The position numbers and the translations under genes are program-made. The notes below the pieces were generated by a model. It ran no database searches. It worked only from the letters and a program-made list of their open reading frames with translations, and had not been told where the DNA came from. DNA of 64,000 nt, taken from positions 930,001 through 994,000 of the forward strand of contig NZ_CP157199.1 of the NCBI RefSeq assembly GCF_039954625.1, written 5' to 3'. This DNA comes from Pontimicrobium sp. SW4 (GTDB lineage: Bacteria; Bacteroidota; Bacteroidia; Flavobacteriales; Flavobacteriaceae). Of this stretch, positions 1 through 64,000 are shown piece after piece; the stretch's first letter is position 1, and every line of letters begins with the position of its first letter.

Positions 1-492
1 GTTTTAGCATTGTTTTATCCAAATAATTTACAAGAAACACATTTAGTTTTAATATTGCGTAAAACTTATAAAGGTGTGCATTCGGCACAAATTGGTTTTC
101 CTGGAGGTAAGTACGAAGATGATGATAAAACCTTGAAGCATACAGCCGTTAGAGAAACTTGGGAAGAGATAGGCGTATTAGACCATAAAATAGAAGTAGT
201 TAAAAAAATGACTGAAATATATATTCCACCAAGTAATTTTTACGTGCAACCTTATATTGGAATTGTTACTGAAACGCCTCAATTTGTAAAACAAGATGAA
301 GAAGTTGAAGACATTATAGAAGTGCCTTTAACTCATTTTTTAGATGAAACTATTGTTGTAACTAAACCTGTTGCAACGTCTTACACTGTAAAGATTGATG
401 TTCCTGCTTTCCAGCTTAACGGACATATTGTTTGGGGAGCAACAGCCATGATGCTAAGTGAAATCAAGGATGTATTAAAAGCAGTTTTATAA
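1..492 (+). CDS. NUDIX hydrolase, CoA pyrophosphatase-like (5' partial)
   Basis: The frame is open to base 1, and the TTG at 10 is an unlikely start, so the N-terminus lies outside the window. The protein carries the NUDIX signature in the CoA-pyrophosphatase form: GGKYEDDD followed by RETWEEIGV, whose glutamates bind Mg. The preceding GVHSAQIGFPGG is typical of NudL/YeaB-type enzymes, which cleave CoA and acyl-CoA to 4'-phosphopantetheine and 3',5'-ADP in the cytoplasm. The family is about 200 residues long, so roughly 40-50 residues are missing. The family assignment is firm. The substrate is inferred. Confidence 0.88.
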   Translation, partial: VLALFYPNNLQETHLVLILRKTYKGVHSAQIGFPGGKYEDDDKTLKHTAVRETWEEIGVLDHKIEVVKKMTEIYIPPSNFYVQPYIGIVTETPQFVKQDEEVEDIIEVPLTHFLDETIVVTKPVATSYTVKIDVPAFQLNGHIVWGATAMMLSEIKDVLKAVL

Positions 493-605
493 TATTTATG
501 ATAAGAAGATTTTATCAAGCTTGTTAATTAGGAATTTGTTCACTGCCTAAAACAGAAAAAATATGTACGTTTGCATTCACTAACTATTAGATTGACGCAA
601 TATTT

Positions 606-1403
606 ATGGGATTGTTTAAGAAAAATCCTTTTGGGCATATACTATTTATAAAAAAATGGTTGATTAGAATTCTAGGAGCCATTACTCACAGACGATTTAG
701 AGGATTTAACGAATTACAAATTGATGGTTCAGAAATTTTAAAAGAACTTCCAGAAACCAATGTGTTATTTATCTCAAATCATCAAACCTATTTTGCTGAC
801 GTGATTGCAATGTTTCATGTGTTTAATGCAAGTTTGAGTGGTCGAGATGATTCTATTAAGAATGTAGGATACCTATGGAACCCAAAGCTTAACATCTATT
901 ACGTTGCTGCCAAAGAAACTATGAAATCTGGTTTGCTTCCAAAAATTTTGGCTTATGTAGGTTCGGTAAGTATTGAGCGTACATGGAGAGCGGAAGGACA
1001 AGATGTAAATAGACAGGTAAAAATGAGTGATATTTCTAATATTGCTAAGGCGTTGGACGATGGTTGGGTTATTACATTTCCGCAAGGAACTACAACACCT
1101 TTTAAGCCAATTAGAAAAGGAACTGCGCACATCATTAAGCGTTATAAACCTGTAGTAGTACCAATTGTTATTGATGGTTTTAGACGTTCATTTGATAAAA
1201 AGGGCTTACGTGTAAAAAAGAAAAATGTCTATCAATCATTTGAGATTAAGGAACCTTTACAAATAGATTATGAAAATGAATCTATTGCTGAGATTGTCGA
1301 GAAAATTGAATACGCTATTGAGCAACATCCATCATTTTTAAAAGTGATTCCTCAAGAAGAATTATTAGCTAAAGAAGAGCTTAATAAAAAGCGTGAGTGG
1401 TAA
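606..1403 (+). CDS. PlsC-like 1-acylglycerol-3-phosphate acyltransferase
   Basis: A 265-residue protein of the PlsC/LPLAT fold, expected to transfer an acyl chain to a lysophospholipid or related acceptor at the inner membrane face. Block I is NHQTYFAD near residue 58, and the block resembling FPEG is FPQGTTTP. The His-to-Asp spacing is five residues (H59, D65), whereas the usual motif is HX4D, so this belongs to a divergent subgroup. Hydrophobic stretches lie at about residues 10-27. It sits alone, 113 bp after the NUDIX gene and convergent with the sigma operon. The acceptor substrate cannot be read from the sequence. Confidence 0.82.
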   Translation: MGLFKKNPFGHILFIKKWLIRILGAITHRRFRGFNELQIDGSEILKELPETNVLFISNHQTYFADVIAMFHVFNASLSGRDDSIKNVGYLWNPKLNIYYVAAKETMKSGLLPKILAYVGSVSIERTWRAEGQDVNRQVKMSDISNIAKALDDGWVITFPQGTTTPFKPIRKGTAHIIKRYKPVVVPIVIDGFRRSFDKKGLRVKKKNVYQSFEIKEPLQIDYENESIAEIVEKIEYAIEQHPSFLKVIPQEELLAKEELNKKREW

Positions 1404-1404
1404 A

Positions 1405-1578
1405 TTAGTTTGCTTTATCAGTCTTTGATTCATCTGATTGCTTATCATTGTTATTTGATAAAGCTATAACTACAAACACAATTCCAATTAGCATAAAGAA
1501 AAATGACCAATCAAATAGTTTTGATAATAAGATTAATACAATACCAATAATTAGTTGCTCTTTTTTCCCTATTTCCAT
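1405..1578 (-). CDS. 57-residue small membrane protein, third gene of the sigma operon
   Basis: A short frame that begins ATG two bases after the stop of the upstream 216-residue gene. It encodes a protein with two closely spaced hydrophobic segments (about residues 9-21 and 25-41, separated by SKLFDW) and a charged, polar tail ending in KTDKAN. No family is recognised. Evidence for a real gene is the tight spacing, same strand, good membrane-protein composition, and a stop placed just before the convergent acyltransferase end. It probably works with the neighbouring membrane protein and sigma factor. Confidence 0.62.
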   Translation of the reverse strand: MEIGKKEQLIIGIVLILLSKLFDWSFFFMLIGIVFVVIALSNNNDKQSDESKTDKAN

Positions 1579-1580
1579 AA

Positions 1581-2231
1581 CTAAACTTCTAATTTTTTAA
1601 GCTCTCGATAATTGTTATTTAAGCGTTTTAAAAGAATACCATAAATTAACCAATAAAACAATAGTAAAACACCTATAACTAAAGCAAGCATAATGAATGT
1701 GACTATAATAATACCTGCGTAAAACTTCAATAATTCACCATCCGCAGTAGCATTGTCTATAATTGTTCTTGTATTTGGATCTTGATTCATAAAGTAAGGA
1801 AGCAAAACACTTACACTTACTACCATAGCAATTAAATTAAAACCAACATATTGTTTAACTGTTCTTCTTGTTCTTAAAATATTCTCCATTAATGTTGTTG
1901 CATTATCTGTAGAATTTATCCTTCTATAATTCATGTAAAATCTATAGAAAAAATAAGCTAAAATTACATATGAAATTACGCTCATTATTATAAAAATGGT
2001 ACTGGATTCTATATTATCAATATTTACCATTTCATCATTATATCCAGAATATTTTAAGGCAAAAGCAACAGCAACCCAAAACACAAATTCCAAAATACTT
2101 ATTATAAAAATCCATTTTACAATGGAAGATGATTTTTTAAGTATCATCTTATATATTTCATTATATGACAATTTTGGGAAGTTATTATCTTCCTTTTTCC
2201 AGTCCTTTTTTAATAATTCTAATTCATCCAT
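1581..2231 (-). CDS. membrane protein encoded after an ECF sigma factor, possible anti-sigma partner
   Basis: A 216-residue protein with a cytoplasmic N-terminal segment of about 35 residues and four predicted membrane helices: about 38-60, 78-98, 128-148 and 170-200. It begins four bases after the sigma factor stop, so the two are almost certainly co-transcribed and translationally linked. Proteins of this kind follow ECF sigma genes in many Flavobacteriaceae. A role in sequestering or signalling to the sigma factor is inferred from position only, since no known anti-sigma motif is visible. Confidence 0.65.
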   Translation of the reverse strand: MDELELLKKDWKKEDNNFPKLSYNEIYKMILKKSSSIVKWIFIISILEFVFWVAVAFALKYSGYNDEMVNIDNIESSTIFIIMSVISYVILAYFFYRFYMNYRRINSTDNATTLMENILRTRRTVKQYVGFNLIAMVVSVSVLLPYFMNQDPNTRTIIDNATADGELLKFYAGIIIVTFIMLALVIGVLLLFYWLIYGILLKRLNNNYRELKKLEV

Positions 2232-2235
2232 AGTA

Positions 2236-2730
2236 TTACGGATTTAAAATAGTTCTAAGTTTAGTTTTTACACGGTTCATTTTCACTCTTGCATTTACTT
2301 CACTAATTCCCATTGTTTCACTTATTTCTTTATAATTCTTGTCTTCTAAATACAAGAATACTAATGCTTTTTCAATATCATTTAACTGCCTTACAGCATT
2401 ATATAATAGTTTTAGTTGCTGCTCCTCGGTATCGTCATATTCTTCAGCCGAAATTTTAAACTGCACGTCATTAAAATCCTGTGTGCTAATTCGTCTTTTC
2501 GATTTTCTGTAGAGCGTAATTGCTGTATTTAATCCAACACGATACATCCAAGTGCTAAATTTTGCATCACCACGAAATTTTGGATATGCTTTCCAAAGCT
2601 GTATAGTGATTTCTTGAAATAAATCGTTGTGCGCATCATAATCATACGTATACAGTCTGCATACTTTATGTATAATGTTTTGATGCTTCTCAAGCAATTC
2701 AACAAAACTATGTTCTAATTCTTTGGTCAA
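2236..2730 (-). CDS. RNA polymerase ECF sigma factor
   Basis: A 164-residue sigma-70 family protein of the ECF type. Region 2 is visible in YDAHNDLFQEITIQLWKAYP and FSTWMYRVGLNTAITLYRK (-10 recognition). Region 4 carries a helix-turn-helix in YKEISETMGISEVNARVKMN. It heads a three-gene operon with a membrane protein and a 57-residue membrane protein, the usual layout for a surface-signal sigma factor. Its target promoters are not evident here. Confidence 0.93.
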   Translation of the reverse strand: MTKELEHSFVELLEKHQNIIHKVCRLYTYDYDAHNDLFQEITIQLWKAYPKFRGDAKFSTWMYRVGLNTAITLYRKSKRRISTQDFNDVQFKISAEEYDDTEEQQLKLLYNAVRQLNDIEKALVFLYLEDKNYKEISETMGISEVNARVKMNRVKTKLRTILNP

Positions 2731-2862
2731 TTTGATAAGTTAGTTACTTTGTAAGTAGCTTTAAATTTTAATTTGTTACAGTTGCATTAAATTAATATTC
2801 AAAAATAGTGTTTAAGAGGCTTATATTGTATTTTTGTAATATTTAATTTTCAAGTCATTTTT

Positions 2863-4134
2863 ATGAATATTCCCGAGTCAGAATTCCCAAGAATAGTAAT
2901 AATTGGCGGTGGCTTTGCAGGAATTAACCTCGCTAAATCTTTAGCTAATAAAAAAGCCCAAGTTGTTCTATTAGATAAAGATAATTACCATACATTTCAA
3001 CCGCTCTTATATCAAGTTTCAACTGCAGGATTAGAACCAGATTCTATTGCTTATCCACTTCGAAAAATTATTAAAAGGCATAAACATTCTTTTTTTAGAC
3101 TTGCTGAGGTTAATAATATTGATACCACATTACAAATTGTAGAAACCAATATTGGAAATTTAAAATATGATTATTTGGTTATTGCTACAGGTACAAAAAC
3201 GAACTTTTTTGGTAATAAAACTATTGAAGCCAATAGTATGCCAATGAAAAAAGTACCCCAAGCGTTAAACATTAGGAGCTTAATTTTACAAAATTTTGAA
3301 AAAGCAACGATCGCCAACACAATAGATAAGCGTAAAGCTTTTCTCAATTTTGTGATTGTTGGAGGTGGTCCAACAGGAGTAGAGCTTGCAGGTGCAATTG
3401 CTGAACTTAAAAACCATATACTGCCTAGAGATTATCGAGACTTAGACAGTAGTAATATGCAAATTCATTTATTAGAAGGGAATAGCAGAGTGTTACCACC
3501 AATGAGTGAGCATGCTTCCAAAAAAGCAGAACGATTTTTAAAGAAACTAGGTGTGCAAGTGCACTGTAATACATTTGTTAAAGAGTATGATGGTTTATCT
3601 GTGATTACTAATACAGATTTAAAACTACAATCTGAAACCTTAATCTGGGCTGCTGGTGTTACTGGGGATCCAGTTAGTGGACTTAATGCTGAAGCACTTG
3701 TAGATAGATTAAATCGCTATAAAGTAAATCAGTATAATCAGGTGGAAGGTTACGATACTATTTTTGCACTTGGTGATATTGCGTATATGGAGACCAAAGA
3801 TTATCCAAAAGGACATCCTCAAGTAGCACAACCAGCAATACAGCAAGGAAAATTATTAGGAAAAAATTTGATTAGGTTAATAAATAATCAAACTTTAAAG
3901 CCTTTTGTATATAAGGATAAAGGCTCTATGGCTACTATTGGAAGAAACAAGGCAGTTGTAGATTTAAAACATTATAAATTTGCAGGCTTTTTTGCTTGGT
4001 TTGTTTGGATGTTTGTGCACTTAATGTCTTTGGTTGGCTTTAGAAATCGTGTAATTACTTTCTTTAATTGGACGTATAACTATATTAATTTTGACAAAGC
4101 TGCACGCCTCATTATAAGACCTTTTAAAAAATAA
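2863..4134 (+). CDS. type II NADH dehydrogenase-like FAD/NAD oxidoreductase (NDH-2)
   Basis: A 423-residue protein expected to oxidise NADH and reduce quinone without pumping protons. The FAD-binding Rossmann motif GGGFAG lies at residues 15-20, the NAD-binding motif GGGPTGVELAG at about 167-177, and the second FAD contact ALGDIA near residue 303. The C-terminal part (about 365-423) is hydrophobic and aromatic, as in the membrane-anchoring tail of NDH-2. A -7 element TATTTTTG is at 2829-2836, 27 bp before the start. The gene stands alone, divergent from the sigma operon and followed by a hairpin. Confidence 0.9.
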   Translation: MNIPESEFPRIVIIGGGFAGINLAKSLANKKAQVVLLDKDNYHTFQPLLYQVSTAGLEPDSIAYPLRKIIKRHKHSFFRLAEVNNIDTTLQIVETNIGNLKYDYLVIATGTKTNFFGNKTIEANSMPMKKVPQALNIRSLILQNFEKATIANTIDKRKAFLNFVIVGGGPTGVELAGAIAELKNHILPRDYRDLDSSNMQIHLLEGNSRVLPPMSEHASKKAERFLKKLGVQVHCNTFVKEYDGLSVITNTDLKLQSETLIWAAGVTGDPVSGLNAEALVDRLNRYKVNQYNQVEGYDTIFALGDIAYMETKDYPKGHPQVAQPAIQQGKLLGKNLIRLINNQTLKPFVYKDKGSMATIGRNKAVVDLKHYKFAGFFAWFVWMFVHLMSLVGFRNRVITFFNWTYNYINFDKAARLIIRPFKK

Positions 4135-4193
4135 AATATTTAAGCAGAAGATATATGTTTAGAACACACATCTGTAAATGTATTAAGGGGTTA

Positions 4194-4230
4194 ATAATCG
4201 TCGATTTCTATTTAGAAAATCGACGATTAT
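4194..4230. terminator. 14-bp perfect hairpin between convergent genes
   Basis: Arms 4194-4207 (ATAATCGTCGATTT) and 4217-4230 are perfectly complementary with a 9-nt loop. It lies between the NDH-2 gene and the convergent DUF4395 gene, so it could end transcription from both sides. It lacks a strong T-run on either side. Confidence 0.65.
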
Positions 4231-4265
4231 AAGATAGGTTTCTAAAAAACACACTTTTTAAGGAG

Positions 4266-4937
4266 CTATTCACTTACAGAACCATTTATTATATCCCATA
4301 AATTATTTGGGCTTTCATTAAATGGCTCGTTAAAAAGAAAGATAATAAGTAATATGTAAGCTATAAATGCAAAAATGATCAAGATTTGAAACTTTGAGGT
4401 TCTTTGTATATCTTGTCTATCTTTTAACTCGCAAACTTCACCAGGGCAATATTGTACTTTATCCTTGTAGAATATACCATAGAATTTACACCCTAAGCAT
4501 ATACCAAAAGCTGTTTCCCAGAACAAAAACACTAAGCATATCAAACATATTAAGGCAGTTATAGGTCCATAAGAGTTAACAACATTTGTGAGTATAAATA
4601 TTAGAAAAGATAATGCAAATCCAATCACCCAGGCAAACTTTTTTTGAGGAGCTCCAACATATTCAGGAACTTGATTTCTAACTATTAGACGACCAATAAT
4701 TAAGAATGGAGAAAACTTTGGGTTGATGAAGACACGTATACTAATATCAGTAAAAAAGATAGTAACTGCATATTTCAGCATAGTAAAGTCACTAGTAAAA
4801 ACAACCATTAGGATAGAAATAAACATGATTAAGAAAAGAATTCCTGCTGCAGCTCGTATTTCTCTTTCATTTAGTACAGGAATATTGTAGCCTTCTACAT
4901 GTTCACCAAATTGAACAGTTTTATTTTTTGGTTTCAT
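4266..4937 (-). CDS. DUF4395 family membrane protein
   Basis: A 223-residue integral membrane protein with an N-terminal soluble segment of about 30 residues and five or six hydrophobic helices. It contains the cysteine-bearing stretches FGICLGCKFYG and CPGEVCELK, typical of DUF4395 proteins, which often sit beside thioredoxin- or DoxX-type genes. Function is unknown. It follows another small membrane protein by 22 bp and may be the last gene of the ABC/GntR operon. Confidence 0.75.
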   Translation of the reverse strand: MKPKNKTVQFGEHVEGYNIPVLNEREIRAAAGILFLIMFISILMVVFTSDFTMLKYAVTIFFTDISIRVFINPKFSPFLIIGRLIVRNQVPEYVGAPQKKFAWVIGFALSFLIFILTNVVNSYGPITALICLICLVFLFWETAFGICLGCKFYGIFYKDKVQYCPGEVCELKDRQDIQRTSKFQILIIFAFIAYILLIIFLFNEPFNESPNNLWDIINGSVSE

Positions 4938-4959
4938 TTTTTCGATTTTTAATTGATTA

Positions 4960-5430
4960 TTAATTTTTGATTGACGATTTTTTAAAATTGAAGAAGTTTG
5001 CTATATAAATTTTGTAAGTATACGACCATGGAATTATGATTAAATCTATAATGACAGCAATTAAGCATATTTTAAAGAACTCTTCTAAACTAGAATTTAA
5101 AAGGCCTGCAGATTTAGCCGGAAGGTAGACTCCAATAATCCATGCAAATTTATACAGCAATTGTAAAAGTATTAGAGGTAACATTTTTAGTGGATATCTA
5201 ACTCCTAAACCCATTAATAAAGAATAAGAAGCCCAAAAACTAATTGCAACGCCGCTAAGAGTATCTAATTGTTCACTAGGAAAGAAGATTGTTGACCAAT
5301 TATCAAAAGCCAGACTGATAAAAGTCAAGAGGTATATTGCTCTCATAAGATACAATTGAAGTTTTGGTGGGCTTTTAATATGTGAGCGTACAATGTTTAA
5401 AGTGTTCACATTACTTTGTGTTGATTTCAT
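4960..5430 (-). CDS. hypothetical four-helix membrane protein
   Basis: A 156-residue protein with a polar N-terminus (about 25 residues) and four hydrophobic segments near 28-45, 62-78, 82-102 and 118-140. I do not recognise the family. The size and topology recall DoxX-like or distant quinol-reactive membrane proteins, but no diagnostic motif is seen. It lies 67 bp after the GIN-domain gene and 22 bp before DUF4395. Both flanking spacers are rich in short TTGAT/ATTGA repeats. Confidence 0.6.
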   Translation of the reverse strand: MKSTQSNVNTLNIVRSHIKSPPKLQLYLMRAIYLLTFISLAFDNWSTIFFPSEQLDTLSGVAISFWASYSLLMGLGVRYPLKMLPLILLQLLYKFAWIIGVYLPAKSAGLLNSSLEEFFKICLIAVIIDLIIIPWSYTYKIYIANFFNFKKSSIKN

Positions 5431-5497
5431 AATATTCGTTTTTTGATTGATGATTGATTAATTGATGAAGATTTTTTGATTTATACTATTGATTATT

Positions 5498-6049
5498 TTA
5501 GTTGGTAAATTCGATGTTAGATGTGTTGCCTTTAAATTTTATTTGAGAACCTGAGGCAGCTTTGCACTGAACAGATTGAAAAGATAAGTCTAGATTTGCT
5601 CTAGTATCACTACTGAATTCTAAATCTAGATTGTCTCCAGTAACTTTACCTTGGGTTTCAAAATACGCACCAGAATCGACTTTTAAAGAAATAAGAGCAT
5701 CATTATATATATATACTTTTACTATATGATTTTCTCTTTTTTGTTTAGCCATTTCTATGATTAATGTCTCATTTTTAGTTTTTGTAATTACTTCTTGGAT
5801 GACCTTTTCTTGGGCTTCTATTTTAATTTGCGAGATACTGTCTTGTGTAAAATAAACCTCAATTCCATGACTTAAACTAATCTTGTTGAAATTAGCAACA
5901 GTTCTTTTTTCTGTAGAGTAAGTGACTGTTTCTTTTTTGTATTTAGAACTATGTAAATGCCTATTAACTCTCAGCTGGAAAGCGATAGAAAAAATAAAAA
6001 TGGCACCAAGTGCACTTAAGATTATTTGATTACTTTTTTTCATCTTCAC
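5498..6049 (-). CDS. GIN-domain (DUF2807) protein with N-terminal membrane anchor
   Basis: A 183-residue protein with a membrane anchor at about residues 8-24 and an extracytoplasmic beta-helix-like domain beginning at NFNKISLSHGIEVYF, the entry strand of the GIN/DUF2807 family. Repeating SG/SD turns follow (VDSGAYFETQG, FSSDTRANL, AASGSQIKF). The domain ends early compared with GIN proteins of 200 or more residues, a shorter form found in some Flavobacteria. It starts inside the GntR gene (20-bp overlap), so the two are translationally coupled. A cell-surface or periplasmic role linked to the ABC transporter is inferred. Confidence 0.82.
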   Translation of the reverse strand: MKMKKSNQIILSALGAIFIFSIAFQLRVNRHLHSSKYKKETVTYSTEKRTVANFNKISLSHGIEVYFTQDSISQIKIEAQEKVIQEVITKTKNETLIIEMAKQKRENHIVKVYIYNDALISLKVDSGAYFETQGKVTGDNLDLEFSSDTRANLDLSFQSVQCKAASGSQIKFKGNTSNIEFTN

Positions 6050-6410
6050 TGTTTTTTAAATAGGTATTAAATGATGCTTTAACTTCTTCAAAGGTTACAT
6101 CGAGTAATTTCATTTTTTTGAATACATCTGGTAGGACTTCTTCTTTAAATTCTTTTCTTTTTATTTCAAGGACCTTTTCATAACCGCTTTCAGAAACAAA
6201 ATATCCAACACCACGTTTGTTATGGATAACATTAAGTTCTTGAAGATATGTAAACGCTCTCATAGCTGTATTAGGGTTAACCTCTACCATAACAGCTACT
6301 TCTCTTACCGAAGGTATGCGCTCTGCTTCCTGCCATTGTCTTAAGAGAATATTCTCATAGAAAAATTCTACAATTTGCAAATAAATAGGCTTTCCGCTGT
6401 CAAAGTCCAT
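6030..6410 (-). CDS. GntR-family regulator, YtrA subfamily
   Basis: A 126-residue protein with an N-terminal winged helix (PIYLQIVEFF, ERIPSVREVAVMVEVNPNTA, RGVGYFV) and only a short helical C-terminus of about 45 residues. That is the size and form of YtrA-type GntR repressors, which lack a large ligand domain and control adjacent ABC transporters. It sits three bases after the permease gene and overlaps the GIN gene. Its likely operator is the 26-bp palindrome at 8007-8032 in front of the ATPase gene, giving autoregulation of the whole operon. Confidence 0.9.
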   Translation of the reverse strand: MDFDSGKPIYLQIVEFFYENILLRQWQEAERIPSVREVAVMVEVNPNTAMRAFTYLQELNVIHNKRGVGYFVSESGYEKVLEIKRKEFKEEVLPDVFKKMKLLDVTFEEVKASFNTYLKNSEDEKK

Positions 6411-6413
6411 TCC

Positions 6414-7169
6414 CTATACTTCTTTTTCGGTTAATTTAAAATAAGCTGCAATCAACATTACTGGACCCAATATAATAACCCAAAACCATGTTCCGATTGT
6501 TGAAAAATCGTTTAACGCAAGGTCAAAAGCATTGGAAGTCAACTGCTCGCTAGAAAACATGTCAACAGCACCATCATTTACAGCAAAACACATGATACCA
6601 TTCAAAACAGCTAAACTAATTACTAGTATCAATATCCAGAATAAGGTCTTCCCAAGCCTATTTTTATTAAAAGCAATTGAACCAAGCAGGAATAACGGTT
6701 GAATGACTAAATAGAATTTTATTACTGACCAATAACTATTAGAGAAGAAGGGTAGCATATGCAACTCTACTTTTGACATCATGCTTCCGGTAACTATAGC
6801 AATTTGCCCTATAATTTGAGCAAATATTGAAAATATAACTACGTATAATATACTTGTTGCAAACCAAGTAGCAAGAAGTTTTTCTTTGGGAGATATTGGC
6901 AGTGAAAAATAAAAGAGATTGAGTTGCTTGTTGTTGGCCTCTCTAAAGATTGAAAGTGTTAAGTACAAACCTATAGGTATGAAAATGATTCCAAAAATAT
7001 TGGCGAATTCATTTGGAGTAATAATGTAGTCATATCTTAAATTAACCCAAATAGCAATAAAGAAAAAAGCTGCAGCTACAGAAAATGCTGTTATCAAACT
7101 TCCGCGTAGAAGTATAATATCTCGGTAAATGAAATCGCGTATACGTTGTATGCTAAACTGTTGTTTCAC
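6414..7169 (-). CDS. ABC transporter permease
   Basis: A 251-residue integral membrane protein with about six hydrophobic helices (starting near residues 20, 50, 100, 150, 170 and 225), similar in layout to ABC-2 type permeases. Its start lies within the last codons of the ATPase gene (17-bp overlap), so the two chains are made together. ABC systems beside YtrA-type regulators are commonly linked to cell-envelope or antimicrobial-peptide stress. The substrate is unknown. Confidence 0.85.
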   Translation of the reverse strand: MKQQFSIQRIRDFIYRDIILLRGSLITAFSVAAAFFFIAIWVNLRYDYIITPNEFANIFGIIFIPIGLYLTLSIFREANNKQLNLFYFSLPISPKEKLLATWFATSILYVVIFSIFAQIIGQIAIVTGSMMSKVELHMLPFFSNSYWSVIKFYLVIQPLFLLGSIAFNKNRLGKTLFWILILVISLAVLNGIMCFAVNDGAVDMFSSEQLTSNAFDLALNDFSTIGTWFWVIILGPVMLIAAYFKLTEKEV

Positions 7170-8004
7170 GGTATGAGTTTTTTAAAGCATTATTAATTGT
7201 TTCGGTCTTGCTTAAAGCTGCATTAAACAAAAGTTCTAAATCCACTTCGGTTTCATCTTTATCCTTACGATGATGAATTGCCTTTCCTCCAAAAGACACA
7301 TCAGAATAAATAAACGAGTCTTCAATGTTTTGAAATGTCTTTCCAAACCACAAATGCTCAGATATTTTAGAAAGAGACTGGTCGAACAAGACTTTGGTTT
7401 GATCTAATATAATAACATGATCTATCAAGTTGTGTAGATCCCTTACTTGATGCGTGGAGATAACAATGCATTTTTCATCATTAATAACTGATGCTAGGAT
7501 TTTTCTAAATTGACTTTTAGAAGGAATATCTAGCCCATTTGTAGGCTCATCCATAAGTAGCAATTTAGTGTTTGCAGAGATTCCAAAAGCTATAAGAACC
7601 TTTTTCTTTTGCCCGAAAGATAGGTTTGAGATATTTTCTGTTGGTAATAGTTTAAACTCTTGTATTAATTCATAAAACTGTTCTCGAGAAAATTTTGGAT
7701 AAAAAACAGAGTTCACTTTTTCGAAAGTTGCAATCTTTAGTGCAGACAATTCGAAATTTTCTGGAATAACAAAAATGTCTTGTAGAGCACTAGCCGATCG
7801 CTTAGAAACATCTTCTCCTTTAACTAGGCATGTTCCTGATTTAGAAAATAGTAAGCCAGCCATTAATTTTATTAGTGTGCTTTTACCTTCTCCATTTCTT
7901 CCAAAAAGCCCATAAATTTTTCCTGACTCTAAATGTAATGTAAGGTCATTTAGAATTGTTTTCCCATTAGGATAGTTAAATCTAAGGTTATTAATCTGTA
8001 TCAT
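7153..8004 (-). CDS. ABC transporter ATP-binding protein
   Basis: A 283-residue ATPase with Walker A GRNGEGKST (about residue 36), signature LSFGQKKKV, Walker B LLLMDEPTNGLD and the switch histidine in STHQV. The C-terminal extension of about 70 residues is typical of ABC-2 type exporters. It is the first gene of the operon. The ATG lies only two bases after the palindromic operator, and the -7 box is just beyond it, so the mRNA leader must be very short. Confidence 0.93.
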   Translation of the reverse strand: MIQINNLRFNYPNGKTILNDLTLHLESGKIYGLFGRNGEGKSTLIKLMAGLLFSKSGTCLVKGEDVSKRSASALQDIFVIPENFELSALKIATFEKVNSVFYPKFSREQFYELIQEFKLLPTENISNLSFGQKKKVLIAFGISANTKLLLMDEPTNGLDIPSKSQFRKILASVINDEKCIVISTHQVRDLHNLIDHVIILDQTKVLFDQSLSKISEHLWFGKTFQNIEDSFIYSDVSFGGKAIHHRKDKDETEVDLELLFNAALSKTETINNALKNSYRETTV

Positions 8005-8006
8005 AT

Positions 8007-8032
8007 TAGTGTATTAGTTAACTAGTACACTA
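8007..8032. promoter_or_regulatory. 26-bp palindromic operator of the ABC/GntR operon
   Basis: The 26 bases are self-complementary at 12 of 13 pairs. The outer arms are TAGTGTA and TACACTA, the core is TAGTTAACTA, and only the pair 8014/8025 mismatches. It lies immediately downstream of the -7 box and two bases upstream of the ATPase ATG, so a bound dimer would cover the transcription start. YtrA-type GntR proteins bind long palindromes, and the regulator is encoded two genes downstream. Confidence 0.82.
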
Positions 8033-8065
8033 CAAATATAATTATATTAAAGAATTATACAAAAG
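8033..8065 (-). promoter_or_regulatory. Bacteroidota-type promoter of the ABC/GntR operon
   Basis: Read on the minus strand, CTTTTG (8065-8060) is followed after 19 bp by TATATTTG (8040-8033). This matches the Bacteroidota -33/-7 consensus TTTG and TAnnTTTG. The operator palindrome begins at the next base. Confidence 0.8.
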
Positions 8066-8112
8066 TTTTTTATTTAAAGTATTAGTTAGAGTTAAATTAT
8101 AAAAAGGAAAAG

Positions 8113-8814
8113 CTATTTTATTTGCTTTAATATTCCTAAAACAATGCAGTATTGAGCCAAGGCATAAGTAAGCATTATACTAATATTGGAACTAGGAATA
8201 GGACTATAAAACTTATTTAACGCTAACAAACTATCAGAAGCAACAAAAAATAGCGCGCCAATTAGCACTAAACTATAACTAATAGTCATTACGCTATTTT
8301 TTCTTAAAGATGCAGTAATTGCCATTGTTAGTATAATAAATATATATACTATTACAGGAATAAGCATATCTCCTAAACCATCTTTAAGTATATAAAACAA
8401 GCCAGAAGCATAGATGAGAAGTATTATAATAAAAGAGAGAGGTTTATGAGTACGATTCCTTTTTTCAATAAAGGCAAGTATGTACATAATATGTGCTAGT
8501 AAAAAAGCAACTAAACCGCCAAGAAAGAAGCTAGCAGACATATCTACAAACATTAATAATACGTCACCAACTAACGAAAATATGAGTGCAAACAACATTA
8601 TAATCCAAGTTTTTCTATTTAGGTGATTTCCATTTTTATAAAAGAACAGAGTTAAAGAAACTAGAATTAGAGGTTTAGCAGCATAATGCAAAGTTTGTAA
8701 TGAACTTATACTAGAGGTAATGAGTTCAATAATTACAATTATTGAAAAAAGAAGAGTAAATGATTTTTCAGTTTTCGAAAATTGCATATGATCTATTTTT
8801 TCAAATATATTCAA
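8113..8814 (-). CDS. YhhN-family lysoplasmalogenase-like membrane protein
   Basis: A 233-residue protein with about eight hydrophobic helices and the YhhN family pattern: AAKPLILVSL, then SLVGDVLLM with a conserved Asp, then a late FVASDSLLAL. Animal TMEM86 members hydrolyse the vinyl ether of lysoplasmalogens. The bacterial function is less clear. The start may be the internal Met at 8787, which would leave the LytTR-type repeat at 8810-8841 wholly intergenic. It is divergent from the TonB receptor. Confidence 0.85.
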   Translation of the reverse strand: MNIFEKIDHMQFSKTEKSFTLLFSIIVIIELITSSISSLQTLHYAAKPLILVSLTLFFYKNGNHLNRKTWIIMLFALIFSLVGDVLLMFVDMSASFFLGGLVAFLLAHIMYILAFIEKRNRTHKPLSFIIILLIYASGLFYILKDGLGDMLIPVIVYIFIILTMAITASLRKNSVMTISYSLVLIGALFFVASDSLLALNKFYSPIPSSNISIMLTYALAQYCIVLGILKQIK

Positions 8815-8841
8815 TTCATCATTAAAAATTTACAGTTCGGT
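8810..8841 (+). promoter_or_regulatory. LytTR-type direct repeat before the TonB receptor (site A)
   Basis: Two 9-mers, TCAATTCAT (8811-8819) and ACAGTTCGG (8832-8840), are separated by 12 bp. They match the LytTR consensus [TA][AC][CA]GTTN[AG][TG] with one and zero mismatches. The -7-like box CACTTTTG (8874-8881) starts 33 bp after the repeat end at 8841, and TTTG at 8852-8855 could be the -33. The arrangement is the same as at 22808-22839. Confidence 0.68.
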
Positions 8842-8914
8842 CATTATAAGTTTTGTTTTCAAGGTTGATACTACACTTTTGTCTCATCAATCAAAACGAA
8901 CAACATTTTTAAAC

Positions 8915-11068
8915 ATGAGAACACTAATCACCTCACTATTTATTTTACTAAGTTTTAGTATATCTGCTCAAACAGTTGTTAGCGGAAAAATCACCAATAA
9001 CAAAGGAGTACCTATTGAAGGTGCTAATGTGTATCTTGAAGGAACCTATGATGGAACAACTTCAAATAAAGACGGAAAATTTAGTTTTAATACTACCGAA
9101 ACTGGTTCACAAACCTTAGTAGTTTCATTTATCTCTTACGAGAAATTTATTATGGTAGGAGATATATCATACATGCAAAATATAGATATTAAACTTCGTG
9201 AAGATGTTAGTGCTCTTGATGCTGTAGTACTTTCTGCAGGAACGTTTGAAGCTGGTGATAACAGTAAAGTAAATGCGTTAAAACCTTTAGATGTAGTAAC
9301 GACTGCAAGTGCTTTGGGTGATTTTGTTGGAGCGTTACAAACCTTACCAGGAACTGCAACTGTTGCCGAAGATGGTCGTTTGTTCGTTCGTGGTGGTGAA
9401 GCCGAAGAGACACAAATTTTTATTGACGGCATTCGCGTTTTCACACCATATGCGCCAACCACAAATAACACGCCAACAAGAGGTCGTTATTCGCCATTTT
9501 TGTTTGATGGCATTACGTTTTCAACAGGAGGTTATTCGGCGGAGTATGGTCAAGCGTTATCATCTGTATTGCTTTTAAATACAATAGACGAACCAGACCA
9601 GGAAAAAACGGATATTGGTATTATGACTGTTGGAGCTACGCTTGGTAATACTCAAAAATGGGACAAAAGCTCTATAAGTGTCAATGCTTCCTATATTAAT
9701 TTAGCTCCTTATATTGGATTATTTCCAGATAGAAATGATTGGAAAAAACCATATGAAGGGCTTTCAGGTGAAACCGTTTTTAGACAGAAGTTTGATAATG
9801 GGTTATTAAAACTATACGCTGCTTTTGATACGTCTAATTTTGAGTTGACTCAAGAAGATATTAACTATGAAGAGGGTGTGCATTTTAAATTAAAAAATAA
9901 TAACTTATATGTTAATAGTTCCTATCAAGGAATGCTTAACGATAATTGGTCTGTTTTTGGAGGGATGAGTTATACATATGCTGATGAAAACATAAATATT
10001 ATTGATAATGATATTCGTGACCAAGAACACTCGGCGCATTTTAAATTCAAGTTTAAAAACAGAATTAGTAATCGATTAAAATTATATTTTGGGAGCGAAT
10101 ATTTTACAACAAATTTTAATGAAGAATACGCTTCTGATTTTGTTGCTAAAACAGATTACGGATTTAATAACAACATCTTTGCAAGTTATGCTGAAGCAGA
10201 TGTGATTTTCTCGAAAGCATTTGCTTTAAAAGCAGGATTAAGATTAGAGCATACATCATTATTGGAAGAATTTACCATATCACCACGTTTGTCGTTGGCT
10301 TATAAAACGTCACCAAAAAGCCAGCTATCTTTTGCCTATGGAAATTTTTATCAAAACCCGCAAAGTAATGTTTTAAAATTCACTCAAAATATTGAATCAC
10401 AAGAAACTAGTCATTATATACTAAATTATCAGTTAAATTCTGAAGGTCGTATATTTAGAGCAGAAGCTTATTATAAAGACTATGATAATTTATTAAAGTA
10501 CGATGATGAGTTTACCAATTTTGATACCAGTTTTTCAAATAAAGGTTATGGATTTGCAAAAGGTATCGACTTGTTTTGGAGAGATAATAAGAGTATAAAA
10601 AATACTGATTATTGGGTGAGCTATTCTTATTTGGATTCTAAACGTAACTATAGAAATTTCCCTGTTGAAGCTCAGCCAAATTTTGCAAATACTCATAACT
10701 TATCTGTGGTAGGAAAATATTGGATTGAAGACTGGAAAAGTCAAGTAGGTTTTAGTTATGCATTTGGATCTGGCAGAACGTATACTAATCCAAACATGGA
10801 TGGGTTTTTAAATCAAAAAACAAAAGGATATAACAACATAAGCTTAAATTGGGCGTATTTGCTGAGTCCACAAAAAATACTATATTTTTCAATAAATAAT
10901 GCTACTGGATTTAAAAACATTAATGGTTATCAATATGCAAATACGCCTGATTTGAATGGTGATTTTGCTAGACGAAGCTTAAAACCAGCAGCAGACCAGT
11001 TCTTTTTTATTGGATTCTTTTGGACAATTAGTGAGGATAATACAAGTAATCAGTTGGATAAGTTGTAA
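8915..11068 (+). CDS. TonB-dependent outer membrane receptor with carboxypeptidase-like domain
   Basis: Taking ATG 8915 gives a 717-residue protein with a clean signal peptide (MRTLITSLFILLSFSISAQ). The frame is open upstream but lacks a credible start. Domains in order are a CarboxypepD_reg-like beta-sandwich at about residues 20-100 (ISGKITNNKGVPIEGANVYL-like), a plug at about 115-220 (VRGGEAEETQIFIDGIRV), and a beta-barrel ending in an aromatic residue-rich strand. It imports an unknown ligand across the outer membrane using TonB energy. There is no SusD partner, which argues against a glycan system. Control by a LytTR regulator is suggested by the upstream repeat. Confidence 0.92.
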   Translation: MRTLITSLFILLSFSISAQTVVSGKITNNKGVPIEGANVYLEGTYDGTTSNKDGKFSFNTTETGSQTLVVSFISYEKFIMVGDISYMQNIDIKLREDVSALDAVVLSAGTFEAGDNSKVNALKPLDVVTTASALGDFVGALQTLPGTATVAEDGRLFVRGGEAEETQIFIDGIRVFTPYAPTTNNTPTRGRYSPFLFDGITFSTGGYSAEYGQALSSVLLLNTIDEPDQEKTDIGIMTVGATLGNTQKWDKSSISVNASYINLAPYIGLFPDRNDWKKPYEGLSGETVFRQKFDNGLLKLYAAFDTSNFELTQEDINYEEGVHFKLKNNNLYVNSSYQGMLNDNWSVFGGMSYTYADENINIIDNDIRDQEHSAHFKFKFKNRISNRLKLYFGSEYFTTNFNEEYASDFVAKTDYGFNNNIFASYAEADVIFSKAFALKAGLRLEHTSLLEEFTISPRLSLAYKTSPKSQLSFAYGNFYQNPQSNVLKFTQNIESQETSHYILNYQLNSEGRIFRAEAYYKDYDNLLKYDDEFTNFDTSFSNKGYGFAKGIDLFWRDNKSIKNTDYWVSYSYLDSKRNYRNFPVEAQPNFANTHNLSVVGKYWIEDWKSQVGFSYAFGSGRTYTNPNMDGFLNQKTKGYNNISLNWAYLLSPQKILYFSINNATGFKNINGYQYANTPDLNGDFARRSLKPAADQFFFIGFFWTISEDNTSNQLDKL

Positions 11069-11177
11069 AAGTTTTGCCGTTTTTATGAAGTCAAGAATTT
11101 ACTTTTATACTTAAAAAATAGATTTAGGCCTCTGCAGAAACGGTAAATGGTTTTATTTCTTTCAGTAATCTAATTAC

Positions 11178-12098
11178 TTATTCCTTTTTAATATCAGGTT
11201 GCCCTTTTACATTAAACTCAAAAATATCGTTACGTGCATAGTGGCCAATAACATCAAAATCTAACTTACTACGTTTAATGTCTTCTAAATCTAATTCAGA
11301 AACTAAAACACCAGCTTTATCAAATAAAGGTCCATTTATAATTTTCCCTAATGGTGATACAATTATGCTCCCTCCTGAACAAAATTTTTCTGACTGATTG
11401 GAAATTTCGTTTTTGTATTTGTCAGGATACATCGAGGTGGTCATATACTGATTGCAGCCCAAAACAAAACAGCGACCTTCTAAGGCTATTTGTTGCATGG
11501 TTGCTGTCCATTGCTCACGCGAATCAGCTGTTGGTGCAATGTAAATTTCTACACCTTTTACATACATACTCATTCTTGCTAAAGGCATGTAGTTTTCCCA
11601 ACAAATGAGTCCTCCAAGTTTACCAATTTTAGTATCAAAAGTAACTAAAGATTCCGCTCCTGCTTCAGCCCAAACTAGACGTTCGGTTCCTGTGGGTTTA
11701 ATTTTTCGATGCACACCAAGTAATCCTTTAGTAGGTGAGAGGTATAGCATTGAACAATACAAACTACCATTGGTATTTTGCTTTTCGGTTACTCCAATAA
11801 CAATATAAATATTTTGTTTTTTTGATAAGTTTTCTAAACGGATTAAATCGTCGCTCTCTAAATCAAAACTATTGTTGTAGTAGTCTGTATAATGTTGTCT
11901 ACCTTCATCTGTTCTGCTACCAATGGTTGCGCCAAACGAAAACCCACGAGGATATCCTGGAATAAATGATTCTGGAAACACAATTAATTCGCAACCATTA
12001 TTAGCATATTGCTTGGTAATGGTTTCTACCTTTTCAATTGTTTTTTTCTTATCAAAAAATACTGGAGCATCTTGAACAACGGCTACTTTAATTTTCAT
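11178..12098 (-). CDS. nitrilase-family carbon-nitrogen hydrolase
   Basis: A 306-residue enzyme with the full nitrilase catalytic triad: E43 in FPESFIPGYP, K134 in HRKIKPTGTERLVW and C166 in GLICWENYMPLARM. The K and C motifs are those of true aliphatic or aromatic nitrilases (nitrile to acid plus ammonia) rather than of amidases. It has no signal peptide and so acts in the cytoplasm. It is the third gene of an operon after a cyclophilin and a RidA protein (gaps of four and five bases). The natural nitrile is unknown. Confidence 0.9.
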   Translation of the reverse strand: MKIKVAVVQDAPVFFDKKKTIEKVETITKQYANNGCELIVFPESFIPGYPRGFSFGATIGSRTDEGRQHYTDYYNNSFDLESDDLIRLENLSKKQNIYIVIGVTEKQNTNGSLYCSMLYLSPTKGLLGVHRKIKPTGTERLVWAEAGAESLVTFDTKIGKLGGLICWENYMPLARMSMYVKGVEIYIAPTADSREQWTATMQQIALEGRCFVLGCNQYMTTSMYPDKYKNEISNQSEKFCSGGSIIVSPLGKIINGPLFDKAGVLVSELDLEDIKRSKLDFDVIGHYARNDIFEFNVKGQPDIKKE

Positions 12099-12103
12099 TT
12101 TTA

Positions 12104-13006
12104 CTATTGACGTTTAATCATTCGTGCAGTAATAATGCGAATATCATTTATGGGTTTTCCGCCATTATTAGTTTGCACTTTAGCAATACTATCTACTATG
12201 CTCATGCCTTCTATAACCTCACCAAAAACTGTGTAATTTTGATCTAAATGTGGTGTTCCGCCTATAGTTTTATATACTTCTCTATGAGCTTCTGGATATA
12301 CGTACTTCTTCATTTTTTGAACTTCAATATCAACTAATGAGTCAATATTATACAAATTAATTTTATCCCTTAAAGCTTCTATTTTTAGGGTGTCTTCCTT
12401 AGTAAGATTTTTTTTTTCTTTTTGTCTTAATTCTTTACTGAATTTTGTGTATTCATCTATTTTAGACCTTATTTTTGGGCTATTAATTATAGTTTTATAG
12501 GCTATTTGTTCATTGACTCTTTTTTCTTGAATATTTAAAGTACTATCATTATAAGTACCTCTTTGTACAATATAAAACTGTAATCCACTTGATAAAAGAT
12601 CAGGGTTAGATATGCCTCCAGACCTTGCAGCAGCTAATGCTCCACGCTTATGAAATAAATTTGGCTTTATTTCTGCTTCAATAGTATAATTCAATTCAGT
12701 GTCACCACCACCATTATATGTTTTTGATGGCTTACTTGTTGGGTTTCCTGCTTGAATAACAAAGTCCTTTATAACACGATGAAAAGCAATACTATCATAG
12801 TATTTTTCATTAACCAGTTTAATAAAATTGTTTCGATGTATCGGTGTATCGTCTGATAAACGTAAAATGATAGTGCCTAAGTCTGTAATCATTTCAACAT
12901 CTTTTGATAAGTCACTTTTCATGACACCTTCTTCAATCTCTTTATCACAACTTAAAAGGAATGCTAAAAGAAAACAACTAGTAATATATTTTATATAAGT
13001 TTTCAT
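12104..13006 (-). CDS. cyclophilin-type peptidyl-prolyl isomerase lipoprotein with large insertion
   Basis: A 300-residue lipoprotein: the signal ends in the lipobox LLSC (Cys20). Cyclophilin blocks are FHRVIKDFVIQAGNP (76-90), GALAAARSG (122-130), SGLQFYIV (140-147) and, after a long gap, DQNYTVFGEVIEGM. Residues about 151-249 are an inserted lysine/glutamate-rich helical segment between the core strands. It should assist folding in the periplasm or at the outer membrane. It sits four bases from RidA and five from the nitrilase. Confidence 0.9.
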   Translation of the reverse strand: MKTYIKYITSCFLLAFLLSCDKEIEEGVMKSDLSKDVEMITDLGTIILRLSDDTPIHRNNFIKLVNEKYYDSIAFHRVIKDFVIQAGNPTSKPSKTYNGGGDTELNYTIEAEIKPNLFHKRGALAAARSGGISNPDLLSSGLQFYIVQRGTYNDSTLNIQEKRVNEQIAYKTIINSPKIRSKIDEYTKFSKELRQKEKKNLTKEDTLKIEALRDKINLYNIDSLVDIEVQKMKKYVYPEAHREVYKTIGGTPHLDQNYTVFGEVIEGMSIVDSIAKVQTNNGGKPINDIRIITARMIKRQ

Positions 13007-13010
13007 AATT

Positions 13011-13562
13011 TTAATCTTGAATTTCTACAATCATTTCAATTTCAACTGCTATATTTCGGGGTAGTGATCCCATACCTACAGCTGCACGTGCATGTTTTGC
13101 TCGGTCACCAAATACTTCAACCATAAGGTCAGAAAAACCATTAATAACTTCGGGATGTTGGGTAAATGCACTATCTGCATTTACCATACCTAATACCTTT
13201 ACAATACGGACTACTTTGTTTAGATCTCCTATTTTATGCTTTAATACAGAAAGTTGAGCAATACCTGTTAATCTAGCCGCTTCGTAGCCTTCTTCGATAG
13301 TTAAATCAACTCCTACTTTACCTGTTATATAGCTACCATCTAATTTACTAGGGCCTTTACCAGCCATAAATAGTAAGTTGCCAGTTTTTACGGCATTTAC
13401 ATAATTTGCAACTGGTGGTGGAGAAGGACTTAAGGTGATTTTTAATTCTTCTAAGCGTTCTTCGACATCGTAATCGTATAAAGGTTCTACTAGCTCAGTC
13501 TTCTGTGTATTTTGTTTACATGCGGATAAGATAATCAAGCATAAAATGAGAAATCGTTTCAT
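13011..13562 (-). CDS. RidA-family lipoprotein
   Basis: A 183-residue protein with a lipoprotein signal (MKRFLILCLIILSACKQ, lipobox SAC) followed by a RidA/YjgF domain from about residue 45. The classic motif region is present in NLLFMAGKGP, GYEAARLTGIAQLSVL, VVRIVKVLGMV and HARAAVGMGSLP. Cytoplasmic RidA deaminates reactive enamine and imine intermediates. This one should be exported and anchored, so its substrate may differ. RidA normally has an arginine in this last block, and here HARAAVG keeps it. It is the first gene of the cyclophilin/nitrilase operon. Confidence 0.88.
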   Translation of the reverse strand: MKRFLILCLIILSACKQNTQKTELVEPLYDYDVEERLEELKITLSPSPPPVANYVNAVKTGNLLFMAGKGPSKLDGSYITGKVGVDLTIEEGYEAARLTGIAQLSVLKHKIGDLNKVVRIVKVLGMVNADSAFTQHPEVINGFSDLMVEVFGDRAKHARAAVGMGSLPRNIAVEIEMIVEIQD

Positions 13563-13574
13563 AAAAAGAGAAAT

Positions 13575-13608
13575 AAAAAAGCCTGTTATAAGTGTTAAGA
13601 ACAGGCTT
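13575..13608 (-). terminator. intrinsic terminator after the M28 peptidase
   Basis: Nine-bp perfect stem AAGCCTGTT (13579-13587) with AACAGGCTT (13600-13608) and a 12-nt loop. On the minus strand it is followed by six T. It lies eight bases after the peptidase stop and just before the RidA start. Confidence 0.88.
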
Positions 13609-13615
13609 GAAATAA

Positions 13616-15184
13616 TTAGTTATATTTTAAATTCGCTTCCTTGCGAGGTAATTTTTTGTCACGCTGCGAAGTTTGCCAAATAAAATAGGCGATAATAGTT
13701 GCAGCTTGCTTTAAATCATCAGCAACTAAATGGTCAAAATTATCCATGTTTGAATGGTGTGTTTTTGTAGAGTAAGAAATTGGCTCTTGTATAAATTGGA
13801 ATCCTGGAATTCCAACAGCATCAAAGGCTAAATGATCTGTTCCTCCAGTATTACTTAAACTTAAAGTAGAGGCGCCCATATCGTGAAAAGGTTTTAACCA
13901 TTCTCTAAAAATAGGGGATACTGCTTGATTACCTTGAAGATATACACCACGTAATTTTCCTGTACCATTATCCATATTAAAATAACCAGATACTTTTTTC
14001 TGTGCTTGTTTTAATGACACTATACTTCTACTAGATTCTCCAGTATTGGCAAAATTTTGAGCAACATAATTTCTCGATCCATGTAAGCCTTGTTCTTCTC
14101 CAGTCCAGAGAGCAATTCGTAAAGTCCGTCTTGGTTTAATACCAGTTTCTTTTATAGTTTCTATAAGTATTCTAGCAGCTTCCATCATTACTGCTGACCC
14201 TGCACCATTATCTGTAGCTCCTGTTCCAGCATGCCAAGAATCGTAATGTGCTCCAAACATTACCACTTCATCTTTCAAATCGGTTCCAGGGATTTCAGCA
14301 ATTACATTATTTTCATTGCCATCAGGATTGGTATATTTAGATTGAGAATCAATACTTAATTTAACTGGAATGCCTTTTTCTAGCATTCTAAAAATTCTAT
14401 TATAATGTTCTATGGCAACTGTTATTTGTGGTACTACATATTTATCATTGTCGCGAGCACTACCTTCTGCAGTTCTTGCACCCGATACAAATACAGTTCC
14501 TAAGTCTCCTTTGCTACTTCTATCTAATATTGCTAGAGGTTTTTCGCTTTCTAAAAGTTTCCAAGTAGCAACTCGAAGTTCAGCAGCTGAAGCATTACCT
14601 CCAAATCTTCTTCCTCCTTGCCTCGGAACTGGTGCTGTCGCATTTGCTAAGTTGAGCAAGCTCTCAGAATCATGTCGTTTAGCAGTTGCTTCAAAAGCTT
14701 CTTTAACTTCACGCATATCTTGAATCATTACAAACTTTCCTGATAATTTACCTTTATACTTATCGAGATCACCAAGTGTTGTCGCATTTAAATAAATGAC
14801 TTCTCCTGATCCTTTGGATGGAGATGACCATGCTTTTGGGTACGCTATTATTGGCCAATAGGTTGGTGCTTCGGCATGCATTTCAAAATGTGTCATATCC
14901 CAACCGCGACCAAATGATTCCCACTGTTCAAGATGAGAATTTTGCATTCCCATTTTTGTTAGCTTGTTTTTTGCCCATTCATTAGCATTTTTTAATCCAG
15001 TAGAACCGGTAAGGCGTTGCCCAAGAACATCAGTAATATAGCTAGCAATATCCATAACTTGGCTATTTTCTATGCCATGTTTTTTAATAACATCTGCTAT
15101 ATTTTTCTCAGTATCGGTAGTATTTTGGGCTGTTAACGTAAGTGATAAACATACAAATACGAATAGTGAAAAAATGTATTTCAT
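13616..15184 (-). CDS. secreted M28-family metallopeptidase (carboxypeptidase Q-like)
   Basis: A 522-residue protein with a signal peptide ending LTAQ and a PA-domain-like segment at about 120-270. The M28 catalytic domain has the expected di-zinc ligands: GAHYDSWHAG (His, then Asp), TDNGAGSAV (bridging Asp), GEEQGLHGS (catalytic Glu pair), FNMDNGTG (Asp) and GGTDHLAFDAVGIPG (His). It likely acts as an aminopeptidase or dipeptidase in the periplasm or outside the cell. The leader carries AAACCAACCAAA directly before ATG, as in the serine hydrolase gene. It ends in a clear terminator. Confidence 0.93.
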   Translation of the reverse strand: MKYIFSLFVFVCLSLTLTAQNTTDTEKNIADVIKKHGIENSQVMDIASYITDVLGQRLTGSTGLKNANEWAKNKLTKMGMQNSHLEQWESFGRGWDMTHFEMHAEAPTYWPIIAYPKAWSSPSKGSGEVIYLNATTLGDLDKYKGKLSGKFVMIQDMREVKEAFEATAKRHDSESLLNLANATAPVPRQGGRRFGGNASAAELRVATWKLLESEKPLAILDRSSKGDLGTVFVSGARTAEGSARDNDKYVVPQITVAIEHYNRIFRMLEKGIPVKLSIDSQSKYTNPDGNENNVIAEIPGTDLKDEVVMFGAHYDSWHAGTGATDNGAGSAVMMEAARILIETIKETGIKPRRTLRIALWTGEEQGLHGSRNYVAQNFANTGESSRSIVSLKQAQKKVSGYFNMDNGTGKLRGVYLQGNQAVSPIFREWLKPFHDMGASTLSLSNTGGTDHLAFDAVGIPGFQFIQEPISYSTKTHHSNMDNFDHLVADDLKQAATIIAYFIWQTSQRDKKLPRKEANLKYN

Positions 15185-15344
15185 TTTGGTTGGTTTTTAG
15201 TTGATTACTAAAATAGTAGAATTAAAGTTACCCATCAACTTTTTTAAGTATTTAATATTGAATAGCTTACTGATATTTGTCATGTTTTTTGACATTATTT
15301 AATAGTAATTTCATAGACATATTCTAATAATAAAACTAAAAGTC

Positions 15345-16070
15345 ATGCAAGTAAAGAAAAATCCTAACGTGGATGTAAACAGAAATAGCAGCTTATATTT
15401 TGCTATAGGTCTTTGTTTGATGTTATTGGTTACCAAAGGACTACTTAATTATAAAACCTACGATAAACAAGATATTGCTCTAGAAGCTCTTCAAATGGGA
15501 GAGTTAGAAGTGGAAGATGATATTCCAATAGTGGATATTAATATCCCTCCACCACCTCCACCACCTCCAGCTTCACCTGAGATAATAAGAATTGTTGAAG
15601 ATGTTGTTGAGGTTGAAGAAACTATTATAGAAAGCACAGAAACAAGTATAGACGAGGCAATTGAAGAACGAGTTGAGGTAGATGAGGTAGAAGTTGATGA
15701 ATTAGAAGAAGAAGTTAGTGTACCTTTTGCTGTTGTTGAAAAAGTGCCAATTTGGCCAGGGTGTACTGGAAGTGATAATACAGTATTAAAAAAGTGTTTT
15801 CAAGACAAAATGAATGCACATGTCATTAAAAATTTTAAATATCCACAACAAGCAATTGATTTGAATATTCGAGGAAAGGTGTTTGTTATGTTTACTATTG
15901 ATTCTAATGGGTATGTTACTAATATTAAAGTACGAGGACCAGATAAAACTCTTGAGGGGGAAGCTTCTAGAATAATCGGGCTAGTTCCAAAAATGGAACC
16001 TGGTAAACAGCGAGGAAAGCCAGTAAATATTCCTTATAGTCTACCTATTAACTTTGTATTAGAAAACTAA
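15345..16070 (+). CDS. TonB-family energy transducer
   Basis: A 241-residue protein with one N-terminal transmembrane helix (about 16-34), a proline-rich stretch (PPPPPPPP at about 67-74), an acidic glutamate/valine-rich periplasmic spacer (about 80-130) and a C-terminal TonB domain. That domain contains FKYPQQAIDLNIRGKVFVMF, DSNGYVTNIKVRGPD and a late VNIPYSLPINF. It carries proton-motive energy to outer membrane receptors, possibly the one encoded at 8915. The stop overlaps the convergent DUF1684 gene by four bases. Confidence 0.93.
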   Translation: MQVKKNPNVDVNRNSSLYFAIGLCLMLLVTKGLLNYKTYDKQDIALEALQMGELEVEDDIPIVDINIPPPPPPPPASPEIIRIVEDVVEVEETIIESTETSIDEAIEERVEVDEVEVDELEEEVSVPFAVVEKVPIWPGCTGSDNTVLKKCFQDKMNAHVIKNFKYPQQAIDLNIRGKVFVMFTIDSNGYVTNIKVRGPDKTLEGEASRIIGLVPKMEPGKQRGKPVNIPYSLPINFVLEN

Positions 16071-16948
16071 AGTTGTTTTAAAGTTTCTCCTGCTAAAACT
16101 TTAAAAGGCAATTGGTTTTGCCTAGGAGGGTATAGACAAGTTGTAAACTCACTAAAAGCACAAGGCGGATTGTAAAGTTTGTTAAAGTCAATTTTTACTA
16201 ATCCGTTTTGCTTTGGTAAATCAAGATAGAAATATCTACCACCACCATAAGTAGAATCACCATTTGTTATATCGCCAACCATTGTAAAACCGTCTGCGCC
16301 AACTTCAAGCATATAGTTTTCACCTTCATAAATAAAACTAGCGAAGCCAATAAAATTAATGCTTCGTTTTCCATCTACTTTTGCTTTAACAACTTCAGAT
16401 TTTTCTTTGTCGTAATAGCCAAACTCACCTTCAAGAATAAAGTTGTTATTTAAGTCGAATTTTTCGAATCCATTAAATGATTCAATTGTAGGATTTTTTG
16501 AATCCCATACTCTTAAGTAATGTTGTTTGGATCTTGTAATGATTTGCCAATATAATTGGTTGTGAAATAATTGTATAGAACTTCCATATTGGTTTAGTGT
16601 TAAAGGCGTTTTTGTTATAATAGAATCATTTTTTGTTTTTATAACAACTCCTTCTTTAGCAATAAAACTTAACGAATCTTCTTGCATTAATATAGTTCCA
16701 ATAGTTTCTGGTAAGGTATCAATATTAAAAACTAAATGGTTGTCACTACCTTTACCAAAGGTATTTTTCCCCAAGTCTAGTTTGTACAATGCTACTAATT
16801 GTAAATAATCGCCTTGTCGTTCTTGCATTTTTGCATCGAAAAAAGCATCGATTTCTGAACGATAATTTTGATCTATTATAAATCTGCTGTCTTCATTTTT
16901 ACATGCTGTAAAAACTATTGCTAAAACTAGAATTAGAAAAAATCTCAT
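16067..16948 (-). CDS. DUF1684 family lipoprotein
   Basis: The ATG at 16948 gives 293 residues with a lipoprotein signal (MRFFLILVLAIVFTACKNED). Longer upstream starts would bury it, so they are rejected. The DUF1684 hallmarks are the metal-site-like stretch YNPPCAFSEFTTCLYPP near the C-terminus and GGGRYFYLDLP before it. The family is widespread in Bacteroidota and actinobacteria with no established reaction. Surface or periplasmic location is inferred from the lipobox. Confidence 0.88.
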   Translation of the reverse strand: MRFFLILVLAIVFTACKNEDSRFIIDQNYRSEIDAFFDAKMQERQGDYLQLVALYKLDLGKNTFGKGSDNHLVFNIDTLPETIGTILMQEDSLSFIAKEGVVIKTKNDSIITKTPLTLNQYGSSIQLFHNQLYWQIITRSKQHYLRVWDSKNPTIESFNGFEKFDLNNNFILEGEFGYYDKEKSEVVKAKVDGKRSINFIGFASFIYEGENYMLEVGADGFTMVGDITNGDSTYGGGRYFYLDLPKQNGLVKIDFNKLYNPPCAFSEFTTCLYPPRQNQLPFKVLAGETLKQL

Positions 16949-17096
16949 TAGAATACATTTAGATTTGAAAGTTAAAGAATTTTCAATTAAGGAAATCAAT
17001 TTATTTGTTTTCACTAAAATAATGCGCATATTAGTAACTTTATCTGTAGTATGTCGTCTTATTAGAATTAATTCATACTTAAACTTATTGTTATAA

Positions 17097-17645
17097 ATGA
17101 AATTATTTGTCAAGGAGGTTGTTAATTCAATTAAGCATATTGGTGCTATTGCGCCAAGTTCTAGATATTTAGCAAATAATATTATTAAGCATATAGATTT
17201 TAAAGAGAATCAAGTCATCTTGGAATTTGGATGCGGAAATGGTGCTATCACCAAGCAAATATTAAAGAAAATGCCTTCAAATTCTCGATTAATTTCATTA
17301 GAAATTAACGATCCATTCTTAAAACATTGCGAAAATAAGTTTAAGGTGTATGACAATTTCGAAATTTATAATCATTCAGCAATCGATTTTGATTTGCTTT
17401 TACAAAAATTAGAGATAGAAAAGGTAGATTATCTAGTTTCTAGTTTACCACTTGCTATTTTACCAAAGGTAGATTTGGATATTTTATTTAAGAAAATACC
17501 TCAGTACCTAATTAATGACGGTAGTTTTTTACAATACCAGTACAGTTTAAATAAATATAAGTTTTTAAAATCGGTTTTTGATAACGTAAAGTTAGGTTTT
17601 ACACCTATAAACTTACCTCCTGCATTTATTTATAGGTGCACTTAA
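17097..17645 (+). CDS. class I SAM-dependent methyltransferase, PmtA-like
   Basis: A 182-residue methyltransferase. The N-terminal IKHIGAIAPSSRYLA is typical of the phospholipid N-methyltransferase (PmtA)/KsgA-like group. The SAM-binding motif I is ILEFGCGNGAITKQIL, followed by the acidic ISLEIND and the post-motif VDYLVSSLPLAIL. It could methylate a phospholipid headgroup. A role on another small molecule cannot be excluded. It is divergent from the DUF1684 gene. Confidence 0.8.
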   Translation: MKLFVKEVVNSIKHIGAIAPSSRYLANNIIKHIDFKENQVILEFGCGNGAITKQILKKMPSNSRLISLEINDPFLKHCENKFKVYDNFEIYNHSAIDFDLLLQKLEIEKVDYLVSSLPLAILPKVDLDILFKKIPQYLINDGSFLQYQYSLNKYKFLKSVFDNVKLGFTPINLPPAFIYRCT

Positions 17646-17666
17646 GAAAATTTAGGATTAAAGATA

Positions 17667-18665
17667 TTACTCTAGTAGGTCATTTAATATTTCATTTAGC
17701 TTTTCTCCTCTTAAATTTCGTCCAATTATTATCCCATTTTCGGTAATAAGAAAGTTGTCTGGAATTCCATTAATTCCATAGATTAATGATGCTTTGTTTT
17801 GTTGCCCTTTTAAATCGCTTACATGTCTCCAATTTAAATTGTCTTGTTCGATGGCCTTTATCCAGCTCTCTTTGTTTACGTCCAAAGAGACTGCAAATAT
17901 TTCGAATCCTTTTGGATTAAATTTCTCGTATGTTTTTACGAGATTAGGGTTTTCTATACGACATGGGCCACACCAAGAGGACCAAAACTCGAGAAGAATA
18001 GTTTTTCCTTTAACCTCAGAAAGCTTTTTTGGATTATCATTATTGTCCATCATTTCAAAATCTAAAAACTCATCTCCTATTTTTGGTTCTTTATTTAACT
18101 CAATATAGTTTGCTATTCTATTTCCATATTCTGAATTCTTGTTTTTCTTAGAAAACTGATCAAATAACTCTTTTGTTTTCTCTTTTCCCCATGTAGTGGA
18201 ATAAACTGAGAGAAGATTGGCGCTTACAATACTATTTGGATTGTTTTCGACAAAAGCCATTTCTTTTATTAGCTTTTCTTTTCTAGGTAGTGTGTCAGTC
18301 TCTCTATCTAAAGCTTGACTTAGGTTTTCAGATTTTGACCCTGTAATATTTGCATGTCTAAATTCCGATTTACGAGCGTCAAAAATCATAGGGCTATTTT
18401 CCAGCCATATAAATCGATATTCTGAGAAATCTTTAGTTCTTAAAATTACTTGTAAAGGGGTCTCTGCTAGTTTTGTTTTAAAATTGAAAGAATTGTTTTG
18501 AATACTTACAGAGTCAATTAATTCTTTTGTTAAATGGTTTTCTAAATAGACTACTGTTCCATCTTCAATCTCATTTGTGGTTCCCTTTAATGAAAATTCT
18601 ACCACAGATTTTTCATTGCAAGAAATAGACATCAGTATAATTATTCCAAGGATTATTTTTTTCAT
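17667..18665 (-). CDS. TlpA-like thioredoxin-fold lipoprotein with DUF4369 domain
   Basis: A 332-residue lipoprotein (signal to lipobox SISC, Cys16). An N-terminal beta-rich DUF4369 domain (about 22-110) and a helical linker precede a thioredoxin domain with the redox motif WCGPC (C232, C235) in EFWSSWCGPCRIENP and the cis-Pro region GINGIPDNFLI. It probably acts as a thiol-disulfide reductase in the periplasm, for example in cytochrome c maturation or redox repair. It follows the adhesin-like gene of the sigma operon by 25 bp and may be its last member. Confidence 0.9.
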   Translation of the reverse strand: MKKIILGIIILMSISCNEKSVVEFSLKGTTNEIEDGTVVYLENHLTKELIDSVSIQNNSFNFKTKLAETPLQVILRTKDFSEYRFIWLENSPMIFDARKSEFRHANITGSKSENLSQALDRETDTLPRKEKLIKEMAFVENNPNSIVSANLLSVYSTTWGKEKTKELFDQFSKKNKNSEYGNRIANYIELNKEPKIGDEFLDFEMMDNNDNPKKLSEVKGKTILLEFWSSWCGPCRIENPNLVKTYEKFNPKGFEIFAVSLDVNKESWIKAIEQDNLNWRHVSDLKGQQNKASLIYGINGIPDNFLITENGIIIGRNLRGEKLNEILNDLLE

Positions 18666-18690
18666 CGGTCTAGTATGTATCTTTTGATGA

Positions 18691-19668
18691 TTATTGTTTT
18701 CTTAAATAGATGTTTCCTAAATCTGCATTCAATTTCATTTTTACTTTCCCAGTACCAAGTTTCAAGTTCATTTGTTGTTGATTTGGGTTTTTATTTTCTT
18801 CTGAAAGGATATTGAAATCAAGATCACTTAAAATTTCAGCAGCAGTAGCATCAACCAATATGTTAGCTGATTTTGGTAATGTAATGTCAATGAACCCATT
18901 ATTACTATAAATAGAGTATAAGTTGCTTGGAGTTATTTTGTCAAACTTTATATTTACATTACCACCAAGAGTTGTAATAGATACTGGCCCAGAAACATCC
19001 AGTAAGTTTAAATCACTTAGTGCTGAAGATATTTCTATTTCACCCATAAAGTTTTTAATTTCTGAAGGATTAGAACCATAAAAGAGTAATGAGTTTTTAT
19101 CACATTCGCTAGCATTCCAATTAAGATCTACAGAATTTGGAATTGTAATTTCGTATTTTTCCTTAGTCATTAATAAATTATTTGCATCATCTTTAATATA
19201 GAGTTCATCTCCTTTTTGCTCAATTAGTAAGTAAATTCCACTTTCTTGGGCTGCAGCTTTTTTTCCAAGCTTTTTTAAACCTTTACTTCGTTCAAGGTCT
19301 ATAATTGAAGGAAAATAGCTTACATAAATAGAATCTAAAGATTGAGCTTTTGTAACCTTTATGTTACTTGGGTAGATTGTATTGGCTTTCGAAATTTTTA
19401 AGTTACTTGAAGTACTTGCTATATTAGAGACTTTAGGGTTACTTGAAGTATAAGTTAAAGAACTTAACTTATGATATTCGTTTTTTGTGGAATGCAAACT
19501 TTTAATAATGACTTCATTACCGTCATAACCTTTAATAATAAAATTTTTAGAAGAGCATATTTTTAGGGTGCCTTTATTAAATGGTATGTTGGTACCTTCT
19601 TGTGCTTTACTTGTCGTTTGTGTTAGTAAAAATAGTGTAAATGTTAAAAGTGAAATATATTTTTTCAT
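18691..19668 (-). CDS. secreted DUF4097-like beta-solenoid protein
   Basis: A 325-residue protein with a signal peptide ending SKAQ. The mature part has many short beta strands and turns (WNASECDKNSLLFYG, ISSALSDLNLLDVSGPVSITTLGGNVNIKF, NNGFIDITLP), the pattern of DUF4097/putative adhesin domains. It starts three bases after the HEAT-repeat membrane protein gene. A surface or periplasmic sensing role tied to the sigma factor is inferred from position. Confidence 0.72.
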   Translation of the reverse strand: MKKYISLLTFTLFLLTQTTSKAQEGTNIPFNKGTLKICSSKNFIIKGYDGNEVIIKSLHSTKNEYHKLSSLTYTSSNPKVSNIASTSSNLKISKANTIYPSNIKVTKAQSLDSIYVSYFPSIIDLERSKGLKKLGKKAAAQESGIYLLIEQKGDELYIKDDANNLLMTKEKYEITIPNSVDLNWNASECDKNSLLFYGSNPSEIKNFMGEIEISSALSDLNLLDVSGPVSITTLGGNVNIKFDKITPSNLYSIYSNNGFIDITLPKSANILVDATAAEILSDLDFNILSEENKNPNQQQMNLKLGTGKVKMKLNADLGNIYLRKQ

Positions 19669-19671
19669 GAT

Positions 19672-20292
19672 TTAAAGTTTTAAATTATTCATAGCTAAAG
19701 TGGCATTACTTACTACTATGGGAATTGATTGTTTGTCTTTAATAATTTTTTTGAGAGGTTTTTGTGCACGATGTTCTCTTAAAAAACTCAAAGATTTAAT
19801 TAATTTAATTTGAACCAATGGTGATTTTTCATTTTCCAGAGCTGTTAGTAAATTGGTTCTGATAGTTTCATTATCTGGAAATTTAAAAAGTGCTTCTATA
19901 GTGGCAATTTTTACATTGTCATTAGTATCGTTGTGTAATATTTTAACAAGAGTTTGAATGATTTGGTCATCCTCTTTTTTGTAAGAGTCATCAAAATGAT
20001 AGACGCCTTCTAAACGAGTACCAGCTGAATCATTAGTTAAATTCGCAAGTAATTCTGTCTTGTCTTTTTTATGATTGAGAGATTGAATACTTAATGTTAT
20101 TAGCAAGCCAACACAAGCTGCAATAGAGATGTATTTTAAATAAACGAGCTTTCCTTTGTTAGGTTTATGAAACTCATTTTTTAAACGTTTTTCGAATAAA
20201 GCATCTACTTCAAAAGACATGTCCTGATCGTCTATGTCGTTTTTGTTATTCTGTATGTATTGTTTTAAACTCATGTGTTTTGCGTGTTTCAA
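19672..20292 (-). CDS. HEAT-repeat membrane protein, probable anti-sigma partner
   Basis: A 206-residue protein with a cytoplasmic N-terminal tail of about 48 residues, one membrane helix (ISIAACVGLLITLSI, about 52-66) and periplasmic HEAT-like helical repeats (DNVKIATIEALFKFPDNETI, SPLVQIKLIKSLSFL, IPIVVSNATLAM). This topology fits a membrane anti-sigma factor whose short cytoplasmic tail holds the sigma protein. The gene begins inside the sigma gene (47-bp overlap; Met7 at 20274 is an alternative start). Confidence 0.72.
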   Translation of the reverse strand: MKHAKHMSLKQYIQNNKNDIDDQDMSFEVDALFEKRLKNEFHKPNKGKLVYLKYISIAACVGLLITLSIQSLNHKKDKTELLANLTNDSAGTRLEGVYHFDDSYKKEDDQIIQTLVKILHNDTNDNVKIATIEALFKFPDNETIRTNLLTALENEKSPLVQIKLIKSLSFLREHRAQKPLKKIIKDKQSIPIVVSNATLAMNNLKL

Positions 20293-20800
20293 TCAATTTT
20301 AATAATTGAGTTTTTCCTCTTCTATATTGGTTTCTTACCGTACTCTCTTTTAAGTTGAGTTGCTCACTTATCTCTCTATGTGTATAATCTTCAATGAGAT
20401 ATAATATGAGGATTATACGATATTTTTCAGCCAAGCCATCTATACAATTTTTTATAAAGTCTATAGAAATACTATCATCTTCAGAAAAAGGCTCTTCAAC
20501 TTCTGTATCTTCAATAATTACATCATCAACCCAAATTTGAGTTCGTTTTCTAATGACATCTAAAGAACGATTAATAATTATACGTTTTAACCAAGCTCCC
20601 AAATTAGCATCGTCTTTTAATTGATGTATTTTTTGAAATCCTTTTATAAAAGCATCTTGAACAGCATCCTCAGCGTCTTGTTTATTTTTAAAAATCCTCC
20701 AACTAGCATTGTATAACATTCGCTTATACGAATTGTATACTTGCATTTGAGCAGCATAGTTATTTGCTTTACATTTATTAATTAATTCTTTATCTTTCAA
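20246..20800 (-). CDS. RNA polymerase ECF sigma factor
   Basis: A 184-residue sigma-70 ECF protein. Region 2 is in KNKQDAEDAVQDAFIKGFQK and LGAWLKRIIINRSLDVIRK. Region 4 HTH is in YTHREISEQLNLKESTVRNQ. A 15-20 residue acidic linker (VEEPFSEDDS) joins the regions. It heads an operon with the HEAT-repeat membrane protein and the adhesin-like protein, a sensory layout seen in Bacteroidota. Confidence 0.93.
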   Translation of the reverse strand: MKDKELINKCKANNYAAQMQVYNSYKRMLYNASWRIFKNKQDAEDAVQDAFIKGFQKIHQLKDDANLGAWLKRIIINRSLDVIRKRTQIWVDDVIIEDTEVEEPFSEDDSISIDFIKNCIDGLAEKYRIILILYLIEDYTHREISEQLNLKESTVRNQYRRGKTQLLKLIETRKTHEFKTIHTE

Positions 20801-20842
20801 AAATGGTATTTGGTTAGGCCTACAATAGTATAACGTAGATTA

Positions 20843-20879
20843 AACAAAAGTGTCGCACTTTTTTTAAAAGTACGACACT
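20843..20879 (-). terminator. hairpin terminator after the serine hydrolase
   Basis: A 14-pair stem with one mismatch (20849-20862 with 20866-20879; the mismatch is 20856/20872) and a 3-nt loop. Read on the minus strand it ends in TTTGTTT. It lies 48 bp after the hydrolase stop and upstream of the sigma gene. Confidence 0.82.
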
Positions 20880-20926
20880 ATGTGAGTTTTAATAAAAAAG
20901 TACTTGTTAAAAAGCACTTAAATTAT

Positions 20927-22726
20927 TTACTCTATTTTTTTTGCAGGAACTTTGGCTCCATTTTGATGTAAGGTTAGCATATTAATTTTTCCATCTTCTC
21001 CTTTAGAGAATATAAGCTCTGCTTCTATAACCTTAAAAAAGAAGTGATCTTCTTTTTTAGCAAAAATTTGATTTTTACCTTGACCTGTTGCTTGAGCAAA
21101 GATCTTTCCATCTTTTATCGTTATTTCAATAACAAACCCAGGTTGCAACTCATATTTGCCAATATATTTTTCTAAGGTAGCCTCACCAATCTCCACGATG
21201 TTTGGAGTGCGCTCAAAAGAAATTGGATCAGGTAGAGTTGGTTCTATTTTAGCTTCCATACCTGAGATGTCTCCACTTGTATTCATTGTAAACTTAAATC
21301 GTAATGGACCAGAGTCTGTTGTGTCAATACCAGTTTCTTCTACTTGAAAAGGCTCAAATACATCATAATGTTCATGCTTTAGCCACATTTTCATTAGTTT
21401 AAAACTTGCAAACAATGAATCACGTTCAACATTCACATTGAATTCACCATAACCAGGATGAGAATATGTACCAGTGTAATCTTGTTTAATATGAGATGGT
21501 TTAGTATTCTCTACTCGAGTAGATGTTACTTTATCTTTGGTTTCAGCTTCTGTCTTTTTTGCTTTTTCTACAGCATCAACAAAATCTTGAATCCAATCTG
21601 TTTTATTAACTTTTAGCATACGATCTGCGATAGTATTTCTTACTAAACTTGGTACCCGAGATCCATTTTGATTGGCCAATACGACAATACCCAAACTATC
21701 ACTAGGATAGAATGCTACATTGGCTGAAAAACCATCAATATTTCCACCATGTTCCACACGATAATGCCCTTTATAGGAAGACATCATCCACCCGTAGCCG
21801 TAATTTGACATGTGTAAGCCTGGTTTTTCGGCAGGTAAATTTGCATTAATCACCATTTGAGAACTCATGGCCTCGTTAATATAACCTTCAGTAATTATTT
21901 CTTTACCATTAAATTTTCCTTTATTAATCCAAGTTACAAGCCACCTAGACATATCATTTACACTACTGTTAATGCTTCCAGCTGGAGACATGGCAGCGAT
22001 ATCATAGTAATCCATTTTGGAATTAGAATTGTCTTTTTTGGTTTCATACCCATAAGCAGCATTACTGGCGGTTTTCATTTCGTCAATAGTAACATTAGTT
22101 CTTGACATTCCTAATGGTTTTAGAAATCGCTCTCTAATATTGTCTTCCCAACTTTTACCAGTAATTTTTTCGGCAATAACACCTTGCGCTAAAAACATAA
22201 AATTATTATAATACCATTGTTGTCTAATTCCTGTAAAAGGTTCTTGATGTTTTATACGTTGTATTAAGCTATCTCTATCAAATGTTGGAAATAAGTACCA
22301 TGAATAATCGTGACGAGGAAGCCCAGTACGATGACTCATCAAATCTTTAATAATGATATTATTATTCATGTCATCATTAAAAAACTCTAATTCAGGAATA
22401 TGTTTTCTTGGATTATCATTAAAGGATAGTTTATCATCTTCTCTCAATTGCCCTAAAATAGCCGACGTAAAAGCTTTCGTACTCGATCCAATTGCAAATA
22501 GCGTATTAGCATCTGCTGGAATTTTGTTTTCTACATCTCTATAACCAAATCCTTTTGCATAAATAATTCTATCTTTTTCAACTACAGCAACAGCAAAACC
22601 TGCTGCATGTGTTGCTTCAAGAATTTTATTAAGATCATCATCAATTTTTTTTAAGCGTTTATCTGTTTGGCTAAAAGATGAAGCAATAATACAAATGCTA
22701 AATACAAAAAGGAATAACTTTTTCAT
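20927..22726 (-). CDS. secreted beta-lactamase-family serine hydrolase with DUF3471
   Basis: A 599-residue protein with a signal peptide (ends SSFS). The class C beta-lactamase/D-Ala-D-Ala peptidase fold has SXXK as SSTK in IGSSTKAFTS (about 77), YXN as YNN in QWYYNNFM and HGG in VEHGGNIDGF. The C-terminal part (about 405-510) begins DYTGTYSHPGYGEFNV, a DUF3471 domain, and a second lipocalin-like segment follows. It probably acts as a periplasmic esterase or peptidase. The leader has AAACCAACCACA next to ATG. Confidence 0.9.
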   Translation of the reverse strand: MKKLFLFVFSICIIASSFSQTDKRLKKIDDDLNKILEATHAAGFAVAVVEKDRIIYAKGFGYRDVENKIPADANTLFAIGSSTKAFTSAILGQLREDDKLSFNDNPRKHIPELEFFNDDMNNNIIIKDLMSHRTGLPRHDYSWYLFPTFDRDSLIQRIKHQEPFTGIRQQWYYNNFMFLAQGVIAEKITGKSWEDNIRERFLKPLGMSRTNVTIDEMKTASNAAYGYETKKDNSNSKMDYYDIAAMSPAGSINSSVNDMSRWLVTWINKGKFNGKEIITEGYINEAMSSQMVINANLPAEKPGLHMSNYGYGWMMSSYKGHYRVEHGGNIDGFSANVAFYPSDSLGIVVLANQNGSRVPSLVRNTIADRMLKVNKTDWIQDFVDAVEKAKKTEAETKDKVTSTRVENTKPSHIKQDYTGTYSHPGYGEFNVNVERDSLFASFKLMKMWLKHEHYDVFEPFQVEETGIDTTDSGPLRFKFTMNTSGDISGMEAKIEPTLPDPISFERTPNIVEIGEATLEKYIGKYELQPGFVIEITIKDGKIFAQATGQGKNQIFAKKEDHFFFKVIEAELIFSKGEDGKINMLTLHQNGAKVPAKKIE

Positions 22727-22807
22727 TGTGGTTGGTTTAATGTTATATAGAGGTTAGTATGATAAAGGCTTATAAAGTTACTGTTTTTATGTGATTTTTT
22801 TAAAATA

Positions 22808-22839
22808 TACAGTTCATCATTTAATAATTACAATTCGGT
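22808..22839 (+). promoter_or_regulatory. LytTR-type direct repeat before the 2TM/LytTR operon (site B)
   Basis: The 9-mers ACAGTTCAT (22809-22817, perfect to consensus) and ACAATTCGG (22830-22838, one mismatch) have a 12-bp spacer. The -7-like box GATATTTG (22872-22879) starts 33 bp after the repeat end, the same distance as at site A. No good TTG -33 is present, as expected of an activator-dependent promoter. Confidence 0.7.
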
Positions 22840-22904
22840 AATTCTGTTTTTTAAAAAGTCAAGTAACTATAGATATTTGTTTCATAATTATAAAATAAAC
22901 GATT

Positions 22905-23330
22905 ATGAGCACATTAGTTAAAATTATTATTGCCCTTTTAATGAGCCAAACTTTATTGTATGCACAAGACAATACAAATCAAAGCATAACTGTAAAAATT
23001 ACTAACATTGATGGTAATTCAGGAAAAGTATTTGTAGCGCTTTATGATTCTGAAATAACGTTTTTAGAAAAAAAATATAAATCTACTACTAGTACTATAA
23101 AAAATAGTAGTTGTGAAGTTGTCTTTGAAAATGTCCCTAATGGAGTCTATGCCATTTCTTTATTTCATGATAAGAATGGTAATAATAAAATGGATAGCAA
23201 TTTTTTAGGTATTCCAAAAGAAGACTATGGATGCTCAAATAATGCAAGAGGATTTATGGGGCCACCAAAGTGGGAAAATACCAAATTTGAAATTAAAAAT
23301 AATTCAGTAACACAAACTATAAAACTATAA
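22905..23330 (+). CDS. secreted DUF2141 protein
   Basis: A 141-residue protein with a signal peptide (about 1-20, ending LLYAQ) and a DUF2141 domain: GNSGKVFVALYDS, a central FENVPNGVYAISLFHDKNGNNKMD and the C-terminal GIPKEDYGCSNNARG. The fold is predicted to be an immunoglobulin-like beta-sandwich. It is the first gene of the kinase operon, four bases from the next gene, and its function is not known. Confidence 0.85.
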   Translation: MSTLVKIIIALLMSQTLLYAQDNTNQSITVKITNIDGNSGKVFVALYDSEITFLEKKYKSTTSTIKNSSCEVVFENVPNGVYAISLFHDKNGNNKMDSNFLGIPKEDYGCSNNARGFMGPPKWENTKFEIKNNSVTQTIKL

Positions 23331-23334
23331 CATC

Positions 23335-23955
23335 ATGAAAAAATTACTATTAATTACATTGATATTAGTTTCTGCTGTAGGAACTGCACAATCAAACTAT
23401 GAAAAAGGCATGCAAAAAGCCTTTGAACTTTGGGGAACAAACCCAGTTGAAGCTTCAAATTTATTTGAACGCATTGCTGCAGCCGAAACAGATAATTGGT
23501 TACCACCATATTATGCAGCACAAGTTTTAATTTTACAAGGCTTTGAAATAAAAGACAAAGACAAATTAGATTCTCAATTAAAAAAAGCACAAGATTTAAT
23601 TAATGACGCTACGGCAATTTCTAAGAATAATCCAGAAATTATGATTATGCAAGCTTTATTACATACTGTATATGTAGCTTATGATGGCGCGACTTATGGT
23701 ATGACATTAGCACCAAAAGTAGCAGCTATATATCAGCAGGCTAAAGAGATAGATCCAAGTAACCCAAGAGTATTATTAAATAAAGCGGAATGGGATATGG
23801 GAAGTGCAAGCTTTTTTGGACAAGACACAACGCCATTTTGTAAGGATATTGAAAGAGCCTTAGAACTTTTTGCTAACTTTAAACCAGAAACTCCATTCTA
23901 TCCAAGTTGGGGAAAAGAGAGAGCTGAACAAGTTCTTGCTTCTTGTAAAGAGTAA
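23335..23955 (+). CDS. secreted TPR-like protein
   Basis: A 206-residue protein with a signal peptide (to about residue 18, GTAQS) and helical pairs in the TPR style: KGMQKAFELWGTNPVEASNLF, NPEIMIMQALLHTVY and NPRVLLNKAEWDMG. It has no enzymatic motif. The operon position, between DUF2141 and the kinase, suggests a periplasmic part of the same system, but the role is unknown. Confidence 0.72.
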   Translation: MKKLLLITLILVSAVGTAQSNYEKGMQKAFELWGTNPVEASNLFERIAAAETDNWLPPYYAAQVLILQGFEIKDKDKLDSQLKKAQDLINDATAISKNNPEIMIMQALLHTVYVAYDGATYGMTLAPKVAAIYQQAKEIDPSNPRVLLNKAEWDMGSASFFGQDTTPFCKDIERALELFANFKPETPFYPSWGKERAEQVLASCKE

Positions 23956-23979
23956 GTGAAATAAGAATAAAAGAATAAC

Positions 23980-25329
23980 ATGAAGAAATTATTTAAAACT
24001 ATTGCATCTGGAATTATTGTAGGTATTGTTATTATGCTTATAGATCAAACAATTCGATATTTTTCTGGATACGAAATAATGATTGATAATGATTTCTACC
24101 GAACATTTTTTTATTACATGTTGTATGCCGTTCCTTTAAGTATTGTTAACTCCTATTTTTTTGATTATATAAATGTAGATGTTGTTTGGAATCGTTATAA
24201 AAAATATAGGATAGCTCTTGGTTTTTTTGGTTCAGTAATTATTACGCTCATTACCATATTTTTTGTTAGAGCTTTTATTGAAATGGTTGTTGAAGGAGAA
24301 ACTTTTGATGAGTTCATTAGTACAGAAAGACCAGAATTTTATTTTAGTGCTTTATTAATCACTCTAGTTATTTCACTGTTTTTTCATGCTGTGTATTTCT
24401 ATCAGCAATTACAAAAAAACAAGATTAAAGAACAAAAGGTTATTGCAGGAACAGCAAGTGCTAAGTTTGATGCTTTAAAAAATCAGTTAGATCCACATTT
24501 TTTATTCAATAGTTTAAACGTATTAACTAGTCTAATTGATGAAAACCCAGAAAGTGCACAAAAATTCACTACTGCTTTATCTAAAGTATATCGTTACGTA
24601 TTGGAACAAAAAAGTAAAGCGTTGGTAACGGTTGATGAAGAATTAGAATTTGCAAAAACCTATATGTCGTTATTGAAAATGCGTTTTGAAGACAGTATTA
24701 TTTTTGAAATTCCAGAAAGTGCATCAAACCCAGAAGCTAAGGTTGTGCCATTAGCGTTACAATTATTATTGGAGAATGCAGTAAAGCACAACATGGTAAC
24801 AACCAGCAAACCTTTGCATATTAAAATTTATGAATCTAACAATATGTTAGTAGTTGAAAACAATTTGCAAACAAAACAAATAGTAAAGAAGAGTAGTGGT
24901 GTTGGATTGGATAATATACGCCAACGCTACAATTTATTAACCGATAAAAAAGTAAACATCAATCAACAAGCAGATAGTTTTGCAGTTGCAATACCAATGC
25001 TTACAAAACAAATATCAGTCATGAGAACACGAACAAATAATCAATTTGACGACAGTTATGTTCGAGCACGTAAACATGTCGAGGAAGTAAAAGAGTTTTA
25101 TTACGGAGTCATATCATACATTGTTGTAATTCCGTTTTTGATATTTATTAATTACTGGACATTTTGGGGCTTTCAATGGTTTTGGTTTCCAATGTTTGGT
25201 TGGGGAATAGGAATCGCATTTCACGCTTATAAAGTATATGTAAACGATGGCGTATTAGGACGCAATTGGGAACGCAATAAAATTGAAAAGTTTATGCGTG
25301 AAGAAGAAGAGAAAAACCGTTGGAACTAA
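23980..25329 (+). CDS. LytS-type sensor kinase with fused C-terminal 2TM domain
   Basis: A 449-residue protein. Four N-terminal helices (about 10-30, 45-62, 78-105, 125-147) are followed by the His_kinase domain with the phosphoacceptor block QLDPHFLFNSLNVL (about 170) and an HATPase domain with the N-box LLLENAVKHN and GVGLDNIRQRY. After the kinase, residues about 350-449 form a 2TM domain (ARKHVEEVKEFYYGVISYIV, then GIGIAFHAYKVY, then GRNWERNKIEKFM). It should sense an envelope signal and phosphorylate the LytTR regulator six genes downstream. The fused 2TM tail is unusual. Confidence 0.93.
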   Translation: MKKLFKTIASGIIVGIVIMLIDQTIRYFSGYEIMIDNDFYRTFFYYMLYAVPLSIVNSYFFDYINVDVVWNRYKKYRIALGFFGSVIITLITIFFVRAFIEMVVEGETFDEFISTERPEFYFSALLITLVISLFFHAVYFYQQLQKNKIKEQKVIAGTASAKFDALKNQLDPHFLFNSLNVLTSLIDENPESAQKFTTALSKVYRYVLEQKSKALVTVDEELEFAKTYMSLLKMRFEDSIIFEIPESASNPEAKVVPLALQLLLENAVKHNMVTTSKPLHIKIYESNNMLVVENNLQTKQIVKKSSGVGLDNIRQRYNLLTDKKVNINQQADSFAVAIPMLTKQISVMRTRTNNQFDDSYVRARKHVEEVKEFYYGVISYIVVIPFLIFINYWTFWGFQWFWFPMFGWGIGIAFHAYKVYVNDGVLGRNWERNKIEKFMREEEEKNRWN

Positions 25330-25340
25330 AATTGAATATT

Positions 25341-25667
25341 ATGAATTATCCCGATAAAGAACGTGCATTTTTGAGTGCAAAAAGGCGTGTTGAAAAACTA
25401 AGAGCATTTTATTCACATCTTGGAGTTTATATTGTAGTAAATTGCCTTATTTCTGCAATTAGAATTGTTATAAACCTTAGAAATGGAGAATCATTTGCAG
25501 ATACTTTTTTTGATTTTAGTTTTTCTGCAAATTGGTTGTTTTGGGGAGTTGCCCTAACCATGCATGCTTTTGCTGTTTTTGTTTTACCATTAATACTAGG
25601 AAATAATTGGGAGGAAGAAAAAATAAAGCAATACATGGAAGAAGATAAACACAATAATTTTAATTAA
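25341..25667 (+). CDS. stand-alone 2TM-domain protein, copy 1
   Basis: Using ATG 25341, this is a 108-residue protein made of one 2TM domain: RVEKLRAFYSHLGVYIVVN, a second helix ALTMHAFAVFVLP and the tail NNWEEEKIKQYM. The earlier TTG at 25320 overlaps the kinase gene and is less likely. It lies 11 bp after the kinase and is a paralogue of the kinase C-terminus and the next two genes. It may form homo- or hetero-oligomers in the membrane with the kinase. Confidence 0.85.
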   Translation: MNYPDKERAFLSAKRRVEKLRAFYSHLGVYIVVNCLISAIRIVINLRNGESFADTFFDFSFSANWLFWGVALTMHAFAVFVLPLILGNNWEEEKIKQYMEEDKHNNFN

Positions 25668-25672
25668 AGATC

Positions 25673-26032
25673 ATGGAAAAATATAATATAGAACCATACA
25701 ACGATAAGCAATCAAGGTATGATTTTGAAAAAGAAGAAGTGTATATAAGAGCAAAAAAAAAGCTAGATAAACTAGTGGGCTTTTATTGGCACTTAGCATC
25801 ATATATAGTTGTTAATACATTTTTAATAATAATTATAGTTGTAAATAAAGATGAAGGAGAAACTATATGGGAGTTTGGTACTTTTGCAACAGCATTTTTT
25901 TGGGGGATAGGCTTGTTCTTCCACTTCTTGGGTGTATTTGGACCAGGATTTATGTTTGGTAAGAATTGGGAAGAAAAAAAGATTAAAGAGTATATGGATA
26001 AAGATAAGGAAGAACACCAACGCTTTCAATAA
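25673..26032 (+). CDS. stand-alone 2TM-domain protein, copy 2
   Basis: A 119-residue 2TM protein with an N-terminal extension of about 25 polar residues. Core elements are KKLDKLVGFYWHLASYIVVN, GIGLFFHFLGVFGP and KNWEEKKIKEYM. It starts five bases after copy 1. The G(K/R/N)NWEExKI motif is shared by the fused and first two free copies. Confidence 0.85.
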   Translation: MEKYNIEPYNDKQSRYDFEKEEVYIRAKKKLDKLVGFYWHLASYIVVNTFLIIIIVVNKDEGETIWEFGTFATAFFWGIGLFFHFLGVFGPGFMFGKNWEEKKIKEYMDKDKEEHQRFQ

Positions 26033-26037
26033 ACATT

Positions 26038-26328
26038 ATGAATAAAAAGTATCTAGAGGCAAAGAGAAAAGTTAAGTCGCTTAGGAGGTTTTATATTCAT
26101 CTGCTTTTCTTTTTAATTGTAAATGTTGCATTGATGTTTAACCTAATTATGTTAGAGAAAGACGAAAGCTTAAACATTTTTGTTTGGGCAATTCTAAATA
26201 TTATGATAACATGGAGCATAGGCGTATTTATCCATGCTTGGATTGTTTTTAAAGGAAAAATACTATTTAGTAAAGCATATGAAGATAGAAAGATTGAAGA
26301 ATTTATGAATGAAGAACAAAATCTATAA
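26038..26328 (+). CDS. stand-alone 2TM-domain protein, copy 3
   Basis: A 96-residue 2TM protein: KRKVKSLRRFYIHLLFFLIVN, GVFIHAWIVFKGK and YEDRKIEEFM. It is the most divergent copy: the NWE motif is reduced to AYEDRKIEEF. It starts five bases after copy 2 and ends two bases before the DUF2306 gene. Confidence 0.82.
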   Translation: MNKKYLEAKRKVKSLRRFYIHLLFFLIVNVALMFNLIMLEKDESLNIFVWAILNIMITWSIGVFIHAWIVFKGKILFSKAYEDRKIEEFMNEEQNL

Positions 26329-26330
26329 CA

Positions 26331-26801
26331 ATGCTCAACGACATTATACATAGTAATATTGGTTGGTTTCATTTTATTACAGCGGTTATGTCTTTAATAA
26401 CAGGAACAGTTGTAGTGTTAAATGTAAAAGGCACATTGTTTCATAAGCGAATAGGCTATGTGTATGTTATTTCGATGTTGACATTAAATTTAAGTTCCTT
26501 TTTTATTATCAATTTTGGCGGTTTTAGTCTGTTTCATTTCTTTGCTATAGTAAGTTTGCTTACTGTTTTAGGAGGTATGTATGCTGCATGGAAAAGATAT
26601 AAAAATTGGTTAACAGCACATTACTATTTTATGAGTTGGTCTGTGGTTGGTTTGTATGCAGCACTTTGGTCAGAAATTGGTACACGTTTTACGAGTAACA
26701 TGAAAGATTTCTGGTGGATGGTTGCTTTAGCAACATTTATGACTATAGCAATAGGAGCAAGAATTATTAATAAGAATGCTAAAAAATTAAACTTAAAATA
26801 A
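26331..26801 (+). CDS. DUF2306 family membrane protein
   Basis: A 156-residue protein with four helices and the DUF2306 pattern: FHFITAVMSLITGTVVVL, HKRIGYVYVISM, LAAxW-like YKNWLTAHYYFMSWSVVGLYAA. The His in HYYFMSW and the Arg in HKRIGY are conserved in the family, which has no proven function. Its stop shares one base with the LytTR regulator ATG (TAATG), so the pair is tightly coupled. Confidence 0.85.
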   Translation: MLNDIIHSNIGWFHFITAVMSLITGTVVVLNVKGTLFHKRIGYVYVISMLTLNLSSFFIINFGGFSLFHFFAIVSLLTVLGGMYAAWKRYKNWLTAHYYFMSWSVVGLYAALWSEIGTRFTSNMKDFWWMVALATFMTIAIGARIINKNAKKLNLK

Positions 26802-27556
26802 TGAAAGTAATTATTATAGAAGATGAAAAGCCATCAGCAAGACGTTTACAGCGTATGTTAAACAATTTAGACATCGAAGCTGAAGTTATGTTACATTCGG
26901 TTGAAGAATCTATTGATTGGTTTAAGAATAATACACATCCAGACCTTATTTTTTTAGATATACAGTTGAGTGATGGATTATCTTTTGAAATTTTTGAGAG
27001 TATAAACATTCAATCTGCAGTTATTTTCACCACAGCTTATGACGAATATGCTTTACAAGCCTTTAAGCTTAATAGTATAGATTATTTATTAAAACCTATT
27101 GATGAAGAGGATCTAGCAAAAGCTGTTTCAAAATTTAAAGAACGTTTGCCAAAACAACAAGCAGTTACTTTAGATTTTAACGATATTAAAAACCTATTGG
27201 TAAATCCTATAGAGCGCGAATACAAGAAGCGTTTTTCAGTGAAGGTTGGACAACATTTAAAACTTATTAATATTGAAGATATTGAGTGTGTGTATAGCGA
27301 AAACAAAGGCACCTATGTGCATACATCTGAAGGTAGAAATTACTTGTTAGATACAACTTTAGAAAATCTTGAAAACGAATTAGAACCACATACATTTTTT
27401 AGAATTAATCGTAAATTCTTCGTTAATATAAATGCCATTAAAGATATGGTGAGTTATACGAATTCTCGACTACAAATAAAACTCAATAATTATAACGAAC
27501 AAGAGGTTATTGTAGCACGTGAGCGTGTAAAAGATTTTAAAGACTGGTTGGAGTAA
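26801..27556 (+). CDS. LytTR-family response regulator
   Basis: A 251-residue regulator. Its receiver domain (1-120) has acidic EDE near residue 8, phospho-acceptor D52 in LIFLDIQLSDG, TTAYDEYA and K102-region LLKPIDE. The LytTR DNA-binding domain (about 150-248) contains KLINIEDIECVYSENKGTYV, FFRINRKFFVNINAI and QEVIVARERVKDFKDWL. It is the cognate partner of the kinase at 23980 and the probable binder of the direct repeats at 22808 and 8810. Confidence 0.94.
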   Translation: MKVIIIEDEKPSARRLQRMLNNLDIEAEVMLHSVEESIDWFKNNTHPDLIFLDIQLSDGLSFEIFESINIQSAVIFTTAYDEYALQAFKLNSIDYLLKPIDEEDLAKAVSKFKERLPKQQAVTLDFNDIKNLLVNPIEREYKKRFSVKVGQHLKLINIEDIECVYSENKGTYVHTSEGRNYLLDTTLENLENELEPHTFFRINRKFFVNINAIKDMVSYTNSRLQIKLNNYNEQEVIVARERVKDFKDWLE

Positions 27557-27593
27557 ATTTTATTACTTGAAGAGCCTTTCATTTGTTGTAGCT

Positions 27594-28025
27594 TTAGCTC
27601 TTACTCTTAGAAAATAATAAATCTAATTCTAGGTATTTTTCTTTCATAGTACTTAAAGCAAATGCTCCAGCTGAAGCCGTAAAAACCGAATAATCAAAAG
27701 CACCTTTAATTCCCGTAGAAAACGTTATTGCTAAAGCAAATATGAGCATTAAATAACCGCTTAGTTTGGCAAATAGCTCAGTTTTAAACCCTAATAATAA
27801 AGCTAATGCAAACAACACTTCAGCACCTGTTGCAAATATGGCTACAAAAGATATCATACTGCTAGGTACCCACGGATTAATAAGTTCGGTATAACCTAAA
27901 AAACTATCCCAATTTCCCCATACCGAAATATCTTTTGCCCAATAACCAAATCGATCTGCGACTGCAGATAAGAAGCTAAGAGCGATGGCTAATCTTAAAA
28001 ATATTTTTAGTGCTTTATGTTGCAT
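27594..28025 (-). CDS. DoxX-family membrane protein
   Basis: A 143-residue protein with four helices in the DoxX arrangement (LKIFLRLAIALSFLSAVADRFG, GAEVLFALALLLGF, LSGYLMLIFALAITF, and a last AGAFALS segment). DoxX-type proteins act in quinone-linked redox chains or in membrane stress. It is convergent with the regulator gene and stands alone, so the specific role is not clear. Confidence 0.85.
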   Translation of the reverse strand: MQHKALKIFLRLAIALSFLSAVADRFGYWAKDISVWGNWDSFLGYTELINPWVPSSMISFVAIFATGAEVLFALALLLGFKTELFAKLSGYLMLIFALAITFSTGIKGAFDYSVFTASAGAFALSTMKEKYLELDLLFSKSKS

Positions 28026-28072
28026 GTTTATGGTATTATTTAATAGTTTGGAACTGTAAATTTAAATATTTT

Positions 28073-28408
28073 TTACAATTCTTCAATTATAGATTTCCCT
28101 TCAGATTTATCTCCCGAAGTCCATTTCCAATTTTCATGAAGCCTTATTTTTACATTGGCTAATATTTCTGGCTTAGAGCTGCAAACTCCAGTCATTAATT
28201 CGTTATTTATATTTACTTGATGATACCTCATTTCTATGTTGCCTTTTTCATCTACTAATCCAATTAAATGTCCTTGCTTTATTTTTCCACCAGAGTATTC
28301 AGAGGTTAAAATATTGCCTATTTGTTGGTATTTAAAAATAGTTTCTTTGGATGTTTCTCCATTTTCAGAATTTGTTATGGGAGCAAAGGATTTTCCGTGG
28401 TAATTCAT
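28073..28408 (-). CDS. small conserved flavobacterial protein, function unknown
   Basis: A 111-residue cytoplasmic protein, beta-rich by appearance (FKYQQIGNILTSEYSGGKIK, HLIGLVDEKGNIEMRYHQVN, LRLHENWKWTSGD-like end). Proteins like it are often labelled 'N-acetylglutamate synthase' in databases by transfer, but I see no acetyltransferase motif. A single-gene unit, 48 bp after DoxX. Confidence 0.7.
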   Translation of the reverse strand: MNYHGKSFAPITNSENGETSKETIFKYQQIGNILTSEYSGGKIKQGHLIGLVDEKGNIEMRYHQVNINNELMTGVCSSKPEILANVKIRLHENWKWTSGDKSEGKSIIEEL

Positions 28409-28482
28409 AAATTAGGCTATTTTAGGTTGTATGATTTTTTGATAGTTGGGTTAAAACGCGCACTGGTATTTGTTATTTTTCG

Positions 28483-29262
28483 CTAATCATTTTCAATTAA
28501 GTTGCAATTAAACCAATCCACAAATAGTAAATTGAATTCTTTATTAATCTTTAAAATTTCATTTTTCGTATTATCATTCCATTGTGAAACACAAAGTTGA
28601 ATTACCTTGTCGTCATTAAATGTTCCAAAATAAACAGTGTTTTCTGTTTTAAATGCAAAACCATTTACAAGAATTTCTCCATTGATAATTACTTGTCCAA
28701 ATGAATCGAATTTTAATAAATTTTTCAGTTCATTGAAACTTATTGACAAATTAGGTGAACTGATTGTTTTTCTGAGATGACAATTCTTAAACAATGTGTG
28801 TTCTTCGCTCTTTTTGCTGTGATTTACCCAAATATCTTTAATAGCGTTAATATCTTCTTTAATTTGTGATAATGAATTCACGTTTAAAAATTCTTTCTGT
28901 TGATAATCGTCTTCGTGAATTAATATGTCGTTTTCTGTTTCTTTTGTTTTTTTAATTGTTTGAGGAAATTCATTAGAAATAGTTGGTGTTGTATACCAAA
29001 TATCTTTTGGATTCATTTTCTCAACTTTATTCATTTTTAAAGTTAAGTTCTTTGATTGAAGGAATTCTTTTGAGTGTGCAGGAATTGCTTCTTCAATTGA
29101 CCAATCCTCATCATTTAAGTGTATTGTTGTTTGAATTTCAAATGTCTCAGGAAGTTGTTCTGGGGGCATTTCTCAAACTCCAATAACATTTCCATTTGAC
29201 AAATCAATGAATTGAACTCTTATTGTATTACTTTTTCCAAATATTTTGTCAAATAATCCCAT
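28483..29262 (-). pseudogene. conserved hypothetical gene interrupted by an in-frame TGA
   Basis: The gene starts at ATG 29262 (MGLFDKIFGKSN) and continues in one frame to 28483 (259 codons), except for TGA at 29175-29173. Around it the reading is GNVIGV, stop, EMPPEQLPETFEI, so a single TGG to TGA change would explain the break. Downstream of the stop the 228-residue remainder, starting at Met 29169, stays open and looks protein-like: WSIEEAIPAHSKEF, NPKDIWYTTPTISNEF. Either the gene is broken, translation restarts at 29169, or the base call is wrong. No function is recognised. Confidence 0.75.
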
Positions 29263-29481
29263 TTATTTTGTTTTTAGAGTGTTGGTTTTAATTGCTGGTA
29301 ACGTATTTGTATAAGGTTAGTTACTTGGATTAAACATCTAATTTAGCAAATACAAACCGAATACAAAATCCTTGCAGATTTTCCAAAGTTAACTTGCTCG
29401 AGCAATCAATTTTATACAGTTTTGTGCAGTCATTTTTGTTATTCTACTTAGCCATTCATAAACCTGATTTATAGGCTTGTT
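29263..29481. other. 219-bp intergenic spacer with palindrome and short inverted repeat
   Basis: No gene is visible on either strand. It holds a perfect 12-bp palindrome TTGCTCGAGCAA (29394-29405) and GTAAC...GTTAC arms (29298-29302, 29320-29324). It recalls the AT-rich repeated spacers that separate hypothetical genes in other Flavobacteriaceae, from memory and not verified. Confidence 0.4.
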
Positions 29482-29946
29482 TCACCATTTTTTTACAATA
29501 AAGTGATGAAAAGGCTTTACGATAAACATATAAATTTTTCCGAAGCGATTGTTATATTCAACTAAAGTAGTGACTTTAATATTGAATTGATTTTCGTTAG
29601 AATTATATATACTTACTCTAAAATTCAAATGTTTATCATCAGCTCCAAGTATTATTTCGTTATGCTGGATGCTAAAAATTTGAAAAAAACCAACATAGCC
29701 ACCAACTTTAAATTCTGGATGATAATCTTCGGGTTTTTCTGTTTTTAAACCAAATACTTTGACAATATTATTTCTAATCTTCATCAAAAATCCAACCCAT
29801 TTTGGCATTGTTCCAAAAACCAATTTTGATATTATGCTTAAACTGTCAAGATGATTTGTAGTTGAAAAAGTATCAGTAAAGTTTACTTGTGGAAGTGCAT
29901 ATTTAATCCCTTCGGTTTTTGGTGTTCTTTCCACTTTTACCTTCAT
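29482..29946 (-). CDS. DUF2867 family protein
   Basis: A 154-residue protein matching DUF2867: YALPQVNFTDTFST at the start, the central LVFGTMPKWVGFLMKIRN and the C-terminal FGKIYMFIVKPFHHFIVKKW. The fold is likely of the START/SRPBCC type, with a hydrophobic cavity. There is no catalytic motif. It lies 16 bp after the decarboxylase gene, on the same strand. Confidence 0.8.
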   Translation of the reverse strand: MKVKVERTPKTEGIKYALPQVNFTDTFSTTNHLDSLSIISKLVFGTMPKWVGFLMKIRNNIVKVFGLKTEKPEDYHPEFKVGGYVGFFQIFSIQHNEIILGADDKHLNFRVSIYNSNENQFNIKVTTLVEYNNRFGKIYMFIVKPFHHFIVKKW

Positions 29947-29962
29947 AGTTTTTAATTAACCA

Positions 29963-31411
29963 TTACAATTCCTTTCCCAATCTTAAAACATTCTCTACAA
30001 GTACATTAAAATCTTCATTAGTAACGCGATGGCTAGAAATAGCGCAACGGATACAATACGCACCATTTAGCGTTGTATAACCTGGTAATGCAATGGCCTG
30101 TTCTTCCAGTTGTAATTTAATCTCTTTATTAATGGCGTTTAACTCATCTAGCGTTTTTCCTCCAGGATTATATCTAAAACAGACTATGTCCATACCAATG
30201 GGAGCAAGGAGTTCTAAATCTGTATGCTTATTAACTAAACCTCCTAAATAGTAAGCTTGTTGAACATTACGAGTTATCATTCTGCCAAAACGTTTACTAC
30301 CATGCTCTTTAAGTGACATCCAAATCTTTAAAGCTCTAAATCGTCTTGAGAGCTGTAAGCCATATTCACTAAACCAATTGTCTCCTGATGCTAAACCACG
30401 TGTGTTTTTGGCTAAATATTCTGGAATTAGTGAGAAGGTTTTTTTATGTGCCTCGTTATCCTTAATAATTACGCAACCAGCTTCAAAAGGCATGTGTAGC
30501 CATTTGTGCAAATCTAAGGCTACAGAATCTGCACGCTCAATACCCTTAAGTTGTGGTTTAAGTGTATCTGAAAGCATTGCTATGGCACCAATAGCACCAT
30601 CTACATGAAACCAAAGATTTTCTTTTTCACATATATCAGCAATGGCATTTAAATCGTCAATAGCTCCAGTGTTTACAGTACCAGAAGTAGCAATAATGCA
30701 AATAGGTTGCAATCCGTTAGCTTTATCTTCAGCTATTTGATTTTTAAGAGCTTTAATGTTAATTGTATAATCATCATTAACAGCAATTTTTTTAAGCCCT
30801 TTAGTTCCTAAACCTAAAAGTTCAACAGCTTTCGTATTACAACTATGAACTTCGGTTGATGCATAAAAGACTAAATTATTTTCTCTTAACCCTTCTGAGC
30901 GAATATCGTAACCAGCTTTAACATTTCTTGCTACAGATAGAGCAGCGTAATTAGCCATAGAACCACCACTTACCAGAAGTCCACTGGACGATTTTGGGAA
31001 TTCAATTATTTCTTTAATCCAATTTACAACTTGCTCTTCAACTTTGTGTCCTGCATGATTTCCACCTCCAAGGTTTGGATTAATAATAGATGCCCAAAAA
31101 TCTCCCATAACGCCAGAAATAGTTCCATTTCCCATATACCAAGCCCAAAAACGCGGATGCACATTTCCCATGGGATAGGGTAGTACGTTTTTTTGTAAAT
31201 CTTGATACACGCTTTCTGCATCACTTGGTTGCTGAGGTATTTGAGACTCAAACGTTTTAAGAACATCATCAGGCATTTCTTGCCAAATTTTTCGATCTCT
31301 AATGTTTTTAACATAGTCAAAAGCATCTTCAACCATTTGATGCATTAAGGCTTTTGATTGTTCCCAATCTTGAGGATCAAGAGTTTCAAAACCATCTGTA
31401 TGCTTATCCAT
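29963..31411 (-). CDS. PLP-dependent group II amino acid decarboxylase family enzyme
   Basis: A 482-residue enzyme of the aromatic-L-amino-acid/glutamate decarboxylase family. PLP lysine K303 is in DLHKWLHMPFEAGC, D271 that pairs with the pyridine nitrogen is in FHVDGAIGAI, H189 stacks on the ring in EVHSCNTKAV and LVSGGSMANY binds the phosphate. It should release CO2 from an amino acid to make an amine. The substrate (tyrosine, tryptophan or other) is not readable. The same-strand neighbour is a single-repeat DUF1456 gene 11 bp upstream. Confidence 0.9.
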   Translation of the reverse strand: MDKHTDGFETLDPQDWEQSKALMHQMVEDAFDYVKNIRDRKIWQEMPDDVLKTFESQIPQQPSDAESVYQDLQKNVLPYPMGNVHPRFWAWYMGNGTISGVMGDFWASIINPNLGGGNHAGHKVEEQVVNWIKEIIEFPKSSSGLLVSGGSMANYAALSVARNVKAGYDIRSEGLRENNLVFYASTEVHSCNTKAVELLGLGTKGLKKIAVNDDYTINIKALKNQIAEDKANGLQPICIIATSGTVNTGAIDDLNAIADICEKENLWFHVDGAIGAIAMLSDTLKPQLKGIERADSVALDLHKWLHMPFEAGCVIIKDNEAHKKTFSLIPEYLAKNTRGLASGDNWFSEYGLQLSRRFRALKIWMSLKEHGSKRFGRMITRNVQQAYYLGGLVNKHTDLELLAPIGMDIVCFRYNPGGKTLDELNAINKEIKLQLEEQAIALPGYTTLNGAYCIRCAISSHRVTNEDFNVLVENVLRLGKEL

Positions 31412-31422
31412 ATTTTAAAAGG

Positions 31423-31677
31423 CTATTTGTTTGATTTATTTTCTTCTTTAGAAGGCATTGGACCTCGTAAATGTATGATGAGTCCATCAAGAAAATTACG
31501 CAAAAATTGATCGCCACATTCCATGTATTTTGGATGATTTTCATTTCTAAAAATGGCTCCTAATTCACTTTTTGTGACTTTAAAATCTTTTAAAGCACAA
31601 ATTTTTACAATATCGTCATCACGCAGTTTATGCGCCACTCGAAGTTTTTTGAAAATGTCATTGTTTGTAAGTCCCAT
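31423..31677 (-). CDS. single-repeat DUF1456 (YehS-like) protein
   Basis: With the start at 31677 (MGLTNNDIFKKLR) this is 84 residues. It aligns by eye to the second of two repeats in E. coli YehS: NDIFKKLRVAHKLRDDDIV, SELGAIFRNENHPKYMECGDQFLRNFLDGL. So it has half the usual length, with a short charged tail. An upstream start at 31692 would add only MYLYL. Function is unknown, and it is probably co-transcribed with the decarboxylase. Confidence 0.82.
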   Translation of the reverse strand: MGLTNNDIFKKLRVAHKLRDDDIVKICALKDFKVTKSELGAIFRNENHPKYMECGDQFLRNFLDGLIIHLRGPMPSKEENKSNK

Positions 31678-31708
31678 TAAGTAAAGGTACACGTTTTAAT
31701 ATAAAAAA

Positions 31709-32884
31709 TTAAGATTCTTCAATCCTATTATCATCAAAAGAAGAAGGTAATAATTTTGGAATAAATTTTATAAATAAAGGTAATAATAATGCGCCACCTG
31801 GAAGCATAAAAATTGCAAGACTAGGTATAGATTTAATGATATCAATTAATTGTTCTTGTAACTGCTTTTGTTCAGTTTTACTTAAATCTCTTACAGTAGA
31901 TTGCCCAATGAGTTTTACAAGTTCTTTGCTCTGAACGAGTTCTTTTTGTAAGCGCTTTTTATTACGTGATATAAGTTTTGAAACCATTTTACTAGAATTA
32001 TCATAGAAATTCTTAACTATGTTGCTAGAGCTTAAAAGGGTAATATCACCTTTGTTTTTTGTATAAAAATTGTTTACAGTAGTAATAGAGTTATTAACTA
32101 TTTTAGTCTTTAATTTTAAATCATTTCCTAGTTTATATAAAAACTGTTGCTCTTTTGGATCAATAATTTTATCACTCCAAGTAGCCATACATGCTATGTC
32201 TAGTAAATACCATTTTTCATAGTTTGTGATGAGATTATTTATAGCTTCTTCATACGAAATGTTTGCGCTATCACCGAAGCGTAATGAAGCTTCAACTAGC
32301 TTTATTAAACTCTTGTCATGCTTCGTTTTATATGTTTTAGTATTTAAAACTTCTAGTATAATTGTTTCAATTGAAGCTTCTAACTTTTTTATATAATCAC
32401 TTGAAACTACGCCACGAGTTAGATACTCATGATATGCTAACGCATCTACAAATAGTAATGCGTTTATTATAAAATAGTTGAAATTTTTGGTAAGAATATT
32501 ATCGTCAATTTGAACACGTTTATGTATAATTCTTTCAAGAGTATTTAATGAATATTTACTGTTTACCAAACTGCCAAAAAAGGACAGTTTATATACTTTG
32601 ATTTTTTTGTAGAAGTTTATAAGACTTTCTAGAATAGGGACTGTAGTTCCACTTTTTATATATACATGTTGCAAAGTAAGGAATAGATTAATCTTGCTTA
32701 GTTCTTCGTTAGAAAGATCCTTTTTTTCTACAATATTTTTTACAGCACTAATATTACTACCATATATAAAACCAGCAGATTTTAAACTACAGTAAAAATC
32801 TGCTGATCTATAATTTAGGAAATCCGAATTTTCAGAAATTATAGTTTGCAATTTTAATATCCATCCATTAGCAGAAGGGTTCAT
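31709..32884 (-). CDS. LETM1-related biofilm-associated protein
   Basis: With Met at 32884 (MNPSANGWILKLQ) the protein has 391 residues. It is mostly helical, with a TerB-like middle region (ACMATWSDKIIDPKEQQFLYKLG) and a C-terminal LETM1-like segment, SIPSLAIFMLPGGALLLPLFIKF. Members in Flavobacteriaceae are annotated as LETM1-related and biofilm-associated. The mechanism is unknown. It sits downstream of the SOD terminator. Confidence 0.82.
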   Translation of the reverse strand: MNPSANGWILKLQTIISENSDFLNYRSADFYCSLKSAGFIYGSNISAVKNIVEKKDLSNEELSKINLFLTLQHVYIKSGTTVPILESLINFYKKIKVYKLSFFGSLVNSKYSLNTLERIIHKRVQIDDNILTKNFNYFIINALLFVDALAYHEYLTRGVVSSDYIKKLEASIETIILEVLNTKTYKTKHDKSLIKLVEASLRFGDSANISYEEAINNLITNYEKWYLLDIACMATWSDKIIDPKEQQFLYKLGNDLKLKTKIVNNSITTVNNFYTKNKGDITLLSSSNIVKNFYDNSSKMVSKLISRNKKRLQKELVQSKELVKLIGQSTVRDLSKTEQKQLQEQLIDIIKSIPSLAIFMLPGGALLLPLFIKFIPKLLPSSFDDNRIEES

Positions 32885-32909
32885 TAAGTTTCTTTTTAGG
32901 TTTAGAGAT

Positions 32910-32934
32910 AAAAAAAGCTGCAAAAGCAGCTTCT
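32910..32934 (-). terminator. intrinsic terminator after the SOD gene
   Basis: The 7-bp stem AAGCTGC (32915-32921)/GCAGCTT (32926-32932) has an AAAA loop. On the minus strand it is followed by seven T. It lies 20 bp after the SOD stop and just before the LETM1-like start. Confidence 0.9.
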
Positions 32935-32953
32935 TTTATAAACTGGTTTAAAT

Positions 32954-33553
32954 TTATTGAATTACACCACCGCAACTTATTCTTCCACCTGCAGCACCTG
33001 TTGGTTGCGTAGTAAAATCGTCAGTTCCTTGATGAATAATAATACCTTTTCCTAGAATGTCTTTGGTCTCATCACCACAACCAATACACCATTCGTCAGT
33101 TGAAAATGTATATGTTGCTTTTCCATTCTCGCTTGCAGTAAAATTCCCTATGTCTCCTTTGTGATATCCTTCGGCTGCTCCCCATTTTCCATGTGGTTGT
33201 CCAGTAGGATTCCAGTGTCCACCAGTTGAAGTACCATCTTCAGCTGAACAATCACTTTTTTCATGTAAATGAACTGCGTGTTCACCAGGTTCTAAACCAC
33301 TTACTGTTAATAGCATACTTACACTTTCTCCTTTGTTTTCAAAAACGGCAGTACCTTTTACTGAACTTCCACTTTTTGCATTAAGGGTTACCCATAAATC
33401 GCCACCATCATATGGTTTTTGATTGGTAGTTTCTTCTGTTTTATCAGTGTTTTCTACTTCAGTTTCAGTAGCATTTGTTTCTTTTTTGTCAGATTTACAA
33501 GCTGTAGCAAAAGCTATAGTAAGTGCTAAAGTAAAAACAGATAATTTTTTCAT
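32954..33553 (-). CDS. sodC: Cu/Zn superoxide dismutase lipoprotein
   Basis: A 199-residue lipoprotein (signal to lipobox TAC, Cys19) with an acidic Thr/Glu-rich linker (about 20-45) and the SodC domain. Copper ligands are in EHAVHLHEKSDCS, the shared His in GGHWNPTGQPHG, zinc Asp in HKGDIGNF, the disulfide partner in ISCGG, and the active-site IIIHQGTDDF. It removes superoxide in the envelope. It is divergent from hemN. Confidence 0.93.
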   Translation of the reverse strand: MKKLSVFTLALTIAFATACKSDKKETNATETEVENTDKTEETTNQKPYDGGDLWVTLNAKSGSSVKGTAVFENKGESVSMLLTVSGLEPGEHAVHLHEKSDCSAEDGTSTGGHWNPTGQPHGKWGAAEGYHKGDIGNFTASENGKATYTFSTDEWCIGCGDETKDILGKGIIIHQGTDDFTTQPTGAAGGRISCGGVIQ

Positions 33554-33615
33554 GGTAAATAGGTTTTTATTTAAAAGCGAAAGTTAAGTAATATTTATCT
33601 ATTTGCAAATATGCG

Positions 33616-33661
33616 ATATGACATATATCATATTTTATAGTACTTGGTTACTTTAAATTTG
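33616..33661 (+). promoter_or_regulatory. FNR-like box and promoter of hemN
   Basis: ATATGACATATATCATAT (33616-33633) is an almost perfect palindrome with the core TGA-N6-TCA at 33619-33630. A consensus -7 element TAAATTTG lies at 33654-33661, 24 bp after the core. The core centre would be at about -41.5 from a start five bases after the -7 box, the position of a class II activator. The same spacing is seen at ccoS. Confidence 0.7.
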
Positions 33662-33680
33662 TTTTTAACAAAAGTTAGGT

Positions 33681-35045
33681 ATGCATAGTGAATTAGTAAA
33701 AAAGTATAATGTGGCTGGACCAAGGTATACAAGTTATCCTACGGTTCCATATTGGGATATTAGCACATTTTCATTGTTAAATTGGAAACAATCTTTAATT
33801 AAGTCGTTTAATGAAAGTAATGATAGTGAAGGTATAAGCCTATATGTTCATTTACCATTCTGCGAGAGTCTTTGTACTTTTTGTGGATGTAATAAACGTA
33901 TCACCAAAAGGCATGAAGTAGAGTCACCATATATTACTGCAGTTTTAAAAGAGTGGCAGTTATATTGTGATTTGTTAGGTAGTAAACCCAAAATTAAAGA
34001 ACTTCATCTTGGTGGAGGTACGCCAACATTTTTTAGTCCGCAAAATCTCCAAGTATTGATTAATGGCATTTTAAAAAAAGGGATTCTCGCAGATGGTTAT
34101 GAATTTAGTTTTGAAGGTCACCCTAATAACACAACAAAAGAGCATTTACAAGCTCTTTACGATGTTGGATTTAGACGTGTTAGTTATGGTGTCCAAGATT
34201 ACAATCCAATAGTACAAAAGGCAATTCATAGAATTCAGCCATTCGAAAATGTAAAACGAGCTACAGAATTAGCTAGAGAAATTGGTTATACATCTATTGG
34301 ACACGATATAATTTTTGGACTACCTTTTCAAACTTTAGATCATGTAAAGCATACTATTTTAAAAACTAAAGAATTATTACCAGATCGTCTCGCATTTTAT
34401 AGCTATGCGCATGTGCCTTGGATAAAAGGAAATGGACAACGTGGTTTTAAAGATAATGATTTGCCAAATGCTGATTTAAAACGTGAACAATATGAAGTTG
34501 GTAAAGTGTTATTAAGTGAAGTTGGTTATAATGAAATAGGAATGGATCACTTTGCATTGCCTTCTGATAGTTTATATCAATCTATGATTGAAGGAAACTT
34601 ACATAGAAACTTTATGGGCTACACAGCTAGTAAAACTCAAACTATGATTGGTTTGGGTGTGTCATCTATAAGTGATAGTTGGTATGGCTTTGCGCAAAAT
34701 GTAAAAGGAATAGAAGAATATTATCATTTAATTTCAGAAGATATTATACCAGTTTATAGAGGGCATATTTTAAATAAAGAGGATCTCATTATTAGAGAAC
34801 ATATTTTAAACCTTATGTGTCAATTTAATACCTCTTGGAAAAATAAGTATCTTTATTTTAATGAACTTCCAGAAGTAATTATAAAGTTGAAAGAAATGGA
34901 AAGGGATGGTTTATTAAATATTAGTGATACTAGTATTACTGTGACAAAGAAAGGCTATCCGTTTGTTAGAAATATTTGTATGGCTTTTGACGTATTGTTG
35001 CAGCGTAAAAAACCAGAAACGCAATTATTTTCGATGACAATTTAA
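33681..35045 (+). CDS. hemN: oxygen-independent coproporphyrinogen III dehydrogenase
   Basis: A 454-residue radical-SAM enzyme that converts coproporphyrinogen III to protoporphyrinogen IX without O2. The [4Fe-4S]-SAM motif is CX3CX2C at C61, C65 and C68, followed by C70 in FCESLCTFCGC. The SAM-binding GGGTP is in LHLGGGTPTFF, and the N-terminal PRYTSYPTVPYW is the HemN-type entry. The C-terminal HemN domain includes MGLG-like IGLGVSSISD. It is first in an operon with a universal stress protein, under an FNR-like box, which fits low-oxygen haem synthesis. Confidence 0.95.
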   Translation: MHSELVKKYNVAGPRYTSYPTVPYWDISTFSLLNWKQSLIKSFNESNDSEGISLYVHLPFCESLCTFCGCNKRITKRHEVESPYITAVLKEWQLYCDLLGSKPKIKELHLGGGTPTFFSPQNLQVLINGILKKGILADGYEFSFEGHPNNTTKEHLQALYDVGFRRVSYGVQDYNPIVQKAIHRIQPFENVKRATELAREIGYTSIGHDIIFGLPFQTLDHVKHTILKTKELLPDRLAFYSYAHVPWIKGNGQRGFKDNDLPNADLKREQYEVGKVLLSEVGYNEIGMDHFALPSDSLYQSMIEGNLHRNFMGYTASKTQTMIGLGVSSISDSWYGFAQNVKGIEEYYHLISEDIIPVYRGHILNKEDLIIREHILNLMCQFNTSWKNKYLYFNELPEVIIKLKEMERDGLLNISDTSITVTKKGYPFVRNICMAFDVLLQRKKPETQLFSMTI

Positions 35046-35066
35046 CAAAACACTAAAAAAACTATT

Positions 35067-35900
35067 ATGAAAAAAATTATCGTACCCATAGATTTTTCAA
35101 AACACTCAGAGTATGCTTTAAAAACAGCTGCAAAACTCGCAAAGAAAACCAATTCAGAACTTTTGGTATTGCACATGTTAGAAATGTCGGATGTTATTCT
35201 TACAAAAAGTGATTCCGAACAACAACAAAAGGCAGTTTTCTTTTTAAAAATAGTTGAACAAAAATTTGAAACGTTCTTAAATAAAGATTATTTAAATGAT
35301 GTTAATGTAACTCCAATTGTTAAGCACTACAAAGTGTTTAGTGAGGTAAATGATGTAGCTAAAGAGCATAATGCTAGTCTTATTGTAATGGGCTCTCATG
35401 GAACAAGTGGTTTTACAGAATTTTTTGTAGGCTCTAACACAGAGCGAGTGGTTAGAAATTCGGATATTCCTGTATTAGTTATAAAAAACGAGATAAAAGA
35501 TGTGAATTTTAGCTCAGCAATATTTGCTACAAATTTTGAAGAAGAAAACATACGTCCTTATTTAAATGCTACAAGTATGTTTGAAGCATTAGGAGCAAAA
35601 CTATTGTTATTGTATGTGAACTTGCCAAATGAACATTTTAAAAGCTCTGTTGAGATTGAGAAAAAAATCGCTGAATTTTTATTGACAGCCGACGGCAACT
35701 TAGATAGACTTAATGATGTTGCTTATCAAGCTGATTACACAGTGGAACAAGGTGTAATGAATTATGCTAATAAAGTAGGTGCAGATATTATAGCAATTCC
35801 AACTCATGGCCGAAAGGGTATTTCTCATTTCTTTGCAGGAAGTATAGGAGAAGATATTGCAAATCATTCACCACTACCAGTGATAACATTTATGATTTGA
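35067..35900 (+). CDS. tandem universal stress protein (UspA x2)
   Basis: A 277-residue protein with two Usp domains. Domain 1 (1-145) ends GSHGTSGFTEFFVGSNTERV with the ATP-binding GX2GX9G(S/N) style motif. Domain 2 (about 150-277) ends THGRKGISHFFAGSIGEDI, also with that motif. It likely binds ATP and signals stress or low energy. It lies 21 bp after hemN, so both probably respond to the same FNR-like regulator. Confidence 0.92.
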   Translation: MKKIIVPIDFSKHSEYALKTAAKLAKKTNSELLVLHMLEMSDVILTKSDSEQQQKAVFFLKIVEQKFETFLNKDYLNDVNVTPIVKHYKVFSEVNDVAKEHNASLIVMGSHGTSGFTEFFVGSNTERVVRNSDIPVLVIKNEIKDVNFSSAIFATNFEEENIRPYLNATSMFEALGAKLLLLYVNLPNEHFKSSVEIEKKIAEFLLTADGNLDRLNDVAYQADYTVEQGVMNYANKVGADIIAIPTHGRKGISHFFAGSIGEDIANHSPLPVITFMI

Positions 35901-35943
35901 TATTATTAGCCTAGATATAATAATTTATATTTCGCAAAAAAAG

Positions 35944-35972
35944 AAAAGTGAGTATCTACATACTCACTTTTT
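35944..35972 (+). terminator. intrinsic terminator of the hemN-usp operon
   Basis: Perfect 12-bp stem AAAAGTGAGTAT (35944-35955)/ATACTCACTTTT (35960-35971), a 4-nt loop and a T tract, 43 bp after the usp stop. Confidence 0.9.
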
Positions 35973-36158
35973 CGTTTTAATTAATTTGTTAGGGATTTTT
36001 AATACGTTGTCAATTGATATTAATCCAACAAATTGTATAAAATAGGTTCTTTTACCTTTATCGTAAAGCAAATTGAATGCCAAAGGTGTTTTTTGATAGC
36101 ATATTTTAGTTAAGAAACTGGTAAACAGCAGTGTGCATTTTTTACTACAAAAACACAT

Positions 36159-36217
36159 ATCCACGAAATACCGTGATTAAAGTTATAAAATTTGTAAAGT
36201 CACGGTATTTCGTGGAT
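36159..36217. repeat. 18-bp perfect inverted repeat after the sigma-54 regulator
   Basis: Arms ATCCACGAAATACCGTGA (36159-36176) and its exact complement (36200-36217) flank a 23-nt AT-rich loop. The right arm ends four bases before the regulator stop codon, so it is in the 3' end of that transcript and may end it. It has no adjacent T-run. The 321-bp gap 35901-36221 otherwise holds only the hemN-usp terminator. A 66-codon minus-strand frame there is not convincing. Confidence 0.6.
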
Positions 36218-36221
36218 GTTA

Positions 36222-38510
36222 CTAAAGTCTTTTAATACCAAGTTTCTTCATTCGATCTCTTAATGTACTCGGTTTTAGTCCTAATACTATAGCAGCTCCT
36301 TGATGACCATCAATTGTCCATTGAGTTTCATTTAGAACTTTAATAATATGATTACGTTGTACTTCATCTAGTGAGGCAGTATGATTTTTAATGGCGGCTA
36401 TATTACTAGATGAATTATCAAATTCTTGAATTATTAATAGGTCTTGATTAGAAACTATTACTGCACGTTCTATAACATTTTCTAATTCTCTAATGTTTCC
36501 AGGCCAAGCATAGGATTTCATTTGTTGTAAGGTTAAATCTGTAATATATTTTATTACTTTTCCATGCTTTTTGGAGTATTTATTTACAAAGTGATCTATT
36601 AATACAGGAATATCTTCAATTCTATTTCGTAGAGGAGGGATAGTTATTGGAAAGACATTTAATCTAAAGTATAAATCTTCTCTAAAGCTTTTATCTTCAG
36701 TTTCTTTTTTTAAATCTTTGTTGGTAGCTGCAATAATTCTAACATCTAGTTTTCGAATTTTGGAACTTCCTATAGGTTCAATTTCACCTTCTTGAATGGC
36801 TCTCAAAAGTTTTGGTTGTAATGCTAACGGTAATTCTCCTATTTCATCTAAAAATATTGTACCACCGTCTGCTAATTCAAATTTGCCTATTCTGTTCTCA
36901 ATAGCACCAGTAAACGACCCTTTTGTATGTCCAAACAACTCACTTTCAATAAGTTCAGATGGTATTGCGGCACAATTTACACGAATTAATGAGTTGTTTT
37001 TGCGTGAACTTGTTTTGTGTATTGCTTTTGCAATTAACTCTTTTCCTGTTCCAGTTTCCCCTAATATAAGTACTGTAGCATCAGTTTTAGCCACTTGTTC
37101 TACTTGATTTAAAACATTACTAATCTCTTCGCTACTATAAACCATATCTTCATAGTTAAAGGAAAGAGAGATTTCTTTTTTTAGTAGTACATTTTCGGTT
37201 TCTAGTTGTTGACGATATTTTTCTAGCTCTTCAATACTCTTTTTTAAATCTTCTTCAACTTGCTTTTTATCGCTTAAATCTGAACCAATAGCAGTTATTA
37301 TACCGTTTTCATCTGGTTTTGTTCCTTGCCATGCTATCCATTTGTATGTACCATTTTTACATAAATACCTATTTTCAAATGAAGCAACATCATTTCCTTT
37401 TAGTTTTTCTGATACAGCATGTTTAGTTTTTTCAATATCTTCTTGATGAATAAGTTTTATAAAAGGTATTGAAGTGAATTCATCAACTGTATACCCCAAA
37501 ATTCTAGTTACTGCTGCACTTGCATCAGTAAAATACCCCGTTTTTATATTAACTGATGCTATAATACTTGGCGATAAATTGAACGTACTTTTTAAGCGTT
37601 CTTTAGTTGTTTTTAATTTTTCTTCTGCTTTTTTTCGTTTAGTTATATCGTCCGCAACTCCAATAATTTGAGTCACTTTTCCTTTATTACGATTAAAAAC
37701 CGATTCTCTGGATTGTAACCAGTGCCAATTACCATTTTTATGTTTTACTCTATATTCAAATACAATAATAGCCCCATCTTTAGCTGATTGATATTGAGGC
37801 AATATTTCGTTTTTATAGACTTCAGAATCTTCAGGATGCATTAGATTGGAAAGATGATTTTTTCCAAAATCAAGAACTTCTTGTTGGGAATAACCTAAAA
37901 TTTTCATATTTCCATCATTACTATAAACATTTTTATGATCAATCAAATCATAAACATATACTATATCTGGAGTTGTATTTAGTAAAGCTTCATTAAATTC
38001 TTTGGTCTTGATAATTGATTGCTCAACTTTTTTTCTTTCGGTTATGTCAAGCGAGACAATCATGAAGTAGTCTATATTATTTTGAATGTTTTTAATTGGA
38101 ATTAATGTAGACTGAAACCAAAGTTCGTTTCCATCAGAATCTAAAATTGATGCTTCTTGCGTAATTGGGGCTTTGGTTTTTTTTACAGTATGAAGACATT
38201 CCTGCATTGGAATTTTGAAAGAATCTGAATAAAAACTCAATGGGTACGGTTTTCCATAATAAGGAGAGATATCACCTATTTTAAGCTTGTCTATTCCAGA
38301 TCGACTCATGTATTGTAGATTAAAATCTAAATCAACAATTTTAGTGCAAACGGGGGAGTTTTCTAACCAAGAAAAACTTTTTAATTCAGATACATCTAAA
38401 GTTTTAGTTTTGTCGCGTGCATTAGTTTCAAATACTTTAAGTTTATCTACTTTGTTATTTAAGCTTTCAATTTCTTTCAAGAATTGTTCAATTATTATAG
38501 TTCTTTTCAT
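36222..38510 (-). CDS. PAS-containing sigma-54-dependent activator
   Basis: With Met at 38510 (MKRTIIIEQFLKE) the protein has 762 residues. Three PAS domains lie at about 45-160 (ending FMIVSLDITERKK), 170-295 and 310-420 (both with PAC ends), and a coiled coil at about 420-450. The AAA+ domain has Walker A GETGTGKE (about 484) and the sigma-54 contact loop GSFTGA (about 531). A C-terminal Fis-type HTH (GAAIVLGLKPSTLRDRM) follows. No receiver domain is present, so it senses directly through PAS, perhaps redox or a ligand. It lies after the cbb3 cluster on the same strand, a link to oxygen or energy supply being inferred. Confidence 0.92.
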   Translation of the reverse strand: MKRTIIIEQFLKEIESLNNKVDKLKVFETNARDKTKTLDVSELKSFSWLENSPVCTKIVDLDFNLQYMSRSGIDKLKIGDISPYYGKPYPLSFYSDSFKIPMQECLHTVKKTKAPITQEASILDSDGNELWFQSTLIPIKNIQNNIDYFMIVSLDITERKKVEQSIIKTKEFNEALLNTTPDIVYVYDLIDHKNVYSNDGNMKILGYSQQEVLDFGKNHLSNLMHPEDSEVYKNEILPQYQSAKDGAIIVFEYRVKHKNGNWHWLQSRESVFNRNKGKVTQIIGVADDITKRKKAEEKLKTTKERLKSTFNLSPSIIASVNIKTGYFTDASAAVTRILGYTVDEFTSIPFIKLIHQEDIEKTKHAVSEKLKGNDVASFENRYLCKNGTYKWIAWQGTKPDENGIITAIGSDLSDKKQVEEDLKKSIEELEKYRQQLETENVLLKKEISLSFNYEDMVYSSEEISNVLNQVEQVAKTDATVLILGETGTGKELIAKAIHKTSSRKNNSLIRVNCAAIPSELIESELFGHTKGSFTGAIENRIGKFELADGGTIFLDEIGELPLALQPKLLRAIQEGEIEPIGSSKIRKLDVRIIAATNKDLKKETEDKSFREDLYFRLNVFPITIPPLRNRIEDIPVLIDHFVNKYSKKHGKVIKYITDLTLQQMKSYAWPGNIRELENVIERAVIVSNQDLLIIQEFDNSSSNIAAIKNHTASLDEVQRNHIIKVLNETQWTIDGHQGAAIVLGLKPSTLRDRMKKLGIKRL

Positions 38511-38652
38511 ACTCTCTATTTTACCAAAAACATACACATTCTAAGTGAATGAACACAATTATTTTAGTTGAAGAGAGATTAATAAAGTTAAGTTATTTTT
38601 TAAAGAAGAGCTAAATTTGTTATAATTAATTTTTTATCGTAGCAATAGAACG

Positions 38653-39360
38653 CTATTGGATATAGCAATCCATTGCTGTATTAGCCATATCCTGCATAGG
38701 AGCAGGAGAGAGGTAAGGAATTCCAAGACCAAGACCTCTAAGGATAAATAACATACCTATAATAACTACAAAAACTGGTATTACTTTTTGAATACGTTGC
38801 CTAATATTACCTTTTAAAAACTGACTAAAGTATATAGCAGTTGTCATTAAAGGAATTGTGCCAAGACCAAAAACAAGCATATACAAACTGCCTTGGAGCG
38901 CATTTCCAGATGCAATCGCTGCAAAAACTGCCATGTAGACTAGACCGCAAGGTAAAAAACCATTTAAAAATCCAATGGTTAGAAATGTGTCTGGAGTTTT
39001 CTTTTGTAACTCTTTTCCTAAAGCATTTTTCACTTTAGAAATAAGCTTATAAATAGGTTTTGAGAAATTATACTTATTAAAAGTTTTATAAGGAATCAAG
39101 ACAACTAAAATCATTAATACTCCAATAGCAATAGATAATTGCTGTTGGATACCAAATATGTAAAGCCCTTTACCTACTAGACCAAAAATTAAACCTATAA
39201 TACCATAAGATAAAAGTCTACCAAAATGATAGATAGCAATTTGAGATAGCTTTTTAGTAGAATTTGTTCGATCAACAGGTAGCATAAAAGCTATGGGTCC
39301 ACACATGCCAACACAGTGAAAACTTCCTAATAGTCCTAATGCTAAAGCCGAAAGTAACAT
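38653..39360 (-). CDS. SafE/TauE-like membrane protein of the cbb3 cluster
   Basis: A 235-residue integral membrane protein with six helices and the N-terminal GSFHCVGMCGPIAFML block seen in the sulfite-exporter/urease-accessory-like family found at the end of many cbb3 operons. The C-x3-C pair (HCVGMC) may bind copper. It sits one base after ccoH, so it is the last gene of the operon, and a role in copper delivery or oxidase assembly is inferred. Confidence 0.85.
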   Translation of the reverse strand: MLLSALALGLLGSFHCVGMCGPIAFMLPVDRTNSTKKLSQIAIYHFGRLLSYGIIGLIFGLVGKGLYIFGIQQQLSIAIGVLMILVVLIPYKTFNKYNFSKPIYKLISKVKNALGKELQKKTPDTFLTIGFLNGFLPCGLVYMAVFAAIASGNALQGSLYMLVFGLGTIPLMTTAIYFSQFLKGNIRQRIQKVIPVFVVIIGMLFILRGLGLGIPYLSPAPMQDMANTAMDCYIQ

Positions 39361-39361
39361 A

Positions 39362-39808
39362 TTAATAAACTAAGTCTTCTTTAAATAAATAAGATTTTCC
39401 GTTATATTGCCAATCTATTTTAATGTTCCAACGACCATCTACCAAACGCTTGTCAGGTATGAGCAAATTTGATTTAGACAATGAAAGTGTAGTTTCAAAA
39501 TCTAATTGTTTGTTAGATGGTCTATATAGGAACAATTTTCCTTTAATTTTTTCTGGCTGCAAGTCTTCTGGGAAATACACAACCAATCCTTCATTGGTTT
39601 TTTTGTAGGTAATATTTTTAGTTAAAGTTTTTGAATTATTTTCCTTATCAATATCTTGTTGATATTCTAGCTCAGCTTTATAATAATCTTCGGTAACTAA
39701 ATCATGATTGTATTTATCATTAGTAATCATGTTAACTACAAAGTATAGTATAAAAGCTATAAAGCAAATGAAAGCTATTACAATTCCTGTTCCCCAATTT
39801 AGTTTCAT
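39362..39808 (-). CDS. ccoH: FixH/CcoH family cbb3 assembly protein
   Basis: A 148-residue protein with one N-terminal helix (VIAFICFIAFILYFVV) and a periplasmic domain. The FixH mark is the N-terminal NDKYNHDLVTEDYYKAELEYQ region. The C-terminal WNIKIDWQYNGKSYLFKE is typical. It is 15 bp after ccoG. FixH/CcoH stabilises the assembled cbb3 complex. Confidence 0.9.
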   Translation of the reverse strand: MKLNWGTGIVIAFICFIAFILYFVVNMITNDKYNHDLVTEDYYKAELEYQQDIDKENNSKTLTKNITYKKTNEGLVVYFPEDLQPEKIKGKLFLYRPSNKQLDFETTLSLSKSNLLIPDKRLVDGRWNIKIDWQYNGKSYLFKEDLVY

Positions 39809-39823
39809 AGTTCTTTAGTCTTT

Positions 39824-41248
39824 TTAATTATAACTTCTGGGTCCTAAGAAGTTAGCACTTGTTGTTTCAATAAGCTTATCATTGGCATAAACGCCAATTT
39901 TAATAGTATTTCTATCTCCAGATAATTTGGAATTATCAATTTCTATAAATATGGTTCCTTCAGTCATTCCTTGTGCTGGAACTACAAATACATCATGCGT
40001 TGACACTAGCTTGATAGTACCATCATGCGACATCAACTTTAGGTTGACATTTTTAATCTCCTCAGTTGTTTTGTTTACGAGCTTATAGGTAAACACATTG
40101 CTTATAATGTTATTATCCTTACGCTCATATAACTGACCAGGAAGCCTAAGGACTCTAGCTTCTACATCATTTCTTAAGAATAACATACCTATAAGGACAC
40201 CAGTTAATATGAATAATACAGCAATATAACCCTTAACTCTTGCTGTAAGTTTAAACTTTGTCTTGTTCTCTATACTTTCTTCACTTGTATAACGAATTAA
40301 TCCTTTTGGGAGGTTTATACTATCCATAATATGGTCGCATTCATCTATACAAGCTGTACAGTTTACACATTCTAGCTGTGTGCCATTTCTAATATCTATT
40401 CCTGTTGGGCAGACATGTACACATTGCATACAATCTATACAATCTCCATGACCAAGAGCAGCTCGATCCTCATTTTTTCTAAATTTTTTTCTACCATTTT
40501 CTCCTTCACCTCTTTTATGATCATAAGCGACCACAATTGATTTTGTATCTAATAATACACCTTGTAATCTTCCATAAGGACAAGCGATAACACATACTTG
40601 CTCTCTAAACCAAGCAAAAACAAAATAGAAAACACCTGTAAAAATAATTAATGATATAAGTGTATTTAAATGGGATGATGGGCCGTCAACAATGTATTGA
40701 ATAAGACTATCGCTGCCAATTAAATATGCTAAAAACACGTTAGCAATTAAAAAGGAAATGATTAAAAAAACGATGAGCTTTAGTCCACGTTTTCTAATTT
40801 TTTCTTTGGTCCAAGGCTGTTTTTTAAGCCTAATTTGCTTTCCTCTGTCTCCTTCAATCCAATATTCAATACGTCTAAAAACCATTTCCATAAAAATGGT
40901 TTGAGGACAAATCCATCCGCAAAAAATACGACCAAAAACAACAGTAAAAAGTGTAATAAATACTACACCAATTATCATTGAGATTACAAAGAGATGAAAA
41001 TCTTGTGGCCAAAAAGGAAAGCCAAAAATATTGAAACGTCTTTCCATAATGTTAAACATTAGGAATTGATTTCCATTAACCTTTATAAATGGCGAAGATA
41101 TTAGAAATAATAATAGAAAATAACTAACATATTTACGGTAATTATAAAAGCGACCACTAGGCTTTTTTGGAAACACCCAAGCGCGTTTACCATCTTTTGT
41201 GATGGTGCCTATGGAATCTCGAAAGGTTTCGTTTTTGGGTGCTTCCAA
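39824..41248 (-). CDS. ccoG: cbb3 oxidase accessory protein CcoG
   Basis: A 474-residue protein with several membrane helices and ferredoxin-type clusters. The cysteine pairs CGWICP and CVIACPYGR are followed by a 2x[4Fe-4S] domain, CIDCMQCVHVCP and CVNCTACIDECD. A C-terminal Ig-like domain (about 380-474) is present. CcoG reduces copper for CcoN assembly. It lies between ccoP and ccoH in the usual order. Confidence 0.95.
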   Translation of the reverse strand: MEAPKNETFRDSIGTITKDGKRAWVFPKKPSGRFYNYRKYVSYFLLLFLISSPFIKVNGNQFLMFNIMERRFNIFGFPFWPQDFHLFVISMIIGVVFITLFTVVFGRIFCGWICPQTIFMEMVFRRIEYWIEGDRGKQIRLKKQPWTKEKIRKRGLKLIVFLIISFLIANVFLAYLIGSDSLIQYIVDGPSSHLNTLISLIIFTGVFYFVFAWFREQVCVIACPYGRLQGVLLDTKSIVVAYDHKRGEGENGRKKFRKNEDRAALGHGDCIDCMQCVHVCPTGIDIRNGTQLECVNCTACIDECDHIMDSINLPKGLIRYTSEESIENKTKFKLTARVKGYIAVLFILTGVLIGMLFLRNDVEARVLRLPGQLYERKDNNIISNVFTYKLVNKTTEEIKNVNLKLMSHDGTIKLVSTHDVFVVPAQGMTEGTIFIEIDNSKLSGDRNTIKIGVYANDKLIETTSANFLGPRSYN

Positions 41249-41260
41249 TGTAATCTATAA

Positions 41261-42160
41261 TTAGTTGTTGTCTTCAGTTTGCGCACTATTATCAACCCAT
41301 ATTTCGCCCTCTGGGGCTTTCGGAGTTGCTGGTGTTGTACCTTGTAGTGTTAATACATAACTTGCTACTTGTGCCATTTCTAATGGTTTTAATTGTTGTT
41401 TCCAAGCAATCATACCTTTACCGTCTCTACCTCCTTCAGAAATGGTTTGGAATACATTTTTTATACCACCACCAAGTATCCAATATTCATCTGCCATGTT
41501 TGGTCCAATACTACCACCACCATCGGCTAAATGACAGGCAACACAATTAGTATCCCAAATAGCTTTACCTGCACTTAAATCGGCATCATCAGTTAACATT
41601 GTTACAGTATTTACATCTACTAAATTTTTTGCAGTTTTTTTGTATTCTTCTACATCAGCTTTTGCTTGAACCATTTTTGCTTCAAATTCCTCTATTTGAG
41701 TTGGTCCATCAAAAACATGATATCTTAGTAAATATACTGCTGCAAATACTATAGATATGTAGAAAGAGTAAACCCACCATGGTGGTAAAGAATTATCTAA
41801 TTCCTTTATACCATCATAGTTATGGTCAAGAATAATTTCTCCTTCTTCTTCAATAGGTTTACTACCTAATAGTTTCTTGTATGTTTTTTTAACCCATTTA
41901 AACTCAAAGGCATTATTTTTTTCTGCTAAAAATCGTGCTTTTGCCTCTTTGTCCATTTTTTGAAGCATGACATTCTCTAACGCTCCAATAATAGCTTCAA
42001 TGGCTATTAGTATTAATAGGACTAAGAATAAGAACAGCGAAACAGCTGGATATTCTATAAATGCTGGTTTTTCTCCAGAATCTATCATGTATTCTACAAT
42101 TCCAAAAATTATAAAGAATATAACTGGAATTCTTATGTATGAAGGAATTAGATGTCTCAT
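41261..42160 (-). CDS. ccoP: cbb3 oxidase subunit III (CcoP), single-haem form
   Basis: A 299-residue protein with two N-terminal helices (about 7-25, 36-56), a soluble segment, a further helix (about 128-147) and a single c-type haem motif CVACH (DTNCVACHLADGGGS) with the axial-Met region near GKGMIAWK. Proteobacterial CcoP carries two haems; only one CXXCH is here, as in other Bacteroidota. It passes electrons to CcoO. It overlaps ccoQ by four bases. Confidence 0.92.
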   Translation of the reverse strand: MRHLIPSYIRIPVIFFIIFGIVEYMIDSGEKPAFIEYPAVSLFLFLVLLILIAIEAIIGALENVMLQKMDKEAKARFLAEKNNAFEFKWVKKTYKKLLGSKPIEEEGEIILDHNYDGIKELDNSLPPWWVYSFYISIVFAAVYLLRYHVFDGPTQIEEFEAKMVQAKADVEEYKKTAKNLVDVNTVTMLTDDADLSAGKAIWDTNCVACHLADGGGSIGPNMADEYWILGGGIKNVFQTISEGGRDGKGMIAWKQQLKPLEMAQVASYVLTLQGTTPATPKAPEGEIWVDNSAQTEDNN

Positions 42161-42342
42161 AATATGTCGTTGTTTTGGTTGTCTAATGGAATGTTACTAA
42201 CAGTTTGTATATAGTCTTTTTTAGCAGAAATCACCCACCAAAAAAGAATCATAAAAAAGGTAAAAAATATTAGTAGGGAGATAATAGGATAGATTTCTAT
42301 TCCTGTGATGCTCTCCATATGGTCTTTTATATATTTTAGCAT
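42157..42342 (-). CDS. ccoQ: CcoQ-like small cbb3 subunit
   Basis: A 61-residue protein with one helix (IISLLIFFTFFMILFWWVIS) and a polar tail. Size, location between ccoNO and ccoP and the AKKDYIQ end match CcoQ/FixQ. It probably stabilises the oxidase. Confidence 0.85.
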   Translation of the reverse strand: MLKYIKDHMESITGIEIYPIISLLIFFTFFMILFWWVISAKKDYIQTVSNIPLDNQNNDIL

Positions 42343-42357
42343 AACTCTAAATTTTGA

Positions 42358-44553
42358 TTATTGTTGATCTGCTTTTACTTTAATATCAGTTCCTAAACGC
42401 TGTAAATAAGCAATTAAGGCGACAATTTCCCTATTATGAACTTCTATAAACTCGTCTCCTTTTTTAGCTCTGTCATCACTAAATGAAGTTGCTAAATCGG
42501 GATCAGTTAATAAATTTTGCTCAATTAACTTTCCTTGCATAAGCATGTTTTCTTGTGCATTAGCAATATCTTCTTCAGTATATGGAACACCTAGTGTTAC
42601 CATGGCTGACATTTTCTTTTCAGTAAGTGATTTATCTAGTTCATCTCTTGTTATCCACTGATAGCGTGGCATGATTGAACCAGATGAGGTGCTTTGTGGG
42701 TCATACATGTGTTTAAAGTGCCAAGAATCTGGCCTACCACCAATTGTTTTTCCTCCGACTCCTTCTCTCGCTAAATCTGGCCCAGTACGTTTACTTCCCC
42801 AAAGGAATGGGTGATCGTATACAAACTCTCCAGCTTTAGAATATTCTCCATAACGTTCTACTTCACTTCTAAAAGGGCGAATCATTTGTGAGTGACAGGT
42901 ATTACAACCTTCTCTTATGTAAATATCTCTACCTTCTAATTCTAGAGGTGTATAAGGTTGTACACTACTTATAGTTGGAATGTTAGATTTTACCATAATA
43001 GTTGGTACAATTTGTACAATACCACCAATTAAAATAGTTACTGTAGCTAAAAGTGTTAATTGAACAGGTTTTCTTTCAATCCATGTATGCCACCCTTCAC
43101 CAGCAGTACGTTTTTTAGATACTCTAGTTAAAGCAGGAGCTTCAGCTAATTCATCTTGAACTTTATTTCCGGATTTTCTAACAGTTAAAATAATATTATA
43201 AACTAAAATTAAAGTACCAACTAAGTACAGAGTACCACCAATAGCTCTCATCCAATACATTGGCATAATTTCGGTTACAGTTTCTAAGAAGTTACCATAT
43301 ACTAAGGTTCCATCAGGATTAAATTGTTTCCACATACTTGCTTGCGTAAACCCTGCAACATACATTGGTAATGCGTAAATAATGATACCAAGAGTACCTA
43401 ACCAAAAGTGTAAATTAGCTAAACCATTAGAAAATAACTTTGTTTTGAATAGTTTAGGAATTAAGTAATAAATAATACCAAATGCCATAAAGCCGTTCCA
43501 AGCAAGAGCACCAACGTGAACGTGAGCAATAATCCAGTCTGTATAATGGGCAATAGCGTTTACATTTTTAAGTGATAATGTTGGTCCCTCAAATGTTGCC
43601 ATACCATAACCAGTAATAGCGACTACCATGAATTTTAAAACAGGGTCTGTTCTAACTTTATCCCATGCTCCTCTTAACGTTAATAAACCATTAATCATAC
43701 CACCCCAAGAAGGCATTAAAAGCATCACAGAAAATACAACACCTAAATTTTGTGCCCAATCTGGTAAGGCAGTATATAATAAATGATGTGGTCCAGCCCA
43801 AATGTATAAGAATATTAATGACCAGAAGTGTACTATAGATAATCTATATGAATACACAGGTCTGTTAGCAGCTTTTGGCACGAAATAATACATTAATCCT
43901 AAGAAAGGTGTTGTTAAGAAAAATGCGACTGCGTTATGACCATACCACCATTGTACAAGCGCATCTTGAACTCCAGCATATACCGAATAACTCTTCATTG
44001 CAGAAACAGGTAGCTCTAAACTATTAAATATGTGTAGAACAGCAACAGTAACAAAGGTTGCTAGATAAAACCAAATTGCAACATATAAATGGCGTTGTCT
44101 TCTTTTTAGAATAGTCCAAATCATATTTATACCAAATACTACCCAAACTAGTGCAATAGCAATATCTATTGGCCATTCTAATTCTGCGTATTCTTTTGAG
44201 GTTGTTAACCCCATTGGTAATGTAATTGCGGCTGCAACAATTATTAATTGCCATCCCCAAAAGTTAATATTACTTAAAAGGTCACTCGCCATACGCGTTT
44301 TTAATAAGCGTTGAAGCGAATAGTAAATACCAGCAAACATGGCATTACCAACAAAGGCAAAAATTACAGCATTAGTATGTAAGGGTCTTAGACGACCAAA
44401 ACTTAGCCATGATACACCATTGGTCATGTTAGGGAACAAAAACAATAAGGCTACTATGAGCCCTACAAGCATCCCTACAACTCCAAAAATTATTGTAGCA
44501 TAAAGGAATTTGGTAACGATTTTGTTATCATAATGAAACTGTTGCATTTCCAT
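42358..44553 (-). CDS. ccoNO: fused cbb3 oxidase subunits I and II (CcoN-CcoO)
   Basis: A 731-residue fusion. Residues 1 to about 480 are CcoN, with haem/CuB ligands in RPLHTNAV, WWYGHNAVAFF, GPHHLLYT and IIAHVHVGALAW. From about 500 it is CcoO: a membrane anchor, the haem c motif CNTCH in REGCNTCHSQMIRPF and the axial-Met SGSIMPRYQW region. It is the catalytic core of the high-affinity terminal oxidase and reduces O2 at low tension. The fusion is characteristic of Bacteroidota. Confidence 0.95.
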   Translation of the reverse strand: MEMQQFHYDNKIVTKFLYATIIFGVVGMLVGLIVALLFLFPNMTNGVSWLSFGRLRPLHTNAVIFAFVGNAMFAGIYYSLQRLLKTRMASDLLSNINFWGWQLIIVAAAITLPMGLTTSKEYAELEWPIDIAIALVWVVFGINMIWTILKRRQRHLYVAIWFYLATFVTVAVLHIFNSLELPVSAMKSYSVYAGVQDALVQWWYGHNAVAFFLTTPFLGLMYYFVPKAANRPVYSYRLSIVHFWSLIFLYIWAGPHHLLYTALPDWAQNLGVVFSVMLLMPSWGGMINGLLTLRGAWDKVRTDPVLKFMVVAITGYGMATFEGPTLSLKNVNAIAHYTDWIIAHVHVGALAWNGFMAFGIIYYLIPKLFKTKLFSNGLANLHFWLGTLGIIIYALPMYVAGFTQASMWKQFNPDGTLVYGNFLETVTEIMPMYWMRAIGGTLYLVGTLILVYNIILTVRKSGNKVQDELAEAPALTRVSKKRTAGEGWHTWIERKPVQLTLLATVTILIGGIVQIVPTIMVKSNIPTISSVQPYTPLELEGRDIYIREGCNTCHSQMIRPFRSEVERYGEYSKAGEFVYDHPFLWGSKRTGPDLAREGVGGKTIGGRPDSWHFKHMYDPQSTSSGSIMPRYQWITRDELDKSLTEKKMSAMVTLGVPYTEEDIANAQENMLMQGKLIEQNLLTDPDLATSFSDDRAKKGDEFIEVHNREIVALIAYLQRLGTDIKVKADQQ

Positions 44554-44585
44554 AATTAATTTGTGTTATTCTAAATTGGTTAGTA

Positions 44586-44750
44586 TTATTTTTTCTTTTT
44601 TTCTTTAATAATTTCGTCTTCAAACAACATTCTTACCGAATGGGTATAAGAATCGTCATACTGTCCTTTCTTTACTGCAACAATAAAAGCAATAAAAAAA
44701 ACCACAGCTACTGCAATACTTATAGCTAATAAAATATAAATGACACTCAT
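44586..44750 (-). CDS. ccoS: CcoS, cbb3 assembly protein
   Basis: A 54-residue protein: MSVIYILLAISIAVAVVFFI is a single helix, then AVKKGQYDDSYTHSVRMLFED, the CcoS/FixS hallmark. It has a lysine-rich end. It is the first gene of the cbb3 operon and is needed for loading cofactors into the oxidase. It lies 48 bp after the FNR-like box. Confidence 0.9.
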   Translation of the reverse strand: MSVIYILLAISIAVAVVFFIAFIVAVKKGQYDDSYTHSVRMLFEDEIIKEKKKK

Positions 44751-44767
44751 ACCTTGAGATTAATTTT

Positions 44768-44811
44768 CAAAAGTAATTTCATATGGCTACTAAAAAAATG
44801 ATAATTGTCAT
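44768..44811 (-). promoter_or_regulatory. FNR-like box and promoter of the ccoS-NO-Q-P-G-H operon
   Basis: The palindrome ATGATAATTGTCAT (44798-44811) has the core TGA-N6-TCA. On the minus strand a consensus -7 element TACTTTTG lies at 44775-44768, 24 bp from the core, the same as at hemN and again placing the centre near -41.5. The 18-bp ATGATAATTGTCATGTTT is identical to bases 47343-47360. Confidence 0.72.
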
Positions 44812-44821
44812 GTTTCATATA

Positions 44822-47197
44822 TCAATTTAGTTTTCTCCCTATAAAGTTAGTTGCTATGGTTGTAAAAACGACTATACTAATAGAACTCAATGGCATTAGT
44901 ATAGCTGCAATGACAGGAGCCAATTGTCCAGTTACCGCAAAATATAATCCGATAAGATTATAAAAAAACGAAAGAACAAAACTCCATTTTATAATTTTTA
45001 TAGCTCCTTTCGAAGCTGTTATATAATTATATAGTTGGTTAAACTTTGATGCATCCAAAATTGCATCACAAGCTGGAGAAAATACGTTTACATTTTCTGA
45101 AATTGCGATACCAACATCACTCTGTGCTAAGGCTCCAGCATCATTTAGCCCATCACCTACCATCAATACTTTTGCACCTTCGCTTTGATGATATTTAATG
45201 TATTCTAGTTTGTCATTTGGTTTTTGATTAAAGAGTAATTTTGTTTTAGTAGGTAACAATTTTGTTAAGTTACTTTTTTCACCTTCATTATCGCCAGAAA
45301 TTATTGCAAGATCATAATCTTTTTTCAGCTGTTTAAAAAGTTTTGAAATTCCTTTTCTATAATCGTTGTAAAATGTGAATTTACCTTTGTAATTACTATT
45401 TGTGCTTACATGGACAGCTGTGTTTACTGTTGCTAAATCACTAGTATGCCCAACAAAAGGAGCTGAGCCAACTTTGATATTTTGAGTTTCATATGAAGCT
45501 TCAATCCCTTTTCCTAAATGCTCTTTATAATTATCTAGAGCGACAATTTTATGCTCATTTAGAATATCATATAAAGCTCTACTTAAAGGATGATTGGATC
45601 CTCTAAGTGTGTTTTTTAATAAGCTTTCTTCTTCTAGAGATAATACCTCTCCTTCATAAGTTATTTTTAAACTTTTGTTTGCAGTGATTGTACCAGTTTT
45701 ATCAAAAATAATGGTGTTTACTTTTGCTAATTGCTCTATAACACTTGCATTTTTTAAATAGAATTTCTTTTTTCCTAAAATGCGTAATAGATTTCCTAAA
45801 GTAAAAGGTGCTGATAGTGCAATTGCACATGGACAAGCAATGATTAGTACAGCTGTAAATACGTTTAGAGCTTTGCTAGAATCATTAATGAGCCAAAACG
45901 AGGTGGCTACAAAAGCAACTAATAATATAGCGATTGTAAAGTGTTTACTTATTCTATTTGTAAGTGTTGTAAATGCAGCTTCTTTATTATTTTTAAACAC
46001 ATCGTTACTCCAAAGTTGTGTCAAGTAACTTTGCTCTACCGATTTTAAAACTTCTACCTCAATAATGCCATCTAGTTGTTTTCCTCCAGCATATAGTTTG
46101 TCTCCGGATTTTTTGGAAACAGGTTCGGATTCTCCAGTTACAAAACTATAATCAATTCTCGCATGACCAGTCATTAAAACACAATCTACTGGAATGAGCT
46201 CTTCATTTCTTATAAGTAAGCGATCTCCTTTTTCAATATCATATACTTGAATGGAAGATTCCTTTTTATCAGGAAAAATTTTAGTAACTCCAATAGGGAA
46301 ATACGACTTATAATCTCTTTCAAAAGACAAAAAAGCATATGTTTTTTGTTGAAAAAACTTACCGAGCAATAAAAAGAAAACAAGCCCAGTTAAGCTATCA
46401 AAAAAACCTGTGCCTATATCCAAAACAATTTCGGCAGTACTTCTTATAAACAAAACCGAAATTCCTAAAGCAATTGGAACATCTATGTTTAATAATTTTG
46501 ATCGTAGCCCTTTATAGGCAGAAATAAAATAATCTTGAGCAGCATAAAAAACTACTGGAACTGAAAAGGCAAACATTAACCATCTAAAAACATTCTTATA
46601 CTTTTCTAACCAAATGCCTTCTACTTGTAGATACTCTGGAAATGATAAAAACATCACATAACCAAAAGCAAAACCTGCTAAGCCAAGTTTGTAAATTATG
46701 GCTCGGTCAATAGTCTTTTTTCTAGACTCATAATTTTCCAGACTTATATAGGGTTCATAACCAATTCGGCATAAAAGATTAACTAAGTCTTTAAGAGATA
46801 ACTTATCACCATTAAAAGTGATACGAACAGTTTTTTCACCAAAGTTCACCATTGAACTGCTTACTTCGGGTAATAATTTGTTTAAGTTTTCAAGAATCCA
46901 AATACAAGAACTACAGTGAATATGTGGAATGTATAATGATACAATTCTAATCTCTCCATCGTTAAATTCAAAAAGCTTGTCTGCAATTTTTTCATTATCA
47001 AGAAAATCATACTTGCCTCCAATTTCTTTTGGCGTAGCACCAGGAGCTGCTTGCAAATCGTAATAGCAGTTTAAATCGTTTACAGAAAAAATCTCATAAA
47101 CAGTTTTACAACCATTACAACAAAATGCTTTTTCATCGAATGTGATTCCTGATTTAGAAGCATCTAAACCACAGTGAAAACATGTTTTATGTTTCAT
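44822..47197 (-). CDS. ccoI: CcoI copper-transporting P1B-type ATPase
   Basis: A 791-residue pump. The N-terminal cysteine-rich zone is CFHCG...FCCNGC (residues 6-30). An HMA domain has the metal site in HIHCSSCIW. The TM metal motif is CPC (ACPCAIAL), the phosphorylated Asp in FDKTGT, and the GDGxNDA hinge in VGDGLNDAGAL. It exports copper to the periplasm for CcoN. It lies between the regulator gene and ccoS. Confidence 0.93.
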   Translation of the reverse strand: MKHKTCFHCGLDASKSGITFDEKAFCCNGCKTVYEIFSVNDLNCYYDLQAAPGATPKEIGGKYDFLDNEKIADKLFEFNDGEIRIVSLYIPHIHCSSCIWILENLNKLLPEVSSSMVNFGEKTVRITFNGDKLSLKDLVNLLCRIGYEPYISLENYESRKKTIDRAIIYKLGLAGFAFGYVMFLSFPEYLQVEGIWLEKYKNVFRWLMFAFSVPVVFYAAQDYFISAYKGLRSKLLNIDVPIALGISVLFIRSTAEIVLDIGTGFFDSLTGLVFFLLLGKFFQQKTYAFLSFERDYKSYFPIGVTKIFPDKKESSIQVYDIEKGDRLLIRNEELIPVDCVLMTGHARIDYSFVTGESEPVSKKSGDKLYAGGKQLDGIIEVEVLKSVEQSYLTQLWSNDVFKNNKEAAFTTLTNRISKHFTIAILLVAFVATSFWLINDSSKALNVFTAVLIIACPCAIALSAPFTLGNLLRILGKKKFYLKNASVIEQLAKVNTIIFDKTGTITANKSLKITYEGEVLSLEEESLLKNTLRGSNHPLSRALYDILNEHKIVALDNYKEHLGKGIEASYETQNIKVGSAPFVGHTSDLATVNTAVHVSTNSNYKGKFTFYNDYRKGISKLFKQLKKDYDLAIISGDNEGEKSNLTKLLPTKTKLLFNQKPNDKLEYIKYHQSEGAKVLMVGDGLNDAGALAQSDVGIAISENVNVFSPACDAILDASKFNQLYNYITASKGAIKIIKWSFVLSFFYNLIGLYFAVTGQLAPVIAAILMPLSSISIVVFTTIATNFIGRKLN

Positions 47198-47342
47198 CTG
47201 ATGATTTTATTTGCTTATAATTTGACAGATACAATTCGTTAATAGAATGCTGTGGCGGAATCAAAATTAAAAGTTGATTCATTTCATAAAATTTGCTCAA
47301 AAATACCTAATGCAAAGATGTTAAGTTAATAAAAATTAAAAT

Positions 47343-47356
47343 ATGATAATTGTCAT
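47343..47356. promoter_or_regulatory. FNR-like box before the Crp/Fnr regulator and ccoI
   Basis: ATGATAATTGTCAT is identical to the ccoS box. A -7 element TATTTTTG is at 47365-47372, only 9 bp from the box, so a bound dimer would cover the -33 region: probable autorepression. A minus-strand -7 TATTTTTG at 47305-47298 could serve ccoI, with the box centred about 50 bp from it. Confidence 0.68.
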
Positions 47357-47391
47357 GTTTTAGTTATTTTTGCTTAACTTCGAGACAAGGT

Positions 47392-48069
47392 ATGAGTAAG
47401 TGTGAACAATGTATAATTAGGCAATTTAATTCTCTTAAGGCTTTGACCAAAGATGAATTAATTAGAATTTCTGCTTGTAAAACTTCTAGAATTATAAAAA
47501 AAGGCGAAGTGATTTTTGAAGAAGGAGAATCACTAAACGGTATATTTTGTATAAAAGATGGAGTTTGTAAGCTTACAAAGTTAAGTGCTAATGGAAAAGA
47601 CCAAATTGTAAAATTGGTTGAGAAAGGCCAGATTCTTGGTCAGCGTTCATTAATTAGTGATGAACGAACAAACTTAAGAGCGACTGCATTAAACGACATG
47701 GAATTATGTTTTATTCCTAAGACGGAAATTATTAATGATTTAAAAAAGAATAATAATTTTACCATGGATATTTTAAAAGAAATGGCTGATGATTTAAGGG
47801 AAGCTGATGACGTTATTGTTAATATGGCCCAAAAATCTGTTAGACAGCGTTTAGCTGAGGCCTTATTGGATATCAATGATAATTTTGGGACTAATCCAGA
47901 TGGAACTTTAAGTGTGCTTTTATCGCGAGAGGATTTTGCTAGCATTGTTGGAACTGCAACAGAATCAGCTATTAGAGTGTTGTCTCAATTTAAAAAAGAA
48001 AAACTTATTTCAACTATAGGGAAGTATATTAAAATTGAAGACCTTGAAGGTTTGAGACGTATTGAATAA
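47392..48069 (+). CDS. Crp/Fnr-family transcription regulator
   Basis: With ATG 47392 (MSKCEQCIIRQFN) it is 225 residues. A cyclic-nucleotide-binding-like beta-roll (about 25-120) is followed by a crp-type winged helix (LSREDFASIVGTATESAIRVLSQF). C4, C7, C29 and C53/C59 are present. The CX2C start resembles FNR but the spacing of the remaining cysteines is not that of E. coli FNR, so Fe-S sensing is plausible, not shown. It is the likely binder of the boxes at 33616, 44798 and 47343. Confidence 0.9.
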   Translation: MSKCEQCIIRQFNSLKALTKDELIRISACKTSRIIKKGEVIFEEGESLNGIFCIKDGVCKLTKLSANGKDQIVKLVEKGQILGQRSLISDERTNLRATALNDMELCFIPKTEIINDLKKNNNFTMDILKEMADDLREADDVIVNMAQKSVRQRLAEALLDINDNFGTNPDGTLSVLLSREDFASIVGTATESAIRVLSQFKKEKLISTIGKYIKIEDLEGLRRIE

Positions 48070-48091
48070 ATTTTAATTACATAAAAAATAA

Positions 48092-48123
48092 AAAACGCTC
48101 TAAAATTTTCAGAGCGTTTTTTT
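48092..48123. terminator. bidirectional terminator between regulator and BNR protein
   Basis: Stem AAAACGCTCT (48092-48101)/AGAGCGTTTT (48111-48120) with flanking A- and T-runs, between convergent genes. Works on both strands. Confidence 0.88.
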
Positions 48124-48144
48124 ATTATGACTAATAATTTTAAA

Positions 48145-51100
48145 TTAATCTAGCTTAAAAGATTCAACCTCTTTAAAAGGAGATAAACTTAAGTTTTCCA
48201 TTGAAGCTTTAAAAGGCTTCCATTCTTCATTAAAAAACGTATTGGTTTTCTCTAGCGCACTATTTAAAGCATCTTTTGCATTTTTCATTAATGTACGTTC
48301 AGTAGAAGTAATACCACTTTTTCTAGATCTAATATATGATGCTGCTCCAAAAACACGTTGCATCACATTTACATTAGGATCGCTTGTAATACCTTGACGT
48401 TCATCTACTTTTCCTAAGTAAATTTCTAAAATTTCATCAATACGTTTCGCAATATCTTTAGAAGCTTTGATATTATCTTTGTTAGCTTCTTTGTCAAGTT
48501 TAGCTAGCATTTTGCTATACTCTGTTGCAATGTTCTTGCTTTCTACTAATTGCTTTACAGCATCGGCCGCTACTTGAGTGATTTTCTCTACTTCTTTTGA
48601 AGCATTATAAACTTCATTAATAGAATTCATATCAACATCTAATCTTGGGTCTGACGCAACAGTGATGTTTGTTTCTGAAATTTGGTCACCAAAGCTCATG
48701 ACTACTTTGTATGTTCCAGGTTTTACACCAACTCCGCCTGGTTCACCACGACGAGGACGAATTGTTCTTGATGGTCTGTCTCCTCCTTTTTCTCTCATTC
48801 CCCAAGTCCATTTATGTAAGCCGCTTTCTTTTGGAGCTTTACGTTTTAATGTTCTTATTAAACGGTCACCGTCATAAATATTTATGTGTATGGAGTCCCA
48901 TTTCACTTTACTTTCGGCTTTTTCAGCTGGTTTTTCAGCCACTACGTCTTTATCTTTCTTACTTTTTTTCTTTTTCTTAGAATCATCAGTCTTAGGCATT
49001 TCTTTTTTCTTGTCATCAATTTTCACAAAATATGACATAATTGCACCACCACCTCGGTTATCACCTTGATACAATGCATCTGCTCCAAAACGACTTCCAG
49101 TTGGTTGTTGATATGCTGCTTGATAAGCAGTAGGAGGGTTGAACAAAGTAAGTTTATTATTTAAAACCGATTTGTTTCTGGCTATCTCACGTAATGGACG
49201 AATATCATCAATTATCCAAGCAGCTCTACCAAACGTACCAATAACTAAATCATGTTCACGAGGATGAATTACAAGATCTTTAACTGATGTTGTTGGAAAA
49301 CCTTCAGTCCATTTAGTCCATTTATTTCCTGCATCTATTGATACATATAAACCATCATCAGTTCCTAAAAACATCAGGTTTGGTTCTTCTAAATCTTCAA
49401 TAATTGCAAGTGCATAACTTTCAACATCATTACTGTCTACAATTCTAGTCCAAGTTTTTCCATAATCTTTGGTTCTATATACGTAAGGCGTATAGTTAAA
49501 ACGTCTATAATCATTTGCTACTAAAAGAGCTTCCCCTTTATTTTTATTAGATGCTTTAATTTGAGGAATCCAACTTCCAGAAGGTAATCCTTTAATATTT
49601 TGAGTTACTTCAACCCATGTAGCACCTCCATTTAGGGTATAGTGTACACGACCATCATCACTACCAGACCAAATCATATCTTTTTCGACAGGAGAAGGTT
49701 CAATTACTAAAATTGTACAGTGATTCTCGGCTCCAGTTGCATCCATTGATAGCCCACCACTTTCGTGTTGCTTTTGTTTTTCAGGATCGTTGGTTGTTAA
49801 ATCAGGAGAAATAGCAGTCCAGGTTAACCCTTTATCCGTAGATTTGTGTACGAATTGGCTCCCAAAATAGATAGTGTTATTATCGAAAGGATCAATATTT
49901 ATAGCAGAGTTCCAGTTAAATCTTAACTTTACATTTGGATCTGGATGTGTTGGTCTAATGCTATAATTATTTCCAGTTTGCCAATCGTAACGACTAACAG
50001 AACCTTGTTGACTCATGGTAAATCCGTAACGAGAATCATCTCTATCTGGAACGACATCAAAACCATCACCAAACGATATTTCTTGCCAATACGAGTTTCG
50101 TATACCTTGGGCTTTCCATACATACGCTGGACCTCTCCAAGAACCATTATCTTGCATTCCGCCATACACATTGTATGGAAATTCATTATCTACATTTATA
50201 TGATAAAACTGAGCTACAGGTAAGTTACCTATAAAGCGCCATGTTTTTCCACCATCTCTTGTAATATTTAAGCCTCCATCGTTTCCATCAATCATGAAGC
50301 TCCCATCATTTGGATGAATCCACCAAGCATGATGATCTGGATGTACACCATTATTTACACCATAAGCTGGCATTAGAGATGAGAAGCTTTTTCCACCATC
50401 TTCACTTACATTAACATATGTAAAAATTGAAAATACGCGATTTTCATTTTCTGGATCTACATAAATTTCTGAATAGTAAAATGGTCTACCTCCAATTTGA
50501 CCCACATTATCGTTTACTTTTTTCCATTTAAAACCGCCATCATCACTCTTATATAGTGCATTTTTTTTAGATTCAATTAGCGCATAAATAATGTTTGGTT
50601 TGTTTGCTGCTATGGCAATACCAATTCTACCTAAATTGCCTTTAGGCAAACCATCTTCATCCGTTAATTTTTTCCAAGTGTTACCACCATCATGAGTTAT
50701 GTGTAACCCAGAACCTTCACCACCAGAATTAAAAAACCATGGCTCACGCTTATGTTCCCACATGGCTGCAATTAATTTATTAGGATTTGTTGGATCCATG
50801 ATTAAATCGGCAACACCAGTTTTATTATTAGCAAATAGAATTTTATTCCATGTTTTACCTCCATCAGTTGTTTTAAAAACACCGCGTTCAGGATGCTCTC
50901 CCCAAGGTGAGCCAATAGCTCCAACATATACTATATCGGGATTTGTTGGGTCAATAATTACACGATGAATGTGACGCGTTTTTTGTAATCCCATTGCTTT
51001 CCAGCTTTTACCACCATCAAGTGATTTATAGACACCATAACCGCCATTTAAACTATTACGTGGATTTCCTTCACCTGTTCCAACCCAAATAACACTTGGA

Positions 51101-51387
51101 TTAGATTGTTGAATCGCTACTGCACCAATAGAAGCGGTTACTTCTTTATCGAAGATTGGCTCCCATTTAATTCCTGCTGAGGTAGATTTCCATAAACCTC
51201 CAGAAGCTGTACCGACATACATCACATCTGGATTACTCGTAACAACATCAATAGCCGTAACACGACCAGACATGCCACCTGGACCAATGTTACGCGGTTT
51301 CATGTTTTTTACTAAGTCCATTGAAAATTCCTGTGCGGAAAGTAGGGTAACGCATAATAGCATTACCAGAGAAAAGAATTTTTTCAT
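48145..51387 (-). CDS. secreted VPS10/BNR beta-propeller protein
   Basis: A 1080-residue protein with a signal peptide (ends LLSAQ). It has many Asp-box (BNR) repeats of the type SxDGGxTW (KSLDGGKSWKAM, KTTDGGKTWNKI, HDGGNTWKKL, KSDDGGFKWKK, NRDGGKTW-like), suggesting a sortilin-like ten-bladed propeller over about 30-740. It is followed by a charged linker (KKKKKSKKDKD near 800) and a C-terminal helical region. Such proteins are often called glycosyl hydrolases, but no sialidase active site is evident. Secretion to the surface is likely. Confidence 0.85.
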   Translation of the reverse strand: MKKFFSLVMLLCVTLLSAQEFSMDLVKNMKPRNIGPGGMSGRVTAIDVVTSNPDVMYVGTASGGLWKSTSAGIKWEPIFDKEVTASIGAVAIQQSNPSVIWVGTGEGNPRNSLNGGYGVYKSLDGGKSWKAMGLQKTRHIHRVIIDPTNPDIVYVGAIGSPWGEHPERGVFKTTDGGKTWNKILFANNKTGVADLIMDPTNPNKLIAAMWEHKREPWFFNSGGEGSGLHITHDGGNTWKKLTDEDGLPKGNLGRIGIAIAANKPNIIYALIESKKNALYKSDDGGFKWKKVNDNVGQIGGRPFYYSEIYVDPENENRVFSIFTYVNVSEDGGKSFSSLMPAYGVNNGVHPDHHAWWIHPNDGSFMIDGNDGGLNITRDGGKTWRFIGNLPVAQFYHINVDNEFPYNVYGGMQDNGSWRGPAYVWKAQGIRNSYWQEISFGDGFDVVPDRDDSRYGFTMSQQGSVSRYDWQTGNNYSIRPTHPDPNVKLRFNWNSAINIDPFDNNTIYFGSQFVHKSTDKGLTWTAISPDLTTNDPEKQKQHESGGLSMDATGAENHCTILVIEPSPVEKDMIWSGSDDGRVHYTLNGGATWVEVTQNIKGLPSGSWIPQIKASNKNKGEALLVANDYRRFNYTPYVYRTKDYGKTWTRIVDSNDVESYALAIIEDLEEPNLMFLGTDDGLYVSIDAGNKWTKWTEGFPTTSVKDLVIHPREHDLVIGTFGRAAWIIDDIRPLREIARNKSVLNNKLTLFNPPTAYQAAYQQPTGSRFGADALYQGDNRGGGAIMSYFVKIDDKKKEMPKTDDSKKKKKSKKDKDVVAEKPAEKAESKVKWDSIHINIYDGDRLIRTLKRKAPKESGLHKWTWGMREKGGDRPSRTIRPRRGEPGGVGVKPGTYKVVMSFGDQISETNITVASDPRLDVDMNSINEVYNASKEVEKITQVAADAVKQLVESKNIATEYSKMLAKLDKEANKDNIKASKDIAKRIDEILEIYLGKVDERQGITSDPNVNVMQRVFGAASYIRSRKSGITSTERTLMKNAKDALNSALEKTNTFFNEEWKPFKASMENLSLSPFKEVESFKLD

Positions 51388-51456
51388 TTTAATTATTGGT
51401 TAGAATTGTAAGCTTTAAAGATAAGTAAATCTAGAAGGTTTTTTCTTAACAAGATG

Positions 51457-52017
51457 TTAACGCTTTTTCCGTTTTAGAGCTTTAATTTGTTTTGGACGTA
51501 ACCACATTATAAATCCACTAATCGATAATAAAATTAAACCTAAAGATGTGATTGTAGAGTAGATAAGTTTGGCGTAATGAGAGTCTGATTTGAAAAGATA
51601 ATCTATAATACTTCCATCATGAATCATTTCAATAACATCAGATGTTCGTTGTTTTGTAGAAATAATATCTCCAGTAAAGCAATCTATTTGCAGTTCTGTG
51701 AAATGATACTCAAAACGCACTTTAGCAATCCCTTTAGATGGCCTATAATCTATACGATTTATAGTGCTATTCAAATTTAAGGAATCGGAATAATTTGTAG
51801 CAATGTCTTCAATAGATTTTAGTCCAATAAGGTGTTGTTTTTGAATAACTTCTTGCGAAGGCGGTTTTAATTTTAGTTCATCTTTCCATGTTAGAAGTAA
51901 TCCTGTCACGCCAACTAAAAATAAAAAAACGACCAACGGAATGGCTATCGTTTTATGTAAACGTCTGTACCATCGTGTTTCTTTTGCGAGTGCTCTAGTT
52001 GTTTTACTCAAAGGCAA
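51457..52017 (-). CDS. PepSY-associated transmembrane protein
   Basis: A 186-residue protein with a first helix (IAIPLVVFLFLVGVTGLLLTW) and a last helix (LIYSTITSLGLILLSISGFIMWLRP). Between them is a periplasmic PepSY-like domain (VRFEYHFTELQIDCFTGDIIS). It resembles the small PepSY_TM proteins linked to iron-siderophore reduction. Stand-alone gene with no clear partner. Confidence 0.85.
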   Translation of the reverse strand: MPLSKTTRALAKETRWYRRLHKTIAIPLVVFLFLVGVTGLLLTWKDELKLKPPSQEVIQKQHLIGLKSIEDIATNYSDSLNLNSTINRIDYRPSKGIAKVRFEYHFTELQIDCFTGDIISTKQRTSDVIEMIHDGSIIDYLFKSDSHYAKLIYSTITSLGLILLSISGFIMWLRPKQIKALKRKKR

Positions 52018-52091
52018 TTTATTTGAGGTCGAAAATAGGAAATTTAGGCGGAATTATTCTTAAAGAGTTGTTAATAGGAAATGATACGTAG

Positions 52092-53462
52092 TTACAATAT
52101 TTTGCTTTTAATGATTTTAAAGTTTTCAAATTCACTTAATTCAATTGAAAAAACACTATTTGATGGTATTACTGAGAAATCATCTACACTAAAACCACCA
52201 AATAAATATAGTTTATTGTTGTTTAAAAAGATTTTTGGGGAATGAAGGTCTAATTTAATTTTATATTCACTTAGTCTTTTTGTTTTTATATTATAAGTAA
52301 AAAAAGTACCATCATTAAAAATATAAATCATATTCTCAATAGCGAATACACCAGGATTAATCATACTTTGAAATAGCTCACCTTCTTTAGTCCATCTTCC
52401 TGTTTTTAAATTAAATGTTTCAATATTATTGGTAGGGTCATTATTATAGCCTCCAATTAAGAATATCGTATCTTCAATTAGCACACCTTGGGTTTCTTTG
52501 GGTATTGGCATATTTCCAATGTTATACCATAGCCCAGTTTGAAGGTTGAGTGCATGCACTTCTTTTGAAAATGTTTTAATATCTCCAATAGTTGATTTTA
52601 TAGAGCCACCCAAAACTATAAGATTGTCTTTGTAAATAAACGATGCAAAATTTACTGCCTTATGTGGATTGACGTCATCTATGGTTTTAGTGTTTTTATC
52701 TAAATTTAATATTTCAATTCTATTTTCCAGATACTCTTTACCTTTAAGGTTAGATACACGTTTACCACCTACGACATAAAGTTTATTATCATAAATATGA
52801 CTATTATGGAAAGCTCTTTTAATATTTTTTTTATTTATATCGCTCCACATATTTTTATTTAAATCATATACGTGAACTTTTGAACTATAATTTTTCCAAT
52901 TTGCTTTAATAATCATACTTTCAAGCATTTTTTCCATACTAGTTCCAAACTCATTAACTTTGTCTTTTGAAGTAATTTCACCAAAAGAATTAGTCACAAT
53001 AGATTTTTCGCCACCAGTTATTATAACCTTTCCATCTTTTTGTGAAGCTCCAAAAGCAAAAAGGCCTTTAGGCATAGTTGTTACCTTTCTGAATTTTATA
53101 AGTTGTTCTCGTCTACGTATTCTTTTCTCTTTGGCGCTTACAACAATTTCATCAAGAGAGGAATAGTTTTTCAATAGGTAAATGGTGTAATTAAGCTCTT
53201 TTATTTTGTTAAAAGTAATTTTTTCTGGATAGTAATTGATATGAGAAATTATAAGTATATCGGAGTTTTTTAAATTATCTGTACTATTAATTGTAAATAC
53301 ACCCTTATTGTTGGTGGCAAAGCCTTTATCTGTCTCTTTTATTTTAATATTGACATCGGAAATAATTTGTTTTGTATCACTATCTAAAATTGTAACTACT
53401 TGTTGAGCTTGTAATGTATAGGATACTAAAACTAGTAAAACGGAAACGTAAATTTTTTGCAT
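52092..53462 (-). CDS. secreted kelch-repeat protein with carboxypeptidase-like domain
   Basis: A 456-residue protein with a signal peptide (ends LQAQ). The N-terminal CarboxypepD_reg-like domain (about 22-105, ISDVNIKIKETDKGFATNNKG) is followed by a kelch beta-propeller (about 130-440) with repeats like HNSHIYDNKLYVVGGKR, KVNFASFIYKDNLIVLGG-type, EDTIFLIGGYNN and NNNKLYLFGGF. The leader before ATG contains AACCTAACCAAC. Ligand and role are unknown. Confidence 0.85.
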   Translation of the reverse strand: MQKIYVSVLLVLVSYTLQAQQVVTILDSDTKQIISDVNIKIKETDKGFATNNKGVFTINSTDNLKNSDILIISHINYYPEKITFNKIKELNYTIYLLKNYSSLDEIVVSAKEKRIRRREQLIKFRKVTTMPKGLFAFGASQKDGKVIITGGEKSIVTNSFGEITSKDKVNEFGTSMEKMLESMIIKANWKNYSSKVHVYDLNKNMWSDINKKNIKRAFHNSHIYDNKLYVVGGKRVSNLKGKEYLENRIEILNLDKNTKTIDDVNPHKAVNFASFIYKDNLIVLGGSIKSTIGDIKTFSKEVHALNLQTGLWYNIGNMPIPKETQGVLIEDTIFLIGGYNNDPTNNIETFNLKTGRWTKEGELFQSMINPGVFAIENMIYIFNDGTFFTYNIKTKRLSEYKIKLDLHSPKIFLNNNKLYLFGGFSVDDFSVIPSNSVFSIELSEFENFKIIKSKIL

Positions 53463-53502
53463 GTTGGTTAGGTTTGTTTTTTATGCATCAAAAATTGTTC
53501 CT

Positions 53503-54069
53503 TTATTCTCTAGATTTCTTATTCTGCTCACAAAACTCAATAATTTTTTCAATTCTGTTTTGTCGTGTTACTTCTCGTTTGGCTTGTTTTAACCAATACA
53601 AGTATGACTTTCTATATCCAGGAGCAAAGTTTTGATAGTTCTCTAGCGCTCTTTTATTTGAGTTAAATGCTTTTTGTAAATCTTTAGGGATGATTAAATT
53701 TTCAACATCATCCAAAAACGTCCACATACCATTTTGTTTAGCTATGTTTATTTTATGGTAACCACTTTGTTGAATTAAATTATCTTTTTCAAGCTCGATG
53801 ATATAGCGCTTGTTTAAAGCACTCCAAACACTTTTTGGATTTCTTTGAGTAAAATACTGTCGTCGTTTTCCGTTACCTAAACTTTTTACCGTAGAATCTA
53901 TCCAGCCAAAACATAATGCTACTTTAACCGCTTCTTCCCAACGCATAGTTGGAACGTTCATTTCTAATTTGTAAAATATGAGATAGACACCATTTGCTGT
54001 TTCATGATTTTGTAGTAACCAGTCGTACCAATCTACATTGCGTTCAAAAAATAACTCAGGATAATCCAT
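53503..54069 (-). CDS. YdeI/OmpD-associated family protein
   Basis: A 188-residue cytoplasmic protein: N-terminal FFERNVDWYDWLLQNHET, the conserved WEEAVKVALCFGWIDSTVKSL and the C-terminal YWLKQAKREVTRQNRIEKII. This is the YdeI/OmpD-associated (bacteriocin-protection) family, which has no proven biochemical activity. It begins six bases before the M1 peptidase stop. Confidence 0.88.
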   Translation of the reverse strand: MDYPELFFERNVDWYDWLLQNHETANGVYLIFYKLEMNVPTMRWEEAVKVALCFGWIDSTVKSLGNGKRRQYFTQRNPKSVWSALNKRYIIELEKDNLIQQSGYHKINIAKQNGMWTFLDDVENLIIPKDLQKAFNSNKRALENYQNFAPGYRKSYLYWLKQAKREVTRQNRIEKIIEFCEQNKKSRE

Positions 54070-54074
54070 AAGTT

Positions 54075-55721
54075 TTATAATTTGCTTGAATAGACTAAGA
54101 AGTTCTTATCAATTTTTATATCATCGCTTTTAATGTTCATTGTTTTCCATTCTGCTTTTGGGAATAACCATTGTTTCTTATCATCTATAGTTGCTATAAA
54201 AGGCATATCAAAGTTTTCTATGATGTTAGTATAGCGATACTTTAACACATTGTTTTCAATTTTATACTCTAAAGTAGGAATACGAACATCACGTAAATAC
54301 TGATTAAAAAACTCGGTTAAATCTATTCCAGATGTTTTACTTAAATAATCTTCAATTTGTTTGGTTGTGACTGTTTGATGGTAAAAGGTTTTGTTTAAAC
54401 CTCTTAATATCATTCGCCATTTTTCATCATCTTCAATAAGCTGTCTTAAGGTGTGGAGCATATATGCACCTTTATTGTACATATCACCAGAACCTTCTTT
54501 ATTCACATTATAATAGCCAATAATTGCCCTGTCGTTATTAATATCTTTTCCTTTGCCAACTGTATATTCGTCACCAGCTTGTTTACTGTAGTGATACTCT
54601 AGGTATAGGCCTTCAGAATATGCTGTAAATCCTTCATGAATCCACATGTCTGCAATATCTTTATAGGTTATGTTATTAGCAAACCATTCATGTCCAGCTT
54701 CGTGGATAATAATGAAATCAAATTTTAATCCCCAACCAGTATTCGACAAATCTCTACCTAAATAACCTTTCTTGTATTTATTACCATAAGTAATAGAGCT
54801 TTGGTGTTCCATACCTAAATATGGCACTTCCACGAGTTTAAAACCATCCTCATAAAAAGGGTAAGGTCCAAACCAATGTTCAAAAGCTGTCATCATTTTA
54901 GGCGTGTCTTTAAAATGTTCTTTGGCTTTTTCTAGGTTGTCTCGCAATACATAATAGTCTAAATCTAAATTGCCATTCTCACCTTTAAAAACTTCTGAAA
55001 AATGAACATAATCTCCAATATTTACATTTACGCCATAGTTATTTATTGGGTTATTTACAAACCAATGAGATGTAACTGTATTGTTATCATGCTCTTCGAT
55101 ACTACGAAGACGACCATTTGAAACATTGGATAGTCCTTTAGGTATATTAACACTAATTAGCATACTATCTACTTCATCGTACATATGATCCTTATTTGGC
55201 CACCACACACTAGCTCCTAAACCTTGGCAGGATGTTGCTACAAAATGCTTTCCATTTTCATCCTTTTTCCATGAAAATCCCCCATCCCAAGGCGCTCTTT
55301 TTGCTACTTGAGGATTGCCTTTATAATGTACCTCAAGAGTGTTAATATCACCAACTGTTTGTTTCTCTTTTAAAGTAATAAAGTGCGCATTGCCATCGTG
55401 CTTCACTTTTAATTCCTTACCGTTTTGAGTTACTTTGGTAATCTCTAATGGAGCTTGTAGGTCAATCTGTAAAAGGTTATGTGAGTTTAATACTTTATAC
55501 TTTACTGTATTCTTACCAGAAATGTATTTGTTGTCTGGATCCACTTTAATATCTAAGTGATAATACGTTACATCCCACCATATTCTTTCAGGAGTAATTG
55601 TACCTCGTAACGTGTCTTGCCTTGTGAAGTTGTTTTTTTCTTCAAGTAATCCTTGTGCATTAATTACAGGTATAGTTGTAAGTAATATAATTACTATAAG
55701 TGAGATAGAATTTCTATTCAT
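54075..55721 (-). CDS. secreted M1-family metalloaminopeptidase
   Basis: With the start at 55721 it is 548 residues, and the signal peptide is intact (MNRNSISLIV to VINAQG). Longer starts overlap the previous gene and break the signal peptide. The zinc motif HEXXH is HEAGH (H340, H344) with E363 in HEGFTAY, and the exopeptidase-type GMEHQSS precedes it. It is 7 bp after an M28 peptidase gene, so the two likely work together in extracellular peptide breakdown. Confidence 0.93.
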   Translation of the reverse strand: MNRNSISLIVIILLTTIPVINAQGLLEEKNNFTRQDTLRGTITPERIWWDVTYYHLDIKVDPDNKYISGKNTVKYKVLNSHNLLQIDLQAPLEITKVTQNGKELKVKHDGNAHFITLKEKQTVGDINTLEVHYKGNPQVAKRAPWDGGFSWKKDENGKHFVATSCQGLGASVWWPNKDHMYDEVDSMLISVNIPKGLSNVSNGRLRSIEEHDNNTVTSHWFVNNPINNYGVNVNIGDYVHFSEVFKGENGNLDLDYYVLRDNLEKAKEHFKDTPKMMTAFEHWFGPYPFYEDGFKLVEVPYLGMEHQSSITYGNKYKKGYLGRDLSNTGWGLKFDFIIIHEAGHEWFANNITYKDIADMWIHEGFTAYSEGLYLEYHYSKQAGDEYTVGKGKDINNDRAIIGYYNVNKEGSGDMYNKGAYMLHTLRQLIEDDEKWRMILRGLNKTFYHQTVTTKQIEDYLSKTSGIDLTEFFNQYLRDVRIPTLEYKIENNVLKYRYTNIIENFDMPFIATIDDKKQWLFPKAEWKTMNIKSDDIKIDKNFLVYSSKL

Positions 55722-55728
55722 AATATTA

Positions 55729-57060
55729 TTATCTAAATGTTTTATTAGGAAATACAACAGGGCTTTCGTAACCATCTTTTCCAACTGATGCTACACCAAA
55801 AAAGAAGTTGTCTACAACAATACCATTTAATGTAAATTCAGTAACGTCACCTACAAAACGACTATTATCCCAAGTTGGGGAAGTGGTATCTCTCCAATAA
55901 ATTTTATATCCAATTGCACCATCTACTTTTTTCCATCTAAATTTAGCTGAAGGCTGTACAGTTCCACCTATTTCAACATCTATTGGAGCAGGAGGAGCAC
56001 TTGCTAAACTAGCTAAATTAATAGCGTTTACTGCTGTTAGTTTTTTTGCATACGGAAAGTTAACATGCTCAAACGTATCACCATAATTTATACCATTTTC
56101 GGTACGAATATCTTGATGCTGTTGTGTGTAGTTTTCGTGAGCTTCCATAATTCTAATACCTGCAAAACCTAAATCATTAAACGGACGATGATGTCCACCA
56201 CGACCAAATCGGTCTAAACGATACACCATTATTGGATTCATTTCTGGCATATACGTTTTTACATTTTTATGTACATATCTTGCTAATTGACGTGAAATAC
56301 CGTCTACTTCGCCTCCATAAAAACGTCTGGCACGTCTTTGTTGCTCAGTTTCGGTTGGAGGAACAGGTTCGGAAAAAATTCTAAAGGTTCTATTGTCAAT
56401 AACACCATCAACACCTTTAATATTTCCAATCATATCATTATTGAGAATGCCTATAAGATCCCAATCTTTTTCTTTGGCATATTTTGCTAATCCAGCACCA
56501 CCAAATAAGCCTTGTTCCTCACCAGATAACCCAACATAAATAATACTATTTTCAAATTGATAGTTACTTAATACACGAGCTGCTTCAATGGTTCCAGCCA
56601 TTCCTGAGGCATTGTCGTTAGCTCCAGGAGCATCAATTGTGAAATCCATAGTATTACTTGATCTAGAATCAATATCACCACTCATAATGATATAACGGTT
56701 TGGATATTTTGTGCCTTTTTGTATGGCTACTACATTTACTATCCAAGCATCATGTGGTACGCGACGATTACCTTCTTTAGTTACTAAATCTTTCTGATAG
56801 AAAACCTCTAAACAGCTATTACATTCTTTCGAGATAGATTCAAATTCAGATTTAATCCAGCGTCTCGCTGCACCAATACCTCTGGTATTGGAAAGGGTAT
56901 CACTAAACGTGTTTCGAGTACCAAAATCAACAAGGGTTTTTACATCCTTTTTAATACGTTCTGCTGAGACAGCATCAATGATGTCGTAGATTTTTTGGTC
57001 AGTTTGAGCACTTAGTGTAATAGATAAACTTAATGCAATTAACAGGGTAAAATACTTCAT
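55729..57060 (-). CDS. secreted M28-family peptidase with atypical first zinc ligand
   Basis: A 443-residue protein with a signal peptide (ends LSAQ). The zinc site reads MSGDIDSR where M28 enzymes usually have HxD, so the first His is replaced by Asp. The other ligands are present (PGANDNASG, GEEQGLFGG, NNDMIGN, GHHRPFNDLG). The C-terminus (about 345-443) is an Fn3-like domain, with RWKKVDGAIGYKIYWRD. It is probably active with an altered site, or inactive. Confidence 0.88.
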   Translation of the reverse strand: MKYFTLLIALSLSITLSAQTDQKIYDIIDAVSAERIKKDVKTLVDFGTRNTFSDTLSNTRGIGAARRWIKSEFESISKECNSCLEVFYQKDLVTKEGNRRVPHDAWIVNVVAIQKGTKYPNRYIIMSGDIDSRSSNTMDFTIDAPGANDNASGMAGTIEAARVLSNYQFENSIIYVGLSGEEQGLFGGAGLAKYAKEKDWDLIGILNNDMIGNIKGVDGVIDNRTFRIFSEPVPPTETEQQRRARRFYGGEVDGISRQLARYVHKNVKTYMPEMNPIMVYRLDRFGRGGHHRPFNDLGFAGIRIMEAHENYTQQHQDIRTENGINYGDTFEHVNFPYAKKLTAVNAINLASLASAPPAPIDVEIGGTVQPSAKFRWKKVDGAIGYKIYWRDTTSPTWDNSRFVGDVTEFTLNGIVVDNFFFGVASVGKDGYESPVVFPNKTFR

Positions 57061-57062
57061 AA

Positions 57063-57698
57063 TTATAATTTATTTGGTTGGATATTCCCATACTTTGCTT
57101 GAAATTTTACTGAATGAAAATAACATAAAGGACCAAGTATTGCATAAACAAAACCTGGTAGTCCAAATGTGACACCAATTTTAAAAATTGCAAGTATTAT
57201 GGAAATTATGGATACTAAAACGAAAATAAAAAAATGCCTAGAATAGAATAAAAGGGATACATTATTTGTTTTGGAGTTTTTATAAGCTCTTTTATACATT
57301 AGTGAAAAGCACAAGAAGATTAATAAAAAACCTAAGCTATACAAAACAAATAAGGAGGCTAAATCTTCAATAGAAATCCCTACTTGTCTTAATAATGTAC
57401 TAGTCATTGATTTAAGCGGAAATACAAAGTATAGAACTACGAATAATAAAATAGAGTTATAAGTAATTATAAGATTGTCTATATAACTATTCCTTCTAAA
57501 ATAATTATAATGAAGTTTCCATAAAGCAATTAAAACAAAAAAGCTAACTCCAAAACTTATAAAGTTTTTAAAATTGTTTTTGAGTTCTAAAAAACTATCT
57601 CCTGAACCTAATGACACAACCATTAGTGTAGCAGAAAATGCAAAAACAGCATCACTAAATGCTTCTATCCTGCTTATACTATGGTTTAGCTTTAACAT
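57063..57698 (-). CDS. TMEM175-family potassium channel-like protein
   Basis: A 211-residue six-helix protein with the TMEM175 motif RIEAFSDAVFAFSATLMV in helix 1 (FSD core). Prokaryotic TMEM175 forms K+-selective tetramers. It is not a full two-repeat protein but a single-repeat bacterial form. Its start shares one base with the preceding gene stop (TAATG). Confidence 0.88.
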   Translation of the reverse strand: MLKLNHSISRIEAFSDAVFAFSATLMVVSLGSGDSFLELKNNFKNFISFGVSFFVLIALWKLHYNYFRRNSYIDNLIITYNSILLFVVLYFVFPLKSMTSTLLRQVGISIEDLASLFVLYSLGFLLIFLCFSLMYKRAYKNSKTNNVSLLFYSRHFFIFVLVSIISIILAIFKIGVTFGLPGFVYAILGPLCYFHSVKFQAKYGNIQPNKL

Positions 57699-58183
57699 TA
57701 GTTCTTTTTATAATTAAATTTTACCGTTTCTATTGTTCCATTTTCTTTAATATCTACATAGACATTCATTTCATTATTGTTTACCTTTTCAAAGGTCATT
57801 CCTTCAAACACTACTTTATTTGGTGTTATTTCTATTAACGGAAAGTCTACCGTTTCGTCTTTGGTTTCCCAACCTTTTAAGTCCGAACCAAAATGTTTTA
57901 GTTGAAGAATGAGTGAATTTTCAACTTCTCTAATAATCTCAATCTCATAAAAGGTTACTTTTCCATCATTAATAAGCTTAAATGAAGCCATCATTGAACC
58001 TCCGGAGGGTTTACTCCAAATTTCTTCTGTTATTCCCCCAAAGGCTTCTCCATGCCAAGTCCCAGAAATCCATGCTATATTTTTAAGTTTAGGTTCTAAA
58101 GAGTTTTCTTTAGCTATTCTTTCTTTAGTTTGAGCTGATACAAATAAACCAAAGAAAAATACTATAATACAAAGATGTTTCAT
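57698..58183 (-). CDS. secreted DUF6265 protein
   Basis: A 161-residue protein with a signal peptide (ends VSAQT) and a lipocalin-like DUF6265 domain: WISGTWHGEAFGGITEEIWS, GGSMMASFKLINDGKVTFYE and ILQLKHFGSDLKGWETKDE. It is co-transcribed with the TMEM175 gene. Function is unknown. Confidence 0.82.
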   Translation of the reverse strand: MKHLCIIVFFFGLFVSAQTKERIAKENSLEPKLKNIAWISGTWHGEAFGGITEEIWSKPSGGSMMASFKLINDGKVTFYEIEIIREVENSLILQLKHFGSDLKGWETKDETVDFPLIEITPNKVVFEGMTFEKVNNNEMNVYVDIKENGTIETVKFNYKKN

Positions 58184-58266
58184 TACTATAATTTTATTTA
58201 TGTTTATAACATTATAACGTTTGCATTATAGAAATAGGGGACATTTTTTAAATTTTAAGAGAACCT

Positions 58267-59520
58267 TTATTGGATAAAAGTTACCTTTTTGATTAAACCA
58301 TTTTCAACTTCATAAATAGCAACTGCATTAAAAACTTGTCCATTTGCAGTGACTTGCTCTTCATCAATAACTTTATTGCCAATTACGATACGTTTTTTAA
58401 TAAAAGCTCTTAAATCTGGAGTTTGTTTAAACCATTGTTCGTAGCTTTTTCGCATTTGTTCTTGACCGTCAGTTTGTAGTTGGTTTGGATAATTATAAAG
58501 TTTTATATCTTTTGTATAAGTTGCCATAAAGGCATCAATATCTCTATTATTGTATGCATCTAGTTGTTTTTGCACTATGCCTTCAGCTTCAGACATTTCG
58601 TTTGAGGCCTTAGCTTCATTATTTTTAGTTTCCTTTTTTTCTTCTTCTACTTTTTCATTTTCATTAATATCTCCAGCAATTAGTAGCATGGTAGCTTCAG
58701 GATTTGTTGCTAAACGCGTAATTTTTGAGATTCCTTTTGAACTTAAATCTTCTACCTGTTTCCAATTATTGTCTTTTTGTAAAGTTAGTTTGTATAAAGT
58801 ACTTTCTTTTCCTGAAAGAATAGTTTTACTATTCAGCCAACATATATCTTCAATACCTTTTATAGTATTAGCAATAACTTTTGTTGCTCCATTTTTTGGG
58901 TTTAAGGATTTAATTTGCCAAACATCATTTTCTTTTGAAATAAAACTTACAAGATTGGAATTAGGAATTTTATGAAATGATCTTCCAACTTTACTTTGGT
59001 ACTTTTTGCTAGTGCCATCTTTTACATTAATTACAAACAGGTTTAAACCATCTTCTTCTATAACAGCTGCAACAATTGTATTAGCATCAAACCAAGTATA
59101 ATAGGCTACTACAAGATCTTGAATAAGTTCTACAGATTCTCCATTACGTAGATTGTATGCATACAAACGTTGTTTCCCATCTTTATCTAATCGTACAGCA
59201 GATACTTCTCTTTTGTTTGGAATTTTAAGCGGTGAATATTCACCTCCTTCGGTATGATTTACAAAGATTTTGGAATCGTAGTTAATACTATATTTTACAA
59301 TGTCTGTTTGACCATTTCTTGTTCCCGCATATAAAATTGTATTATCATCAAGAAAAGATGGTTGATTATCATAACCATCATTTGATGAAATATTTCTATG
59401 GTTTAATAATTCTATTGAGTTGTTTGAGATCTTTAAATCAAATAAAAAAACATCTGTATTAGATTGAGAATAAGTTACAAATACAGTTAACAATAGTAGT
59501 GTAGAAAATAGTTTATGCAT
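58267..59520 (-). CDS. secreted TolB-like propeller fused to a SnoaL-like domain
   Basis: A 417-residue protein with a signal peptide (ends TYSQS). Residues about 20-285 form a WD40/TolB-like propeller (FLDDNTILYAGTRNGQTDIVK, WFDANTIVAAVIEEDG). A charged linker of about 25 residues (EEEKKETKNNEAKASNE) leads to an NTF2/SnoaL-like domain (about 313-417, LDAYNNRDIDAFMATYTKDI). The fusion is unusual. Its role in the envelope is not known. Confidence 0.82.
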   Translation of the reverse strand: MHKLFSTLLLLTVFVTYSQSNTDVFLFDLKISNNSIELLNHRNISSNDGYDNQPSFLDDNTILYAGTRNGQTDIVKYSINYDSKIFVNHTEGGEYSPLKIPNKREVSAVRLDKDGKQRLYAYNLRNGESVELIQDLVVAYYTWFDANTIVAAVIEEDGLNLFVINVKDGTSKKYQSKVGRSFHKIPNSNLVSFISKENDVWQIKSLNPKNGATKVIANTIKGIEDICWLNSKTILSGKESTLYKLTLQKDNNWKQVEDLSSKGISKITRLATNPEATMLLIAGDINENEKVEEEKKETKNNEAKASNEMSEAEGIVQKQLDAYNNRDIDAFMATYTKDIKLYNYPNQLQTDGQEQMRKSYEQWFKQTPDLRAFIKKRIVIGNKVIDEEQVTANGQVFNAVAIYEVENGLIKKVTFIQ

Positions 59521-59634
59521 GTGAATATTTTAATTTTCCTCTAAATTAATAAAAAAGACTTAGTAAATAAGCTTGTTAAGTGTTTATACTAATTTCAATC
59601 TAGATTTAGCAATAAGAGTATAAATTATCATCGT

Positions 59635-60339
59635 TTAGATTTCAAGCATTTTTCTAATATTGGTTTTATAGCTTTCTCCTAACGGAATTTCTATAGCATT
59701 AATCTCAATATCATTCTTTGTATATGCTGTAATTTTATTGCGGTTTATTATGTAAGAACGATGAATACGTATGAAGCGATTGTCTAATTCTTTTTCGAAA
59801 GCAGAAATACTAAATTTTACAGTATGAGATTCATTAGCTAAATGAATTTTCACATAATCTTTTAAGCTTTCTATGTATAAAATATCGCTAAAAACAATTT
59901 TTATTTTTTTTCTATTTTTAGTTACAAAAATATAATTTTCCTCAAGGTTAGTTGAAGTTATAGTAAATTCTTTAGTAACTGTATCTTGTTGATCTTTAAA
60001 TTTTTCAATAGCTCTAAAAAAACGAGAAAAATTAATAGGCTTAAGTAAGTAATCTACAGCATTTAGTTCAAAGCCATCCAAAGCATAATCTCGATACGCA
60101 GTTGTAAAAATTACTTTAGGCTTTTGAATTAGATTTTTAAAGAATTCAGTGCCGCTTAGTACTGGCATTTCAATATCTAAAAAGAGTAAATCTATAGTTT
60201 GTTGTTGTAGAATAGAACTTGCTTCAATAGCACTTCCACAAGAGGCTACTAATTCAAAATCAGTTAATTGAGATAGGTGAGTTTCTATTAATTCTCTAGC
60301 TAATTCTTCATCATCAATAATTAAACATTTGTAAATCAT
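59635..60339 (-). CDS. LytTR-family response regulator
   Basis: A 234-residue regulator. Receiver domain with IDDEE, D55 in LLFLDIEMP, TTAYRDYA and LLKPINF. LytTR domain (about 135-230) with YIESLKDYVKIHL, RFIRIHRSYIINRNKI and IEIPLGESY. It overlaps the kinase gene by one base and is its partner. It is a second candidate for binding the repeats at 8810, 22808 and 61482. Confidence 0.94.
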   Translation of the reverse strand: MIYKCLIIDDEELARELIETHLSQLTDFELVASCGSAIEASSILQQQTIDLLFLDIEMPVLSGTEFFKNLIQKPKVIFTTAYRDYALDGFELNAVDYLLKPINFSRFFRAIEKFKDQQDTVTKEFTITSTNLEENYIFVTKNRKKIKIVFSDILYIESLKDYVKIHLANESHTVKFSISAFEKELDNRFIRIHRSYIINRNKITAYTKNDIEINAIEIPLGESYKTNIRKMLEI

Positions 60340-61412
60340 TATTTAGCTAGTAATTTTAAAGTTACTTTATAGAATTCCTTAGTGTTTTCAATATCCAAAA
60401 AATAATTATTTAAGTATAATAAATCTAGTTGTTTTTTTACATTTTTTAGACCAATACAATCTTTAGTGTTTTTATCTACTTTAGTTTTTGATTTCGAGTT
60501 TTCTATATAAAAAATAATTTGTTTTCCTTCAAGGCTAATTTTTATTGTTATAAAAGCTTCTTTTAATTCCTGACTTACACCATGTTTAAAAGCATTTTCA
60601 ATAAAGGTTAATAATAATAAAGGGGCAATTTTTACATCTTGTTGAATATCTTTTTCAAAAGAAATCTGAACGCGTTTTCCATATCTGACTTTTTCTAAAG
60701 AAAGATAGTTTTCAATAAGTTCAATTTCTTTTTGAAGTGAAACGTAAGTATCATTGCATCGATATAACATATAATCTAAAATATCAGATAATTTATCAAT
60801 TACTTCTGGAGTTTGATCTGATTTTTTAATAGCTAACGCATAAATGTTATTTAAGGTATTAAATAAAAAATGTGGATTTAATTGATGTTTTAAAGCAGTT
60901 AACTCTGCTGTTTTCTTCTGTTCATTTACTTTTAAAAGCCTCTGTTGATTATTATAAAAACGAGCCATTAATAGTAAAGCTGTTGGCGTTAAAAATTTAA
61001 TGGACTTACTTAAAAAAACAGAAAAAGAAGTAAGTCTTTCCCAAAATGAATCTTCAGCATATTTTTTTGCCAGTTCATCATAGTACTGAATATATTTTGG
61101 TTCGTAGAAATACATGTGTAGCGTAACATATAAAAAAAACATAACAACCAATAAAATGGTTAACCAAAATATAAATTGAATGTTTTTTTTGGTATCTAAA
61201 AATTTTGGAATCAACACATATAAACAAATATAAGCCGTGATTATTTGCGGGATTATAATTTTACAAGTAGAATGAAATAACTGGAGATAGCCCCCTTCAA
61301 AATTGGTAATATTTGAAGAAAACATAAAGTATAGAAAAACGCACACCCAAAACAAAAATTGCTTAAGAAATGTAGCCTTATAGAGATTATATTTTATCCT
61401 AAAACGATTCAT
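60339..61412 (-). CDS. LytS-type sensor histidine kinase
   Basis: A 357-residue kinase with four N-terminal helices (about 15-32, 45-68, 80-102, 135-150), a His_kinase block HQLNPHFLFNTLNNIYAL (about 183) and an HATPase domain with TFIENAFKHG and CIGLKNVKKQLDLLY. It lacks the 2TM tail of the kinase at 23980. It is expressed with the regulator, from a promoter divergent from the NTF2-like genes. Confidence 0.93.
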   Translation of the reverse strand: MNRFRIKYNLYKATFLKQFLFWVCVFLYFMFSSNITNFEGGYLQLFHSTCKIIIPQIITAYICLYVLIPKFLDTKKNIQFIFWLTILLVVMFFLYVTLHMYFYEPKYIQYYDELAKKYAEDSFWERLTSFSVFLSKSIKFLTPTALLLMARFYNNQQRLLKVNEQKKTAELTALKHQLNPHFLFNTLNNIYALAIKKSDQTPEVIDKLSDILDYMLYRCNDTYVSLQKEIELIENYLSLEKVRYGKRVQISFEKDIQQDVKIAPLLLLTFIENAFKHGVSQELKEAFITIKISLEGKQIIFYIENSKSKTKVDKNTKDCIGLKNVKKQLDLLYLNNYFLDIENTKEFYKVTLKLLAK

Positions 61413-61481
61413 ATGAAATAGCTAAAATACAATTATACAGTCTATTAGTGTTCAATAGTCGCTAAAATAGCTATTTATGAT

Positions 61482-61513
61482 GCCGAACAGAACTCCTATG
61501 ATGATTAATTGTA
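61482..61513 (-). promoter_or_regulatory. LytTR-type direct repeat before the second kinase operon (site C)
   Basis: On the minus strand the 9-mers ACAATTAAT (61512-61504) and TCTGTTCGG (61491-61483) have a 12-bp spacer, each one mismatch from consensus. The nearest -7-like box on this strand, TATTTTAG (61429-61422), lies 53 bp after the repeat. That is 20 bp further than at sites A and B. Confidence 0.55.
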
Positions 61514-61591
61514 TAATTGCCTAAAACACCCTTTCTATTGGTATTCATCAATTACTCGTCTATTTATCTAAAATGATATATGTATCACTAA

Positions 61592-61599
61592 TACTTTTG
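61592..61599 (+). promoter_or_regulatory. -7 element of the NTF2-like/DUF5916 operon
   Basis: TACTTTTG matches TAnnTTTG exactly, 19 bp before the ATG at 61619. No clear -33 TTG is seen. Confidence 0.5.
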
Positions 61600-61618
61600 A
61601 ACCAAAATACTCTTAAAT

Positions 61619-62071
61619 ATGAAGAATTTAACTTTTACTTTACTATTAAGTCTTATTTCAATAGCTGCTTTTGCACAGAAAACTGATATAAGTTCTGAGA
61701 AACAAATTATAGAGACAGATTTTTCAGATCGTCAAGCCATAATTGCGACCATTAAAAATTTTTATATAGGGGATCATACAGGAAGTATAAAACATAAAAA
61801 ACTTTCCATGCATGAAAAAGGGGCTTACAGATATGTAAATAAAGAAGGGGAATATGTAGAAAGTAAATTTCAATTAGATTCAAGTAATGCAGATCTAAAT
61901 TACAAAGAAGAGCTATTGAGTATCGAAATTTACGATAAAATTGCCTTTGCCAGACTTCGGCTAGATCAATTTCACTCTAAAATTCCTGAATATAAATTAA
62001 TGATACTTCATAAGGTTAATGACGAATGGAAAATCACTAGCATTAATTGGGGTTACGGAATCAAGCAGTAA
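61619..62071 (+). CDS. secreted NTF2-like (lumazine-binding type) protein
   Basis: A 150-residue protein with a signal peptide (ends AFAQK) and an NTF2/SnoaL-like fold: RQAIIATIKNFYIGDHTGS, AFARLRLDQFHSKIPEY, KLMILHKVNDEWKITSINWG. It has no catalytic residues that I can identify. It is the first gene of a three-gene run toward the right edge, divergent from the second kinase. Confidence 0.82.
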   Translation: MKNLTFTLLLSLISIAAFAQKTDISSEKQIIETDFSDRQAIIATIKNFYIGDHTGSIKHKKLSMHEKGAYRYVNKEGEYVESKFQLDSSNADLNYKEELLSIEIYDKIAFARLRLDQFHSKIPEYKLMILHKVNDEWKITSINWGYGIKQ

Positions 62072-62104
62072 GATAAATAACAATTAAAAATAGAAAATAA
62101 TACT

Positions 62105-62689
62105 ATGAAACCCTTGCTTTATATAATGTCTTTGTTGTCATTTTTATCAGTCTTTTCGCAAACTAGTAAAAGTAATGACAAACTAGATGAACAACAATTG
62201 CTTATTGATATTTATGGAAATAAAAATTCTAAAAAAGTCATTAACTATGATAAAAGCTTTATAAGTGAATCTAAATTTTTTCACGAAAGTTTAGGTAAAA
62301 AGAGTCTCACACCATTATCCGATAAAGAAAAAATTGAGTTTACACTTAAAAATTATATCAAAGGCAGTTCCTACAATAATCTTGAACAGTTAGAAAGTGC
62401 ATTTACAAAAAATGCCACATTGTATTTAACAGGAAAAGATGGTTTTAAAAGATATACGCCAAAAGAATATGTTGCTTTTTTTAAAGAAAATAAAGTAGGT
62501 GAATTTAATGGTCGCTATGGAAAAGTACTGTCGATAGAGGTAGTAAAAGATATTGCAACTGCTAAAGTTGAAATTTCAATACCAGAAAGGAAAATGATTT
62601 ATATTGATTTATTTCTACTGAAAAAATTTGAGAATGATTGGAAAATAATTAGTAAAACAGCAACTAGAATTGATGAGAAAGAAGATTAA
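62105..62689 (+). CDS. secreted NTF2-like protein
   Basis: A 194-residue protein with a signal peptide (to about residue 20, VFSQT), a linker of about 60 residues and an NTF2-like domain: EKIEFTLKNYIKGSSYNNLEQ, ATAKVEISIPERKMIYIDLF, LLKKFENDWKIISKTATR. It is a likely paralogue of the preceding gene (33-bp gap) and overlaps the DUF5916 gene by 17 bp. Confidence 0.8.
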   Translation: MKPLLYIMSLLSFLSVFSQTSKSNDKLDEQQLLIDIYGNKNSKKVINYDKSFISESKFFHESLGKKSLTPLSDKEKIEFTLKNYIKGSSYNNLEQLESAFTKNATLYLTGKDGFKRYTPKEYVAFFKENKVGEFNGRYGKVLSIEVVKDIATAKVEISIPERKMIYIDLFLLKKFENDWKIISKTATRIDEKED

Positions 62690-64000
62690 TAAATTTAAAA
62701 TAGCACTTCTTTTTAATGTGTTTTTTATAACAACAAGTGTATTTGCACAAACACCCACTATTACTTATGCAGATACTAAAATTGAAGTAGATGGAAAATT
62801 AAATGAAGCCGTTTGGAAGCAAATACAAGAACACTCTGGTTTTTATAATTATGCACCAACGGATATTGGTTTGGCAGAAAATCAAACCTCAGTAAAACTA
62901 TTTCACAATGGGGAATATTTATATGTTAGTCTAATTTATAATGATACTACAGTAAAAACCCAAGTTAGTTCTTTAAAACGAGATGTACCTATTGGATTGA
63001 GTGATGGATTTGCTATGGTTTTAGACACACAAAATCAAGAGCAAAATGCCTATTATTTTTCAGTAAATAGTTATAGTACACAAATAGATGGTATTGTAGA
63101 GCGTATTAATGAAGGGTATGACTTTAGTACGAGTTGGAGCACAATATGGAAAGCTAAGGCTTTTTTAAATGGTTCAAGAAAACAATATGAAATAGCTATT
63201 CCGTTAAAATCTTTAAACTTTAATAAAAACAATACTGTTTTTGGAGTTCAGTTTTATGTAAGAAATATTAAAACGAACTCGTGGACTATCTTAAAAAACG
63301 TAAAACGTAATTACCGTCTCTTTGACTTACGTTTTACAGAAAAGTTTACAGTTGAAAATTTACCAGAAATATCAACTTCACGTTTTACAGCAACTCCATC
63401 TTTAACGGTTAATTACCAAAATGATGTTAAAAATAATACAAGTACCACTGATTTTAAACCTAGTTTAGATGTACAATATAATATAACGTCATCATTAAAA
63501 TTAGATACAACTATTAACCCAGATTTTTCGCAGGTTGATGTTGACCAACAAGTAACTAATTTAACTCGATTTTCTATTTTTTTTCCTGAAAGGCGTAACT
63601 TTTTTCTAGAAAATGCCGATTTATTTTCCAATTTAGGTGTTGATGGTGTAAATCCGTTTTACTCTAGACGTATTGGAGCGAATAATCCAATTGAATTTGG
63701 ATTAAAACTGTCAGGAAATATATCACCAAAAACAAGAATTGGTATTTTAAACGTGCAAACTGATACAGAAAACATGGTTGTTTCTCAAAATTATGGAGCT
63801 TTAGTTGCAGAACAACAAATTTCTAAAAATTTTACAGCCATAGGATATTTAATAAATCGACAAGAAACTGATGGTTTTGAGTTTAAGAATGATTACAATA
63901 GAGTTACAGGACTAAATGTGAACTACAAATCAGACAATAATAAATGGATTGGTCTAGCAAATTTTGGTAAAAGCTTTAATGACGGAATTTCAGTAGATAA
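62673..64000 (+). CDS. DUF5916 protein with CBM9-like domain (3' partial)
   Basis: The ATG at 62673 opens a frame that runs without a stop to the window end (442 codons), so the gene is cut. It has a signal peptide (ends VFAQT), a CBM9-like carbohydrate-binding domain (IEVDGKLNEAVWKQIQE to about residue 210) and the DUF5916 start, NPDFSQVDVDQQVTNL and FSIFFPERRNFFLENADLF. The family is predicted to form an outer membrane beta-barrel. Typical length is above 700 residues. Confidence 0.9.
   Translation, partial: MRKKINKFKIALLFNVFFITTSVFAQTPTITYADTKIEVDGKLNEAVWKQIQEHSGFYNYAPTDIGLAENQTSVKLFHNGEYLYVSLIYNDTTVKTQVSSLKRDVPIGLSDGFAMVLDTQNQEQNAYYFSVNSYSTQIDGIVERINEGYDFSTSWSTIWKAKAFLNGSRKQYEIAIPLKSLNFNKNNTVFGVQFYVRNIKTNSWTILKNVKRNYRLFDLRFTEKFTVENLPEISTSRFTATPSLTVNYQNDVKNNTSTTDFKPSLDVQYNITSSLKLDTTINPDFSQVDVDQQVTNLTRFSIFFPERRNFFLENADLFSNLGVDGVNPFYSRRIGANNPIEFGLKLSGNISPKTRIGILNVQTDTENMVVSQNYGALVAEQQISKNFTAIGYLINRQETDGFEFKNDYNRVTGLNVNYKSDNNKWIGLANFGKSFNDGISVD

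Follow-up and report, generated by a model that had tools for sequence, protein, structure and literature searches.

The window analysed here is a 64,000-nucleotide stretch (G000:C1:930001-994000) of the 3.44 Mb genome of Pontimicrobium sp. SW4. Its forward strand encodes a TonB-dependent receptor with a CarboxypepD-like N-domain (8915-11068; PF13715 and PF07715; start codon chosen by eye), which we propose as a regulon member, and further on a TonB energy transducer (15345-16070; PF03544). Downstream on the same strand lies operon B. It opens with a DUF2141 protein (22905-23330; PF09912) and a TPR-like protein (23335-23955) that has no Pfam match and whose TPR and signal peptide were recognised by eye. 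These are followed by a LytS-type histidine kinase with a C-terminal 2TM domain (23980-25329; PF06580, PF13239), three small 2TM-domain proteins (25320-25667, 25673-26032 and 26038-26328; PF13239 in each), a DUF2306 membrane protein (26331-26801; PF10067) and a response regulator with a LytTR domain (26801-27556; PF04397, 83.7 bits), the proposed activator. The presence of His_kinase (PF06580), Response_reg and LytTR domains within one operon marks a LytS/LytTR two-component system, and the gene order is kept in relatives.

The nearest named relative of the kinase, at 95%, is from Gaetbulibacter sp. S0825. Relatives of this 2TM-LytS kinase are encoded at 547 loci, the names on which are nearly all Flavobacteriaceae or Flavobacteriales, and the TPR-like gene is present in 69 of the best 80 of these 547. 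The regulator belongs to neither BtsR (NF008677, 116 bits) nor LytR (NF010684, 107.5 bits), its best full-length NCBIfam matches, both of which fall below the respective cut-offs of 246 and 375. Against solved structures, the profile of its LytTR domain matched one chain, weakly (3d6w, E 0.015).

Among 66 long loci (flanks up to 6 kb), the receptor is present in 19, and in 18 of these it ends 1.7-5.4 kb upstream of the kinase; the tonB gene is present in 34. In some relatives the receptor, the TonB protein and the operon adjoin, with TonB between the other two in several. The window's arrangement differs in that other genes separate the receptor (8915), TonB (15345) and operon B (22905). On the reverse strand at 5498-8004 the window also carries another DUF2807 protein (5498-6049), a GntR-type regulator (6030-6410) and an ABC transporter ATPase (7153-8004); no strong operator was found there in the matrix and composite scans of the window described below.

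Upstream of the receptor and of operon B stand sites A (8810-8841, +) and B (22808-22839, +). A sequence-only reading of the window had grouped them with a third site, C, as copies of one LytTR-type operator. The sequences were found at all three places, and the six 9-mers fit the consensus proposed for them with at most one mismatch, each pair being separated by a 12-bp spacer. Sites A and B as given extend one base beyond their 9-mers on either side; the 9-mers occupy 8811-8819 and 8832-8840 in A (a period of 21) and 22809-22817 and 22830-22838 in B. The extended similarity of A and B beyond the 9-mers was confirmed far above chance, and in both the -7 box begins at the 33rd base past the site, as had been described. 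The bare consensus, however, discriminates poorly: two-9-mer matches number 15 across the window, where 20 first-order Markov simulations give 17.5 +- 3.9, and spacers of 8-16 bp give 9-18 matches. Because the criterion is at chance frequency, three consensus matches alone prove nothing. In contrast, a fitted matrix and a composite model single out A and B.

The matrix, of 32 columns, was seeded by A and B and refined on the 5' regions of the best 80 of the 547 kinase-relative loci, with the operon promoters alone entering the final fit. The predicted conservation at orthologous operon promoters is borne out, with a site scoring above 20 in 79 of these 80 loci; the sole locus without one (L029, 8.4) counts against it. 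When the fitting was repeated on shuffled 5' regions, 2-6 of the 80 passed 20 in three runs, and shuffled 5' regions scored with the real matrix reached a maximum of 4.7. Conservation extends to the receptor promoters. A site scoring at least 17.8 lies 5' of the gene in 19 of 23 receptor relatives, defined by alignment over most of the receptor length; the matches L105-L110 (at most 33% identity) are not part of this count. The relatives L100-L103 score at most 15.0 with the operon matrix and count against conservation. The majority sequence over 71 sites is TACAATTCATCnTTAAAAAATTACAATTCGGT. In the window the matrix gives 41.3 for B and 36.3 for A, both of which were seeds, and -4.6 for C. The third-best match (9.6, at 22365) falls inside a PF00144 gene (20927-22726) and was taken as conserved coding sequence; several relatives show matches like it, roughly 450 bp upstream of their operon site.

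The sites also share a promoter register. We aligned 178 distinct sites (score at least 25, L001-L284) by their ends and without gaps, and compared bases (+10, +34, +37-39 and +40) that had no part in finding them. At +10 every site has T and at +34 every site has A (100% each); T at +37 to +39 is present in 99-100% and G at +40 in 92%, and TTTG begins exactly at +37 in 164 of the 178 sites. The T run at +10 to +12 falls at what we take to be the place of the -33 element, which would lie 9 bp past the second 9-mer at a distance fixed across the 178 sites. The first position of the -7 box (+33), T in the consensus TAnnTTTG, is G in 64%, C in 28% and T in 4%. Placing the sigma-A -7 box from -12 to -5 (PMC9723704) predicts a start at +45, where A is found in 79%. 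In promoter A (8850-8881, +) the inferred -33 element is thus at 8850-8853, the -7 box CACTTTTG at 8874-8881 and the predicted start at A8886. The corresponding features of promoter B (22848-22879, +) are the inferred -33 TTTT at 22848-22851, the -7 box GATATTTG at 22872-22879 and A22884.

This register holds across different kinds of genes. By best BLAST match, 189 sites scoring at least 20 include 110 at operon B or at stand-alone 2TM genes, 37 before receptors, 15 before second DUF2141 genes, 17 before DUF2807 genes, 4 before hydrolases and 1 before a DUF2306-like gene, a classification in which L206 and L213 are filed as second DUF2141 although a kinase follows and they belong to operon B, and in which some sites assigned to the kinase belong to stand-alone 2TM genes. 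A at +34 and TTT at +37-39 are complete in every named class. The frequency of G at +40 is only 0.47 in the second DUF2141 class and 0.59 in the DUF2807 class, and that of T at +10 is 0.82 in the latter. T stands at +33 in 3 of the 4 hydrolase promoters and in 4 of the 12 sites that ten additional loci contain, which counts against a weak -7 box throughout; because of these promoters we regard such a box as common, not universal.

A composite model of operator and promoter together (74 columns, 176 sites, the window's A and B excluded) scores B at 67.9 and A at 55.8. No other place in the window exceeds -3.3, and C reaches -28.7; ten shuffled windows, scored on one strand, peak between -16.6 and -5.1. 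By these measures A and B are real copies of one predicted operator. A rigid spacing from operator to -7 box, with a box that mostly departs from TAnnTTTG, might also describe the extended promoter of a special sigma factor and no LytTR operator at all. We find this hardly credible, given a repeat with the half-site, spacing and position of LytTR operators, a -7 box that is otherwise sigma-A-like, and the co-occurrence with LytTR described below.

Site C (61482-61513, -) was tested and rejected as an operator of the regulon. It had been proposed as the third copy, with A, B and C forming one regulon read by both LytTR proteins, and the fit of all six 9-mers to the broad consensus speaks for that grouping. 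We consider it highly improbable, however: the consensus occurs at chance, both models score C far below A and B, and the promoter register is missing, with A for T at +10, C for A at +34 and ATAG for TTTG at +37. C is also absent from the 44 matches at E <= 10 in the Pontimicrobium sp. SW4 genome (150 candidates scored). The genes behind it, a second LytS/LytTR pair (59635-61412, -) identified by Pfam domains and ortholog search, appear to be lineage-specific and outside the regulon. Five genomes of the same genus hold no ortholog of the second LytS (best 46%), and the LytTR domains of the two regulators align at 24% over 72 columns, a non-significant 15.4 bits. No LytTR pair was found upstream of one paralog of the second LytS in the SW4 genome; the other paralog, L112, was covered by alignment. 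Because of the missing same-genus ortholog, the weak LytTR alignment and the missing promoter register, C is best taken as a chance fit. Directly after this pair lies a protein with a SnoaL-like C-terminus (58267-59520, -).

Genome-wide, we scanned with a sequence-only model built from 71 sites, scoring 150 candidates per genome. In Pontimicrobium sp. SW4 the best matches are A (34.4 bits), G000:C1:921009 (23.7) and B (21.6, a partial match), followed by scores of at most 14.5; the values of A and B are not independent, because both are among the training sites. The site at 921009, 9 kb to the left of the window, precedes a second DUF2141 gene. A weak site at G000:C1:914359 (10.3 bits, E 4.3) is in register, although its weakness counts against it. 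It is flanked on one side by a PspC/LiaI-LiaF-TM/Toastrack gene, itself preceded by a PadR gene, and on the other by a DUF2807 gene. Compared with the 12.3 of the SW4 site, the site of the DUF2807 gene is better in four genomes of the same genus (G001 20.6, G002 22.8, G005 23.2 and G004 17.4). We examined 19 DUF2807 loci. Four have a long upstream flank (L185, L187, L191 and L202), and in all four the PspC gene lies there; among the 15 with about 100 bp upstream, two match the PspC end (L278, L280) and 13 are blank, being too short to tell.

Within the family, 39 of 60 genomes have a match at E <= 0.01. We opened 84 loci, covering all listed matches but that of G015, which is covered as receptor relative L099. 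They hold 86 distinct sites above 14, with none in L266. Named classes account for 79 of the 86: 32 operon B or stand-alone 2TM genes, 19 receptors, 14 DUF2807 genes, 11 second DUF2141 genes, 2 PF00144 hydrolases and 1 DUF2306-like gene (the DUF2306-like genes of L216 and L267 fall under the Pfam cut-off). The remaining 7 lie before other genes. A at +34 and TTT at +37-39 are kept in 83 of the 86; the three failures are a site cut by the locus end (L254), the G011 remnant discussed below (L196) and a lone weak match (L274). In two loci, L254 (G031:C1:164786-164862) and L221 (G060:C1:3463500), the receptor and the second DUF2141 gene are divergently arranged, and a single intergenic region carries two operators facing opposite ways. 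In L227 and L242, from other genomes, strong in-register operators stand before a 200-aa protein with no Pfam match and a DUF6624 protein. The extent first proposed for the regulon holds for operon B and the receptor, fails for the operon behind C, and gains the sites at 921009 and 914359. These matches would widen the regulon to the second DUF2141 gene and, in some genomes, to the PF00144 hydrolase, and the DUF2807 protein beside PspC/PadR is probably a member as well.

If the operon's own LytTR protein reads these sites, the two should occur together. An ortholog (at least 303.8 bits, the next best protein reaching 253.3) is present in 45 of the 60 family genomes, and matches at E <= 0.01 occur in 38 of these 45 and in 1 of the 15 others (Fisher 8.6e-8, in a test that ignores kinship). 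Many genomes without the LytTR system are small, which counts against the association. The sole LytTR-negative genome with matches, G011, has retained the first operon gene and its site. At this locus (L285, G011:C8:40500-56000) the receptor, kinase and LytTR genes are missing and the -7 box of the receptor's orphan site has decayed, which makes it a natural control. Seven LytTR-positive genomes had no listed match. When they were opened, five proved to have a site of at least 19.5 near the operon (G007 with 30.0 and 28.5, G036 with 28.5, G065 with 24.3 and 19.8, G086 with 22.0 and G021 with 19.5); the other two, G081 (17.2) and G016 (13.0), count against the association. An order-wide draw yielded the ortholog at E <= 1e-80 in 11 of 12 Flavobacteriaceae, the family of the window, and in 0 of 67 others. 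Ten new stretches upstream of the LytTR gene score at least 33.6 with the composite model in nine cases and 13.0 in the tenth (G144).

The operator could be real and yet be recognised by a different LytTR paralog, or the regulator of the operon could act as a repressor. Most genomes searched hold several LytTR paralogs. L103 and L104, receptor promoters from a different family of the order, preserve the geometry although their half-sites have diverged (AACCGTTC/AACGGTTC) and no close ortholog of the LytTR was found there at E <= 1e-80; because of this, another LytTR protein may read such sites. We nonetheless judge both versions unlikely. In 79 of the 80 loci a site precedes the operon that encodes the regulator itself, and the sites track the regulator's presence. 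A position upstream of -33 combined with a mostly non-consensus -7 box suits activation.

The kind of system found here is known. Regulators of the AgrA/ComE type combine a receiver with a LytTR domain, use tandem 9-bp repeats by a weak promoter and autoactivate. Ours differs from these in its LytS kinase with a 2TM domain, its envelope targets and the absence, by eye, of a pheromone gene. The LRS promoters of HdrRM and BrsRM in Streptococcus mutans carry two 9-bp direct repeats with a 12-bp spacer, placed 4-11 bp and most often 10 bp upstream of -35, and positive autoregulation by HdrR has been shown (PMC6193735). Sites A and B share with them the repeat size, the spacer and the place just upstream (9 bp to -33). 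The system differs from LRS systems in that a receiver domain and a histidine kinase take the place of the membrane inhibitor, and in having a Bacteroidota -33/-7 promoter. With kinase and receiver domain present, the system is not an LRS; A and B do show what characterises a LytTR direct-repeat promoter, namely repeats, a spacer within 11-13 bp, a place before -33 and a regulator with a LytTR domain. The DUF2807 (Toastrack) target, directly after PspC/LiaI-LiaF-TM/Toastrack and PadR genes, resembles Lia and phage shock systems (PMC11237479), but control here is apparently by the LytS/LytTR system, and Pfam finds no PspA, PspC or Toastrack in operon B, which is not a PSP/Lia operon.

For Porphyromonas gingivalis a two-component system for hemin uptake has been described, and the text of that paper (PMC3764172) has 0 occurrences of 'LytTR', as does the main text of an F. 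psychrophilum transcriptome paper. Among the matches listed from open-licence PMC papers there is no description of this regulon. LytS/LytTR systems with tandem repeats are a known kind; the regulon, the family-wide grammar and the targets appear new.

A conserved operator, a fixed promoter geometry, the genes behind the sites and the co-occurrence with the regulator form the basis of our best reading: very probably, an autoactivating LytS/LytTR system drives a small envelope regulon through the operator seen at A and B. This keeps one part of the original idea, a LytTR regulator acting on its own operon and on a TonB receptor, for which the family-wide operator argues, and gives up the second LytS/LytTR operon. 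From the sequence we infer LytTR binding, activation, phosphorylation and an envelope signal. We propose that the 2TM-LytS kinase senses the state of the cell envelope and then phosphorylates the LytTR regulator (26801-27556), which would bind the two 9-bp direct repeats, set at a 21-bp period along one face of the helix and ending 9 bp before the inferred -33 element. There it would activate sigma-A promoters, most of which have [GC]AnnTTTG as their -7 box in place of TAnnTTTG. Because the geometry equals that of the LRS promoters, LytTR may recruit or hold RNA polymerase at these mostly weak promoters. The operon would thereby be autoactivated, with co-induction of the TonB receptor, of the second DUF2141 protein and, as a probable further target, of the DUF2807 protein next to PspC/PadR. 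By eye, the targets have the look of exported or membrane-bound proteins, and one is the Toastrack neighbour of a PspC/PadR module (compare PMC11237479), which makes an envelope signal seem the likeliest input.

More speculatively, as a possibility that we consider somewhat less likely than not, we hypothesize an undescribed envelope-homeostasis regulon of the Flavobacteriaceae, in which LytS-2TM/LytTR would switch on themselves, the receptor, the DUF2141 proteins and a Toastrack protein. In such a regulon the promoters would mostly be kept weak by G or C at the first -7 position. The dedicated TonB receptor would often adjoin its own TonB protein, and receptor, TonB and kinase may form an outer-membrane signalling chain. 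If the activator model is true, a whole bacterial family common in the sea would have a LytTR operator of its own, with a promoter grammar exact to the base, and the signal would be testable with a single reporter. DUF2141, 2TM and DUF2807, families without an assigned function, would be tied together with one TonB receptor to one sensor, and, should the outer-membrane signalling chain prove true, these three families would gain functions.
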